Below, in pieces: positions 1 through 64,000 of a DNA stretch of 64,000 nucleotides. The notes beneath the pieces are model-generated. The model did not search any database, was not told the origin of the DNA, and was given only the letters and a program-made list of their open reading frames with translations. The first letter of the stretch is position 1. The number at the start of each line of letters is the position of its first letter. The DNA comes from Micractinium sp. NFX-FRZ (taxonomy: Eukaryota > Chlorophyta > Trebouxiophyceae > Chlorellales > Chlorellaceae). The stretch lies in the NCBI GenBank assembly GCA_029339195.1, contig JAPTJF010000017.1:186001-250000 (forward strand), in the 5' to 3' direction. The translations under genes were made by a program, and so were the position numbers.

Positions 1-298
1 GGCATTTTGGTGAGTTTCGAACAGCAGGGCAGCGCCAGGAGGAGCAGGATCACTCTCGGGCTCGGCTTTGCCAGCTCGCCGCATCATGAAATGCTCAAAA
101 TGCCTCGCTCCCGCAACCCCTCTGCTTCGGAAACTCGCTGCACTGCTGTAAACGGCGGTCTGATCGCCTTAAACCACCGCGTGTCGCCGCCCTGACAGCT
201 GCCGACCCCGCTCCACTTCCCGCCGCGCCTCCAGCCTCGGACAGCTTCAAAGGGCGCCCTTCGTCCCCGCGACAATCGAAAGGTTGGAGACGGTCAGC
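1..298. other. Left-edge region upstream of the NEMP-like gene
   Basis: No gene could be supported here. The short open frames on both strands lack a convincing start context, domain or splice continuity. It probably contains the promoter and 5' UTR of the plus-strand gene starting at 299, and possibly the end of a gene lying outside the window. Confidence 0.4.
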
Positions 299-3200
299 AT
301 GGCGCTCCGCTTGCTGCCGGTGCTGCTGGCAGCAGCGGCGGTGGCGGTGGGTGGCGGCGCCGCGGTGCGCGCGTCCCCCCTGGGAGAGCACTTTGGCAGC
401 AGCGGCTCCAGACCCCGTGGCATGCTGCAGGCGAGTGCTGCATGATGCTGCCTGATGCAATTTTTCATGCGATTGTGTTGCCGCGGTCGTGATGGAGGGT
501 GGCGGGATGACCGCGGGTCGCTGGGCGGGAAGCTAGTCTTCTGGTCGAAAGTTGGCGTGGGCCTTGGCGCGTGCAGAGTCACTGTCTGCCTGCTGACCCT
601 GCTTCGGTGCTTAGTTGGGGCCGCAGTGATGAGATGGCATACCTTGAAACCTTGCGCGGACAGCGCGCCAGTCGCCAGCAAGCCTCGCCTGCCCCCTGCC
701 CCCCCTGCTTGCCTGCACTCCTTGCAGCCCACAGCAGCATGTGAACCTGGACTATGCACCCCACCAACCGTCGCCATTCTCACTGCATCAGCCATTGCAA
801 TTATACCACTGTGCCACATCGCCCTTCCCGCAGCAGGTGGTGAAGCTTGATGATGGCACTGTGATCCAAGCGGAAGAGTTCCCCGGCCCCCCTAAGGCCT
901 CTGCCCTGCCCCACCTCTTCACCAGCGCTGCCGTGGAGGTGCACTGCCCCGCCCACCGGGTAGGTCTGGGGTGGGGGCGAGGCGATGTGGGGGGTCCAGG
1001 GAAGGGGGCAGGTCGCCATAGGGGCTGGCAAAGCATGTGCAAACAGATGTTGTGAGCCCCAAAGTGCTGCTAACAGGCGCAGGCAGGGGCATTGGCTGCT
1101 GCCGTCTGCACTGACTGCTTTTGGTCAGTTGAGCAGTCAGCAGTGGTTGGGCCCGTGAGGTGTAGCGTGTCGCAAGCATGTTCCGCCGCTGTACCCCCCG
1201 TTTCTGTTGCCTGCCTCGCGAAATTCCCACGGTCAGCCCCTGCTGCGCCATCACGCCACATGCGCCCCTTCCCCCCTCCCCACACCCAACGCTTGCTTCC
1301 TTGCTCCAGGAGTTTGCGGTGTACACCGGGTCCAGCATGTCGCAAGTGCGGGCCGCCTACGAGCGCGGCGACGCCGCCTGGTGCGGCCTGGCGCACTGGC
1401 TGCGCGAGTCGCCCAACTGCTCGGTGCCGATCGCCCCCTACGGCACCACCTTTGTGGCGGTGGCCAAGCCGCGCAGCTGGATGGCAGGTGGGCGGGGTGT
1501 TGGGGGCGGTTGTGGGGGGGCAGCCGGGTGAGGGCAGGGGCGCCCAATCTGCGGCAGTGGCGAAGCGGTGCAGCTGGACGGCAGGTGGGTGTGGGGTTTG
1601 TGAGGGCAGCATAGCTGGCTGGCTGGCTGGCTTGGCAGGTGGGGCGGGCACTAGAATGGCTGAGGGCGAGCGCAGGTGGGAGCGCAGGCGTGCAAGGGAG
1701 GAGCACGTGGCTTGGCGGGGCGGCAGCAGGCTTGGGCGCAGCTGTGAGGGGCAGGGCGCACCTGTTGCAGCATGCAGTCGCAGCAGCCGTGCCCAGCCAG
1801 CCTGGCAACCCCGCACCACTGTCCTGCTGTGGTGCACCTGCTGCATATCATTTGCTGTGTATCGCCTGCTGTACACCCACTACCTGTTGTGCAGGCGGCA
1901 GCGGCGAGGCGCACGCGTGCCAGCTTGAGCGGCGTGAGGCGCTGTCTATGGGCCGCATGCTGGCCGCACTGGTTGGCGGCTTCCTGTTCTGGTATGCCGG
2001 CGCGCTCAGCGAGTCCACGCCCTTCAGGTGAGCTGTCGGTGGGTTGCAGGCAGGTGGCGCCAGGTGGCGCCGGGCGGCACGAGCGGGGGAGCCGGGGGGG
2101 TGCCGGCCTTGTTGCTGTGCTGCCGCTGGTCCATGTGCGCAACAAACAGACACGGGGAGAGTGATGGCAGGCGCCTCTGTGCTGTTCGGCCCTTGCTTCT
2201 CTGGTACAGCTCCCCTGCACCTTGGGTATGAGAGGCAAGCGCTCGACCACCAGGCCTGCTTGGCGCTAACCTCCCATGCCCTGCACTTCAGCTCACACAG
2301 CCAATACTCCTACTGGCGCTCTCCAGCCTGCCTGCTGGCCCCCTTAGAGACTTTGCCGACTTGCCTCTTACCAACCGATCCATACCGCCCCGTCTGATTG
2401 CTGCAGGCTGACGGGTGGCACGCTGGGCTTCATGGCGCTCTCCAGCCTCATCCTGCTCTTCGTCCTGTACAGGTGCTGAGCTGACTGTGCGGTGCGGTGC
2501 CATGCTGCCTGTGCTGTGGTGGCGATGGCCGGTCGACAGTGCGCCGCCTGTCAAGCTGGCACCGTGTGGTGCTGAGCTGGCGGTGCTGAAGCCATGATGG
2601 GCTGGCTCGTTATTCCTGGGCAGCAGCTGTTTGCGCCGCCCATCAGTTTCCTGTCTGCGCCTCCCGCCCTGCCCTGCCCTGCCTGTCTGAACACTCAAGT
2701 AGTGCCGCAAATCTCTTCCCCTTCCCGCCCTCCCTTTCCCCGTGTCGCGCCTGCACTTACCTTCTCCGCCTGCCACCCCCCCTGCAGGAGGGTGCCCCAC
2801 AAGGGCAAGCTGTTTGCGGGTGCCGCCGTGTTTGGCTCCTCCTTCCTGGCCTCCATGCGCTGGCTCTTTGGCGTCTGGCTGCCCTCCACGCACCAGGTAG
2901 GGTGCCGTGGTGCGTGTTTGCTACTTTGTGCGTGCGTGTAGAGTTACTGCCACAGTAGCATTTAGGTGAAAAAGTGTGGGCCAACAGGCAGCGAAGGGGT
3001 GTGCCTCTGCGCTGGGCAAGCGGTTGGTGCGCGGCGGGGAGCGGTTGTCGGGGTGGGGGCGCGGACTGCGCGGTAGATGCACCAGGTGCCCCCCTGTGAA
3101 GCCGCACAGCCATCACGCCTGCAGACCTGCCTGCCCCGCATTCCGCTGCATGCTGCACTGAAGAAGCTGACACCTCCCCAGGCTCTCAGTCGACCACCCA

Positions 3201-5271
3201 CTCTCGCCCCCCTGCAGCGCCACCGACACTGTGACCCCCTTGTGCCTGGGCTGTGCAGATGCTGCGCCACCCGCTCACCCAGGGTTACCTGGCGCTCTCC
3301 GCCCTGGCTGGGCTGGCGCTCACTTATTACTACAACAACACGGGTGCGCACCAGCACAGGGCAGCAGAACACAGCATGCATGGCACGGCAGGGCATGGCG
3401 CAGCGGGGCGCTCACAGATCGCTAGATTCGACTCACAGCCCGGCACTGCACAGCCCACCATGAATCAGCAGGCAATCGCCAGTGCTGGCCGGAAAGCAGC
3501 CGTGGCAGATGCTTTCCTGCCCTGCTGCTCACCCCAGGGTGCCCCCTGAGCTCCCAGCCTACAAGTGCACTCTTGCCTCTTCAAACCCCGCCCCTCAAAA
3601 CCCGCGGCCAACCCAGCACTGCCCCTCCCCTTGCTTTGCTTCAAGCAGAGAACCGCAAGGTCAACACGATGCTGCGAGTGGCGCTGCAGCTGGTGGGCCT
3701 GTCCTCTGTTTACTTCAGGTGAGAGGCGCCGATAGGATGAGGGTTTAGGGTTCAGAACCTAAACCCTAAAACCCTGGGCCTGTCCTCCGTGTACTTCAGG
3801 TGAGAGGCATGGGCAGGGGAGGGGCGCCTGCCGCCACCAGGCGCCTTGCTTGGGGAAGCTCCAGGTGTGGTGCCGCTGGGCAATGCACCTGCCTCTGGTG
3901 CAACCTGGGGGTGCAGCAAACGACTCGCTCGCTCTGCTGCACAGCGCTGCCGCCATGCCGGTTCGTTAAGCGCCCAACACTGCCACGCGAAGTCACCCTG
4001 CCTGCAGTCCAACAGTGCCCCTCACACTCCCCTGCCGCCCAATCACCACGCCCCTCAATCCTCCAGTCCTTCAGCGCACCAACAAGCCCCACCGCTCCCA
4101 CTCCTCCCCTCAACTGAACTTTACTGTACTGAAGTGTACTGTACTGTGCTGTACCGCCTGCCCCCTGCAGCACCTCGATGACCGAGGCCTCGGTTGCCCT
4201 GTGCGCGGGCCTGCTGGGCGCCAAGGCATGGGGCTTCCTGCAGCAGCACCGCTCGATGCGCGATGCCCTGGCCTCGGCCAAGCGCAACATGCAGCACCAG
4301 CTGGGCAGCGAAAGCCAGGAGGAGGAGGGCCCGAGGGTGGTGGCGACCCTGGTGTCCGGGCCGGGCGGGCGCGGCGCAGCGGACCAGCCAGCGCCGGCGG
4401 CCGCCCAGCAGCAGCAGCAGTACCGCACGCCGGTGGTGGGCGGGGGCATGAGGCCCAGCGCGCCGGAGGTCAGCCCTCTGATCCAACGAGGTGAGAGGGT
4501 GAGGGAGCCGGCTTCGCCGTGGCTGCTGACCAGGCCAGGCCAGCAGGGAGGGCAGGCGGCAATGAAGAGGGCGCAGGTGCTTGCACGCCGCACGCAGCAC
4601 GAGAGAAGTGGCTGGTGCCAGCCTGGCCCCCTGGGCGGGCGGCTCTCACGGCTGCGCTCACACACCCCGCCCCCGTCCCTCTTGTGAAGAGCGCCCACAG
4701 CCAGCAGCCTGAGCAAGTGTTGTCAGTCTCCCCGCCCCCCTGCAGGCCTCATCCTGAACGAGGAGACGGGCCACATCATCGGCATTGGCAAGGCGACGTA
4801 CAACCGACTGGGTGAGGGCCGCCCGAGTCTCAACTTGTTCACTGTGGTTTGATGGACTGTGTCAGAGGGGTGTCGTGTCGTCGGGCATGTGCCGGGGCCG
4901 GCCCAAGGTTGAGGGCAGCTGTATGCTGTGGAGGGATGCAGGCGCGCCCCCAGATCTTCTGCCGCTCCAGGGCCGCCCCCTACCCTGCCGTGCCGCCCCC
5001 GCCTCAGTTTGGCCTGCCGTGGAGGCTGGCTGCTACACCGCTGATCAGCAGCTGCTGGGCACCTTCTCCCCACCCGCGTGTCTGTGAATAACTTCCATTC
5101 TTTCTTTCTTCCCAACCTCCCCCCTCCCCGTCTGCCCTTCTAACTGCAGTGGAGTCGGGCTACGTTGTGGACCAGCTGGCGGGCACCATCACCCCGCCGC
5201 CCCCCAGCCCAGAATCGCCCGCCCGCCCCGCCCGGGGCAGCGGGCGCGCCAGGCGGCGCCACACGCCGTGA
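299..5271 (+). CDS. NEMP: NEMP/PNET2-like nuclear envelope integral membrane protein
   Basis: Predicted 500-aa protein of the NEMP (TMEM194, DUF2215) family; the land-plant members are the PNET2 inner-nuclear-membrane proteins that contact chromatin. Exons: 299-430, 738-959, 1310-1487, 1895-2027, 2407-2472, 2788-2896, 3259-3343, 3649-3718, 4171-4490, 4746-4811, 5150-5271; phases agree throughout. Residues 1-25 form an Ala/Leu-rich signal peptide, followed by a lumenal Cys-containing domain (about 45-180). Five hydrophobic segments follow at roughly 195-345, including GFMALSSLILLFVLYR and the motif RVPHKGKLFAG, matching the family layout. The Gln- and Pro-rich tail from about 345 would face the nucleoplasm. 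Intron 1 uses a GC donor (GCGAGT). Introns 3, 5 and 8 hold decayed copies of the preceding exon end. Family placement rests on topology and motif likeness and is fairly secure; the N-terminal exon is the least certain part. Confidence 0.78.
1551..1601 (+). repeat. Intronic ghost of NEMP exon 3 end plus donor
   Basis: This stretch resembles 1458-1499, the last bases of exon 3 with its GTGGG donor. Shared blocks include GCAGCTGGA and GGCAGGTGGG. It lies in the downstream intron and is not needed for the reading frame. Confidence 0.75.
3741..3775. repeat. Head-to-head interstitial telomeric repeat
   Basis: The sequence reads GGGTTTAGGGTT, a 3-base spacer, then AACCTAAACCCTAAAACCC: TTTAGGG-type units in one direction followed by the same units inverted. 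It sits exactly between the true end of NEMP exon 8 (to 3718) and a second copy of that exon end (3774-3809). TTTAGGG is the telomere unit of plants and chlorellacean algae. Confidence 0.85.
3774..3809 (+). repeat. Intronic ghost of NEMP exon 8 end plus donor
   Basis: Near-identical copy, 81 bp downstream, of 3693-3728: TGGGCCTGTCCTC, then GTACTTCAGGTGAGAGGC. It carries a complete second 5' splice site (CAG|GTGAGAG), so a transcript using it would be a plausible alternative splice form. Confidence 0.85.
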
Positions 5272-5765
5272 GGGCGCGGCACGCACTGCCTGGCGTGGGA
5301 GCAGCGATTGCGCCGCTGTGCAGCACGCTCCCGGGGGATCTGACAGGCAGGATGGCAGCAGCGGCCGCCTGCCCTCCACCCACCTGCGCCACATGGCACA
5401 ATGGGGGCCCACTTGTCAGCAGCGCGGACGCGTGCACAGCCACATCCGTTTTTTTCAAATTAGATAGCAGCACACATGCCAATAACACACACATAGGTAG
5501 CCATGTCAACCTCCCTGTCCTCCCTTGTCAACTCGCTCCTGTTTGCTCGCTCCCTGCCCATGACCGCACCGTTGTACCGCTTCCAGCTCAGCATGACCTC
5601 TTCTTCCTGCACCCTGCATGTATGACCCACCCTGCACAGCTGACCCACTCTGCACAGCTAGCCCGCCTGCGTGTATGCCAACCCCTTGAAACCCACGCAT
5701 CAACCCCCCAACCACTGTCCTCCGGGATCCAGCGCAGCCCCTTGTTTTCTTGCGCCCGTAGCAGC

Positions 5766-5770
5766 CTGTA
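5766..5770 (+). terminator. TGTAA polyadenylation element, NEMP-like gene
   Basis: TGTAA is the usual green-algal poly(A) signal. This copy lies about 495 nt past the stop codon and would place cleavage some 15-20 nt further on. Confidence 0.5.
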
Positions 5771-6165
5771 AGTCCTGGGAGTAGCGACACAAATGGCACG
5801 GAGCGTGCACCTGTGCAGCCGTGAATCTGGCCCTCGCTGCCAGAAAGCGGGCATGCCGCAACACGCCATTGCCGTCATCATGACGCATGTGCATGCCACC
5901 CCCTTCTGGGAACCATCGGACAGGGTGCAGGGCTCACCATGACTTCACCTGCTGCAGGAGCCACCTGGCAGAGCTGTATGCTGCCACACGCCCCTGCTCC
6001 TTTCATGCTCGCTTCCCCCCTCACGGTACCGTCCTGCAGACCAGCATGCTGTCACACGCCCCTCGTCTTGTCACACTCATGATGTCCTCTCGCTGTACCC
6101 AACAGCCAGGGTGATTGAGGCACATTGTGGGCCAGTTGACACCTGGATGGACCGACTGTGCAGAG

Positions 6166-6170
6166 TTACA
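6166..6170 (-). terminator. TGTAA polyadenylation element, RPN7
   Basis: Minus-strand TGTAA about 215 nt past the RPN7 stop codon, at a normal distance for an algal 3' UTR. Confidence 0.5.
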
Positions 6171-6383
6171 GCCAGGAAATGATGTGCACAGCGCAGGGTT
6201 GATTGCTGACCAGTTCCGGGGCAGCGCCGCACTTGCAGTGCCGCCGCTCGTGGCGTGCAGGGGCGGTTGCTCAGAGGTGTGTGTGCAGTGGGTGCATGCG
6301 TGTATCGAGTATTGGGTGTGGAATTCTCTGCCAGTGTGTTGTTGCTGCCAGTGCCTCCAATGCTGCTTCATGCCGCACACCCC

Positions 6384-9300
6384 CTACTCGATGTCGATCA
6401 CTTTCGAGAGCTTCTGCAGGCGGTTGAGCAGCAGGTCGCCCTGCTTGATGGCCTGCTGGTACAGCGCGTTCTTGGCGTCGGGCCTGCAAGCCAATGGGTG
6501 GGGCGGGGGCGGGCAGCGGTCGACAATTGGTAGACACTATTAATGCAACCAACTCTCAAATGTCAGTCCCCACCATGCCCGCCCCTTCCGTGACGACAAA
6601 CCATACCAAAACTTGATAAAAGAACACAGTGATACTCCCACCCTTGTCTCGCCTGTTGGTCTCCACCATGCCCGCCACATCCCTCATGCGCAAACAATTC
6701 AAAATCGAATCACTATAATCCTCAACCCATGCATGCCTCACCTGTTGGTCTCCACCATGCCCGCCACCTTGTCAATCTTGGCGGGCAGGCGGCCAGCCAC
6801 GATGAAGTCGGCCTGGCGCAGGGGGAGGTGGGCCAAGGGGAGGAGGAGGCGGCGGTTGAGGCAGCGGGGCGAGGATGAGGAGGCCGGCGCAGGGCAGGAA
6901 GGCGCAACGCTGCGCAGATTGGGCACGGGCGGGTCGAGCATGGGGGCCCCCAGCTGCATGTCACCACACCGTCACACGTCACAAGGGGAGGGGGCCACAG
7001 AGGCACCGATCACATCCCCAAACCACAAGTCGGGCAGGAGTGGAGGTGAGGGGGAGACCAGGAGGCACCCACCAGCTCCGCGTCCAGGAAGTCTGAGCTG
7101 ACCCCAAAGGTGGCCGCCATGCTGGCCAGCGTCACGCTCTTGTACGACTCCAGGAACTGGGAGGGCGGGGGCACAGGGTTGGGCAGGTTGGATCAGGACA
7201 GAACGCTCAGACTTGGGTGCTGTGCAGCTGGTGCGGTGCTGACCTGCCTGGGGCTGGACCCACCCACCCCACCAGGCACGCAGACCGCACCCTCAACACC
7301 CACCCTTGATCAGAATGAAACAGTGCCATCCCATCCCATCCCACCACACCCCATCGCATCCCACCACACCCATCCCATCCCATTACACCTGCGCATATGC
7401 CGCTGCGCGCGCTTCCCGCATGTAGTAGCGGAAGTGTGGGTGCAGGTAGGGGTCGGCGCGGATGGCGTCGCTCAGCCCCGCAAACGCCTGCGGGCGGGCG
7501 GCGGGGGCGGGGGTCCAGTGCTCGGTAGCGTCACCGGGCAGTGTGAAGGCACGGGCGGGAGGGCGGCGCATGCGGGTGCTTGCCTCCCCTGCCAGCACAC
7601 AATCTGTCCGCGCCCTCTAATTCAACCCCTCCCCCCCCCACACACACCCCTGAGATCACTCGGCGTGCCGGCAGCCATGGAGGCAGGGGGCGCCCTGCTT
7701 TCCGCCTGCCCCTGCCTTCCACCTTTGCCTTTGTTGCCCCTGCCGTCACCCCCGGGGAAACCTCATCCCTACCCCGCCCCTCCTCACAAACATAAACATA
7801 AACATAAACACATAAATCACCGCACCTTGAAGAATTCGGCGTACTGGCAGTCGTAGAGTGAGGAGAGGAAGGGGCGCAGGTGGGGCAGCGTGTCGATGAC
7901 GGACAGGACCTCGGGGGAGTCGATGACCTGGCGGGGCGGGGTGGGGAGGTGGGGGGTGGGGTGGGAAGAACATGGAGAGGAGCGGAGGCAGGGGTGAGGG
8001 CATGAGCGGGGGCAGGGCGACACAGCACCAGAACACAGACAGCCAGCGGTTGTGCGGGTTCGGCTGTGAAGCGCAGAGGGCAAATGCACTTTTGGGGCGG
8101 TGGCACGGCGAGGGCGTGGCGAATCCACTTTGCCTCAAGCGTGGGGCAGCCCAGCGCCACCGCATTCAAACCAGGGGCGGTCCCCACAAAGGAGGTTGAA
8201 CCACGGGTTCCTGTGGCAGCCGCAGTATCTGTTCCCCCCACCTTGCTCTTGAGCGTGGGTCGGTCCAGCGCCACCACCGCAAGCAGCACGGTGTAGAAGA
8301 TGCAGCGCTCATACGGCATCAGCTCGCCGCTGGTGAAAGTGGCAATCGCGTCCAGCAGCAGCTCGGCGGCGCGCTTGAACTGACGGGTGGCCATGAGGAA
8401 GACGGACTCGTACACCTGCTTGCAAAGGGGGAGCCCAGGAGAGCTTTCTTTGGTTGTCAAGACGTCTTATGGCAGGGCAGCGGAGCTGAGGTGGCTCCGA
8501 GGAAGACGGCAATATAGCAAACCTTTAGGAGGGACCTCCCGCCACGCCACCCCACCACCCGGCCCCGCACCCACCCCCACAGCATCACCCACCACCCACA
8601 GGCACCCGCCCGCCCACCTTGAGCTTGTTCTTGCGCTCCCAGTCGCCCCCCTTGTCGCACAGCCCCCGCGCCTTCTCCAGCCCCGCCTTCACCGCGCCCC
8701 AGTCGCCGCGGCTGAGCTCCAGCCTGCACAGGCAGGGGCACAGCAGAGAGCCAGGGTGGGGCCATTGGCAGGCACAGGCACAGGGGAAGTTCTGATGCAT
8801 AGTGCGCTATCGGCGTCAGTGCCTTGCGACGCGCTTGCCACATCAGCCCGCGTTCCACCCCTCATGTCCCCAGCCCCTGCCATGCAAGCAGCCGAGAACG
8901 CACCCAACAGTGCAGTCTGAAATGAAATCCGACCCGAAAGCTGGATGCCGCACCCTATGTGGGCCGACGCCCTGCACCCAACCGCCCCACCCCACGCTCC
9001 CAGGCATACGTCAACCCTGGCACAGTCCAGCAGGGCAGCCACCTGGCCGAGGCTGAAGGCAGGCCAAGCTGGCGAGCCTGGCCTGCAGCCTCATCTTGGG
9101 TGCCACCCCTGGGCCTTGGCCTCTGCTTGCCCAGGCACACACACCCAGGCACCGCTCACTCTTCCCAGAAGGCCCCAGGGAGCTGCCCCCACCTGATGAG
9201 GCTGAAGGCCAGGTCCATTTTGGGGCCCACCCCCGCGGTCTTGGCCTCTGCCGCTGCGTACGCGGCCAGCGCGGCAGCGTGGTCGCCCACAGAGCACAGG

Positions 9301-10206
9301 AAGTCTGCCTTTGCCTGCAGCGCGTCCCGCACCTCCACCTCGCCCGCATTCGTCTCTGCAGGGATGGACAGAGGGCAGCGGGTGCGTAGGTGAGAGCAGT
9401 TCAAACGGGAGCGAGGAGGGCAGCGAGACAGACTGCAACCATTCGCCAGGCCAGACTTGGCTCCCTGCAGCTCCAGAAGGCAAAGTGGGGGAAGTGCGGC
9501 GAGGCTGGGTGGCCCTAACAACTCGAAACCGAGCGCTGTTGACCAGCACACACTGTATCATGCAAGACCGGGGGCCCGCCCTCACCCGCATCCGCCATCT
9601 TCTCCTCGAGCTCCGCCAGCCGCTTGGCGATGCTCTCCTGCATCGCCGCTAGCCGCGCGCCGTCGGCGCTGCACCCCAGCTCCGCGCACACCTCCTCGTA
9701 GATCGGCGCCATGTCTGGAGGAAGGGGCAGGCAGGGACAGGCAGGAGCGGTGGAGGAGGGGAGGGTGGTGGGCAGGGCAAGCGCAGGCAGTGCGAGGCGA
9801 GGGCACCTGGCCTGCCAAACCATGGCATCGCTTGTCAAAGCAGCCATGAGGCCATGGTGCTTGGTACTTTTTCATAGGTTTCAAATATTGGTCTGCCAGC
9901 TGGGGAAGGCGCACACCCAGCTCAAGTGACGTCTCTTTCACTGCCGCGCTGCCCACCCGCCCGCCAGCTGCCGCTGCCGCTCACCGTGCTGCTGCACGAT
10001 CTCTATGATGTCCCGCTGCAGCTGCTGCCTGTCGACATCAGTCACATCTTGTGTGCGGAACAGGAAGCGCTGCAGAGGGCAAGGGAGGGACCTTCAGAAG
10101 GCGGGCACGCGATCGGGCAGGCTGCGCTCCCTGTCCGGTCAGGCAAGCACACCTTTTGCGCCAGCACCAGCTTGAAGTCCTGAGGCTCCTCTGGCTGGTC
10201 GGCCAT
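6384..10206 (-). CDS. RPN7: 26S proteasome regulatory subunit RPN7 (PSMD6)
   Basis: Lid subunit of the 19S regulatory particle. RPN7 acts with RPN5, RPN6 and RPN9 as a PCI-domain scaffold beside the deubiquitinase RPN11, in nucleus and cytosol. Exons in transcript order: 10206-10153, 10069-9985, 9714-9586, 9355-9193, 8723-8618, 8415-8242, 7927-7826, 7487-7389, 7156-7073, 6812-6742, 6483-6384; all phases join, giving 388 aa, the usual family length. It begins [19 protein letters not shown] helical/TPR-like half (about 90-230) includes [20 protein letters not shown]; the PCI half (about 230-370) includes [20 protein letters not shown] and [19 protein letters not shown]; it ends in [11 protein letters not shown]. 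It shares a 263-bp divergent promoter with CRSH. Introns after exons 4, 6 and 10 contain degenerate copies of the preceding exon end. Confidence 0.95.
6560..6677 (-). repeat. Two intronic ghosts of RPN7 exon 10 end
   Basis: The last bases of exon 10 with its donor (6739-6777, encoding AGMVETNR) recur at 6647-6677, where CCTGTTGGTCTCCACCATGC is identical, and in a more decayed form at 6560-6585. All three lie in tandem, the copies inside the last intron. Confidence 0.85.
7321..7390. repeat. CATCC/CACC simple repeat in an RPN7 intron
   Basis: Imperfect tandem CCATC and CCACACC units lie between RPN7 exons 8 and 9, ending at the donor of exon 8. Confidence 0.7.
7789..7818. repeat. ATAAAC hexamer microsatellite
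   Basis: About four tandem copies of ACATAA sit just past RPN7 exon 7, a rare A-rich patch in this GC-rich window. Confidence 0.7.
8125..8164 (-). repeat. Intronic ghost of RPN7 exon 6 end
   Basis: Degenerate copy of 8238-8281 (exon 6 end, [10 protein letters not shown], plus donor). Matching blocks include AAGCGTGGG and CCAGCGCCACCGC. Confidence 0.7.
9040..9130 (-). repeat. Intronic ghost of RPN7 exon 4 end
   Basis: Two blocks, 9040-9066 (GAGGCTGAAGGC) and 9092-9130 (CTTGGCCTCTGC), match in order the exon 4 end at 9190-9258. The copy is split by a short insertion. Confidence 0.65.
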
Positions 10207-10469
10207 GCTGCCCCGCTCGATCGATCAGCTGTTGCGACTCCCTCTTCAACCCAGACGCGTGCAAATGCACTTTGTGGATAACTTCCGTCACTGGACAGCA
10301 AGGTCAGCGCGCGCAGATGCCTCTGAGGCCTTGGGCGCATTGCCAAAGTGGCCGAGCATGCCAAAGCATGCCCACAGCAATCGGGGATGGGGCCGGCTCA
10401 AAGTGGGTGCGCATTCTAGCACCGTACTTGGACAAGATCCAACAGCTCGAACTGCGGGTGCCCAGCAAT
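10207..10469. promoter_or_regulatory. Divergent promoter, RPN7 / CRSH
   Basis: Only 263 bp separate the two opposed start codons, so both promoters and both 5' UTRs must share this stretch. No TATA-like box or named element could be assigned by eye. Confidence 0.5.
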
Positions 10470-13400
10470 ATGGCAGCGCTTCTGCCATGTGCGGCCTGCC
10501 TGCAGTCAGGGCGGGCGGCGCTGCGGCAGCGGCACGTCTGTAGCACACGGCATAGATCCAGCTTGCTGTTTGGCGAGGATGGACCCAGCAGCAGCGGGCG
10601 AGGAAGGGTGGCAGAGGGTCGTCCCGCCTCTCGGCGGTCCTTCTTCCGCCTTGCAGCCTACCTGCAGTCTCATGGGGAGTCTCAGGCAAGTCTGGGGAGA
10701 GCCGCGGCCCTGCCGACTGGCTGGCTGGGCGTGTGCCAGGCGGCGGCACGCACGAGGCGGCGCGCCGCCACTCCCACCGCCGCACCCGGTGGTAGGTTGG
10801 TGCTGGCCTGAGCCTGAGGGTGTGCTGCTGTTGTGCAGGTCCCTGAAGACTTCCCGACCACAGGCAGCAGCAGCCCCACGCTCCTACGACCCAGCAGCGG
10901 CGCCGGCGCGGGCGGCAGCAGCGGCGCCGCGCCTGCTGCAGTGGGCACCAATTCGCTGGCTCTAGTGCAGGAGCGAGGCGGCGCCAGCCTGCTGCAGCTA
11001 GTGGCAGCCTGGGACCAGCTGGCAGCACGCCTGCCACCACAAACAGGCGCCGGGCACGGGGCGGACTTGATTCTAGAGGCGCTCAAAGTGGCCGTGGCCT
11101 TCTCGCCCGCCCCACCAGCAGCCGCAGCGGCGGACAGCGCGGGTGCAACAGGACCAGGCACGGCAGCGCCCTCGCAACTGGCGCGCCCCGTGGCCCGCGC
11201 CCTGTCGCTGGCCTCCCGCCTGGCCGACCTGTCGGCCGCTGGGCTGCCCTTTGATGCCGAGAGCATCGCTGCCGGCATCCTGGCTGAGGCGCTGCTGGCC
11301 GGGGCGCAGCCGTCGGGCGCGTGGCACCCCGGCGGCGCAGCAGGCAGCGCCGGCGGCGGCCTCACGCTGCAGATCATTGAGGAGCGGGTGGGCCCCATTG
11401 TGGCTCAGCTGGTTCATGACATCAAGCGGGCCCGCCAGCTGCCCGCCCGCGTGGAACTGTTGGACGACACCGCCGCCAGGTCAGCACTCCCACCCTGTCT
11501 ATGTATCAGGGGAATGGCATCATGCACAGCTCCTCAGCCCCTTCCTCCCTCCTGCCGCTGCACCCACCTGCTGCCTCCTCGTCGGCGTTGAGTCAGCGCC
11601 GCCACCCTGCCCTCCTACGTCACGTGCTGTCCCGCCTCCCCCCGCCTGCAGCGCCCTGCGTGAGCTCTGCCTCTCCTTCTACGACGTGCGGGCCACAGCC
11701 GTGGAGATTGTGGCCCGCCTGGACCTGCTGTGCAGGTGGGTGGGGCGGTGGGCCGGCGGGTGCAGCCGCACCCCGACATGAGCTGTGGTCGCTGCTGCTG
11801 GGGGCATTGCTGGGCGAGGCACTGGCCGCTGCTGCAACCTGCAGCGTGCTGGTGTGCTGGCGTACTGTTGTGCAGGAGCAAATCATGCACTGCTGGCAGT
11901 CGGTTCATTGCTGCCGTGCTGGCATGCTGGTGTGCTGGCAACGCCCAGCGCTCTGCCAGGCACCGTTTGATACAACTGACTTGGTTTAAGCGCCCCGCCT
12001 TGCCTGCCCACCTCTTGTGCCTGCAGCCCCGGCCAGCCCAGCCACGAGCAGCAGGTGTCGGCGCTTGAGGCGCTCCAGATGTATGCGCCCATGGGGCACG
12101 CCCTGGGGCTGGGCCCCGTGGCGCAGCAGCTCGAAGACCGCTGCTTCCAAGTGAGTGGGTGGGCGGTGGTGCCGTGGTTGGTTGGTTGTGCGTGGGGCCG
12201 TGTGCTACCTCACACCTCAGTGCTCTTGCTTGGGTGCTGGGTTGGCTGTGCCCGGTGGCACAACAGGTGGAGGGCCGCTGTTCCCAGGTGGGTGGGGTGG
12301 TGCTGCCGTGGTGCTGGTTGCTTGCATGTAGATGGTCGTCACGCGGGGCAGCCTGCCCTCACGGAATGGCTCATGGTTCAGGCACTGGTCCTGGGGTGCT
12401 GGCCGGACCTTCTTCCCCCTGCTGAGTCCCCACCCTCGACCCCATGCATCACATCGCCACGCCCTGTCTTCTCAGGTTCTGTTCCCCGAGAGTTACGTGC
12501 GCACCGCCGCCTGGCTGCGGGAGGAGAGCGCCGCAAACGCCGACGTGCTGGAGCGCTGCCAGGCCGCGCTGCGCGCCGCTGTGCTGCGCCAGCCGCGCTT
12601 TGCTGAGCTGGCAGACGGGCTGACGGTGCACGGCCGCACCAAGACGCTGTTCTCCACGCTCAAGAAGCTGCTGCGGCTGGGCAACACGGCGGCGGGGGGC
12701 AGGGCCAGGGCTCAGCTGTACGACTTGATGGGGCTGCGCGCCATTGTGCAGCCGCGTGCCGACCTGCAGCCGGTGAGAGCCAGGGAGGGGCGCTGCTGAA
12801 TGCCGGTGTTATCAGACAACCAATCAGTGCATTGCTGCCGGGTGTGGGCTCCTGTCGAGACAGCGCCCTGCATTGTTGCACACCTGCCGGTCAGCATGGG
12901 GGCTGTTGCAGAGTGCTGTGGGTCGAAATGCACTGCTGGTGCCGGTGCCGAGCCCGCCTTGCAGTCACCCTGCCCTGGCTGCCTCCCTGCTTGCCTGGCC
13001 ATAAGCTACCTGCTTGCACCTCCTCCCTTTGGTCATCGCGGTGCCCAACCCCCCGCACTTACCAAGCCCCCCCCGCACTTACCAAGCTCCCCAGCGCTCA
13101 CCTAGCTCCCCACACCTAAATGTCCCCCGCCCCCCCGCAGGAGGAGGCCGAGGCGCTGGCCGCCCAGGCCTGCTACCTGGTGCGCGACGCCGCCTGCTCC
13201 CTCTGGGAGTGCCTGCCTGAGCGGGCGAAAGACTACGTCGCCGCCCCCAAGTCAAACGGCTACCAGAGCCTGCACAGCACCGTGCGCGTGCGCTCGGAGA
13301 CCGTCAGCCTGAGCCTGAGCCAGGACGGCGGCAGCGCCGCGGGCGCAGCGGGGGCGCCAAGTGGCGCCGGCGAGGCGGAGCAGGAGCAGGAGGTCCGCAG

Positions 13401-14443
13401 CACAGCTGTGCTTGAGCTGCAGATCCGCACGCAGGGTGAGTGGGCACGCTGGGCTGGGCACGAGTAGGCTGAAAGCTAGGTTGGGTCAGACTGAGCAGAG
13501 GCCGGAGAGGGCCAGTTTGAGGAAGGAAGTTGAGAGCAGCTCCAGTGCATGCAATGGTGGAGCACACCTGCCCTTGCCTCACCTGCCACCCTCCCGCTGC
13601 CCTGCCCGCCTCACTCCTGTGCGCTCCGCTGCCTGCGTGTGCAGCTATGCACGACCGCGCCGAGCGCGGGGAGGCGGCGCACGGCGCCTACAAGGGCGGC
13701 CTGGACGCCGGACAGGCGCTGCAGCTCAAGGCGGTGACAGATGCGGTGCTGCGGCGCGCCGCAGCTGCAGCAGCCGCCACCGCCGCCGCGCCGCCCGCCA
13801 GCAGCAGCGCCGCCGGCGGCAGCATGGACGACGCGGCAGCCGCTGCCAACTCGCTGTTCAGGCACCTGGATCAGAACGGAGATGGGCGCATCAGGTGGGT
13901 AGCGATGGTTGCACGGCCCGCCTGGCGTTCAGTGTGCACGGGGTGGGCGCATGGGCCGCCCATCTGGCTGCCCCTGCTGGTTGACAACCGCCGGCCCATG
14001 CGGATGTACAGGGCGCATGCAGCTGGCCTCGCCGTGTGTCGCACCCTCTGTGGTCGTGTGGCATCCCGCCCGCTCCCTTCTGCTCCCTTCCTCTGACACC
14101 CCTCCTCCCTTCCCGCTCCACTGCCTCTCCACTGCAGCATGGAGGAGCTCCAGTTCGCCTTGCAGGAGCTGGGGGTGCACGGGGAGCAGGCGCAGAGCCG
14201 GGCAGCCAGCGAGCTGCTGCAGCTGGCGGCGGCGGACGGCGGCGAGGAGGGCGGCGACGGCAGCGCCGCCAGCAGCAGCGGTGGTGCCAGTGGCGACGAT
14301 GGTACCCTCGGTTTTGACGCGTTTATGGCGTTCCAGCGGCGCGTGGGCCTGCTGCAGGCGCTGTCAGCGGTGGACCAGCAGCAGGCGCACATGCTTGAAG
14401 AGCAGCACTCGGCGGCTGTGGCGGCGGCGGCAGCAGGCGCCTT

Positions 14444-14481
<38 letters not shown>

Positions 14482-17400
14482 ATGAACCCAGCAGCTTCTC
14501 CGACCCTCCACCAGCAGCCGGCCTGCCCTGGGCCAGCGGCAGCTTTGACGGCGGAGACGCCGGCGGCAGCAGCAGCAGCAGGCTGGTGGCGGGGGCCGCC
14601 GCTTGCCGCGCGCACGCGTGCTGCGGCAGGGTCGCCCTGGGCTGGCAGCCACCCAGGCAGCTCGGCGGCCGGCGGCGGAGCGTGCTGCTGGTGCGTGCTA
14701 CGGCAGAGACAGCAGCCACCAGCAGCAGCGGCAGCGGCAGCAGCAGCACCCTTGGCAGCAGCTGTGATGGCAGTGAGGTAGATGTGCAAGAGGCCGCCGC
14801 CGCCGCTGCTGCTGCCCACGGCAGCAATGGCGGCAGCTTGCACAATGGCGGCAGCCCGCACAACGGCGCCAGCGCCCGGGTGGCAAATGGCATGGCAAAC
14901 GGCGCTGTGCCCTTGCAGCAGGACCGGCAGCGGCACAGCGAGGCGTCATCCCATAGCAGCAGCAGCAGCAGCAGCGGCGGCTCTGCAGATGACTCGCAGG
15001 CGGCGGCAGCGGCGGCGGCAGCGGCAGCAGCGGGGGCGGCAGTTGATGGCCTGCTGCTGCGCAAGCCTGAGCGGCTGCCGGCCCAGGATCGGGACACGGA
15101 CATTGAGACCGACACAGAAGAGGCGGCGCCGTGGGGCGGCGAGGAGGATGCCAGCCGGCGGGATGCGACAGCGGTGTGGAAGGCGCAGCGTGCGGTGCAG
15201 GGCATCGTGCGGTTGGTGTCACAGGAGGGGGTGCCGACAGCAGATGCCACCTGGCAGCTGGTCCCAGCCCCCAGCAACCCCTACCGCCTGGTGAATGCGG
15301 CGGGAGCGTCGCTGCCCGCAGCAGCAGCCTCCACTGGCAGCGGGGAGCGGCGGGTGCAGGCGCTGCGGGTGCCTGAGCAAGGCCCGTGCATCATCGGCGC
15401 TGTGCTGGACCGGTGAGGGAGCGCTGCCCCTTGTGCATCCTGCTTTTCCTGCCCTGCTGCTGCTGTACCCCATTGTTTGTGTGTCCTGCTGCCGCTGATG
15501 GTGCTGCTGTGTACAGCTGTGCTGGACCGATGAGGCAGCACTGCCCTTTTGTGCGTCCTGCTGCTGCACCCCGCTGCCCACGCCGCTCCCAATGCGTGCT
15601 ACTGCTGCCGGCTTTGCCTGTGCCCGCCAGGCACCAGCTCCCACGCGGCACCCTGCCTCTTTTGCATCAACATCTGGCCAGCTCCATCTGACCATCGCCT
15701 CCCCTGCCCCTCCGCCTTGCAGCGACTGCGACTGCGTGCTGGATGTGCCCACCATCTCTGGCCGCCACGCCCGCCTGGAGGCCATGCGCTACCCCGACGC
15801 CCGGGGAGGCTACTCCAAGCTGCTGCTCACAGACCTGGGCAGCACCAACGGCACGCGCGTCAACAGGTGCGCACCGCTCGCCCCCCTGTGCTCCTTCTTT
15901 GTCATCACGTTATTTAAAAGCCTGTCGGCGCACGTGTCGTTCCTCGCCGTGCCGTGCACGCACCACATTGCAACGCACATTCGGCTGCGGCCCATGCGTG
16001 CCTCCCCCTCTGGCAACCCGCTCCAATCCCCCCCTACCCCGCCTCAGTGCTCCTCCCCTACTGCCCCCGCTCCCCGCTGCAGGCGGCTGATCGAGCCCCA
16101 CAAGGACGTGCCCCTGCGGGCGGGCGATGTGGTTACGCTGGCAGAGACCGACATTGCATTTGAGGTGCAGGTGGCGTCACCTCTGCTCCCCAAGCCCGCC
16201 ATGGCGGCAGCCAGCGGCGGTGCAGCCCAGAGCACGCACTCGGCCATTGGGGGGGCAGCCACTGGCGAGGCGGAGGCCGCGGCACAGCAGGCAATGGCGG
16301 CGCTGCCGCCGGTGGCTGCAGCGCTGCGCATCGCTGCTACGCTGGAGGCGGCGGCAGCGGAGCAGGGGCTGTTCCCTCCGGGAGGCGACATGACGTCTGA
16401 CCTGGCTGACCGGGCACGCCAGCTCATGACAGCTGGCAGTTACGACCAGGCCTATGCTCTGCTGCTGGCGGGAGCGATGCAGCAGCCGTGGCTGGGAGGT
16501 GAGGGGCGCTGCCTTCAAGCTGGTCGTGTGTCGCTTGTTCCACGCAGGCTCTCATTGCCTGCTGCCTGACAGCAATGTTGCTGGCAGCGCATCGCTGTTT
16601 GGACACATATCTGCCGCGCTTGTTGCCTGCTGGTCCTGCTGCCCGGCTGCACACCTGCCTCCCCCGCCCGGCCCCAATCTCCCCGTATCGCTCCCTCCCC
16701 CCTGGCCCCACACACCCCCTCCAGGCATCTGGGCCCAGCTGGCCAACCTTGAGCGGCAGCGTGCCCGGCGACGCGGCCGCGCCGGCAGCAGCGCAACCTT
16801 CTCTACCGGCGGCACCGGCAGCGCAGCCGGCGGCAGCTACGGCGCGGCGCGCGCCTTCTTTGCCGCTGCCGCCGCCTGCTTCACGGCGCTGTCGCCTGCC
16901 GTGGCAGGCGGCGCGCTGCGGGCGGCCTCGGAGCGCGCCGAGGGGCTGTCCCGCGTGCTGGGCAGCTGGGCACAGCTGGAGCTTGCATTGGACAATGCCG
17001 CCTCTGCACGCACGCTGTTCCGCCGTGGCGTGGCCGCCGCGCGCGAGCACCCGGCGGGGGCGGCCGCCGCCGGCGCCCCGCGCCTGCTGGTCACTTGGGC
17101 CACGCGGGAGTGGAAGGCTGGCGAGCCAGGGGAGGCGCAGCGGCTGTGTGTGGAGGCGCTGGAGGCCGACCCAGGCAACCCCTACGCCCTCACGCTGCTT
17201 GGCACGATCGAGGTGTGCGGGTGCCGGGCACCTGTGGGGCGGGCTCTGTGGTTCAGGGGCTGAGTGCATGGGGTGGGGGGTCCATGCACAGCGTGGGCTT
17301 CACAGCGCGCCTTTCAAATCAGCATTGGTCACTGGTCATTGTGGTGCCAGCCCGCCCTGGCTTTCCATCTGGATCCCTAGCAGGCAGTACTGTGCGTGTC

Positions 17401-18528
17401 AACATTCGCATGTGCTCCCCGGAATCCCGCTCCGGCTGGCAGCGCTGCGCCACTTGCCCCCTCACTCCTTGCCCCCCCCACCCGGCCCCCCGAACTCCCT
17501 TCTGCAGACGGCTGCCGGCCAGCTGGACATTGCCCGCCGCATGTTTGCGCAGGCGCTGCAGGCGGACCCCACACACATGGCCGCGCTGCAGGCCTGGGGC
17601 CGCTTGGAGGCCTCCTCGGGTGCGCGCCATAACAACTTGAAGAGTTTGGGAGGGGTGCAGTCAGGGGGCTGTGGTCCTGGGCCGAGGCTAGGGCTGTGGG
17701 CACGCCTCGGGGGCCTGCCAGGGTAGGGCAAGTCAGTCCTAGGGGCGCCAAGGAGGCCTGGCACCTGATGAGGCAGGCTGGGGTGTGGCTTGAGGGCCTG
17801 CCTGGCGGGGAGGTGATGGTTTTTGTCTGCTCGGCCAGGTGGGGGTTTAAAATTGAGCTGTGCAGCTGCCGCCTGTGTCCGCCCGCCACCTGTGCCTGAG
17901 CGTTCAAACAGTCACCCTGTCACCCTGTTCTGACCCCTGCTTGCCTGCCCCTTTCCCCGCCCCCCATCCTATGGCCCCCGCAGGCAGCCTGCGCACCGCC
18001 CGCCGCCTCTTCCGCCGCGCGCTCGAGGCGGAGCCGAACAACACGTTTGTGCTGCAGGCGTGGGGCGTGGCGGAGGCGCGGCGCGGTGACGCCCGGGAGG
18101 CCCGTACCCTGCTGCAGCGCGCCACGGATGCCGACCCCGCCTGCCGGCCCGCCTGGCATGCCTGGGGCAAGCTGGAGGATGAGGCGGGGTACACGGAAGC
18201 TGCGCGGAAGCTGTACCACCGGGTGCTGGAGCTGGAGCCGGGGTCGGTGCCCACGCTGAGCGCGCTGGGCTGCCTGGAGCGGCGGGCAGGTGACCTGGCG
18301 GCCGCCGAGCGCCACCTCAGCGCCGCCCTGGCGGCAGACCCCTCCCACGTGCCCTCCCTCAACGAGCTAAGCTTGCTGCGGGAGGAGCAGGGGAGGAAGG
18401 GCGAGGCGGCGACGCTCAAGCGCCGTGCCGCGCGGCAGGCCAGCAGCCGGGCGGCGGCGATGCGCGAGGTTGCGGCGCGCAAGCTGCCGCCCGCTGCCGT
18501 GTCGGCTGCCGCCCTGGAGCAGCAGTGA
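10470..18528 (+). CDS. CRSH: Calcium-regulated (p)ppGpp synthase CRSH, in frame with FHA and HAT/TPR domains
   Basis: Chloroplast RelA/SpoT homologue of the CRSH class, making the stringent-response alarmone (p)ppGpp from ATP and GTP/GDP. Exons: 10470-10685, 10839-11479, 11652-11735, 12027-12150, 12476-12772, 13141-13435, 13645-13894, 14138-15412, 15723-15866, 16083-16498, 16725-17212, 17508-17619, 17984-18528; all phases fit, 1628 aa. The ATG at 10470 is chosen because it gives a transit-peptide-like start (MAALLPCAACLQSGRAALRQ) and joins exon 2 in frame through a GC-AG intron (CAG|GCAAGT). The HD hydrolase half has lost the HD/ED metal motif. Synthetase motifs are intact: GRTKTLFSTLKKL, YDLMGLRAIV, KDYVAAPKSNGYQSLHSTV, LELQIRT. 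One EF-hand is intact (DQNGDGRISMEE, split by intron 7). Beyond about residue 735 the frame continues through Ser/Ala-rich sequence into FHA and HAT repeats, which known plant CRSH proteins lack. Confidence 0.85.
12237..12324 (+). repeat. Intronic ghost of CRSH exon 4 end plus donor
   Basis: Copy of 12104-12188. The order of blocks is kept: CGGTGGC, CAACAGGTGGAGG, CCGCTGTTCCCAGGTGGGTG and GTGGTGCTGCCGTGG. The duplicated donor is GTGGGT. Confidence 0.75.
14391..18528 (+). CDS. FHA domain plus HAT/TPR repeat protein (C-terminal part of the CRSH frame, possibly its own gene)
   Basis: This entry isolates the second half of the CRSH frame because it may be transcribed separately. 14391 is only the last in-frame ATG before the unusual region, not a proven start. 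Around 14580-14700 the protein reads like a chloroplast targeting sequence ending in RRRSVLLVRATAE, odd for the middle of a protein. An FHA domain spans exons 8-10 (PTISGRHARL, TDLGSTNGTRVNR, PLRAGDVVTLAE); Ser, His and NG of the phosphothreonine pocket are present, but the early GR arginine is not. From about 16400 to the stop come tandem HAT/TPR-like helical repeats (LFRRALEAEPNNTFVLQAWG, LYHRVLELEPGSVPTLSALG), the type found in organelle RNA-binding proteins such as HCF107/MBB1. RNA binding is inference. No stop, TGTAA or obvious promoter separates it from CRSH. Confidence 0.5.
14444..14478 (+). repeat. AGC trinucleotide run encoding poly-Ser
   Basis: About eleven to twelve uninterrupted AGC codons lie in exon 8 of the CRSH frame, just beyond the region matching the CRSH C terminus. 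It is likely to vary in length. Confidence 0.9.
15513..15566 (+). repeat. Intronic ghost of CRSH-frame exon 8 end plus donor region
   Basis: Copy of 15396-15446: GCTGTGCTGGACCG, then ATGAGG in place of the true donor GTGAGG, then CTGCCC-TTGTGC-TCCTGCT. The GT of the donor has mutated to AT, so the copy cannot be used as a splice site. Confidence 0.8.
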
Positions 18529-19034
18529 CAGCGCGCGTCCGCCCTCACGGCTTGCTGCACAACACATCCCACTCAACCTAATCTCTCCGTTTGAACTCAC
18601 CCCCCTTGGTCCTTACGTCTTTGTTCCTCTCTCGTGCTGCTGCTCTGCTGCTGCTGCCAATCCCGGTGCAGCGCCCCGTGCCGTGCTATCCCACGCCATC
18701 CCCTTTCAGCATGCTACATCCCACACCATCCGCCCCTACCCCCCTCAATCCCATATCGTTCCTCCCTCGGACAATTCATTCCCCCATTTGGTGCCGGCCC
18801 CGCAGGGCAGCCGGGCAGGCAGGCTGCCACGCCCGGCTGCCCCGCAATCAATTCACCCCTCTGCCTACACGTGTGTCTGTGTGTGTCTCTGCCTCTGGCC
18901 GCTCAGTCAACCGCCAGCAGCGCCCCAGGCCACTCAGTGGCCCAACGTTGCAGCAACCGCTCCACCAAGTTTCTTGTGAGTGGGGCAGCCCTCGTCCCGC
19001 CGGGCCCCTTGCCCTCTCCTCTTGTGCTCACCTG

Positions 19035-19112
19035 TCCTCCCTCCCTCCCTCCCTCCCTGCCCTTGTTCTTCCCTCCCTTCCCTCGTTCTTCCCTCCCTCC
19101 CTCCCTGCCTCA
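19035..19112. repeat. CCCT polypyrimidine microsatellite
   Basis: Tandem CCCT with CTTCCCT interruptions in a 3' UTR. The strand asymmetry could favour triplex formation, but no function is visible. Confidence 0.75.
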
Positions 19113-19298
19113 CCGTTGAGAAGATCCTCCCGCCGTGGGCCTCAGCATTTGCCCCCTGCCCCCTGCCTGTATCATACCCTGCTTGCCACCTCCCCCCCAT
19201 TTTCGACGTGCTCACTTGCCTACCTGCCTGCCCCCAACCCGCCGGCTGGTTTTCTCACCGCGCTCCCGCCAGACGGAGCGCCCTTGTGCACAGCCCGG

Positions 19299-19303
19299 TG
19301 TAA
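19299..19303 (+). terminator. TGTAA polyadenylation element, CRSH/FHA-HAT gene
   Basis: The only clear TGTAA after the 18528 stop codon, about 770 nt downstream and 130 bp before the stop codon of convergent RAD51D. Confidence 0.5.
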
Positions 19304-19434
19304 CGAACGAGGCCACACTAAGGGGGGAGCGGACAACTGATATCAATAACATTCCAGTATACACACCAGCAAAGTAAGGCTGGCAGAGGGGAAGCAAAGC
19401 AGGGGCTGGGAGGCAGTCGCCCGTCCCGCAAGCA

Positions 19435-22400
19435 TCACATCTGCATAGGCTGCGCCCCCTGCTGCGCCCCCTGCTGCCCCCCTCCTCCCACGGGCCTCAG
19501 CGGCGTGGGGTCAGTGATACCGCCCGGCCCCAGGGCGTAGGGCACCGCTGCTCCGGGGGGGTCCAAGGTGCTCCCCCGCAGCACCGCCACGCCCTGCCCC
19601 TGCCCGCCGCCCTCCCCGCTGCCGCTGCCGGCTGGCGGGCGCCACAGCTGGATCCTGCAGGCCAGCCGGGTTTGCATCATGAGTTGCATCAGGCAGGGGG
19701 CGGCGGCTGTGGGCGGATGTCAGGGTGGGCAGAGGATGGCTGGGCGCGCAATTGCAATGAGTTCACAAGAGCAGGTGCAGCTGGTGCGGCACTCGCTTGA
19801 GCACTTGCCCTGCCTGGCCAAACCAGCCACCCAGCCAGCCGGCCAACCGACGGCAAAGATCAAGCCCCTGCTCCATCCACACAGGCCCACCCAGCCACGC
19901 ACCCACCCAGCCAGTCGTGCACCCACCGTGTGTGCGGCTGGTTGCGCCAGCTCTCGCCCATGGCTGGCCGCTTCTCGTGCCGCCGGTCGTCGCTGCCGCC
20001 CACCAAGTGGTTTGTGACCAGCACAACTGCGAACGGAAACAGGTTGACATGGAAGGTGGTGTCGCGGAAAAAGGCAACACGCGTGGGTTGTAAGCATGAC
20101 ACGGTAGGATGTGCGCACGACTGCAGGGTAGACCCAATACGAGTGAATGCAGATGGGAGGAGAGGGGTGCAGGGCAGCACGCATTACTGTGAGCTGTGAC
20201 GCAAATGCAGGTGAGGTGGAGATGGCAGCATGTACAAAGTTAGATATAGTTGGATAGAGCAGAGGGGAGGGGCCGCTACACAGCACAGCACAGCACAGCA
20301 CTGGCGGGGGGCAGCGCGCACAGCGCAGTGCACTGCAGCGCTCTAACCAATGCTGAGAGCCCAATACCACAACCATCAACACTTGGCCTGGGGCCACCGC
20401 CTTAGTTGGTTAAGGTGCATCCACACGCCACTCAGCCTCCACCCTCCCTTCCCCCCCCAACCTCCCTGGCCTGCCCCCGCAAGCGCCCCACGCACCCGCC
20501 CGGCTGGCTGCCGCAAAGCTCTTGAGGCCGACCGCCGCTGCCGCCAGCAGCGCGTGCCCCTGGCTGTGCTGCCCGCCGCCCAGGATGGGGGCAATCAGCG
20601 CTGACAGGGCATCCACAATCAGCAGGGCCACTGGGAGCTCCTCCAAGTGCAGCCGCACCCGGCCGCCCGCCTGCTGCCCCGCCTGCTGTGCCTGCTGCAC
20701 CGCCTGCTGCGCCGCCTGCTGTGCCTGCTGTGCCGCCTGCTGCGCCGCCTGATGTGCCTGCTGTGCGGCGTGCTGCGCCATCAGCTCGTCCAGCGTGGCC
20801 AGCAGGGAGTGGGCGTCGTAGCAGCGCCGCACCTCGATGAGGCTCAGGGGGTCGGGGTCCAGCGCGGCCTGCACGTTGTGTGTGGGTGGGTTGCAATCAT
20901 TGATCACGGATTTTTCAGTAGACTGGCAGCTGGCATGGAAAGTGTTGTCATTGGGCCCGGCCTGCCTGGCCAGGCCTGCCCCGCTCGAAACGCCCCGCCC
21001 CTGCCCCTGCCCTGCGCCCCAGGCAATGTTGCTGCTCAGCACTCGGCCCGGCGTGCGCCCCGCCCCTCACCGCCGCCGGCACGCCCGCCGCCGCTTGCGC
21101 CTCTGCCACCTCCCGGAGCCGTCGGGCGCGCAGCGCGTTTGAGGTGTCCACATACACCACCCGACCGCTGCTGCGTGCCGCCAGCGCTGCCGCCGACAGG
21201 CACAGCTGCGTCTTGCCGGAGGCTGCACCCCGAGGGGGCCAAAGAGGGGGAGACGGAGGGTGGGGTTAGCAGGCAGGCAGGCTGCCATGGCAACATGAGA
21301 GGCAGGTTGGTCACTGCCAAGACAGCCCATGCTTTGCCTGCTGTGCCGGAGGGACGTGTAGGCTGGTCCCCAAGCTGCACTGTGGCGCCCGCTGCCTTTC
21401 ATCTGCAGGCATCCTCCAACAACCTCTCGCCATCTGCCCGCCCCGCATCCCTCAACACATCACAGCATCTAGGCCTGCAGGCATCCCTCACCTGTCTCGC
21501 CGCACACCTCCACCATCTGCCCGGCCCGCATGCCGTTGCGCAGCACCCGCGTGTCGATGCCCTGGCAGCCCTGTGAGGCGGAGGTGGCAGGACGGGGGAG
21601 GCCGACACGAAAGAGTCAGCAGGCGGCACCAACGACACAGCAAGCACCCCCGTGCCAAAAATGCCCTGGAGCAGTCGCATTGGTTGACAAGGACGCCAAT
21701 GCGACCATGCTCTGGGCAGGGCGACCACAGCTGTGCTGAACGGCGCTTGAACTCAGCATGCCCAAGGCGGCAAGGCCCAAGTGCGATAAGGGAGGCAAGG
21801 CTGGCGGGGCATACTCAAAACCCTGCCAGACGCGCTCCTGCACCTGCCAGCCCTGCCTCTGCGCCTCCCACGAGCCATCCCGCCTGCCAGCCACGCCCCT
21901 GCGCCCTCCCCAACTTCAGCATGCCCCGCTTGCCGTGGACAGGATGCGGCAGCTCTTCAATTGCTCCCACAGCTGGCTGCCGTCGACCACGGGCGGTGCA
22001 TACTCGGCAGCCTGCTGGGTCAGGGCCTGCAGGGCCTGCAGATCAAGCGAAGCAAGGGGGGTAAGCATGCATGCAGGCAGCAGCAAAAGCGGCCCAAAAG
22101 CGACGGGAGCGCCAACCACAGTGAGGAGGCAGGCTGGTCGCATCGGGTTACCCAGCACAGTGCTGATTATGCAGCACCTGCTCCTCCTCCTCCAGCAGTC
22201 CTCCAGCCGCATCAGTCAGGGTCTGCAAGTTGGTTGTGAGGAAAGCCTCCACTGCAGGGCCAGGCCAGGTGAGGCAGGGGGTGAGCAGCCTGGCAGCAGC
22301 GGCGGCAGCGGCGGCGGCGGCGGCAGCACAGCGGCGGCGACCTGTGTTGCGATGCCAGGGCGCACGATCTGGGCGCGCGATCAAGACAACTCACCCGTTC

Positions 22401-22452
22401 TGGGCATCCTGTTTGCGCCCAACACGCCGGCAGGCGCGGCTGCGCGCGGCAT
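19435..22452 (-). CDS. RAD51D: RAD51 paralogue RAD51D, homologous recombination repair
   Basis: RecA-fold ATPase paralogue that works with XRCC2 and RAD51B/C to help RAD51 load on single-stranded DNA in the nucleus. Exons in transcript order: 22452-22395, 22251-22178, 22035-21934, 21570-21492, 21222-21071, 20868-20496, 20026-19927, 19654-19435; phases fit, 385 aa. Walker A is GETASGKT (residues 102-109, split by intron 4). Walker B is LLIVD (about 237-241) followed by ALSALIAPILGGG. VVLVTNHLVGG and ESWRNQPHTRIQLW match the family C-terminal strands. The N-terminal helical domain includes VEAFLTTNLQTLTDAAGG. Intron 3 has a GC donor (ACG|GCAAGC), chosen because it restores the family sequence ILST-GCQGID. 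A 37-residue Ala/Gln insertion (about 188-224) between the motifs is absent from animal RAD51D as far as known. Confidence 0.9.
20270..20303. repeat. CACAG pentamer repeat in RAD51D intron 6
   Basis: Tandem CAGCA/CACAG units, the same pentamer that recurs at 52886-52936 and 55100-55134 in the BRM gene. Confidence 0.7.
20655..20775 (-). repeat. Coding 12-15-bp repeat, Ala/Gln insertion in RAD51D
   Basis: Imperfect tandem GCCTGCTGTGCC-like units (plus-strand reading) encode the AAQQAQQ tract inside RAD51D exon 6. The repeat stays in frame and without stops. Confidence 0.85.
21402..21452 (-). repeat. Intronic ghost of RAD51D exon 4 end
   Basis: Copy of 21474-21537, the exon 4 end encoding GQMVEVCGET plus donor. 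CTCTCGCCATCTGCCCGCCC shows a small deletion relative to the exon. Confidence 0.7.
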
Positions 22453-22989
22453 CAGAGATGAATGAAAACAGCAGTGTCCCGGCGTGGCAAGATACACGAC
22501 GTGAGATCAAAGCCAGATCGTGTTCCCCGACATCAAGTCATTCGAGGCTCACAGGACCGAGATAGAGCAGTAGGGTTGTCATGCTGCGTGCTTCGGGTCT
22601 GCCGCCCATTTTCGGCCAGGACGGAAGCTGTTTTTTCAATCTTCTTGTGCCACATATTTCCGGCCATCTTTGCGGTTGGATTCCTGCTTTTGTAATAGTT
22701 ACAGCATGGCACCTTGCTAGGTTGATACCCGAGTTCTGCCGCACTTGCTGTCTTGCTTGTGCCGCTCTTCGACTCCTGATTGGAAACATAAGCGCTGTCA
22801 GCCACCTTGCCTTGACATATTCCTCGTTGGCTAGGACATCCCGCGCTCGCCACAACATGGGGCAATGTGTTTCTCTGGTGCCCGCAGCGGTGAGCAGGGC
22901 GGAGGAGCGAGGGTGCAGAGGCTTGGCGCCCCTGTGCAGTGCCACACCTGCCTCGACAATTGCTGTTATGCGCCCCCGCCGCCGCCACC
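22453..22989. promoter_or_regulatory. Divergent promoter, RAD51D / Cys-rich protein gene
   Basis: A 537-bp gap between opposed start codons, noticeably less GC-rich in 22560-22850 than the flanking genes. No coding signal or named element could be assigned. Confidence 0.5.
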
Positions 22990-25405
22990 ATGACCACCTG
23001 CCCGTCCTCAACTATCCTTCGTGCTCATACCATGTGCCCTGCTCAGGCGACACCAACGTGCAAAGTTTGCGGGAAGCAGGCATCAGGGGAATGGAAGGGC
23101 CTGGGCTTAGAAGAGGTGCGTGGTAGCTGGCTGCACTGGGACGGCGGTGGCTGGCTGCACAGCGGTAACGGCAGCTAGGGCACTGGCGGTGGCAGGACGG
23201 CGCCTGCTGGAGGGTGGCGGGAGCGCCTGCTCTTGCCCATGTGGTGGAATGTACAGCACTTGGCCAGGCAGCAGCAAGCCTGTGCGTGTAGCTAGGTGGA
23301 GCAAGTTTAAGGCGCACGCTGCGCGCTGCTGCCCGGTCAGATGCCAGCAGTGCTCCGCCCCACGACGCAGCTGCACCCGCCTGATCCAATCCTGCCATGC
23401 AGCGCTCAAGATGGGTGTGGGAGGGCGAGCAGGCGTGCTGCCGCAAGTGTGTGGTATCTAAGAAGCTGGACGAGACCAGGTTCAAAAACGTGAGCCGTCT
23501 CTGCATGCTCACACTTTGTCCTGTACCGCCCCCTGCCCAACCGCTCCCGCCTGCCCGCATTCCTGTACTGACCACTTCCCATCCCGGGCCCTGCCTGGGC
23601 TGCAGGAGCGCAAGAAGTATGCCAAAGCCAAGGAGGAGTACTGTGAGTTGCCTGCCCCCAGCGGCTGTGCCTACGCAGCCTCTGGCTGCTGTGCTTCCAG
23701 GGGGAATAGGGGGGGAGGAGTGGAAGGGTCTGCGGCCTGTTTGTGGTTGGCTTGTGTGTGGCTTCTGTATGAAGCATGCGATGGGGGCATTCTTCACACA
23801 TGTGTGATGCATCGTGCTGACCTCCTTCGATGTGTTCTGTGTGTGCGCCAGTGGCACCCCTTGGGGCGATCAACTTTGTGGTGTCGTCGTGGCAGCAGGG
23901 TGCCTGCACCAGTTCAGCGGCTGGCCCCGAGCTCCGCTGCGCCATGACCGCTGCCGCCTGCTGCCACCGCTGCCGCCATGTTTCCGTGTAACCCCCACTG
24001 CGCCGCACTGCACCCCACCGTTTCACGCAACTGCCCACATGCAACTGCACCCCACCTCCCATGCAGACCCCAAGCCCACGGAGGGCGTCAAGCCAATCAG
24101 GAGGCTGGGCTCCGGAGAGAAGTGGGACAGCGGGCGCAGCTTCCGCTTGGGCTGGAAGTGAGCTCCTAGGAGAAGGCAGTGTGCGGGTGGCCTGGCAGCA
24201 GCAGCAGCAGACCCAGGACACCTGACACGCCTTGCCCTCCTGCTCGCCTGCCTGCGTGCCCTCCAGCACCCCTGCTCCTGCGCGCCGCCTGCCCTGCACC
24301 CACGCCTCCCTGGGTGCGGCCGCTGCGAGCGCAGTCTGCTCACCGCTCTGCCCTGCTCTGCTCCCACCCACCTTGCGCAGGCCGCCGTCGGCCCTGCAGC
24401 GCCTCATGTCGGCCATCATGCATGCCCAGCAGGAGGAGCCCGGCAAGTATGTGGGCCCGCAGCGCAAGGGCACGGGCTTTGTGCCCGCCAGCTGCGCGAC
24501 AGCTGCCACGACGGTGAGCGAGTGCAAAGCACAGCAGGCAGCCTGCATTGGCCCGCTGTGGTTTGGTGTGCTGCGCTGTTCAGGGCAGTCGGCCTTTCTG
24601 GCCGCCTTGCTACCCAGGTTCTGCCCAAGGCTTGACCCTGTGTGGATATCTTGCGTCTGGCGGCAGTGCAGTGCATCCAGCAGCAGCCACAGGCTGGCAC
24701 TGGGTGGCAGCGACGGGCGGCCAGCCGGATCCGGTCTGTGACTGTGCAGCCACCTTGGCTTGCTCTGTCCACCTGCCTGCACGCTTGCAGGGCGGGCCTG
24801 TGCAGCACACGCAGCAGGAGCAGGCGCAGCAGGCGCAGCATGGCAGTCACGAGGTGTGGGCGGCGCTAGAAGGTGAGCAAGCCTGCTGCAAGCCTGCTGC
24901 TCTGCCAGGCCGCCGGCCCTGCCTGTGCAGGCGTGCTCCGGTCACTGCAGAGGGGCGTGGGGTGGAGGGTTCTGGCAGCGTCCTCGCCCGCCGATTCGCC
25001 TACCACCCACTGCTCTGCTCCGCTGCTCTGCTTTGCTGCCTCCCTGCAGAGGAGCACGGAGTGGAGCTCGTGACTGAGGAGAGCCTCAGCCTGGAGGGCC
25101 CCAGCACGCACGGCCCCAGCCTAGCCCGCCACAGCGCCTTTCCGGCACTAGAAGAGGTGGAGGAGGGGGAAGAGGAGGATGGGGAGGATGGGGAGGAGGA
25201 CAAGTGCGAGGGGCAGGCAACAATCGCAGCGGCAGCCGGGCAGGGGCACCCGCCCAGGCCCCAGCTCAAGTCCCTTCAGTCCAAGTCCAAGAGGATCGGG
25301 GAGGTGCGCGCTGGGGAGGCGGATCCGTCGGCTAGCTTTCACGGCGACTCGGCCTTTCTAGACGAGGAGGAGCCGCCGAATCGCAGGACAGCAGGCACAG
25401 CGTGA
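22990..25405 (+). CDS. Unrecognised protein with an N-terminal CxxC...CxxC module
   Basis: Not recognised. Exons 22990-23115, 23403-23489, 23606-23642, 24067-24157, 24381-24513, 24791-24872, 25050-25405 keep phase and give 303 aa. The ATG at 22990 sits in a strong context (GCCACCATGACC); an in-frame ATG at 23032 is an alternative. Residues 24-58 hold C24-x2-C27 and C55-x2-C58 with two tryptophans between (CKVCGKQASGEWKG, WVWEGEQACCRKC), a plausible small zinc-binding fold; the spacing is too long for a GATA finger. A basic stretch follows (ERKKYAKAKEEY), then a block that looks conserved (RRLGSGEKWDSGRSFRLGW and EPGKYVGPQRKGTGF). The C-terminal third is acidic and low in complexity (EEVEEGEEEDGEDGEEDK). 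A nucleic-acid-binding role is possible but unsupported. It diverges from RAD51D. Confidence 0.7.
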
Positions 25406-26669
25406 GGAACAGCGGCAGCTACTCATGCAGCATCCCGCCCGAACCCCCAGTACCACCACGCCTCTGCTCTCGAGGCTGTGCAGCAGCAGCATTGTCAACC
25501 AGTTTTCCTGTGCTTTACAAGTTTCCCTTTCAGCAGAGGATGTATGTTTGTTTCCCTCGCCAGCAGCGGGGCCTTTGCTCCCAGCTGGCAGTGGCTGCAT
25601 CCTTGCAATGCGTGCGTTCATTACCTCCCCCCTGAGCGGGCGCTAGCTTTACCACTTGATGTTCTTCTCCTGCACTCCCCTAGCGTTGCCTCCTTCCAGC
25701 AGTAGCCAAGTGACCACTGTCCCCATTCTCTTCCCCTCTCCTTCCAAGCTGTTCCCTTTCGTTTGTTCACTGCGACAGCCTTCTCTCAATTCTGGTTGTT
25801 ACTCCTATGTGCCACTTGGTTAAAGCGTGGGCTCGACCAACGCACCCTCCGCCCCCCAAGTGCCCACCCAGCCGCTGTACCACCATCCAGCATGTCTCTG
25901 CCTTCATCTTCAGTGGATGATTTCCTGCGAGTCATACAACGAGCTGTGGACTGCTCTGTCCGCATGTGGGCTGTAACTGTACCGTTTTTTTTAGCGGGGG
26001 GGGTGCGCTCCCTCAAATTTGAAATAAATCTGCTGTACGACCCCATCACCTGACTGCGGGCAAGACGGCTCTGTGTGCACACAGCTCACTCCCACCGCCT
26101 GCAGGACAGGGACGGGACAATCCCGGCAAGAAGCACGTTATCATTGCCTTACAAGCTGCCAGTCTGCCGAGTACAGTTCACCTTGCGAGCCTCGAGGGCA
26201 CTGAAGAGGGCCTGGTATCCAGCCGCGGCGCCTGCTGAGCGCTGCACGCCCGTGCTACGCTTCCCGCTCTCGTACCGGCTGGCGCTGCGGCGGCGGCGGT
26301 GCAGCAGCCCCCACCACCATACAGGGGGGCAGCGGGGGCCTGCCGCGCCTCGCTGAGCCTGGGGGCCGCAATTTCATGGTGATAGCCCCTATTGGGCAGG
26401 CGGACAGGGCGCACCAGCCGCTCTGGGCCGAGCAAGAAGCGATACCCTCTCAAGTCTCTCACGGGAGCTGGGGCGGCAAGGGGCGGCGCCAGTCCGCCTC
26501 TGCAGACGGCAGCGCGCCCAGCAGCACTTCATTCCAGTGCCTCTCGGAGCTGCTTATTGGCCTCAATTTGACATCTTCATTCTACTCTGATCTCCCTTGA
26601 CCTCCCTGGCGGCAACCAGCTCTCTGGCGGCGACTGCAGTCCCGCCGGCTTGAAACCGCCTTCTGTTCA
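25406..26669. other. Intergenic region between two plus-strand genes
   Basis: This 1.26-kb stretch carries the 3' UTR of the Cys-rich gene (TGTAA at 25972-25976) and then the promoter of the next gene. Several short open frames around 26180-26600 have no ATG, no splice partners and no recognisable domain, so none is called. Confidence 0.5.
25972..25976 (+). terminator. TGTAA polyadenylation element, Cys-rich protein gene
   Basis: TGTAA about 567 nt past the stop codon at 25405, shortly before a T-run and an AAATTTGAAATAAAT patch. Confidence 0.45.
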
Positions 26670-27905
26670 ATGACAATGTTTGGACCGGGTCGCGACCCGC
26701 CTCCCAAGTCACGCTTCCCGCCCCGCCGCAAAGAGCCCGCGGGTGAGTGCCGCGCTTGTTCGCGGGCTGCTTGACTGAAGCATGGCAGAGCTGGACTGAC
26801 CCTCTGCCTGCAAGCCCACCTGTATGCCGCAGCGGGGAAGAGCGATAAGGGCGGCGGCAAGCGGGACGAGGCGCAGGCGCCGCCGCAGCGGGTCCGCGGT
26901 GGCAACGCGGGTGCTCGCGGCGCGGGTGTCCCGCCGGCTGCCGGCGGCAACACGCTGCAGCACCTGGCAGCGCGTGTGCAGCAGGAGGGTGGGATGCATG
27001 GCAGCCAGGCCAGCAAGCGTGCCCAAGCTGCGGCTGCCGCAGCAGCACTGCTAGCGGAGGACTCGGGGGACCTGGCCGCGGCAATCGGGCTGCAGTCCGG
27101 CAGAGTGCCACGGCGCGACATGCTGTCCACCCTGGCGGAGCTGATGGGTGCTCCCCAGATGGCGGCGTACCAGCAGGCGGGTTGGGGCGCGGTGGACGCG
27201 GCACGGCACGAGCAGCGGGCACAGCGGGGCTGGGCAGAGGAGGAGGAGGAGCCAATGGGTGCTGTCCCCATGGAGCCGGCGCCGCCACCCCCTGACTTCA
27301 GCAAGCGCAACATGGCTCGGCTGGGTGGGGACGGAGTGGCAGGCATCTTTGGCGGAGGTGGTGCTGCAGGTAAAGAGGGCTGGCGGGTGTCCACAGTATC
27401 TCCTGCTTGTGGGTGGCGCTTCGGTGCATATGAGCAACTGCGGGGGAATGAGTGTGAGTGCCTTCTCAACTTCTTCACCCCCTGCTCCTGACCTGCACCC
27501 ACCTTCCTCCCCCGCTGTCCATTGTGCAGGCCAACGCGGCGGCGGTGCACTGCCCAAGCCGGCAGGCGGCACAGGCTACATGTCTGCCCTGCATGACCTC
27601 AAGGCAGGACTGTCCGATAGCCAGGCGGTGCGGGCGGCGGTGCAGCGCGAGCAGCTGAAGCGTGATCTTGAGGAGCAGATGCGGCAGAAGAAGGAGGCAG
27701 AGGCAATGCGCAAGGCAGCGCTGGCAGAGCAGGATGAGCGTGAAGAGGCGCAGCTGAAGGCCTACTGGGCATTGCAGGACAATGCTGGGGGGCACGGCGC
27801 AGCGGCCCAGGCAGCCGCTGCTCCCAGGGGGCAGCAGCGCGGCCAGCAACCCCAGCAGGCACAGCAGCAGCGCGGGCAGGGGCCCGAGGCTGGCGGTCGC
27901 AGGGC

Positions 27906-27940
<35 letters not shown>

Positions 27941-28971
27941 CTGCAACATATTCCCCTCCGGGAGGCTCGCGGCGGGGCGAGGCGCTGGTGCAGCCCGGCA
28001 TCACCGTCTTCCTCCCTCCTGACAAAGAGGCAGAGCGCAGGGGTGCACAGCGTGCCCGCCAGGCCTCCCAGTCCTACTCAGAAGAGGCAGAGGCTGTCCA
28101 GCCACGCCCTGCCCGGGCGCGGCAGATGCTGCCCAGCCCCGGCGATATGGCCAACTGGCAGCAGGCGATGCTGCAGCAGGCCGCAGCGAGCAACATGCTT
28201 GCGGCACAGCAGCAGCAGCAGGCGCAGCAGCAGGCACAGGCGCAGATGCTGCAGATGCTAGCAGCAGCCAACCCCGCGCTGGCAGCGGCGGCTGGCTCAT
28301 CAGCCCTGTCTGCCTTCCCACCCGCCCTGCTCGCGGCCCTGCAGCAGCCTGCCACGGCAGCTGCCGCCCCACCCTCCGCTAGCAGCGACCCTCAGGTGCT
28401 CTCTCTGCTGCGTGGGCTGGCAGCGGAGCAGCAGCGCATGAGGGAGGAGTTTGCTTCCCGGCTGGAGGCTGTCTCCCGCCAGAACGGCGATGCACGCAGC
28501 GAGCGGGACCGTGCCCGCCAGGACCTGGAGCGTGTGCAGCGCCTGCTGTCTGAGCGGCAGCAGGGGGGCACCATGGGCGGTGGCATGTACGATGACGACG
28601 GCCGTGACTTGGATGTGCTGTGTGTGACCTCACACGTGCTGCCAGTGGGGGTGGGCATCCCCTCCCGCCTGGGCACACCCGCAGGCAGGGGCGGAGTGGG
28701 GCGTCCCCAGCAGCAGCAGCAGTATGCACATGATGGTTCGGGGTCGCGCCTGCCGGCACGGTCTGGGCAGCAGGGCGTCGAGCGGCAGCAGCAGCAGCAG
28801 CATCGGGGCGGGTGGGCTGCTGTCCCTGCCGTGGTCAAACCGGCTGGCCGAGTGGGGGCAGCGGCAGCTGGGGGCCAGGCCAGAGCGACGGCGCCAGGCA
28901 GGGGCAGGCAGGAGGGGACAGGCAGGCAGGCGGAGGCAGCGCCCCGCAGGTCCACCTGGGGGCGGACGTGA
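26670..28971 (+). CDS. Unrecognised Gln-rich coiled-coil protein
   Basis: Not recognised. Exons 26670-26742, 26833-27369, 27530-28971 join in phase to 683 aa, starting MTMFGPGRDPPPKSRFPPRR, a basic Pro-rich head. An Ala-rich segment follows, then a short charged coiled coil at about residues 225-270 (AVQREQLKRDLEEQMRQKKE, EAEAMRKAALAEQDEREEAQ). Poly-Gln and Ala/Gln tracts fill 280-440. A second coiled coil (EFASRLEAVSRQNGDARSER) lies near 490-530, and the tail is basic and Gly/Gln-rich. The head/coil pattern loosely recalls centrosome/spindle-pole proteins of the CSPP1 type, but no diagnostic motif was seen. The last 110 residues could contain an unspliced intron, although the frame is open to 28971. 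It converges on the next gene with 200 bp between stop codons. Confidence 0.68.
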
Positions 28972-29121
28972 CGGCATGGCACGCCATGGGGTAACTGTTC
29001 AGCGACCGACCACACCGATTCACATGTGATTCTTCTTCAAGCTACTGCACACTGCTTCCAGCCACTGTTAGATTGTCCTATGAGCCTGGTGCTCTCTTCC
29101 TTGCAAGCTTCTTATCAAGTG

Positions 29122-29126
29122 TTACA
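29122..29126 (-). terminator. TGTAA polyadenylation element, FANCF-like gene
   Basis: Minus-strand TGTAA only about 47 nt past the stop codon at 29173, in an AT-richer gap between two convergent genes. Confidence 0.45.
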
Positions 29127-29172
29127 ATGTCACCGCAACAGAAATGTGCTTGGGGGGGGCGATGCAGGCCAG

Positions 29173-30596
29173 TCACCGCACAGTGCAGCCCTTGGCAAGC
29201 AGATAGCTGGTGACATGGTCAGGATGCTTGGCTGCATGTGCCACCCGCCAGCGTGCTGCCTCTGCTGCCGGCAGCGTGCCACCAGCTGCTGCCTTCTGCT
29301 GCTCTGCCAGCACCACAGCATAGCAACATGTGAAGCGGAAGGAGTGGCGGCATACCTCTGCCAACAGTGCCGGATGAAGCACCAGAATCGCCTGTGGCCG
29401 ACTGCTGCATGCCGTGCACAGCAAGTGCACCGCCTCGCGAGCAGCCACACAGCCAGGTGCCTGTCCTCCAGCTCTGCTGCCACTGCAGCTGCCAGCTGCC
29501 TTTGGATGGCGTGGTGGGTGCTGCAGCCCCGCCAGGCGCCGCAGCACGGCCTCCCAGCAGGGAAGCAGCACCACCAGGCAGAGCAGGCCAAGCTCCAGCT
29601 GAGTTGGTGGGCTGTGCAGCAGGCCGCTCAGCGTGCCGGCAGCCTGCTGCTCTGCCTGCTGTTGATGCGGTGCGTCCTCCCGCTCCAGCTGCGCATGTTC
29701 ATCCTGGTATGCCGCCGCCGCTGCTGCCCCTGCCGCTGCTGCCGCTGCTGCTGTGCCCTGCTGCTCCGCACGCTGCACCAGCAGCTGTGCCACAGCTGCG
29801 CTCTCCAGGCACTCTGGGCTGGTCAACTGCTGGAGCGCCTCTGCCAGCAGGCGCCGCTGCTCGGCTGGCTCCAGGAAGGAGGTTGAGCTTCCGTTGCTGC
29901 CACCAAGGCTGCCACTGCTGCAAGCAACATAGCCATGCTGGAGTGCATCAGCCGCTGCAGCTGCCGCCTGCTGGGCCGCAACTTGTTGCAGGCCGTGAGC
30001 TGCCGCTGCTTGCTGCAGGCCAGCTAGCGCTGCTGTGAGCTGATGTTCCGCGGCTGCCTGCTGCTCCCCGGGCGGCCGGCGCAGCACCACTGCTGCCATG
30101 TAGGAAGCTAGGACTGCCTCTATCCAGCATTCAGTGGAAATGCTGCTGCCTGCTGGCTTTGCAGCCGACGTGGCTGCGTCGGCTGCGCGCGCCAGCAGAC
30201 CTTCGAGGAGCAGCTGCAGCGGACGTGTCGCCACAAGTGGCAGCACCTCCTGCAGCCTAGCTGACAGCTGTGGACGCAGCACCTGCAGGTGTCAATACCA
30301 AGATGTGTGTGTGCTTGCTACAGGGATACAGTCAGAAGAGGCGCTGCGCATCCTGCGAAGGAGGGGAGTGAGGCGCGGTGCCGGCGACGGCAGTGGCACT
30401 AGCCACTTCGGCCCACCTGCAGCCGAGCCTTCACTACTGGCGCGGCACTCTCTTGCTCCACCAACTGCTGCAGAGTGTCGCCCCATTGGAATGCTGCCCG
30501 CAGCTCGGCGGGGCCCCAGGCAAAACCTGGGTGCTCCACCACCGCGAGCAATTCAAGGAAGACTGCTAGGGCGCCGTCCAACGCTTCCGCAGTCAT
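29173..30596 (-). CDS. Helical protein, possibly Fanconi anaemia group F-like
   Basis: Two exons, 30596-30417 and 30282-29173, phase 0, 429 aa from the ATG at 30596. The frame stays open upstream to about 30740 without another ATG, so a 5' exon cannot be excluded. The protein is almost wholly alpha-helical with Ala/Gln insertions (around 145-165 and 205-240). The N-terminal stretch AVFLELLAVVEHPGFAWGPA followed by ELRAAFQWGDTLQQL resembles the start of animal FANCF (helix, then W-x-P, then AL/F-QW), and VLHPALLAEVCRHSFRFTCC recalls its C-terminal helical repeat. FANCF is an adaptor of the Fanconi core complex in interstrand-crosslink repair. The likeness was judged by eye only and may be coincidental; otherwise the gene is unknown. 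It shares a 230-bp divergent promoter with the kinesin gene. Confidence 0.6.
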
Positions 30597-30826
30597 TGCT
30601 GCAAATTCTGCAATTGACTGAGGGCGCTGGGAGAACAGGGAGAAACGAGAACCCTGCTGCGTCCGTGCTGAGCTTGAACGCTCAATTTGGCGCAGCTCCC
30701 GCCGTCTGGAGCTCGATCTGCGGATGCCTTCGTTCGGCACCTACCCATGGAGTGATCAGGGCAGCCGCGCGGCCGTCCTGCTGTTCAAACGACGCTTCCG
30801 CTGCCCTAGCGCGGAGGCGCGTCGCA
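30597..30826. promoter_or_regulatory. Divergent promoter, FANCF-like / kinesin-4
   Basis: Only 230 bp lie between the two opposed start codons. No specific element was identified. Part of it may be transcribed as 5' leader of either gene. Confidence 0.45.
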
Positions 30827-33800
30827 ATGACACAGGAAGAGAGCGCAGAGGCAGCCGCTGCCGAAGCAGTGTGTGTCGCCGTGAACATCAGGCCCCTGGT
30901 GCCGCTGGAGACCGCAGAGGGCTGCAAGCCTTGCCTGCACGTCACGCCCGGTGAACCGCAGGTGCGCTGAGGTGCTGTGCAGGACGTTCGTGGGCGATGG
31001 TGAGACGTGCTGTTGGTGCTGGGGAAACGCTGGCGCCCGCTGGACGCTCTGGGAGCAGCCCGCCCCGCCCGCGACAGCTACTGACCAGTGGGTGCTGCCG
31101 CCGCCTCCGCTGCACGCGCTCCCTGCCTGCCTTCCCTGCTGTACCGCGCGTACCCTGGCTTCTTTATACCTAATTGTTCACTGGAAATTTGCAGGTGGGG
31201 CACGGCGCTCACCTCTTCACCTATGATCATGTGTTTGGAGCCGGGGCGGAGCCAGTGGGCGCGCTCTACGAGCGCTGCGTAGCGCCGCTGGTGGACGGAC
31301 TGTTCAAAGGCTACAATGCCACCGTGTTTGCCTATGGCCAGGTGGGTCCGGGAAGTTCCAATATCATGGGAACAGCAGATGGGATGCAGCTGCAGCGGCG
31401 CGGGCTGGAGTGCAGATGCTTTGGGTGCCAGCGGCAGACTGTGAACGGCCTGTGCTCCCTTGCGCACGCCCAAGCCAGCAGCACGCGTGGCCCTGTCACA
31501 TGCCCATCTTCCAGACCATGCCGCCGCGTGATGTTTTACATGTGCTGCAGACAGGCAGCGGCAAAACATACACCATGGGGTCGGCCTTCACGCCGGGTGG
31601 CGAGGCACGCGGCGTCATCCCCTCCGTCATGCACTCCATCTTTGCCCGCGTGGCAAACGCCCCGCACGACGTCGACTACTCCGTGCGCGTGGGGTTTGTG
31701 GAGATTCACAAGGTGGGCGGCGCCCAGCGGGTGGCAGGCTGCTGCGGGCGCGGTGGACTTGCCGGGGCTCGCCCCACATGGCAGGGGCCGGGCACAGGGG
31801 TGGTGGCAGGCAGACTAGGGGGGGGAGACAGCATGGCAGGCTGGCTGCTTGTCATCAAGCTGCGAGGAGCACAAGCGCATTGGGCATGCCGCTGTTCACT
31901 GCTTGCTCCCGTGCCCCAACAAACCCATCCGACTGTTCATGATCGCACATCCACCACTCGTCTGATATCCATCGTCATCCTGCTGTGCAGGAGGAGATCC
32001 ACGACCTGCTGTGCACGGGGCGCGGCCCCCACCCGGCAGTGCACATCCGCGAGGCGGGCGGCAGCGTGTGCCTGGCAGGCGCGGCTGAGAAGGAGGTGCA
32101 CACTGAGGAGGAGATGGTGGAGGTGCTGGAGCATGGCACGCTGCTGCGGGCGACAGGTAGGGAGCACGGGCATGTGCAGTTGCGGGGCAGGGGCAGGGGG
32201 TGATTGTCGCCTGGGCAGGTGGCCAATGGTTGCCGGAGCATGGTGCCCTGCTGCGTGCCAGCGCTGGGGAGAGCCGGAAACTTCGCTAGGGGCACGGTAA
32301 CGCCGATGCTGGGGCTGGCCGAAAGGCGCGATGGCATGCCACGCTGCTGCATGCCATGGGTGAGGGGCTGGACGCAGGTGGGCGGTTCCCTGGCACGGTG
32401 GGGCGGAGCGGTCGCGACAGCACAGTGCCTTGCTGGATGCTGCATGTGCCTGCTCAGCTCCCCCAGCACCTTGCCAGCTTGTCTGCTGCTCCCCTTGCCC
32501 TGCGTCTCCTCCCCTTTTTCACCCTCTCTCAACCACTGCCATGTCTTATTGCGCTTGACCCCTACAGCTGCCACCGGCATGAACAAGCAGTCCAGCCGCT
32601 CTCACGCCATCTTCACCATTACGCTGGAGCAGCGCCGCCTTGTGTCGGAGCAGCGCCCCAGCAGCGGGGGCAGCGGGGGCAACGGCAGTGGGGAGGAGGA
32701 CGAGGACGATGAAGAGGAGGCAGGGGAGGGCATTGACGACGCCGCAGGTGCGTGGTGGGCGGTTGGCGCGCATGCAGCAGCAGACGCTTCGGGCAGGGAG
32801 TGCACAGGGGCAAGGGCGCCTTTGATGCTGGATGCAGCGGACCAGTGTGCGTGTCTGCGCACGCCAGGATTGTGACAGCTTTTCAATCTGACATCGGTCC
32901 TCATGTGCATTGCTGTCATTCACTTGCTGCCTGCAGACTACACCATTGCCAAGATGCACCTGGTCGACCTGGCAGGTGGGCGCCAGCGGTAGGGTGCTAT
33001 GCGCTGATCACAGACCAGCTGCTGCTGGCACCCTTTGTGTCCTGTTTGTGGCCTGCTTGGCTGTCGTATTTTCCTTGCTGTGGTGGCTCCACATGCCCCC
33101 GCGCCTGACCCCTCCCGTGTCCCCCCCGCCTGCCCGCCCCCCCGCAGGCAGCGAGCGGGCCAAGCGCACCAAGGCGGTGGGCGCGCGGCTGCAGGAGGGC
33201 ATCAACATCAACCGCGGCCTGCTGGCGCTGGGCAACGTGATCAATGCGTTGTCGGAGGGCAAGGCGCACGTGCCGTACCGCGACTCCAAGCTGACGCGCA
33301 TGCTGCAGGTGAGGGGTGGGCGGGGAGTCAGCTTGAGAGCACGAGGGGAGTGTGCGTGTTGGTGGGTGCGAGCGGGCGCAGCAGCACAAAGGCAGGGGTG
33401 CGTGGCTTTCAACTGCCCTCATGGCCTGCCTGGCAGCGCTGCCTCCCTGCCCTGGCAAATCCCGTCTCCTGCCTGCCTGCTTGTTCACCGCGCCACCCTC
33501 TCCCTCTGCCCCGCTCCAGCCTCGCCTTGCATCCTTATCTGGCCCCTTCCCGTCCCTGCGTCTCTCACTTCACACCCCGCAGGACTCGCTGGGCGGCAAC
33601 TCGCGCACCGTCATGATTGCTTGCGTGTCCCCCGCGGACGTCAACCTGGAGGAGAGCCTGAACACGCTGCGGTACGCCAACAGGGCGCGCAACATCCGCA
33701 ACAAGCCGGTGGTCAACCGCGACCCGGTGGCAGCGCAGATTGCGCAGCTGCGCCAAGCGTGCGCTGCTCTGAAAGCCGAGAACGCCAACCTCAGGTGCGT

Positions 33801-36800
33801 TTTGGGGGGGCGGGCAGGGACGCGGGGGTGCGCCTGCTGAGGGCCAGGCGGCTGGGATGGGTAGGGGGTTTGGGGTGGATGTCGGCATTGATGCAGCATT
33901 GCACAGAGGCGCCAGAGCGGCCTTGCACAGGTGCACAGGGGCCAGAGCGCGCACGCAACAAGCTCACTTCCGCTCTGCCTGCGTCACCTGCCTGTGCAGG
34001 TGCCGCCTGGGGGAGGGCGGCGGCGCGGGGCTGCTGGACTTTGCTGGCCCTGGGGACGAGCTGCTGCGTGGGGCGATGGAGGACCTGGAGGCGCGCAACC
34101 GCAGGCTGCAGGCGGAGAACCAGCGCCTGCACGTGGAAAAGGTGAGAAGGTGGTTGGGAGGGAGTCAGCAGGAGCAAGCGAGGGGATTAGTGGTGCTGCA
34201 GGCGGGGAACCAGCAGCTGCACTTGGAAGTGGGGAGAGGAGGGGGCCTGGTGCGCTGCCGCAGTGCAAGAGCCAGTCTCAGGTAGCAGGTTGCGGCAGGC
34301 ACGACAGCTGAGCTTGGGTGGCATGCACGTCTCCCAGTGCTGAGCGACACCTGCCGCTCCAGGAGCGTTGTTGTTAGCCGTCCAGCACCCCGCCTGCCGC
34401 CCCGAACTAATATTAAGCAATCTCCCCCTGGCATCGTCCCCGTGGCAGGACGCTGCGCACGATGATCTGCGGGACGCCACCGAGAAGATGATTGTGGCGC
34501 AGGCCCAGCGGGACCGACTGCAGCAGCGCCTGCACGCTCTGGACCCTGCTGCTGCGGCAGAGGCGGCTGCAGAGGCGGACGCCATTGCTCAGGGCACTTG
34601 CAGCGAGGGCGATGTGGTCAAGGGGCAGCTGGAGCGCATTGCTGAGCTGGAGCGGGAGGTGAAACGCCTGAAGCAGGTGTCCAGGTGAGAGAGGAGGTTG
34701 CTGGGAGGGCACGGGTTCGGTGGCGAGGAGGGCTCTGAGGGAACGGGAAAGAGCAATCAGGCTGCGGGCAGGCGAGGCTGTATGCCCCCGTCGCGGACGC
34801 AGCTGCCTATGCATGGGAGCTGTGTGTGTTGAACAATCATGCTCTGCGCTTGATGTCAGCTGCTGACTTTTGCCGTGTACCTCTGCCCCGTGCAGGCTGT
34901 CGGGCGCGTTTGCAATCACGCGGCGGCAGTCGATGGGTGCCGCTGGTGGCGAGGACGGCGCAGACCTGCTGCCGCTGCACAGCAGCCCCTTCCGCCTTTC
35001 GCCACTGCTGCGCGGCGATGGCGAGGAGGGCGAGGAGGCGGGCGGCGAGGAGCTGTCTGCGCTGGAGCTGCACGACGAGGAGTTTGTGGCGCAGGAGCAG
35101 GCACACAAGTGAGGAGGGCAGAGCAGGGGTGTCCGCTACGGGTGTTGGGGGCAGGCGGTGAGAGGCTCAAAGGCAATACGGCTCTGGAGTGCTGATGAAA
35201 AGGGGGATGTTGTGCCACAGCTTCAAGCGAATGTGCACGAGTTCTGTGGCAACAAGGGCTGCTCAGACCGACATGTGAGGCCAGGCTACGCTGGCGTGGG
35301 GCTGCTGGGAGGCTCGGTTGTGTCGCAGCCTGCTTGGCCAGTGGCAGCCCTGCAGAGGGTCCTCATGCACTGTGGGTGGCTGGCCGTCTCTCCTGCCTGC
35401 CCACCCGCCTGCCCTGCCCGCCCCCTGCTGCAGCATGCAAGTGGAGCGCCTGCGTGACGCGCTGCACCGGCTGCAGCGCGAGATGGAGGCGAAGCAGGCG
35501 GCGATGCAGAGCATGAGCCAGCACTCGGCGCTGCGGCAGCGGTATGACGAGAAGCTGATGGACCTGCAGCAGCAGCGGGACGAGCTGCAGCAGGAGCGCA
35601 TGGACCTGCTGCACAAGCTGGAGAGCCTGCAGCACGCATCAGGTAGGCAGGGAGGGGCAGGGAGAGGTTCGAGTCGCGCAGAAGCACAGGAGGCCAGTGC
35701 AAGGTCGGCAACTGAGACATGGGGAGGTCGGAAGTAGGCAGCAGGCTTGCATGCAGTTGCCGGCAGAGGCGGGGTATGCAGCTACCCACATGCCTGCAAC
35801 CCGCAGCTACCCACATGCGCACACCTCGCCGGCTCACTCGCAGGCAAGCAGCGCATTGCACGCGCACTCATCCCCTCGGCTCTCATGTTTCTTGTCGGCC
35901 TGCCACCAGTCTGTAGAGGACACGCTCTGCAGAGGACGAGCACCTTAGCAGGGCTTGCATCACAGCTCTGGATCAGCTCGTTCCTTCTGGTGCCTCACCC
36001 CCAACTGCTCGCCCCTCATCTCTGCTCCCCATGCAGAGGACGAGCGCCTGCGGCTGCGTGTGCAGTACGAGGCGCGCATCAAGGCTCTGGACGCCAAGGT
36101 GAGTCACTGCATACATCAAAACGTGCATTGTGTACTCCTTGAAGCCCGCAGGGCTGGTGGGGCTGTCTGAAGGGAGGGCTTCTCTTTGTGCGCTGCAACT
36201 CTAACAGAGAGGATGCGGGTGCATGCCTGTTGCAAGTGCAGGCGGTCGTTGTCAGCACACAGTGCTTGGGATGGTTTTATCTCATCTGATGGAATCCCTC
36301 TTCTGCTGCGTGCACGTGCAGGTCAAGGCGGTGGCCGCCAAGGAGAAGCGGACGATTGAGATGGAGCGCATGAAGGCCAAGGCGGAGAGCGCGTGCCAGA
36401 AGCTGCAGCACGACATCCTGTCCATCAAGCAGCAGAAGGTGCGGGGGTTGGAGGCGCATGGGTGTGAGGGGTCGTTTGTATGTCGTCTGCCAATCAAGCA
36501 GCAATTCGTATGTGGGCTGGAGGAATGGGCCTGCTAGTCCCCTGGATCGTGATGCGCAGTTGAATAAGGCAGCTTCTAATTGTAGGCATTCCCCACGTTC
36601 CCTGCCTGTCCTCCCTTGTGGGCCGGTCTGCCCCTCGCGCCTTCCTTTCTGCCTGCTCTCCTCCTGGCTTTCTTCCCTGCCCAACACGTGCCCTGCTGCT
36701 GCCGTGGGCCGCCGATCTGCAGGTCTGCCCAGTGCCAGGCAAGGATGGCGGCAGCTGCAGGCTGGAAGCCCCACACGTGTGTGTTCCCCGCCTGTATGTG

Positions 36801-39800
36801 TGTTCCCCCCCTTCACCTGTACCCTCCACCATCACGCCCACTGTACTGCAGGTCTCCCTGCAGCGCCAGATGGACAAGAGCACGCGGGAGTTTGTGGACT
36901 GGAAGCGGCAGCGCGACCGCGAGCTGATGCAGCTGAAGAAGCAGGGGCGGCTGAACGCGGCGCAGATGCTGAAGCTGGAGGCGCTGCACAGCAAGCAGCA
37001 GGCCGTGCTGCGGCGAAAGACGGGTGGGTGGGCGGGCTGCTTGGTTGGTGACTGCTGCGCCAGGCGCGGGTGACTGCTGCAGTGTGCAATGCGCCTGTGG
37101 CTGCAGGCAGCGCTGCACAGCAGGCCATGCGGGCAGCATGCTGGTTGGTGGGGCCCTGCTTTCTGGGATCCAGCTGTCTGTTGTGCTGCACTGCCGGTTT
37201 CCCCATGTCATGGCTTCCCTGCTCGATGGTGTGCCGAAGAAATGGATGCGCCCGCAAGTGGCTGAATGCGTTTGTTTGCTTGACCCCTATTTGTGTTAAT
37301 TTTTGCATCCTCCTGTCCCTGCCCCTGTACAGAGGAGGCCGAGGCGGCCCGCAAGCGGCTGAAGGAGATGGAGGACCGCCAGCACCGGATTGTGTCCCGC
37401 CCCGCCACCGCTGCCTCCGCCGCCGACCGGCCCTTCACGGCGCCAGCGCCAGGCGCTGCTGCAGCTGCCCCCTCTGGGCGTCCGCCACGCAGCGATGGCA
37501 GCGCGGAGCGTTCCTCAACATCTGCCACCTCTGCTGCGGCGGCCGCCGAGTCTGAGTGCCAGGTCAGCAGCGCGCTGTGTGCCCTGTGTTGACTCCGGCT
37601 GGGCAGGGGTCAGGCTGCAGACCTGCACAGTGCCCTGTTGGTGCGTTCTGCAACAGCACACGCTTGCGTCTCCCCACCCCTGTAGCATGCAGCAGGCGCT
37701 GTTGTTGGCATAACTCTTGGCCTCGACATGTTGCACTGACCGTCGCTGTTCTGCTTTTTGCCCCTGCAGCCCAACCAGCAGGCGCCGCTGCTGCGTGACG
37801 AGAAGGCGCGACGGGAGTGGCTGGAGGGGGAGCTGGATGGGCACTGCTCCTCCTTTGAGCTCCAGGTGGGCCGGTGGCAGGGTGGGATGGATGCCCGGTG
37901 ACGTGGCTGGCTTGCGGGCAGCACCTCTGCTTTGAGCGCTGCACTTACTTGGGCCTGCTTGCAGCTGCACCCGCTCGGCTGTGTCCCATGCCGCCCTCCA
38001 ACGCGGCTGCCGCCGTCCCTGCCGCCGCTGCGCTGCGGTGCAGAAAGTCATGGAGGGCGAGCGTGTGCAGCGCAGCGAGTGCGCGCGCATGCTGCGGAAG
38101 GTGGAGAAGCAGCTGGCGGCGCTCAAGGCGCCCGAGTGGTGGGGCACCGACGTCTCCAACAGGTGGATGTGTGTGTGTGGGGGGGGGGGGGGGGGGGGGG
38201 GAGGCAGGAGGCTGGGCTGTTTCAGGGCTGGCTGGCTGGCTGGGAGGTGCAGCAGCGCTGTTGTTCATTAGCAGCACCTGCAACCTTCCAAACGCGCTCC
38301 CTCTGCTGCCTGCATTGCTGTCTTCCTTGCGTCGGCGCCTTCCCAGTGAAGCCCCCACAGCGCCAGCAAATTGGCGCATAAATTGCACGTCCTAGCCAGC
38401 CAGCTGCAGCATAATTGCACCCAACCTCCCCTCATACTCACGGCTTTCTCGAAACCCCCCTCACCTGCCTGCAGCCCCAGCAGCGCCAGCGAGGAGAAGC
38501 TGCTGGCGAAGCGCAAGGCGCTGGTGGAGAAGCGGGAGGAGCACAGCCACCGGTTTGAGCAGGCGCAGGCCAAGCTGATGGAGGCGCGGGCGGCGGAGGA
38601 CGCCAAGGGCGGGGTGCCAGGTGGGTGCCAGGCGGGATGTGGGGGCTCCTGGGTGGGTGCTGAGGTGCTGGGGTCGCAGCGTGCTGACATGGCCACCTGG
38701 TGCTCATGGACAGCAGGGACAGCAGCCGCTGTTTTGTTCATAGCGTTGCTGATTATTGCTGCTGGGCTAGTTGCATGCGTCCTGGTAGTCGACAGCTTTC
38801 TGACCTGCCGCCTTCACATGGCATGCCTCTCCTGCCCGTGCAGCCGATGTGCGGCGCTGGAACGGCGTGCGCACGGTGGTGCAGGCGCGTGCGCTGCTCA
38901 AGACGCTGTTCCGCGCCGCCAGCCAGCACAAGGCGGCGGTGAGTGCACCCTGGACAGCAGGCTTTGGGTTTGTGGTTGAGCATGAGCAGTGAGAGTAGCG
39001 GCGTGCAGTGGAGGCACTAGGCAGAGAGGACATTACAGGAGAGGGGAGGAGAGGCCAGGATCATGCTTGGCCGACTGGCTGGTCGAGTGGGCTTGGCACC
39101 AAGGAGCATGCACTGGCCAGGGCCCCGCAAGTGCTCGCCCTGCACTGAGCGTGGTAACATGCCAGTCTGCAATGCACTTGAAACCCCTCCTGCCTGCACC
39201 TGCCCTGCAACCTCTTACAACCCCCCTGCAGGCCATGGAGACGCAGGCCCAGGTGGCGGACCTGACAGACGAGATGGAGCTGCTCAAGCTGCGGCTGGAC
39301 ATTGCAGAGCAGGAGAAGTACGAGGCTGCGCAGCAGGTGGCACGTGAGTTACGCCGCTTTGAGGGGCAGAGTGGCTTGTGTTGGGCTGGCGGGGCGGGGG
39401 CGGCTGGATAGGCAGATGGGCAGATGGACAATGTGTTTGAATTGACAGGCTTTGGTTGTTTGATCTGATCATGTTGGTTGGGTGATCCCCGTGCAGAGGC
39501 GGAGGTGCTGCTCAATGGCGCAGAGGAGCGCAGCAGCGGCAGCATCATCGCCACGCCCACCAAGGGCAGCATCATCGCCACCCAGCTGCTGCCGGCGCAG
39601 CCAGGCTCGGGCGAGGTCGCTGCAGATGTGGGTGCCGCCTGCTCCCTTTTTTTCCGCCAGCAAGCTGTCTGTTGAAGCCAGCATGCTGCCTGAGGCTGCC
39701 ACATGCCGCCGCCCATCCAGCAGGTGGCCACTTGCCTGTGCCTCCTGCCGCCGCAACAAGCCCTGCTTCAACCCCCAGGCCCGCAACTTGCACCGCCTGT

Positions 39801-42710
39801 CTCTCTTACTTATCTCCTGCCCCTCCCTCCTCGGCCTGCAACCGTCTGCCAATGTGCAGGAGGGCCTGCGGGAGGCGCACGAAATCCTGCAGCAGCTGAA
39901 CGACCTGGCTGCCGCGGGCGAGGACGCCCCCAAGCTTGCAGCCGACAAGCCTGTGGCAGCGGGAGACGACAGCCCCGTGGAGGAGGGGGAGGAGGAGGAG
40001 GAGCAGGCATCCGATTCAGAGGTGGGAAGCTCGCATCTAATAGGGTAATTGGGAGGGGCATCAGATGGCTGGCCCCTTCACAGAGAGCCCTGCACCAACA
40101 GAGGGGAGGCAGTGCTAGCAGTGCGAGGCAGTGCGAGCAGCTCCTGTGTGTGTCTCCCTCGGCCTGCACCTCTGCCTTACTGTGTCTACTTTCCTCTGTT
40201 CCTTGCTCGGTTGGCAGGAGGGTTCCTGGGATGAGGAGGAAGAGGATGAGGAGGAGGAGCAGGAGGAGGAGGAGGAGGAACAGAGCGAGGACGAGGAGCG
40301 GCATGCACTGTGGGACCCCAGCCTTGCGACCCCCGCCCGCGGCCTGAAGAAGGCGCGGCGGCGCAGCGCGGCCGGCGCAGCCCCAGCAGCAGCCAGCAGC
40401 GACGATGCGGGACAGCTGCAGGCTCGGCAAGAGCAGCAGCAGCGGCGGCGGCGCTCCTCAACCTCTGCTGGGGCGCTGCCTCCCGAGGAGCAGCCTGTGC
40501 TGACGGACATGAACGAGCGGCTGGTTAACGCTGGGAAGGAGCCGGTAGCCAAGCCCACGGTGAGAGGGAGAGGGCAAGGGCAGGGTCCTGCTCCTGTGGC
40601 AGATGCGTGTCCATCCTTTTGAGCGCCAGGGCGGCAAGCAGGGGCTGGGCGGTGCGCCTGTGTGTCGTCTCTTGGAGGTCTTTTGCTGTTCCACTTGCTG
40701 CTGCTGGCCCCTGCATCTGGGTGGCGCACCTGGCTGGCCGCCACAGTTTGGCCCCATCGCCTCACACGACCCTGCATGGGTGCCTTTCATGAGGACACTG
40801 GTGAACGCCTGCATCCACCCTCGCCTTGGTATGACTAACCCCTTCATGAAGGGTCCAGTTCTCAGGTGCTTCTGCTGAAGGCGGAGATGAGTGCTTGCCT
40901 GTCTCCTGCCCCTGACCACACACCTCTTCTTATGCTGCCCTCTGCTGCCCTTGCGCCCACGTCTGCTCAGGTGCCTCTGCTGAAGACGATGTTGAAGGAT
41001 TCGGTGATTGACGGGAAGAAGTGGGTGGCGGGCAACAAGAAGCGGGAAGACCTGATTCGGGACTACCGGCTGCTGCTGGGCCTCAGGCCAGATGTGTCTG
41101 ATGCACTCAGCGGGGAGGAGAGCCGTGCAGCTGTAGCGGCAGCGGCAGGGGCCGCCGGGGATGGCGGCAGCACCAGTGGCTGCCCCGCCCCGAAGCAGCA
41201 GCAGCAGCAGCAGCAGGGGCGGGGGCAGCTGTCGTCCCGGGGCGGCGAGGGCAGCAGCACGGCGCGCTCACGCATTCTGGAGCACACAGCCAGCAGCCTG
41301 GCGCGCTGTGCCGCCACCCAGCAGCACCACCACCAGCAGACGGCGGCACCGCCAGCTGGCACGGCTGTTGCTGCTGCTGCAGCAGCTGTGGCAGCTCCCC
41401 GCGGCTTTGGCTCCCCGGTGCCGCCGCCTGCCCGCAGCAGGGCTGCCAGCGACTCACCCGAGCATGCGGCAGACAGCGGCAGCACGCCTGTGGGGGCGGA
41501 GGGGCAGCCCACTCCCGAGGCCGCAGGTGAGGGGCAGGGAGGGCGGAGGGGGGTGCAACTGCGGATAGGCTGGCATGTACATAGCCTGCACTCACGTGCC
41601 CTGGTAGTCATGACAGCAGGAATGCGGCAGGGTGCCCGCTGAACGGGTGCTGGGTGCTCATTTCATGGGCGGCACCTGCTGCAATTGCTGGAGCTGTGCT
41701 CCCATCTGCTGCACCGAGCGCTCCTGCTTCTGCCCCTGCCCCACGCAGAGCTGGAGGCGCCCCCAACCGGCCAGCAGCTAGGCCTGAGCAGTTTGGAGGG
41801 CGACCGGAACGGCGGGCGGGCACGCAACCTGCAGCTGGCAGCGCTGCGGCAGCAGCTGTCTGCCCTGCAGGACGAGGGGGCTGTCACTCTGGGCATGAAT
41901 CCCGACCTCGTCCCAGCAGCAGCAGCGCGGCCAGCAGCAGCAGCAGCAGCGCCGCCAGTAGTGCAGCCGGCAGCGCCGGCAGCAGCTAGCGATGCTGCAG
42001 CTGACGGCAGTGGCAGCCGCCCCGGCAGCCAACAAAGCAGCCCGATACGGCGTGCGCTGACGCTGTGGCACCGCGGCGGTGCAGCAGCAAAGGACGGCGG
42101 CGCGCCAACGCAGAGCAGCAGCGCGCCAGCCACGGGGCGGCCGCCGCGGCTGCAGACCGCGGCTGCCCGCTCCGGGACACCAGAAGACGAGCAGCCACCC
42201 AGCCCAGCCCTGATTTACCAGCAGCGTGCCGAGCAGTGCAAGCAGGAGGCAGCGCAGGCTGCCCAGCAGATTGATGCCGAGCTGCGCTCCAGCGGTGGCA
42301 GCCCTGGCAGGCTTGCCAGGCTGTTTGGGCGCGGCGGCAGCCCCGGCAAGGCGGCGCCCCCGGCTGCCAAGCAGGCCGGCAGCGCTGGGGCGTCGGGCGA
42401 CACCGCCACGTACGACCTGCACCCGCGGCAGGACAAGGCGGCGGCGCAGCCGCTGCGCAGCAGCAACGGCGAGGGCGGTGGGGGCGGGGGCGCCAGCGGC
42501 AGCAGGAGCGCCTCCCCGGGCGCCCGCGACTTCCGCATCAGCAGCTTCTCTCCTGAGAACAGGAGCCAGTCGGGGTCGCCCACGGCAACAGCCGCAGCAG
42601 CTCTGGCTGGGGGCCCAGCTGCCGGCGCGCGGCCGCGCTCAGGCGGCGGCGCTGCCACGCGGCCCGCCTCCCAGGCCAGCCCGCGCAAGCAGGCATGGAA
42701 GCCACTGTGA
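30827..42710 (+). CDS. Kinesin-4 family motor, FRA1/KIF4-like
   Basis: Plus-end microtubule motor, 1767 aa in 26 exons: 30827-30961, 31195-31341, 31551-31712, 31991-32156, 32568-32747, 32937-32975, 33148-33308, 33583-33794, 34000-34141, 34449-34684, 34896-35108, 35434-35642, 36037-36098, 36322-36438, 36852-37023, 37333-37562, 37770-37865, 38044-38162, 38475-38620, 38844-38938, 39232-39343, 39497-39627, 39860-40021, 40218-40559, 40971-41526, 41749-42710. The N-terminal motor (about 12-370) has P-loop [13 protein letters not shown], switch [12 protein letters not shown] and switch II DLAGSE, with an acidic Gly/Glu insertion in exon 5. The long coiled coil includes the kinesin-4 signatures [20 protein letters not shown] and [18 protein letters not shown], and [20 protein letters not shown]. 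Exons 23-24 encode a Glu-rich block. The last two exons are low in complexity. Kinesin-4 members organise spindle midzones or cortical microtubules; which role applies here cannot be read from sequence. Confidence 0.93.
34194..34239 (+). repeat. Intronic ghost of kinesin exon 9 end plus donor
   Basis: Copy of 34108-34150 (exon 9 end, [13 protein letters not shown]): CTGCAGGCGGGGAACCAGCA, then GCTGCACTTGGAAGTGGGGAGA. The donor has decayed. Confidence 0.8.
36490..36523 (+). repeat. Intronic ghost of kinesin exon 14 end
   Basis: CAATCAAGCAGCA...GTGGGCTGGAGG repeats in order the exon 14 end and intron start at 36422-36455 (CATCAAGCAGCAGAAGGTGC, GGTTGGAGG). Confidence 0.65.
38168..38201. repeat. 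TG repeat followed by a 23-base G run
   Basis: In kinesin intron 18, TGTGTGTGTG leads into 23 consecutive G (38179-38201). The run could fold as a G-quadruplex and is also a place where assembly length may be wrong. Confidence 0.9.
40861..40891 (+). repeat. Intronic ghost of kinesin exon 25 start
   Basis: CTCAGGTGCTTCTGCTGAAG matches the acceptor and first codons of exon 25 at 40966-40985 (CTCAGGTGCCTCTGCTGAAG), so here the 3' splice-site edge was copied. Confidence 0.8.
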
Positions 42711-43443
42711 TGTGGCGCGGCAGCACCTCCTGCCTTGTCTCATGTAGCTCCACTTCCCCCAAGAGCTTGCAAACCTCCACCCGCCATAGAATCCACCATT
42801 TCATTTGTTCCCTCCGCCCCTTGCCTCGCTCTGACTTGGTGCCCTGCTGCTGCTGTCTACCCTGCTGACTGACCTGTCAACAAATGTGCTTACTGCCTCT
42901 GTACATGTCTTGCTCTGGCCCCTCCCTCTCTGGCCGACGACGCGATGTGGAGCACCCCTGCTGCCTCCCCCCTTACCAGTAACGTGTAGCAGTTGCCAAG
43001 TCATTCGCTCAGGAGCAGCGGGAGGCAGCTGGGGTTGCATGCAGGGATGCTCGAGCAGGTGTCCTCAGTAGAGTGCGGGCATGCAACCTGGCACACTCGC
43101 TGGCAAGGTGTGGTCGTGTTGCATTCACAGCAGGAAGCACAAGACACACACAGGTTAATGCAAACAGCAGTGTGTGTGCACTGCAACATCTCCTCATGCA
43201 TGTCCCAGCCTGCGCCTGGGCTGCTCTGCCCTGTGGGCGCTGCCCACCAGAGCCCTTTGCTGGAGCACCGCTGCGCAGCTAGTCTCAGTGCCGGGCAAAG
43301 GGCATTATAAAAGACACCTAAGCAGGCCAGCCAACGCTGGTGTGCAACGGGCTGCCCCAAATCAGATGTGGCAGGCTGGAGTGGCTTGCTTGCCCTGACC
43401 AGCGTGTGGGGGCAAGCATTGCAAGCGGGAAACGAGCGGCAAG
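42711..43443. other. Convergent 3' region between kinesin-4 and BRM
   Basis: No gene is supported in this 733-bp gap, which holds the two 3' UTRs. No clear TGTAA was seen on either strand. An AT-richer patch (ATTATAAAAG) lies at about 43304-43313 without an associated gene. Confidence 0.5.
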
Positions 43444-46400
43444 CTATCCCGCCGGCGGCGCCTGCTGCTGCTCATCCTGCTGCTGTTCATCCTGCTGCCC
43501 ATCCTGCTGCTCCAACCCCTCCCCCTCCGCCCAGTGCACCACCTTGCGCTGCCGCTTGTGGGGCGGCTCCTCGCCATCCTCCCCGCCACTGCCGCCCGCT
43601 GGGCCGTCGGCCGCTGCCGCCGCCGCCGCCGCGGCCCCCGCCGCCGCTGGTGACGGCGACATGCCGCGCGCCGCCGCTGGGTAGCCAGCTGTGGAGGGCA
43701 CTCGGGGCAGCCCGGAGCTTGGGCCACCCATCGAGTACTCTGTTTCATCGGCAATCAGGTTTTGCTCTGCAGGCAGGGGCCAGGGGTGGCGGCAAGGAAG
43801 GGGGCGGGGTGGGCGCCGGCACGGCAGCATGCTCACACAGCCGGCACTGCAGGCAGGGCAGGCATGCGATCAAGGCTGCAATGGCAGGGCATTGCAGAGC
43901 GGAAGGCTGGGCATGACACCAATACACCTCGTGCAAGCACAAAAGAAGGGAGCAAGCGATTCCTCCCCCCTCACCAAGAACTTACTCTTCGAGATCAACA
44001 CCAATCGTCACCTCCTCCGCTCCGCTCACTAGCCATAGCTCACGAAGCAAGCACCATGCAAAGAGCAAGCGTGTGTAACATCTGCACCCCACTCACCAAG
44101 CACTTCCTCCTCCAAGTCGTCTCCAAACGTCACCTCCTCCCCCTCATCCCCCTCCCCTTGACCTGCAGGGCAAGCAGGCAGGCGGGCGGGCGAGCAGGCA
44201 GGCATGTCAAGTTGGAGGGCTCGCCATGATGCGGCGCGTGCTGAAAGCGGGCCTGCCAGCAAAGGCAGGCAGGCAGGCAGGCAGAGGGAGCTACACGGAG
44301 CCAGAGGAGGCGGGCCAGGGGCGAGCGTGTGGTGTGCTGAGCGTGGCAGGGCGGGCAATGCTACATGACTGATGACGAATCACATCATCGCCCCTGATTG
44401 GAAAGGACAACCCTCCAATAGCATCAAGTAGAGCGCACCTAGTGAGCTGACAGTGGTGGCGGTGATGGAAGGCGCCGGCTCCGCTGCCCCGGGCGGCGGG
44501 CGTGAGGGCGGGCGCGGCGGCGGCGCGGCGCCCCAGCCCGGCGCCGCCTGCTGCTGCTGCCGCTGCTCCTGCTCCTGCCGCTGCTGCTGCTGCTGCGCCA
44601 GCTGGTGGCGTGTAGTCTGGGTGGGGGCTGCGTGGTGGTTGTGCAGCACGGTGCCTGTCAGGGCCGCCAGCTCTGCACACAGGGGAGGCAGGCGGGCAGT
44701 GCAGGGGCGGTGTGTTGAGGTGTGTGCTGGTTGAGAAACACCGTGCCTGCCAGCTCTGCAGGAGGGGCGGGCACATGGGCAGGCGAGCATGTGTGCCACC
44801 GCCGTGCGTGTGACGTGGCGGTTGGGGGCGGGCGGCAGGGAATGTTCCCGAGGAGCACACACGCCAGGCAGGCCAGCACGCAGAGGGATGGCAACAGCAC
44901 TGCCGGCACGCCCGCATGCAGCCGCTGCCACGCCGCCCCGCCAGCGCGCCCGCACGCCTGCCGCCCACCCGCCCGCCGCACCCACCTGCCGCCTTGTCGG
45001 GCGCGTGCTTGCTGCTGAGCAGCTGTGCGTTGGGCAGGTCCCCGGGGCTCCAGCGCAGCCAGGGGGGCACCTCCCTCAGGCTGGTGGGCTCAAACCACTG
45101 CAGGCGGGAGGGGGAAGGGTGGGCGGGAGGGGGCATGTGTTCGGGACAAGGGAAATGGACGGGTGCATGCCAGCAAGACAATCTGGGCGGCTCAGGACTG
45201 CTGGCGTGGGACGGTGCAGCGGGTGTGTTGCCAGGTCAGCGGGCCGGTTGCCAGGTCAGCGGGGGTGTTGCCAGGTCAGCAGCTCACCTGGAACTCTCGG
45301 TCCAGCTTCTCAAACAGCTCCAGCTCCTCATCTGCAGTGGCGGCAGCTTGATGAAGTCTGCTGTCAGGGACATATAGCAGGACCAGTATTTCCAACAGGG
45401 ACACGCCCACCTTGCACACACACACACAAAACCTGCAGGCGGGCTTGCAGGAACAAGCAAGAGCACCACACACACACACACACACACCTGTGCGTGCCCA
45501 GGCCTTGTTCAGCTCGCTCCAGGTGGGCACCACGTTTTGCGCCCGCTTCTGGCGGTCCTCGTCCTGCGGGTGGGGGGCGGTGCGGGAGGGAGGGGAGGGT
45601 GGGCAGGGGCCAGGTTACGTGGTAGGGAGCAGGCAGGGAGGCGAGTTGCACACCACCTTCCCCTCTGTGTTGGGAGGCAATGGCAGGTGGCAGGTGCGGC
45701 AGGTGGCCGCCTGTGAAGCACGCAGCTCGCCTGCAGCAGCGCCTCCAGCTGCCCCCCGCTATTAACCTTGCATACGGGACTGGGACTAGGCAAGCCCACC
45801 TGCCTGCAGCAGCGCCTCCACCTCCCCCGCTCCCCCCTGCTTCCATAATACGTACAAAACAGGAGCTCAAACAGACCACGCGCCTGCAGCAGCGTCTCCA
45901 GCGTCTGCTTCCGCTCCTCCATGCTGGTCTGCTGGTCAAACCGCCCCGCGTCAATCACTTCGTTGGCCATCTCGATCTTGGTGCGCTGGATCTCGTTGCG
46001 CACCAGGCTCTCAATCGAGTCGGCGTACAGCACCTGCGCATGGGCACAATGGACACACACATCAAGTTGGGGTTCGCCCTGGCCTTGTCCTGCACCCAGC
46101 ACCCATAACACAGCGGCGCTGCGCGGCAGGCCACCGGGGCACAAAAGAAAGGACTCAGCTTCGCCCACAAAGCAGCAACACATGGATGCCTGTTGTGGAT
46201 CCCATGGATGCCTGCTGTATGAAGCGCACCTTGCCAGCGGCCACCGCCTCTGCCGCCGCCGCGGTGGGGGGCGGGGCGTTGCGCGCCGCGTCTGCAGGCC
46301 AGCGAGGCGGGGCAGCATGCTCAGACAGAGACAGCAGAGCGGATCCCCGCTGTGTTACACAGGCGGGGCAGCCATGCTCAGGAGCGGAGGCAGGCAGGCA

Positions 46401-49400
46401 GGCTGTGAGATAAAGGGAGGCGGGGAGGCACACGTCCCAACTGCCCTCCCCCGCCCATTCCCCTCTTCTCCCCTTGCCTCGCCTCGCCCCACGCCAGCTC
46501 AGTTTCCCTGCCTTCTCCTCCTGCCCTCCCCTTGCCTGCCTGCCCACCCGCCATCAACTGCCAGCAGAGATACGTTGCACTCCCCCCTTGGTCTGCCCAT
46601 CCCCCCCCCACCCCACCCTCAACACTTGTTACTCCCACCCACCCACCTGCCACCGCCTCCAAGTGAATCACCCGCACCTCCTTGGTCTGCCCAATGCGGT
46701 GGGAGCTGCAGGCGGGGTGGGGCCACAGAAAGGGGACGGGGAGGGCCGGTGGAGACGCTAGCCAGCAGCCAAAACAGGCGGGAGGCGCCACCGTCTGCGA
46801 TTGGGCGAGACAGCGGTGCTGGCCGAGCAGGCCCGCACAAAATCCCGAGCACTCCACTGCCTGCCCCCCTGCCCCTTTGGGCGGCGTCGTACTCACGTAA
46901 TCAAACAACAGCAAAGCTCATAACTTCAAACAGCAGCAGTGGAGCTTACCGAGCAATGGCCTGCTCCTCGTTCTTTGGGTTGGGGTCGGGGTCATAAATG
47001 ACCACCGTGTCCGAGGACTGCAGATTCAGGCCGCGCCCGGCGGCCCTGCAGGGATGTAGAATATAGTTGGGTTGGTAAGACGGTGCAAAAGCGCCACGTG
47101 AGCACCCCCCAGGTCCAACGGATGGACGGCAGGAAGATGCGTGCCTTGGAGCCCCTCTCACCTGATTGAGAGCCGGAAGTCAATGGGCAACTACAGTAAT
47201 AAACGCTCACCTCATCCAGGGCAGGCAGAACAATGCCTCAGAGTCATCGGCACCCCTCGGAGAACACAAGATCAAAAGTCACACACGACTCGCCTGATGG
47301 ACAGGAGGAAGATGAAGGCCTCGGAGTCCTTGGCGTTGAACTTCTGGATGGCGCTCTCCCTGCGGAGCAGCAAGGCAAGAGACCGTGCAAGCGAGGTTTG
47401 AGGCCGTGGACGGCTGGCACATAGGGGGCAGGGTGTGGACGCACGTGTGAACAAGCAGCAATTCCTGCACTTGGCGGATGCTTCCCACACCCCCATCCCG
47501 ATGAACGGCAAGCCAAGGGGGTGCAGCAAGGCTCTCAAGCAGGCAGGGAGGGAGGGAAGGTGGGGCAAAGCACAGTTTGGGGATCACCATCGCCACTAAC
47601 ATCGCCAAGCATGGGAGCTGCCCTGGCGCACCTGTCCTCCAGGCTGGTGCTGCCGTCGATGCGCAGGTACTGCATGGTACCGCCGCCCAGGTTCTGCACG
47701 GGGAGGAGGGGGCGAGGGGGGCGTCGGCGGCTTGAGGGACTGCAGCCACCGCCACGCTATCACACCGCGACCATGCTCCTTTCCGGTGCATCTTGCACCG
47801 CACGTTGATCCATGCCGACAAAAAGACAAAGAGCTCTGACAGATGCTGCAGCGCAGGTGCACCCCACCCCACCTCTGCCCTGTTGTTGGTGAGGTTAGTG
47901 GATGATAAGACAGTACATGGGCCTGCCGCACGCACCTCTGGCAGCTCCCTCCAGCGCAGGTACACCTCCAGCAGGTCCAGCAGCTTGGTCATGGTGCTGA
48001 ACAGCAGCACCCTGCAGGTGTGCATGGAAGGGAGCGAGGCGGTGCATGGGGGGAAGGGGGCACTGGGAGGCTCTGATCGGTGTGCCGTGGTGCCCAGTGG
48101 CAGCACCCACTTTTGATCGGCCGTCCCGGCTCTCGCCTCGCCCCCACAAGGAACATTATTTGCGCACTCCTGATTTGCCCAGCTCACCTGTGCCCGCTCA
48201 GCTTCCTCCTCACCAGCAGCCTGTCTGTAGCACCAGCACATGCCGCAATGCCCCCCTTCTCGCTCGCGACCCAACCTGACTATTTTTGACCGCACCTGTG
48301 CCCGCTCAGCTTCATCTTCACCAGCAGCCTGTCCAGCACCAGCATCTTGCCGCACTGCCGCACAATCGACTCGCCCACCGCCCACGTCTCGGGAGGGTAG
48401 CTCAGCATGGGGTGGTTGCACACCTGGGCGGGGGAGACGGCGGAGGGCAGGGCAGGGGGAGGGGAAGTGTGGATCACGATGCAGGCGCCAGGCCGGGGTG
48501 AGGTCAGTTGGCTCACAGCTAGGGCCTGCTGGCCGAACAAGCCGGGCGCAAACCACCGTGCCGCAGCAAACACAGACAGGCGCATGCCACCCCACACTCC
48601 CCCTCGGCTTCATCTCGAGCAGCCCATCACACCGACCAAAACATTTGCACACATACACTGTGCGGATTTTGGAGGCCAGGCCACGCCCTCCCGCATCCCG
48701 TTGCAGGGACCAACGCAGAAACCAAAGCAGAACAGGCGCCTCACGCCCACCTTGCGTAGCTCCATGCACTTGTTGTTGAGGGAGGCGTACTCCCGCCGGA
48801 ACTTGCCCAGGAAGGGGGCGGTGGGGTCCAGGCGCAGCGTGCCTGCAGGCAGCGGCGCACGGAGAGGCGGGGGCGCGCAGCAGCAGCAAGCGAATGGTTT
48901 GAGGGTGGGCACGGCAGCGCTGCTGCGAGCTGCGAATGGGCCTGTGCAGGTGCCACCATCCTCGCAAGGCCTTCCAGTTCTTCTCTCGCGAGTTCCCTGC
49001 CTGCACTGCCCGTGCCACAACACGCCCATCACCCACGCACACCCCCCATTCACAGGGTGCTCTGTTGGGCTGTCCGGATTCGTGCCCCCACCTTTCCTTT
49101 GTACACCCCTCAAACGCCCCCGCCCCCAAACCCTAATCCCTTGCCGTTTGGACATGATGGTACACAGCACACACACGAAGCCTTGATCCACTGGTCAAAT
49201 GTCACGCACACTACTTTGGTTTGCCCACCGCTTGCACACTCTTTTGTTACGAAACCCACCCGAGGCCTTGATCCACTGGTAGATGGTGGACTGGTAGGGC
49301 GACATGGCCACCTTGACCACCACGGGCACCTTGGGGGGCAGCTTGCTCTCAACATCCTCCACCTGGGGGGGCCGGGGCATGGGGAGGAGGGAGGGCACAG

Positions 49401-52400
49401 CACTAGATGGGCACAGCACTAGACGGGCACAGCACTAGATGGGCACAGCACTAGATGGGCACAGCGTTAGATGGGCACAGCGTTAGAAGGGCACAGCGTT
49501 AGATGGGCACAGCGTTAGATGGGCACAGCGTTAGATGGGCACAGCATTGGTGGCTACAAAGCATGGTGCAGACCCCCACCAACGCACGATCCAGCATCGT
49601 GCGCCCCCTCCCACCTGTCGCCGCAGCATGAAGGGCTCCAGGATTTGGTGCAGGCGGTGGATGACCACCACCCGCTTCTCCATCTCCAGCCAGTCCGCCT
49701 CGGACGCGCCCGCACCCTGCAGGTGTGTCGTAACAGATGAGCCAGGTTGAGATGAGAGGGTGGGGCGCCCAACGCGTGCACACTCCGCACACATTGTCTC
49801 GCCCCTCCAGCCCACCACACACCGCAACAATCTTCTCTTCCGGCCCTACAGCCCGCCCACCCCGACACAAGCAAGCACGCTAGGAGCCAACCGCCCGCCC
49901 CCACCTGTGTGGAGGCGATGGCCTCCCCAAACCACTCTGCAAACATTTTTTTGTCGTCGAAGATCTCGGGCAGCAGCAGGTTGAGCAGGGACCACAGCTC
50001 CTGCGGGGGGAGAGAATGTGTGTGTGTGTGTGGACAACGGAGCACCGTTTACCTAGTAATACTGTCGTGCTACCAGGGCCGGACCCTTGTAGCCGATTAG
50101 CAAGTTTGCGCGCCTCGCCTTGCCCCTCCAGCCCCACGCTCCCACCCACGTACTACACCCAGTGCTGAAGCTGCCCAATCTACTAGGTAACTGCCACACT
50201 CAACAGCTGATGCACTAACTCCCACCTGCAGGTCATTCTGCAGCGGCGTGCCCGACAGCAGCAGGCGGCGTGAGGCTGCAGAGAGGGGAGCAAGGGAACA
50301 TAGAGGCAGAGTGTAGTGTAAATGCCCCACACACCGGTCACTGTACGACGCCCACAGGTCACGGATGAGAAACACAGGACTTGGATGGACGCCACCGCCT
50401 GGCTGAATATGGAACACAGCCACAGCACCAGCCTGCAACAGTCAACTTGTGTCTGGCCGCTGGTGGCCATGACCACTGAATGCACACTGAGGGCCGAGGC
50501 CAGCGCACCAAAATCTACGCATATATACATCTACACAACCAAGAGCCAGCGCCCCAACCGTGAACCCACACACATTCTTGTTTACGTGTGACAAAGCAAC
50601 AGAAAAAACGAATGCAAGAAGCGCCCACCCGTGAACTTGTCCAGGTCGCGCGCCAGCTTGGACTGCCGGTCCTTCATGCGCTGCGCCTCGTCGATGATGA
50701 TGTACTGCCAGTCAATCTGCGGTACAGGGTGCGGGTGCAATGTACTGCCAGTCAATGGTGCGAGGCAAGCCAAAGGCTGCGGCGACGATGGTGATGTACT
50801 GCCAGCCAATCCACGGAACAGGGTGGGCACGGGACAAGAGGGCGTCACAATACCTTGCTCAGCCGCGAGCGGTCCCGCATGATGAACTCGTACGTGGTGA
50901 CCAGCACGTTGAACTGCAGGCTCTGCACCTCCTGGGCATACTTGCGCGCACGCTCGTCCTGCGAGGGAGGGGGGCGGCGTTAGAGGGGTCAACGCGTTAG
51001 AGGGGTCAACGCGTTAGAGGGGTCAAGGCGTTAGAGGGGTCAAGGCGTTAGAGGGGTCAAGGGGAGGCAGGCAGGCGGGGGTGAGGGAGGGTGGGAGTGG
51101 ACGGTGGAGGGCAGGGGGGTGCACAGGGATGGTGGGCAGGTGGCAGGCCCGCCAGGGGGCCGCAGGGAGGCGGCGTAGGCAGCAAAGTGCAGGCAGTGCA
51201 GGCAGCGGCCGCGGCTTGTGCAGACCACAGCAGCACAGCACGAGACTGAGTGTGCAGCGGTGCGGTACACCAGGGTGCGCCCACCTTGTTGCCCACGAAG
51301 TACACGCAGCGCGCGGTGTCGCCTCCTTGCTACCTCCCTAGCCCACACAACCCAGCACCTGCCACTCTTAAGCCCCTGTCCTCACCCACCTTGTTGCCCA
51401 CGTAGTACACGCAGCGCACGGTGGGCAGCCACTGGGTCAGCTCGCTCTTCCAGTTCACAATGACTGAGGGGGGGGGGAGGGAGAAGGGGGGACAATGGGA
51501 TGTCAGGGGACGATCAAGTGTAGGCAGGGCGGACTGGCAAGAGGCTGACAGGGGCCAGTTGGAGTGTGGGAAACGGGCACGTGCGACGCACACAACCACC
51601 TGCCCGCCCTGCTGCCTCAATCCCTCCCTGCACTCCCAACCACCCAGCCACGCCCCAAACCTGCCCCAGCTGCCTGTCTGCACACCCACCCGCGTTGGGC
51701 ACGATGATGAGGTGGGGCCCAAAGTTCTGCTTCTTCTCCATCAGGTAGGCAATCAGGGCCATGACCTGATTGGGGGGAAGAAGGCAGATGGAAAAAACAT
51801 TCCAGGTAGTGAAAGAAGGAAGAATCTAGCACTAAGTAGGTGCAGCTTTGGCGCACGTGGGCCGTTTCTTGCGACAGCTGTTCCAAGGTGCAGGGTGCCG
51901 CCCCTGCTTCTGCCTGCCCCGCGCCCAACCGCTCCCACCACCTTGCGCCGTCCTGGACAGCCCTCCATCACAGCGCCAATCACCGCCCAAGAAGGAACAG
52001 CCAACACGTAGGCAGCACACACGGCGGGTCCTAGCCTGCACCGTCTTGCCCAGGCCTGTCTCGCGCGCCAGCAGCCCCACCCAAAGCACAGCAAAATCAA
52101 AGCAGCATTGCTATGGAGGAACATACGCCGGGCAGTGCCCACCTGCACCGTCTTGCCCAGCCCCATCTCGTCTGCCAGCAGCCCGTTCAAGTGGTTGTTG
52201 TACAGGGACACCATCCACTGCGCATGAAGGGGGCGAGGATTGGTGTAAGAGTGCATTCGCCTGAGCGGAGCAGCACAACACGCTGAGCGGAGCAGCACAA
52301 CACGGTGCTGCGCTGCCACCTGCAGGCTCACAATCAGGTGCCTGCGCAGCAAGGCGCTGTTGGGCCTGACGCCCGCCGCGCTCACAACTGGAGACGGCAG

Positions 52401-55400
52401 ACAAAACCTCGCCCACACCCCACGGAGCACTGCTGGGCCTGATGCCGCCGCACAGCCAGGCATGAAAGGCAGCGGCACACGAGTAGGTCGGCCGGCAGGC
52501 TCATGACCACGTGAGGGAGCCTCACCTGCAGGCCCACGATTTGGTACTCGCGCAGCGTGGCGTTGTTGGGCGGGCGCAGCAGCTTGGGCTGGTCCACCAC
52601 CTCCTCCGTGTTGCTGCGGCGTGGGGAAGAAAGCAAGCGGTTGGATAGGTGCCAGCGGTGGATGGTGGAAGGCAAGGCGGCAGCTTGCGCTGATCAACCA
52701 CCTCCTGAGCGTTGCTGCATGAGGCTGGGTGCAATCTATGCATGTGTGAGGAGCGCTGTCGGTGATACCGTGCCCACAGGGGTCCAGGTCGGCCTGCTGG
52801 GTGCTGTGCGCCAAGCACAGCGGAGCACAGCGCACACCTGTGTGACCGAGCGCGGTGCCGGCTCTGCACGTGCGGTACAGCATGTCACGGCACGGCACGG
52901 CACAGCACAGCACAGCACAGCGCAGCACAGCACAGCAGCCATACCTGTGTGCCAGCGCATAGTACCGGCTCTGCGCGTCCATGGCGCCCGCCGCCGCGCG
53001 CCGCACATCGCTGGATGCCGCCGCCTCCTCTGCCGCCGCGTGGGCGGCCGCCTGCACGTCCTCCTCGCTCATGCCCTGCACACAGCAATACACACATGTG
53101 CCAGGCATCTTGAATACAGCTCTCATATGGACGACAGTGTAGCACCAGCGGGGCAAAGGCGCCGGGGGGTCACGTGTGCTGAAAGGGGGTGGCAGGCCTG
53201 CTCGCCAGCGCACTCTTGCCCCAGCGGCCGCCCGCCCACGCCTTGCCTACCGTCCTCATCTCTGGCCCGTGCCGCCGCCCCAGCAGCCTACATCGCATGC
53301 AGACTCAACCGCCTGCCCACCTTTGCGCGGGCCTCCTCGATGGCGCGCGCCGCCGCCTTGCTGATCTCCGCCGTCATCTTGACGTTGGCAATCTTGGAGG
53401 CCAGCTTGTGCAGGTACTCCTCCGTGTCTGCAAGAGTTGCGATAAGGCAAAAACACACCGTCTGCATGAGTTGCGATAAGGCAAAAACACACCGTCTGCA
53501 TGAGTTGCGATAATACAAAAACACAATGTCTGCATGAGTTGCGATAACACTAAAACACGGCGATCAACTCAGCGAGTGTCAGTGAGCAGCGGAGGAGCTT
53601 GGAAACCGGACAGCATGTGCGAACAACACTTGGTATAAGCACAACAGGCCTGACTGCACCTGCCAGGAGGTTGGAGGCCAGCATGTGTGCGGGCAACCCT
53701 GTGCAGCCCGGCAGCCAAACAAGCTAACAGTCCCGCAGCAGCAGGCCCCGCTCACCTGCCAGGAACCTGGAGGCCGGTCATGTGCGGGCAACACACTTGA
53801 ACAGCACAACAGGCAGGCAGCCCAGCAGCCCAGCAGCCCCAGCAGCCCCAGCAGGCCACCCCGCTCACCGGCCAGGAACCTGGAGATCTGTTCGTAGCGC
53901 TCGCCGGTGCCGGGCGCGCTGACGCCCGCCTGCGCCTGCAACATCTCCTGGTACGCCTCAAAGTCGTGGGCCTGCAGGGGGGTGGCGGTGTGGCGTGGCA
54001 CGACACAAACAGGGTAAGGGTCCTTGTCAGATCCAGCCAATCGACAGACTGATTGTGTGTGCCTTGCGCATCTCCTGGTGTACGCCTTCCAGAGCCGTGG
54101 GCCTGGGCCTGACTACGAGCCACAAATCAGTGCGTCCCATGTGGCTGCCTGTGCGCCCAGTCACTATGCGCATGCACACACTTGTGCGGCTGTGCACGCC
54201 CACAAAACACCGCCAGCAAGCAGTGTGTCAGGACACCCTAGCTAGCTTATAACCTAGCTAGCTCTAACCAGCCACGCACCTTGAGCGCCTCCAGGCGCAT
54301 CGCCCGGTCGTCATCCTTCAGCTTGTTGCGCTCGCGAGCCAGCCGCTCGTGCACACGCAGCACACCTGAGGGGACGCGGGGGTGCGGGGGGAGTGAGGGG
54401 GGTGGGGTGGGCAGGGCAGCGGGGAACGCGTAGGGTTATGGGGTGCGGGTGCGGGGTAGCAGGGAAGGGGTGGGCAGGGAAGGGGGCACCAGGGCACACA
54501 GAGGCAGCAAATGGTGGCGTGCTGTTGGCGGCAGGGCAGCTGGGCCGGTCTGCGAGGGGGGGACGAGGCAGATCAGTCCACAGAGAGAGCACGGCTCGAC
54601 CTTTCCCACACTTCCAACTCAACCCTTGCCGAAATTGACTCAAGCCTGCCCTGCCCTCCGCAGCTGCACTGAGCAACCCGAGTTTTTTTCTTTTTCCGAT
54701 TCTCCCCAGCATCATCTCCCCCACCCGCCCACTAACAAACGCACCTCGGTTGCGCAGCTGGCGCGCGTCGCGCGCCGCGTTGCACCGCTCCGCAATGAAC
54801 TCCTTCTTGTGCGTCTGGGCGTCCTTGGCGCGCGCCGCGCCCACCTCCCCCTTGTGCGCAATCTCCTGCAGGGCGGGCAGCCCAGGAAGTGTGTTTGGGT
54901 ATCCGACGCGTTCTTTCCCATGCGTAGTTTACGGTATATCGTAAAACCCAATCCGTGCTGTACGGTTCTCGCAGTGCGCACAGCAGCAGCATGCGGCAGC
55001 GGTGCCGTGCTGCCCTGTCCCCTTTCCAGCACCGTACGCTCCCTGTCCACCTCACCCCACCGCCTTGCGTAGCATCCCGTTGCGCTGGGTGCTGCCCCCC
55101 AGCACAGCACAGCGCAGCACAGCACAGCGCAGCACGCCTCACCTTGCGCGCCATCTCGATGCGCTGGGTGCGGTGCGTGCGCAGCATGTTCTTGTACTTG
55201 CGCTCCGGCATCTGCGGTGCTTTCCAGATGGACCAGGCAGTACATGTGGAGTGGCCCTTGCGGTACAGGTGGCGACGCGCTGCATGCCCTCCCATGCACA
55301 TGCCCCCTCGCCTGCTCGCCCTCCTCCTGCTGCGCCTCCTCGCCACCCGCCAACCCCAGTGGTGTGCCCAATGCATTTCCGTACGTTGACACTGTATGCT

Positions 55401-56643
55401 TCACCCTCATGTTTCCTTTGTAACCTCACCTGCATCACCTCCTCCTGCTCCGCCTCCACCGACCGCCGCACCTCGACCTGCTTGGCTGCCAGCTTCAGGC
55501 GCAGCTCCTCCAGGGCCGCCCGCCCAATGGGCATCTGCATTCAAGGGTAGAGAATGTGCCTTGATCAACCAGCACCTGCTGGCGCAGCTACTGCCGGTGT
55601 TTGAGTGCCCAGCAAAGACTGTGGGAATTGCAAACAAGAAAAGCTAGTCAAGAGTGGCTGCCAGCTTCAGGCGCAGCTCCTCAACAGCCGGTAGCCCGCC
55701 CAACGAGCATCTATTTGGTGTGCACTTGCGGTTGAGAAACAGCAACAGCAGAAAAGCAGTTGAGCAGGACATGGACAGGCATCATCCTTGGCCACTGGGG
55801 AAGCAGAGCACGAAATGCGGCAGTCGTGCCTGCACAGCATGGCGTGCCAGCAGGCACCGCAGCAATGTGCCTGGGGCTCGACACAAAGGGCGCCCCCAGC
55901 ACTCTGCACACCCACAGCGCAGCACAGCACACCACCGCCCCCCACTGCAAAGCCTTGCCTCCCACCTGCTGGCTGCGGTAGCGGAACCCGGGCGCCGGCC
56001 CCTCTTCTTCCGCTGCCCCCACAACCGCGCTACTGCTGGCCCCAGACGCCGCTGTGCCTGCTGCGCTCGTGCCTGCGCCAGCCCCAGGGCCCATGCCGGC
56101 GGCCGCCTTGGCCGCCTGCTTGGTGGCTGAAATCTCCTGGCGCCGCTCATTGGCCTTGCGGGTCAGCAGCCGGCGGTACTCGTGCAGTACCAGTTGGGAC
56201 ACGTCGTACCGCAGCTGCTGCGGGCGCAGGAAGCCGCTCTGCAAGAGAGGGTGGGCAAGACGGAGGGCAAGCCCAGGTAGTAAAGTGATGTGGGGGGCGG
56301 CAGGGGAGCGGGCTGGGGTTGGCAGCGATTTCGCGGCAGTCGCAGCAGCCGCTGACACGTAGCCTGCGTCAGCGGCGGCGAACGCAGTGCACCGGCAGCA
56401 CTGAGGCTGCCCTGTCCTGCCTACCGACTGAGCCTATGGCAGCAGCACTGCAGCAGCAGCACCACCACCACCAGGCTCAACAGCAGCAGCAGCAGCACTA
56501 GCAAGCCTTGATGAGCCCACGCCTGCTACCCACCTGCGCCGCCGGCTGCGTGAACTGGCCGCCCTTGGGTGCTGAGGTCAGCGTGAACATGGGCCCCTGC
56601 CCACTGTTGCGTGCCGACTGCGGCCGAAAAGAGGGGGCGCTGG

Positions 56644-56678
<35 letters not shown>

Positions 56679-57575
56679 GCCTGCTGAGAGGCTACTGCAG
56701 CTGCCGCATGCTGCTGCTGCTGCTGCTGCTGAGCGATCGCCGCCTGATGAGCCGCCACCATTGCCTGCTGTTGCTGCTGCTGCTGCGCCGCCACCATCGC
56801 CTGCTGCTGTTGCTGCTGCTGCTGCTGCGCTGCTGCCATGGCTGCAGCCTGTGCAGCCTGCGCGGCACGCTGCTGCTGCGCCTGCTGCTGCGCCTGCGCC
56901 TGCTGCTGGGCTTGCGCCTGTGCCTGTGCAGCTGCAAGCGCTGCAGGCGTGATGGCGCCACCGGGCATGCCTGGCCGCCCGCCTGCTGCAGCGGCGCCCA
57001 AGGGAAGCATGCCTGCTGCCCCTGGCATCGCCATCTGACCCTGCTGCATGTACCCAGAGGCCGCTGGGGCAATGCCTGCCATCCCAGGCAGCTGCCCCGC
57101 CTGCCCTGGCAGCGGCCTCGCGCCGACGCCTGGGAAAGCGGCTGGCGCGGGCGGCGTGCCTGCTGGGAGGGCCGGAAGCAGCGGCGGCGGCTGGCAGTCC
57201 ACCACTTCTGTCGGCGTTAGCACCTTGTTCCCCTTCATCGCCTTGAACACCACAATCTGATTTCGAAGCACTTTGAGCTGCGCGGGCGAGAAGCCAACGC
57301 CGCTTGCCGGCGCGTGTGCCGAGGGCGGCGCCGCGGCTTGGCCCGCAGCCTGGGCCTGCAGGAGAACAACGGCACCGATCAGAGATCCCCAGCGGCATTG
57401 CGGAGCAGCCAGGTTCATGCAGAACACACAACACCAGCTGCAGCTGTGCACGAAGGGCAGCTCGCGGGTTGTCCGCCCGGTGCTGCCGCCACCACCGCCG
57501 CTGCCAGCGGCCTTGTAAACTCACCACCATGCTCGCGCCAGGCTGCATTCCCGCTACACCCTGCATTTGCTGCAT
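43444..57575 (-). CDS. BRM: BRAHMA-class Snf2 chromatin-remodelling ATPase
   Basis: Catalytic ATPase of a SWI/SNF complex, 1456 aa in 35 exons (transcript order): 57575-57525, 57355-56534, 56238-55966, 55534-55430, 55211-55143, 54865-54745, 54365-54280, 53971-53869, 53427-53321, 53075-52945, 52613-52526, 52217-52143, 51765-51690, 51463-51390, 50958-50854, 50716-50629, 50275-50226, 50000-49905, 49716-49615, 49362-49260, 48842-48751, 48423-48296, 48011-47936, 47693-47632, 47359-47294, 47045-46950, 46705-46647, 46291-46230, 46033-45884, 45563-45488, 45331-45288, 45097-44986, 44672-44439, 44162-44097, 43766-43444. Domains: QLQ ([13 protein letters not shown], about 40-65), poly-Gln region, HSA-like helices (418-545), ATPase with [15 protein letters not shown] and [10 protein letters not shown], helicase C with [26 protein letters not shown] and [10 protein letters not shown], then SnAC-like [20 protein letters not shown]. 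No bromodomain follows. Introns 25 and 29 use GC donors. Confidence 0.95.
43971..44024 (-). repeat. Intronic ghost of almost all of BRM exon 34
   Basis: Aligns with 44093-44146 over CTCACCAAG, then ACTT-CTC, then CGTCACCTCCTCC. Read in the exon frame it gives [11 protein letters not shown] followed by TAA, against [14 protein letters not shown] in the real exon, so it is a dead copy. Confidence 0.85.
45728..45822 (-). repeat. Two intronic ghosts of BRM exon 29 end
   Basis: GCCTGCAGCAGCGCCTCCA occurs at 45728-45752 and at 45800-45822, and with one change at the true exon 29 end (about 45882-45905). All copies share the GC-type donor context. Confidence 0.85.
47117..47262 (-). repeat. Two intronic ghosts of BRM exon 25 end
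   Basis: GATGGACGGCAGGAAGATG at about 47119-47137 and CCTCAGAGTCATCGGC at about 47237-47252 repeat parts of 47294-47336 ([12 protein letters not shown], plus the GC donor). Confidence 0.65.
48185..48250 (-). repeat. Intronic ghost of BRM exon 22 end plus donor
   Basis: CACCTGTGCCCGCTCAGCTT then CACCAGCAGCCTGTC repeats 48293-48362 ([11 protein letters not shown] and donor) with a 3-base insertion and a few changes. It is one of the best-preserved copies. Confidence 0.9.
49170..49200 (-). repeat. Intronic ghost of BRM exon 20 end
   Basis: GAAGCCTTGATCCACTGGT matches GAGGCCTTGATCCACTGGT at the exon 20 end (YQWIKAS). Confidence 0.8.
49396..49552. repeat. 17-bp minisatellite in BRM intron 19
   Basis: Nine to ten tandem units of GGGCACAGCACTAGATG or its variant GGGCACAGCGTTAGATG. 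The two variants are segregated, showing stepwise expansion. Confidence 0.95.
50738..50826 (-). repeat. Two intronic ghosts of BRM exon 16 start
   Basis: ATGTACTGCCAGTCAAT (50741-50757) and ATGTACTGCCAGCCAAT (about 50796-50812) repeat the exon 16 start at about 50699-50716 (IDWQYI) and its acceptor, including the following GGTACAGGGTG. Confidence 0.9.
50976..51062. repeat. 17-bp minisatellite in BRM intron 14
   Basis: About five tandem units of GCGTTAGAGGGGTCAAC/G directly upstream, in transcript sense, of exon 15. Confidence 0.95.
51283..51320 (-). repeat. Intronic ghost of BRM exon 14 end plus donor
   Basis: CACCTTGTTGCCCACGAAGT then ACACGCAGCGC repeats 51387-51425 ([10 protein letters not shown] and donor) with very few changes. 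Confidence 0.9.
52037..52085 (-). repeat. Intronic ghost of the BRM P-loop exon (exon 12)
   Basis: Encodes [13 protein letters not shown] against [13 protein letters not shown] in exon 12 (52143-52190), with the donor region also copied. Asp-Glu of the motif is altered and the copy lies wholly within intron 12. Confidence 0.9.
52679..52720 (-). repeat. Intronic ghost of BRM exon 11 start
   Basis: GATCAACCACCTCCTGAGCG then TTGCTGC repeats 52590-52617 (SNTEEVVDQ) including the acceptor side. Confidence 0.7.
52829..52872 (-). repeat. Intronic ghost of BRM exon 10 end plus donor
   Basis: ACCTGTGTG...CCGGCTCTGC repeats 52943-52973 (YYALAHR plus donor). Confidence 0.75.
52886..52936. repeat. CACGG/CACAG pentamer repeat
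   Basis: About ten tandem pentamers sit between the ghost of exon 10 and the true exon 10 end, so they occupy the duplication junction. Confidence 0.85.
53434..53558. repeat. 34-bp minisatellite grown from BRM exon 9 edge
   Basis: Four units with starts at 53436, 53470, 53504 and 53538 (GTTGCGATAAGGCAAAAACA core, then ACACCGTCTGCATGA). The CGTCTGCATGAGTTGC part matches the exon 9 acceptor edge CGTGTCTGCAAGAGTTGC at about 53424-53441. Confidence 0.95.
53658..53790 (-). repeat. Two intronic ghosts of BRM exon 8 end plus donor
   Basis: CACCTGCCAGGAGGTTGGAG (53658-53677) and CACCTGCCAGGAACCTGGAG (53755-53774) repeat CACCGGCCAGGAACCTGGAG at the true exon 8 end (about 53866-53885). The two copies share further downstream sequence with each other. 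Confidence 0.9.
54065..54110 (-). repeat. Intronic ghost of BRM exon 8 start
   Basis: CATCTCCTGGTGTACGCCTT then GCCGTGGGCCTG repeats 53942-53974 ([11 protein letters not shown]) including the acceptor. Confidence 0.75.
55051..55134 (-). repeat. Intronic ghost of BRM exon 5 end, followed by CACAG pentamers
   Basis: GCCTTGCGTAGCATCCCGTT then GCGCTGGGTGC (55062-55092) repeats 55141-55171 ([10 protein letters not shown]). CAGCA pentamers at about 55102-55134 fill the junction, as at exon 10. Confidence 0.75.
55659..55712 (-). repeat. Intronic ghost of BRM exon 4 start
   Basis: GGCTGCCAGCTTCAGGCGCA then GCTCCTC, with a small insertion before GCCCGCCCAACGAGCATCT. It repeats 55483-55537 ([17 protein letters not shown]), including the acceptor side. 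Confidence 0.9.
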
Positions 57576-58078
57576 CCGGGCGCCCAGCAGGCCGCGCGTT
57601 GGCCGCCTGGGGAAGCCCAGACAAGGGCCACGCCTGCTGCCCTGCCTAGACTGGCCGCGATCGGTGCTGCTAACGCTGCCTGGCACTGCGAGGGTCCAGA
57701 CAAGGTGCCGACGAAAGCTCCAGTTGCGAGCTGATGGTGATGTGTTTCCCTCTGCTGCTCACAGCGCTGTGAGCTTCTGTATGCGGCCAAGCGCCGCGAC
57801 AGCTGCAGCACAGCTGCGTTGTTTTGTTTGGGAGCAAACTCAGCACAAAAGCACAGCAGCTGCAGCACGTGGTCGCGCATGGGCGCAATTCAAAGCTCCT
57901 CAGCGTGTCTCTAATGCTGCTCATTACTTTAGCAGCAAGATGCAATGTGCTAACGATGTCTGGGCGTAGCGGGCAGGCGCGTTCACTGGAACTTGTCATT
58001 GACAGCAGCTCGGTAGGGCACACGGCAGCCTTGTTTGAGCCGACAACGTGGGCGTAGCGGCATTTGGCTGCGCTCGTA
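57576..58078. promoter_or_regulatory. Divergent promoter, BRM / MBD4-like glycosylase
   Basis: A 503-bp gap between opposed start codons with no supported gene. An AT-richer patch lies at about 57820-57960. No named element was identified. Confidence 0.5.
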
Positions 58079-61000
58079 ATGCAGCAGGCAGGCGCAGGAC
58101 TGGCAGGCACGGCGCCGCCACCACCGGCGGCTGCCGCACCGCCACCATCACAGCAAGCGCAACTGTTTGCAGCGCCTGTGCCTCCCCCCGGGGTGGCCCC
58201 GCCGCTGCTGGGTGCGGTAGCTGCAGCACTGGCAGAAGCTGAGCGAGGCAGGCTGGGGTGCGCCAAGTGCCGCTACTCTCGCGGCGGCTGCGCCCGATGC
58301 CGCAACCCCAACTTCCGCCCCAGGCTCTCCTCTGGGGCCGGCAGCGGCGACAGCAGCAGGGGCCAGCAGCAGGCAGTGGTAGCAGGAGCAGCCGGTGAGG
58401 CAGCAGCAGGAGCAGGCGCCGAGTGGCAGGCGCCCACAGCGCCGGCAGCGCGCCCGCCGGCGCGGCGGGTGGTCAAGGGGAAGCGGCAGCGCAGGGCGCC
58501 AACAGGGCAGGGCAGGGAGGGCAGCGGTGAGCCCCTTGTCCACGCGCTGCGACGGCAGCTGCAGGGCCTGCAAACGCAGGGCAGCGGCGCACCAGGGCAG
58601 GCGCCGGGAGAAGCACCAGCAGCTGAGGCAGCGGACCCACCAGCAGGCGAGGGCGATGCGGCAGCAGGTACACAGCCCCCGGAGCAGCAGCAGCCGGCGC
58701 CGCCGCTGCAGAAGCGGGCCGCAGAGGGTGCGGCAGCAGGCGGGCGGCCAGCCAAATTTTTCAAGGCAGACAGCCAGCTGGCCAGCAGCCGGCAGCAGGG
58801 CGGGGAGCAGCGGCAGCAGCAGCAGCAGCAGAGGGATGGCGGTGCAGCTGCCGCAGCTGCCAGCAAGCGGGACGCCTCTGCTGAGCCCTCCCCCAGCAGC
58901 CGCCGCCCCTCCAAGCGCCAACGAGCAGGCTCGGCACCACCCGCAGCAGCAGAGGCAGGTGCGGCAGCACAGGCAGAGGCAGAGGCGGCAGCGGCAGCGG
59001 CGCCGCTCCCACCAGAGCCTGCCGGCCCCGCCAAGCGCCCAGCAGCGGCCGAGGGGCGGCAGCAGCCGCAGCAGCAGCAGCGCCCAGCCAAGTTCCGACG
59101 GCTGGCGCCGCCAGAGGGGCTGACGCCTCCACGGGGGCAGCAGCAGCCAGTTCAGCAGCCACCTCAGCAGCCACCTCAGCAGGAGCAGGAGGCAGAGCAG
59201 GGCAGCGGGGGCAGCAGCCCGCAGCGGATGGAAATCGACTCGCTCAGCCCCCGCAAGAGGGCGGCGGCGGCGGCGCTGGTGCGCCACGCGGCCGCCGGCG
59301 GTGTGGCCAGCCCGGCGGCGGCCGACTTCCTGGCCCGGTTGGAGGAGAACATGCAGGTGCGGAGTGGGCACACGCTGCAGTGGGTGTTGTACTGCACAGA
59401 ACAGTGCAATGCATTATACAGCAGAGTGCGATGTTGGGCAGGCACAGTGTGCCGGGCTAGGTGGTCGCTGTCTGAGGGCGAGCATGCGGGTTGGGCGGGT
59501 GCCTGGGGGTTGTGGGGGCAGCATGCAGGCACAGGGTGGAGAGGCAGCACGTGGAAAGAGGTACGGGTTTGTGGAGGAAGGCATGCAGGCATGGCGCAGG
59601 CAGCACACTGCAGGCAGCGCTCGGCATCCGCGGCGGCGTTGCCACGGCATGGAGGGCGTGCCTTGGAGTGGCTTTGCTACCCGCATACGCCTGTCAACTG
59701 AGCCCCCAAGGCTCCCGCTGCCTGCAGCTGGCCACCCCCCACACACCCACGCCTGCTTCTGTATGCCCCGCCCCCGCTGCAGCTGCGCCACGAGGCCCGG
59801 CAGGCCTCTGCAGGAGCAGAGCCCCACCCCCTGGCCGTGCTCCCCAAGCGCCGCAGGCTGTCCCAGTCCCCCGGCACAGCAGCAGCGGCATCACCAGCAG
59901 CAGCAGCAGCAGCAGGCAGGCACGCGGCACAGGCAGCGACAGCAGCAGCAGCAGCAGCAGCGGCAGCAGCCGAGGCGAAGGCGGCTCAGGAGGGGGAGCC
60001 CGATCCTCGGCTGTGCCTGTGGGAGCCTCCTGTGTCGCCCTATGGCCTGCTGGGTGAGTGGGTGGGTGGGTGCCTTGCCTGCTGCCGCATTTGGGGGGGG
60101 TCATTGGTGGCATCCTCGGGAGCGAGCGAACGCAGTGTGTGATTGTCTGCCTGCCTGGCTGAGGGCGCAGGCTGGCCGTGCCATGCCATGCTGCTTTGCC
60201 TTGCAGCGCTGCCTTGCCGGGCCCTTGCGGGGCCGCAGCTCGGCCCACTGTGTTCCTCCGGATCTCAGCTGCTGGCCTTGATACTGTCTGCCTTGGTAGC
60301 GCCTGTTGGTACTGCATGGCACAAGCTGGGCGATGATCCCTCAAATCCGACGTCCCCCTTCCTCCCTGCTGCAATGCTGCCTGTCATGGTACCGCTTGGT
60401 ACTGCAGAGGAGGAGCTGTACGACGACCCCTGGAAGCTGCTCGTGGCCTGCATGCTGCTGAACAAAACGTCTGGCACGCAGGTGGGCTGCTGCTGCTCAT
60501 ACTGTGGCTGCCTGCATGTTCGAAACGGCCTTGAGACAACCGACTCGGAACTTTGTACTTTGAGTAGACTCCTGTATTGGTGCTCATTGCTTGGGACTGT
60601 TCTGTCTGCGCTTCACACAACACTCTCAGCTACAGCATCACACTGCATCGATGTTAACCGACTGCAGGTGCGCAAGGTGATTTGGGAGCTGTTCCGGCTG
60701 TGCCCCACCCCCGCCGCCGCCGTCGCCGCAGACGTGCAGCAAGTGCAGGTGGGCATGTGGGGCAGTTGTAAACGAGCCACCGTGTAACATGCTCACCTTA
60801 GAGCAGGATATTTGGGCTTGGTGCATGTTGCGTGCCGGCTGTGCGCCTGCTTACTCCTGCGCCGGCGCGCTTGCCTGCCGCATGTGTGCCCGTGCTCAGC
60901 AACGGCCTATTCCAAATCTCTTTGTGTGCCTCCTCCCCGTGGCCGCGCCGCTTCCATCATCAATGAATGGTTTCACTGCCATGCCTGCAGGCGCTCATCC

Positions 61001-62054
61001 AGCCGCTGGGGCTGTTCCGCAAGCGCGCCCTGGCCATCCAGCAGCTGTCGCAGGACTTCCTGTACAAGCAGGTAAGGCGTCATGAGGTATACTGCTTTGT
61101 AGTGCCTTTGCCAAATTGGGTGAGGTTCATCCACTGCCTGTCGCACGGCTTCCTGTACTGCAGCTGCACAGGCCTGGGTACACTCTGCTGTATCACCCTC
61201 TATTTATGGTTGCTTGACTGGAGGTGTTCACCCACCACCCGCTCCGCCCCCGTACGCATCTCCGTGCCCGCTTTGCGTGCTCGCTCACTCCGCCTGCCTC
61301 CCCGCGTGTCCCACATGCCTGCGCCTGCTGTGCCTGCACCCCTCCCACCCACCCACCCCTTGCACACACACGCAGTGGCGCCAGCCCACCGAGCTCTACG
61401 GCATTGGCAAGTACGCCGCCGACGCCTACCTCATGTTCTGCCGCGGCAGGTGGGTGGGCAGGCGGCGGCATGTCAGGGGTGGAAGCAAGGGTGGCTGGGT
61501 GCACCTTTCCAGTGGGGCCACGGCAGGTGCGCGGCAACAGAAGACAAGTGTTGTTCTCTTCATTAAGTTTTGGGGCAGACGCGGTGGGGGCCTAGCTACC
61601 GCATGGTGTTTACCCGGGGCACGTGTGGTGTGGGCACAGCACTGACATCGTCAGCAGGTCGCATCTTGTGGGGGGTACTTGTGGTTGGCGTGTGGGTCGA
61701 GTAGCGGGAGGCCGGATGGTGCGTGATGTGTGGCATGCTGACTCCCGCTCAGTGTGCCCTGCCAAACCGCACGTCCCCCGCTCTGCCCTGCACAGGTGGC
61801 GGGAGTTGTAGCCCGGGGGCACGGGCCTTGAGCTCTACCCCACTGCGCCTGCTGCGTGTGTTCCTCTCTTCGCCCTGCACCCCCAGCCTATGCGACTCCC
61901 CTGCTCAACCTTGGCCACCTTGTGTTGCACCCTGCACCACAGCTGGCAGGAAGTGCAGCCCGAGGACAAGGACCTGCGGCGCTACCGTGACTGGCTGGAG
62001 CAGACGGGGGGCCTGGGCACGGGACTCACGCGGCACCGCACCACTGACGCCTGA
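58079..62054 (+). CDS. MBD4L: MBD4-like DNA glycosylase (base excision repair)
   Basis: Helix-hairpin-helix superfamily glycosylase that removes T or U (or 5-hydroxymethyl-U) opposite G in the nucleus. Exons 58079-59356, 59783-60053, 60408-60481, 60668-60748, 60991-61071, 61376-61449, 61943-62054; phases fit, 656 aa. The catalytic domain is C-terminal (about 515-656): SPYGLL, ELYDDPWKLLVACMLLNKTS, LIQPLGLFRKRALAIQQLSQ, ELYGIGKYAADAYLMFCRGR and WQEVQPEDKDLRRYRDWLEQ, matching plant MBD4L motif by motif. D611 in GIGKYAAD is the expected catalytic aspartate. There is no methyl-CpG-binding domain, as in land plants. The first 500 residues are disordered Gln/Ala/Pro-rich sequence except for a Cys cluster near residue 61 (C-x2-C-x6-C-x2-C in GCAKCRYSRGGCARCR). 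Introns before exons 3 and 7 and after exon 5 hold exon-edge copies. Confidence 0.93.
60306..60340 (+). repeat. Intronic ghost of MBD4-like exon 3 start
   Basis: TTGGTACTGCA then AGCTGGGCGATGATCCC repeats TTGGTACTGCA, then AGCTGTACGACGACCCC at 60396-60430, including the acceptor. Confidence 0.75.
61136..61167 (+). repeat. Intronic ghost of MBD4-like exon 5 end
   Basis: CTGTCGCACGGCTTCCTGTA followed by CTGCAG repeats CTGTCGCAGGACTTCCTGTA at 61047-61066 (LSQDFLYKQ). Confidence 0.85.
61787..61818 (+). repeat. Intronic ghost of MBD4-like exon 7 start
   Basis: CTGCACAGGTGGCGGGAGTT then GTAGCCCGGGG repeats the acceptor and start of exon 7 at 61932-61963. Reading it would give WREL and then TAG, so it is not a usable exon. 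Confidence 0.8.
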
Positions 62055-62915
62055 GCCACCGCAGTGTGCCGCCCACCGCTAGCACAAGCCACCGCACCGT
62101 GCCGCGCGCCGCCGCCGCCTGAGCCCCATCTGTGCTCAAGTGCTTTGGCGCCGGCGCCAGCAAGGCGGCCTTGCGTGGCCCCGCCATGTGCGCGTCGTGC
62201 AGCTGAGCTCGCCCATGCACCCCAGCTCTGCAAGTCGTGCCAAGTTGCAACCCTGCTTCTTAACATCAACCAGCCTGCACACCCACTTGAGTGTGGGCAC
62301 GTCACCCGCTCCTCTTGTCTAGCGCACTTGCTCGACCGCATGCCACCCCCCAACTTCGGCCTCTCCTTGTACCAATACGCACTCTTGAACCACGCATGCC
62401 TCGACTCTTCAGGCTTTCGTTGCCGCATTGATTTGAATCTCTGCTTTTGACGCAAATTCTCTGCACACCACAGATGCGAGCAGAACAGAGCAGACAGAGG
62501 CAGGACAGGAAGGGTGTCCGCATGCCCAGAGCAAGCAGAGGCAGGCCAGGAGCGCATTAGAAGCTGATGCAAGGCAAAACAGAACATGAGTCGCTGTGGT
62601 TTCTGGCGCCGCAGCGGGGGGCGGAGGGGGCGCTCCGAGCGCTTGTCGGCAGCCCTCTGCACCGTGCATCTATTTTGGCTGCGCAAGGCTCTGGCCTGGG
62701 CCTGGGCTTCAAGTAGAGGCTTGGTGATAACCTATCCTGCTTGATATATCTGAGCTGCAATGGCTTGCAAATCAAACCTGCAACCTTCAAGAAACCTGCA
62801 AGTAACAGGCCTCATGCCACTGCCACGTCAGCTCTCGACCAAAAGTCAAAATGGGGCCGCGTCCCGCCACCGCCACCAGTGCTCAGCATCCATCGGATCG
62901 TCTGTTTCGATTGCA
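62055..62915. other. Intergenic region between two plus-strand genes
   Basis: No gene is supported in these 861 bp. The left part should be the MBD4-like 3' UTR and the right part the next promoter; around 62720-62790 is AT-richer. No clear TGTAA was seen. Confidence 0.5.
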
Positions 62916-64000
62916 ATGAAGCGCACCAGCAGCAGAGAGCTCTCCCTGTTTGACGGCATTGGCGGCCGGCAGAAGAAACACGCCGGGGTGGACGGGCCTC
63001 CTGCTCACAAGCAGCAGCATGCCGGGTGAGCTGCAAGATGGCAGGGGCTCTCTGGCAGGGCCGCCCCAGCTCAAAATTTACATGTCATCAAAGTCTCACC
63101 CCCGGCCTTTCCGCCCTGCAGGCGCCCTCCCACCGGACCCCGCGGAGGGTACGGCCTGGCGTCGGGCGGCCTGACGCGCTCCGGCAGCCTGAACACCGCC
63201 AGCGGTGCCGCCAGCAGCGGCGGCGGCGGCAGCGCAGTCCTTGCGGGCCGCGGGTGCAGCCTGCCAGAGGTGACCAGCCCGCCGCCCTCCAAGCCTCTCA
63301 ACTTCCTGTCCGACATGCCGCTGAGCCCCTTTGCTAAGGCAGCCGCCTTGGTGAGCGGCAGCGATGCAGCCGCCGCCCCCTCAGCCAGCGACAGGCGGCA
63401 GCAGGCGGCGGCACAGCGGCGCGCCAGCAGCGGCCATGCCAGCAGCGGCAGCGACCCAGACGACGACTGGGAGGAGGCCTCTGTGCTGGAGGACCAAGAG
63501 AACCAGCAGCCGTCGCGATGCGGCGCAGCAGCAGCGGAGGCCGAGGCGGCGGCAGCCACTTGGCTGGTCAGCCCGGTGCGCCCGCGCCCGGCAAGCCGCA
63601 CCGCCGCCGCCGCCGCCGCGCCGGGCGCGCCCATGCCGGTGCCCCCTGGCGGGCTGGGCGCTCGCGCCGGCCCCGGCCCCGCCTCCGCGCCGCGCCCCAT
63701 CCCCAGCCCCGCCCCGCTCTTCTCCCCCGGCCTGCAAATGCTGACGCCCGCCAAGGAGGCGCTGCCAACCGCGCCCGCCGCCAGCCGGGCACCCGCGTCG
63801 GCGGAGCCCCGCCCCAGCCTCACCCACGCGCTCAGCTTCAGCAGCTGGATGACGTCGGCGGTCCGCCCGCCCAGCCCGCCCCGGCTGGCACCCCCTCCCC
63901 CAGCACCAATAGACATGTCAGCAGTGGTGGCCAGCATCACGGGCGACAGCCGTGCAGCGCGGGCCTTTGAGGGCCCACGGGGGGCACCCTCTCACCTGGA
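62916..64000 (+). CDS. Unrecognised Ser/Pro/Ala-rich protein, 5' part only
   Basis: Partial gene cut by the right edge. The ATG at 62916 opens MKRTSSRELSLFDGIGGRQK. Exon 1 ends at 63027 (HAG|GTGAGC) and exon 2 begins at 63122; the frame is then open for 880 bases to the window end. It contains a proline-directed patch PPSKPLNFLSDMPLSPFAK and many SP/TP pairs (VSPVRPRP, QMLTPAKEA), as in cell-cycle-regulated, disordered proteins, plus an acidic spot DPDDDWEEASVLEDQENQQP. No known domain was seen. Function is unknown, and the conserved part may lie beyond the edge. A long antisense open frame over exon 2 is regarded as a by-product of GC-rich codon usage. Confidence 0.65.

Follow-up and report, generated by a model that had tools for sequence, protein, structure and literature searches.

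Copies of exon edges in the introns of a Micractinium genome suggest an earlier wave of short duplications

Introduction

How do exon edges, together with their splice signals, come to lie a second time inside the neighbouring introns? The question is raised by a stretch of 64,000 nucleotides from Micractinium sp. NFX-FRZ (the window), for which an earlier note had described decayed copies of adjoining exon edges, here called ghosts. Intron lengthening and the origin of cryptic splice sites are usually inferred from single cases. Since the parent of each ghost adjoins it and is under selection, a single genome allows one to count the duplications, their sizes and what becomes of surplus splice sites; the silencing of competing splice sites also becomes directly testable.

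Materials and Methods

The DNA examined comprised 334 kb of the Micractinium sp. NFX-FRZ assembly, the 64-kb window and 270 kb elsewhere. Gene models were obtained with the author's semi-Markov gene finder, and 573 introns were tested for copies of their own exon edges, a match being counted only at a score of at least 30. Gene 299-5271 was missed by the gene finder at its usual setting and was modelled separately. The RPN7 model (query trimmed at the C-terminus) showed 88% alignment identity to Micractinium proteins and contained the RPN7 and PCI domains. The BRM model contained SNF2-rel_dom and Helicase_C and aligned with yeast STH1 in one stretch.

Results

Copies in the window

Within the window, 29 of 103 modelled introns carried a copy, to which two introns of the separately modelled gene 299-5271 are added. 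About thirty introns in seven genes had been claimed before, and this agrees with the present 31 introns in seven genes, one of which is included by a CAG run alone. In BRM, 17 of 34 introns and 18 edges possess a copy. All 14 BRM exons named by the earlier note were recovered, exon 8 at both edges; the matches of exons 5, 9 and 25 score low (33-35). Four of 30 window matches stop more than 3 nt short of the splice site. The copies are given below with strand, parent, spacing (d, in bp) and match.

1550..1598, +, donor ghost of exon 3 (1310-1487), gene 299-5271; parent 1453-1501, d=97; self-BLAST 49 bp, 81.6%
3775..3808, +, donor ghost of exon 8 (3649-3718), gene 299-5271; parent 3694-3727, d=81; 34 bp, 94%
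6645..6678, -, donor ghost of RPN7 exon 10; parent 6734-6767, d=89; 32/34
8125..8161, -, donor ghost of RPN7 exon 6; parent 8238-8275, d=114; 31/37
9092..9126, -, copy near the donor edge of RPN7 exon 4, short of the splice site; parent 9216-9251, d=125; 30/35
12244..12296, +, donor ghost of exon 5, gene 10368-18528; parent 12107-12159, d=137; 41/53
15516..15539, +, donor ghost of exon 9, gene 10368-18528; parent 15399-15422, d=117; 22/24
28708..28725, +, doubtful CAG-run match to the start of exon 4, gene 26670-30027; parent 28786-28803; 17/18, low complexity
32231..32271, +, donor ghost of exon 4, kinesin-like gene; parent 32124-32164, d=107; 31/41
34195..34237, +, donor ghost of exon 9, kinesin-like gene; parent 34105-34147, d=90; 36/43
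35928..35945, +, acceptor ghost of exon 13, kinesin-like gene; parent 36032-36049, d=104; 17/18
40861..40883, +, acceptor ghost of exon 25, kinesin-like gene; parent 40966-40988, d=105; 21/23
43965..44018, -, donor ghost of BRM exon 34; parent 44087-44140, d=122; 43/54
44721..44753, -, copy near the acceptor edge of BRM exon 33, short of the splice site; parent 44629-44661, d=92; 26/33
45729..45760, -, donor ghost of BRM exon 29; parent 45802-45831, d=71; 29/30
47121..47154, -, donor ghost of BRM exon 25, weak; parent 47296-47329, d=175; 27/34
48185..48252, -, donor ghost of BRM exon 22, top score in the window; parent 48293-48359, d=107; 61/66
49169..49195, -, donor ghost of BRM exon 20; parent 49254-49280, d=85; 24/27
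50776..50822, -, acceptor ghost of BRM exon 16; parent 50680-50728, d=94; 40/47
51280..51318, -, donor ghost of BRM exon 14, without intron-half similarity; parent 51385-51423, d=105; 37/39
52035..52077, -, donor ghost of BRM exon 12; parent 52142-52184, d=107; 37/43
52317..52365, -, donor ghost of BRM exon 11; parent 52523-52571, d=206; 39/49
52677..52718, -, acceptor ghost of BRM exon 11; parent 52576-52617, d=101; 35/42
52828..52871, -, donor ghost of BRM exon 10; parent 52936-52978, d=107; 37/41
53228..53279, -, donor ghost of BRM exon 9, weak; parent 53309-53357, d=78; 39/49
53746..53772, -, donor ghost of BRM exon 8; parent 53859-53885, d=113; 26/27
54069..54105, -, acceptor ghost of BRM exon 8; parent 53942-53974, d=131; 31/33
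55063..55092, -, donor ghost of BRM exon 5, weak; parent 55142-55171, d=79; 25/30
55306..55339, -, donor ghost of BRM exon 4; parent 55424-55457, d=118; 30/33
55655..55712, -, acceptor ghost of BRM exon 4; parent 55483-55536, d=176; 50/54
61128..61158, +, copy near the donor edge of exon 5, gene 58079-62054, short of the splice site; parent 61035-61065, d=93; 27/30
61791..61839, +, acceptor ghost of exon 7, gene 58079-62054, weak; parent 61938-61986, d=147; 36/49

The spacer of the ghost at 3775..3808 contains a telomere-like palindrome.

Frequency and chance controls

In the complete 334 kb, 101 of 573 introns (~18%) revealed a direct copy of the adjoining exon edge. Donor-side copies numbered 57, compared to 1.4 expected from introns of other genes and 2.4 from other introns of the same gene; for the acceptor side, 47 copies were detected (expected 1.9 and 2.2, respectively). 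Searches with the reverse complement of the own intron yielded three donor-side and two acceptor-side matches. The pairing of exons with foreign introns is the shuffling proposed by the earlier note as a refuting test, and these counts rule out chance as the source of the copies. Self-BLAST of five blocks (264 kb), performed without gene models, disclosed 47 direct matches at a spacing of 60-119 bp, some of them belonging to a single array or to a minisatellite; inverted matches less than 300 bp apart were not detected. A masked autocorrelation scan gave 54 events at shifts of 40-129 bp with a peak at 90-110 bp, compared to seven over shifts of 260-1200. When CDS boundaries were compared with flanking DNA, copies were found for 2/47 ends, one of them a CAG run, and for 1/44 starts, which looks like an internal exon edge misread as a start. 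The value for splice edges (introns of at least 200 nt) was 91/872, a difference that is not clear once better-supported last exons are used (2/26 ends). Introns with a copy are longer (median 330 nt) than those without (250 nt) and contain ghost splice sites, as anticipated by the earlier proposal that introns had been lengthened and seeded with spare splice sites.

The layout of repeat, spacer and repeat is reminiscent of a mobile element, i.e., a non-autonomous introner-like insertion with long target-site duplications (introner hosts include algae), and the GC content of donor-side spacers is lower than that of control intron segments (59.3% vs 65.1%). However, 19/79 spacers and 20/79 controls occurred a second time within the 334 kb, and terminal inverted repeats are absent (mean end match 2.92 of 12, compared to 3.16 in controls). 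In a search that skips common words, two regions comprising parent, spacer and ghost each occurred at one place genome-wide, and there are cases in which a full unit is tandemly repeated. A mobile origin is thus scarcely credible, in line with the previous view that the copies are not transposon-like and share no common sequence.

Spacing and extent of the copies

Parent and copy are usually separated by ~105 bp. On both sides, the copies contain 32±11 nt of the exon and the splice signal. Exon parts of more than 60 nt are rare (maxima 100 nt for donors and 60 nt for acceptors; 90th percentiles 45 and 44 nt), indicating that the breakpoints are not uniformly distributed. As the median internal exon measures 106 nt, whole exons were not copied. 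A possible exception is a locus in block C4, where a whole exon with both splice sites seems to be copied. Donor-side ghosts sit mid-intron, for instance at positions 43-111 of 284. By eye, the printed base frequencies gave no clear indication of a sequence motif at the breakpoints.

A copy was classed as spanning if it came to 3 nt or less from the splice site and its intron part measured 20 nt or more. Out of 86 spanning matches, 71 with a spacing of 55-160 bp were kept for the analysis of the intron half and the others were left out; the whole unit, consisting of exon part and intron half, was visible in 20 of these 71 pairs. Some of these cases form arrays of about three units. The donor ghost of BRM exon 8 is the nearest of about three ~100-bp array units, the intron halves of which match too. 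In pairs without a matching intron half (p≥0.05), similarity stops at a median of 6 nt beyond the splice site, and some near-perfect copies, such as those of BRM exon 14 (37/39) and in the C2 block (40/41), lack a significant intron-half match.

It is conceivable that a break end or nascent strand within the intron anneals to the real site ~100 bp away via GTGAG or TGCAG, motifs resembling splice signals, and that ~30 nt of the exon are copied before rejoining, mostly without the formation of any full tandem unit. The early end of similarity, the near-identical edges devoid of an intron half, the short exon patch on both sides and a deficit of intron-only duplications would fit such anchored copying. 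On the other hand, in pairs without a visible intron half, the exon part is anticorrelated with the intron part (-0.42, n=51, 55-160 bp; the spacing filter alone should give -0.14±0.13), and spacing does not depend on the exon part (correlation 0.05 in the same pairs), as for a unit of fixed size. This anticorrelation amounted to -0.19 without the filter (n=64, p=0.07) and was not significant in 19 full-unit pairs. Anchored copying is also at odds with the full-unit arrays. Template switching often yields inverted copies, yet self-BLAST detected none less than 300 bp apart. Moreover, CDS ends, which have no splice motifs, revealed a copy in 2/26 cases with better-supported last exons, a value not clearly below the 10% at splice edges. 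Anchored copying is a tentative and rather doubtful explanation.

Simulations of tandem duplication demonstrated that decay can partly hide the intron half. Nevertheless, under a model with small indels and a divergence of up to 0.22, the intron half should be visible in 64-97% of the pairs, compared to 28% observed. If the exon part was unrestricted (divergence up to 0.22, small indels at a rate of 0.1), the intron half appeared in 46-89%, and the short copies were not reproduced. A model in which the exon part was capped at 50 nt, with a divergence of 0.12-0.25 and mid-size indels, came close to the data in spacing, identity, copy length and gap rate. This model still predicted a visible intron half in 37% of the pairs (26% observed), and for copies at least 94% identical over at least 33 nt it gave 3.9%, compared to 10.6% (9/85) observed. 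Intron-only duplications numbered 17 (10 at 65-125 bp) after short-period repeats (19/47) had been left out, while uniform placement gave a model-dependent expectation of 29-161, the observed scan extending to a spacing of 160 bp and the simulated one to 190 bp.

In nine pairs with a matched intron half and no more than four intron gaps, divergence was 43/287 (15.0%) in the exon half and 83/467 (17.8%) in the intron half, a ratio of 1:1.2, whereas the simple model predicts a twofold contrast. Exon halves are far more alike than intron halves in some arrays, and in a triple array the more distant copy seems, by eye, to resemble the exon better than the nearer copy does. Ghost edges might be kept exon-like by recurrent short gene conversion or slippage while intron halves drift freely. 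This is improbable, as 30-60 bp is a short repeat length for gene conversion, the adjoining intron half should be refreshed too, and chance variation accounts for part of the pattern.

Decay and ghost splice sites

In 58 ungapped pairs, mismatches at codon positions 1 to 3 amounted to 12.2, 13.2 and 16.2%, and in the 25 best pairs to 5.3, 5.9 and 6.5%. This nearly even distribution shows that the copies decay as non-coding DNA and rules out coding alternative exons. GT was kept in 22/42 ghost donors, although ~32 would be expected if each base survived at the median identity of 0.88, and AG in 30/37 ghost acceptors, some of which possess, by eye, a pyrimidine tract. The latter two properties could be taken as a hint that selection maintains the ghosts as functional decoys or as alternative splice sites or exons. 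This possibility is very unlikely, though, because the codon-position contrast is small even in the best copies, spacings show no preference for multiples of three (25, 26 and 28 of 79), donors are lost faster than expected and ghost sites score lower than real ones (medians 2.5 vs 7.0 and 4.7 vs 6.9).

An ungapped scan of the 334 kb detected a single full unit with at least 90% identity that is not a minisatellite. The impression of a continuous process conveyed by the earlier note found no support, since young full-length units are nearly absent. The duplications thus appear to belong mostly to a past wave rather than to an ongoing stream.

Discussion

The data are best explained, with a probability of roughly 0.55, by many independent tandem duplications of ~100 bp straddling exon-intron borders, the remnants of which are the ghosts. 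Of the duplicated unit, ~30 nt would be exonic and ~70 nt intronic, and the surplus unit would stay inside the intron because only use of the outer border leaves the protein intact. Selection would preserve the exon parent, whereas drift would affect the ghost edge and the two intron halves; what remains visible would thus be an exon edge with its splice signal ~100 bp off. Small arrays may have arisen by repeated rounds of duplication. Compared with the remainder of the copy, ghost donors would disappear more quickly, probably due to competition in splicing, and most events would date from the past wave. By analogy with plants and animals, the molecular trigger might be the repair of staggered breaks or nicks.

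The earlier note had proposed local tandem duplication, with extra copies tolerated nowhere but in the intron. Its local and direct nature and the non-coding decay were corroborated, but the visibility of the intron half in only 20/71 pairs and the scarcity of intron-only duplications (17 vs 29-161) put a strain on the plain tandem model. It is possible, though not likely, that DNA copying takes splice junctions as its anchor and, in steps of ~100 bp, writes an exon edge and its splice signal into the flanking intron without a tandem intron half, and does so in very many introns. If so, splice motifs, or splicing and transcription at exon edges, would steer the choice of template in repair or replication. 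Taken together, the results point to an earlier wave in which short duplications made introns longer and scattered spare splice sites in them.

For the potato RdRp gene, Ma, Lan and Niu (2016, PMC4974935) described intron gain by a tandem genomic duplication across a splice site; an 83-bp tandem duplication within a first intron is also mentioned there. As in the alga, the unit consists of an intron 3′ end and an exon start and carries splice signals along. However, the potato gene is a single case that resulted in a new intron and a piece of exon, whereas in the alga the intron only grows, the ghost lies inside and ~18% of introns are affected. Local duplication of splice-site sequence is likewise involved in the Rogers model (Hellsten 2011, reviewed in PMC3443670), according to which an intron is gained when an exon segment containing AGGT is duplicated in tandem. 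There, the stretch between two AGGT becomes the intron, while the algal copies mirror the adjoining exon from mid-intron. As the ghosts do not abut the next exon, AGGT intron gain is ruled out. Novel intron positions in Drosophila (PMC2891723) were attributed to sliding or to tandem duplication around proto-splice sites, the latter resembling the algal events; unlike the ghosts, these few cases lie within coding sequence and resulted in new introns.

Direct, short and local copies are also known from break or nick repair. Rice insertions include copies of sequence lying within 200 bp of a break, which may be tandem, tandem in part or non-tandem (Vaughn and Bennetzen 2014, via PMC7407515), and short tandem duplications arising from break or nick repair were reported in connection with CST/Pol alpha-primase (PMC8355091). 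The excerpts of both sources show neither a focus on splice edges nor a mode at ~100 bp, both of which are present in the alga. With introners (PMC9860276), the algal copies have in common that introns are affected genome-wide, but they lack a common element sequence. Among the matches listed in a search of titles and abstracts of the open-licence literature, there was no report on genome-wide exon-edge copies in introns. Isolated duplications spanning splice sites are already published, and the scale found here is without a report among those matches. Newly described are the step of ~105 bp, the short incursion into the exon, the decay as non-coding DNA and the excess loss of ghost donors.

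Materials and methods

The sample consisted of the window (contig 17, bases 186001-250000, in a 66 Mb assembly of 838 contigs), 10 kb on each side of it and 50-kb blocks of contigs 1, 2, 3, 4 and 6, which amounts to 334 kb without any N. Genes were modelled with a small semi-Markov finder, which was trained on sequence of the same genome and converged on clean splice signals (donor CAG/GTGAG-like, acceptor TGCAG/G). The finder is weakest at terminal exons; the RPN7 model overruns the true gene end. Two models, BRM and RPN7, were checked by homology. The predicted BRM protein revealed SNF2-rel_dom and Helicase_C domains and aligned in one stretch with yeast STH1. For the predicted RPN7 protein, its own domains were found and the alignment spans 388 residues; identities of 88% (Micractinium), 85% (Chlorella variabilis) and 82% (C. 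sorokiniana), with 97% for the closest match, are consistent with the chlorellacean affiliation proposed before. The names of the other window genes (kinesin-like etc.) are presumptive, as they come from reading predicted translations. Copies of exon edges were accepted at a local score of at least 30.

Results

Decayed copies of exon edges (ghosts) and their characteristic length were seen in checks free of gene models; thus, the phenomenon is visible prior to any exon call. The first five blocks (264 kb), compared with themselves, yielded 47 direct matches at 60-119 bp spacing and no inverted matches closer than 300 bp. With short-period repeats masked, ungapped near-repeats showed a shift peak at 90-110 bp and a second small group of nine at 180-219 bp. 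The characteristic length of about 100 bp is an addition to the earlier note, which gave none.

A copy of the own upstream exon end (donor side) was present in 57 of 573 introns, compared to 1.4 in introns of similar length from other genes, and a copy of the own downstream exon start (acceptor side) in 47, compared to 1.9. These values confirmed that introns contain copies of neighbouring exon edges, as the earlier note had claimed; the own reverse complement gave three donor-side and two acceptor-side matches. At least one copy was found in 101 of the 573 introns (334 kb) and in 29 of 103 introns of the window, to which the gene at 299-5271 adds two edges. Genes with at least five introns differed in their rates (chi-square 72.9, 38 degrees of freedom): BRM (window 43444-57548) harbors ghosts in half of its introns (17/34), compared to 84/539 elsewhere and 0/30 in another large gene.

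Of 104 matches, 86 have an intron part of at least 20 nt and stop no more than 3 nt short of the splice site; two further ones reach it at 35-38 bp spacing. In 70 pairs with a spacing of 55-160 bp and an exon part of up to 70 nt, the copied exon part was 32±11 nt, the implied intron part of the unit 75±21 nt and the spacing 107±20 bp. In the 51 of these pairs without visible intron half, exon and intron parts were anticorrelated (-0.42) and the spacing was independent of the exon part, pointing to a unit or step of fixed length. The anticorrelation was -0.19 without the spacing filter (n=64, p=0.07) and not significant in the 19 full-unit pairs. Small arrays with equal step exist, e.g. behind BRM exon 8, with intron halves matching too. 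Since mismatches were spread nearly evenly over codon positions (third slightly higher), even in the best copies, and spacings showed no bias toward multiples of three, ghosts behave as non-coding. Parent-ghost spacers were poorer in GC than matched intron segments in all blocks (donor 59.3 vs 65.1%, acceptor 60.5 vs 63.2%).

Further repeats were recorded in the window and in blocks from two other contigs (C1, C4):
Window 3728-3774: telomere-like repeat palindrome in the parent-ghost spacer at exon 8 of the first gene; the region occurs in a single place in the genome
Window 49393-49548: 16-bp minisatellite, 9.8 units, inside a BRM intron
Window 50976-51062: 17-bp minisatellite, 5.1 units, inside a BRM intron
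Window 53426-53558: 34-bp minisatellite, about four units, the last being the BRM exon 9 acceptor; the units hold TGCAG, giving a row of tandem acceptors
C1 block, about 34513 (locus L005): perfect 35-bp tandem duplication over a predicted donor, far below the class of about 100 bp
C4 block, 6177-6468 (locus L017): exon-start copy, 78 bp, 96% identical, at 214 bp; seemingly called as an exon too by the gene finder (edge-edge match), possibly a partial tandem exon duplication

Discussion

We interpret the ghosts as remnants of tandem duplications straddling splice sites, with a probability of roughly 0.55. If a head-to-tail duplication of a unit of about 100 bp took place, the intron sequences following both donors, or preceding both acceptors, should match. 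Such a match (p<0.01) was detected in 13 pairs on the donor side (n=39) and in 7 on the acceptor side (n=32). In pairs without it (p≥0.05), near-perfect edges among them, similarity extended past the splice site by a median of 6 nt, as might be expected if short exon patches were copied, anchored at the splice edge, without a full unit. We regard this as rather improbable, and junction-anchored copying into many introns without a tandem intron half as slightly less probable still. Simple drift with one versus two free copies predicts exon:intron divergences of about 1:2. Because exon and intron halves of nine alignable full-unit pairs differed by 15.0 and 17.8%, support from this ratio was dropped, and the odds shift slightly to anchored copying. 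In simulations of the tandem model with small indels and exon parts capped at 50 nt, intron halves were visible in 64-97% at divergences up to 0.22 and in 33% at 0.23-0.27. A closely fitting simulation (divergence 0.12-0.25, one indel of about 15 nt for every five substitutions) came near the observed spacing, identity, copy length and gap rate; intron halves were visible in 37% vs 26% observed, and near-perfect copies were too few (3.9 vs 10.6%). The fit, obtained by tuning decay and exon part, appears adequate but imperfect. Local tandem duplication tolerated in introns, the mechanism suggested previously, is partly supported: full-unit arrays and the apparently fixed step favor it, but the intron half is mostly not visible.

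A preference of duplication for splice edges is hinted at. Arithmetic from uniform-placement and decay models gave 29 to 161 detectable intron-only duplications; 28 non-simple ones were seen, 17 after subtraction of 11 in edge arrays (10 at 65-125 bp spacing). Coding ends compared with flanking DNA gave matches at 2/47 ends (one a CAG run) and 1/44 starts; among ends of better-supported last exons the rate was 2/26, which is not clearly below the 10% of splice edges. The short exon part could also stem from selection: a long exon part would give the ghost site full exon context, and with a short intron part the real acceptor would lose its branch point and pyrimidine tract.

Ghost donors kept GT in 22 of 42 cases (GC in 10) where about 32 GT were expected from the median identity, an excess loss consistent with selection against competing donors; ghost acceptors kept AG in 30 of 37. 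Introns with a ghost had a median length of 330 nt vs 250 nt without, and longer introns also give matches more room. Identities range from 73% upward; a spread of this kind had suggested a continuous process in the earlier note. Continuity is unsupported, as the ungapped scan revealed, short-period repeats aside, only one full-length unit with at least 90% identity in 334 kb. Assembly collapse of young repeats is possible but less likely because the contigs are N-free and several hundred kb long.

Tandem duplication involving splice sites is among seven proposed routes of intron gain covered by a review (PMC3443670) and is described for a single case in potato (PMC4974935) and a few in Drosophila (PMC2891723). 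Break repair is described as leaving short tandem and near-tandem insertions in mammalian cells (PMC8355091) and, as cited in a review (PMC7407515), in rice. Titles and abstracts of the matches listed contained no report of exon-edge copies at such a scale. While new introns, in single or few cases, arose in potato and Drosophila, the alga has many longer introns with decaying spare edges and a step of about 100 bp. From the break-repair insertions of rice and mammalian cells it differs in scale, step and outcome, i.e. longer introns and decaying spare edges.
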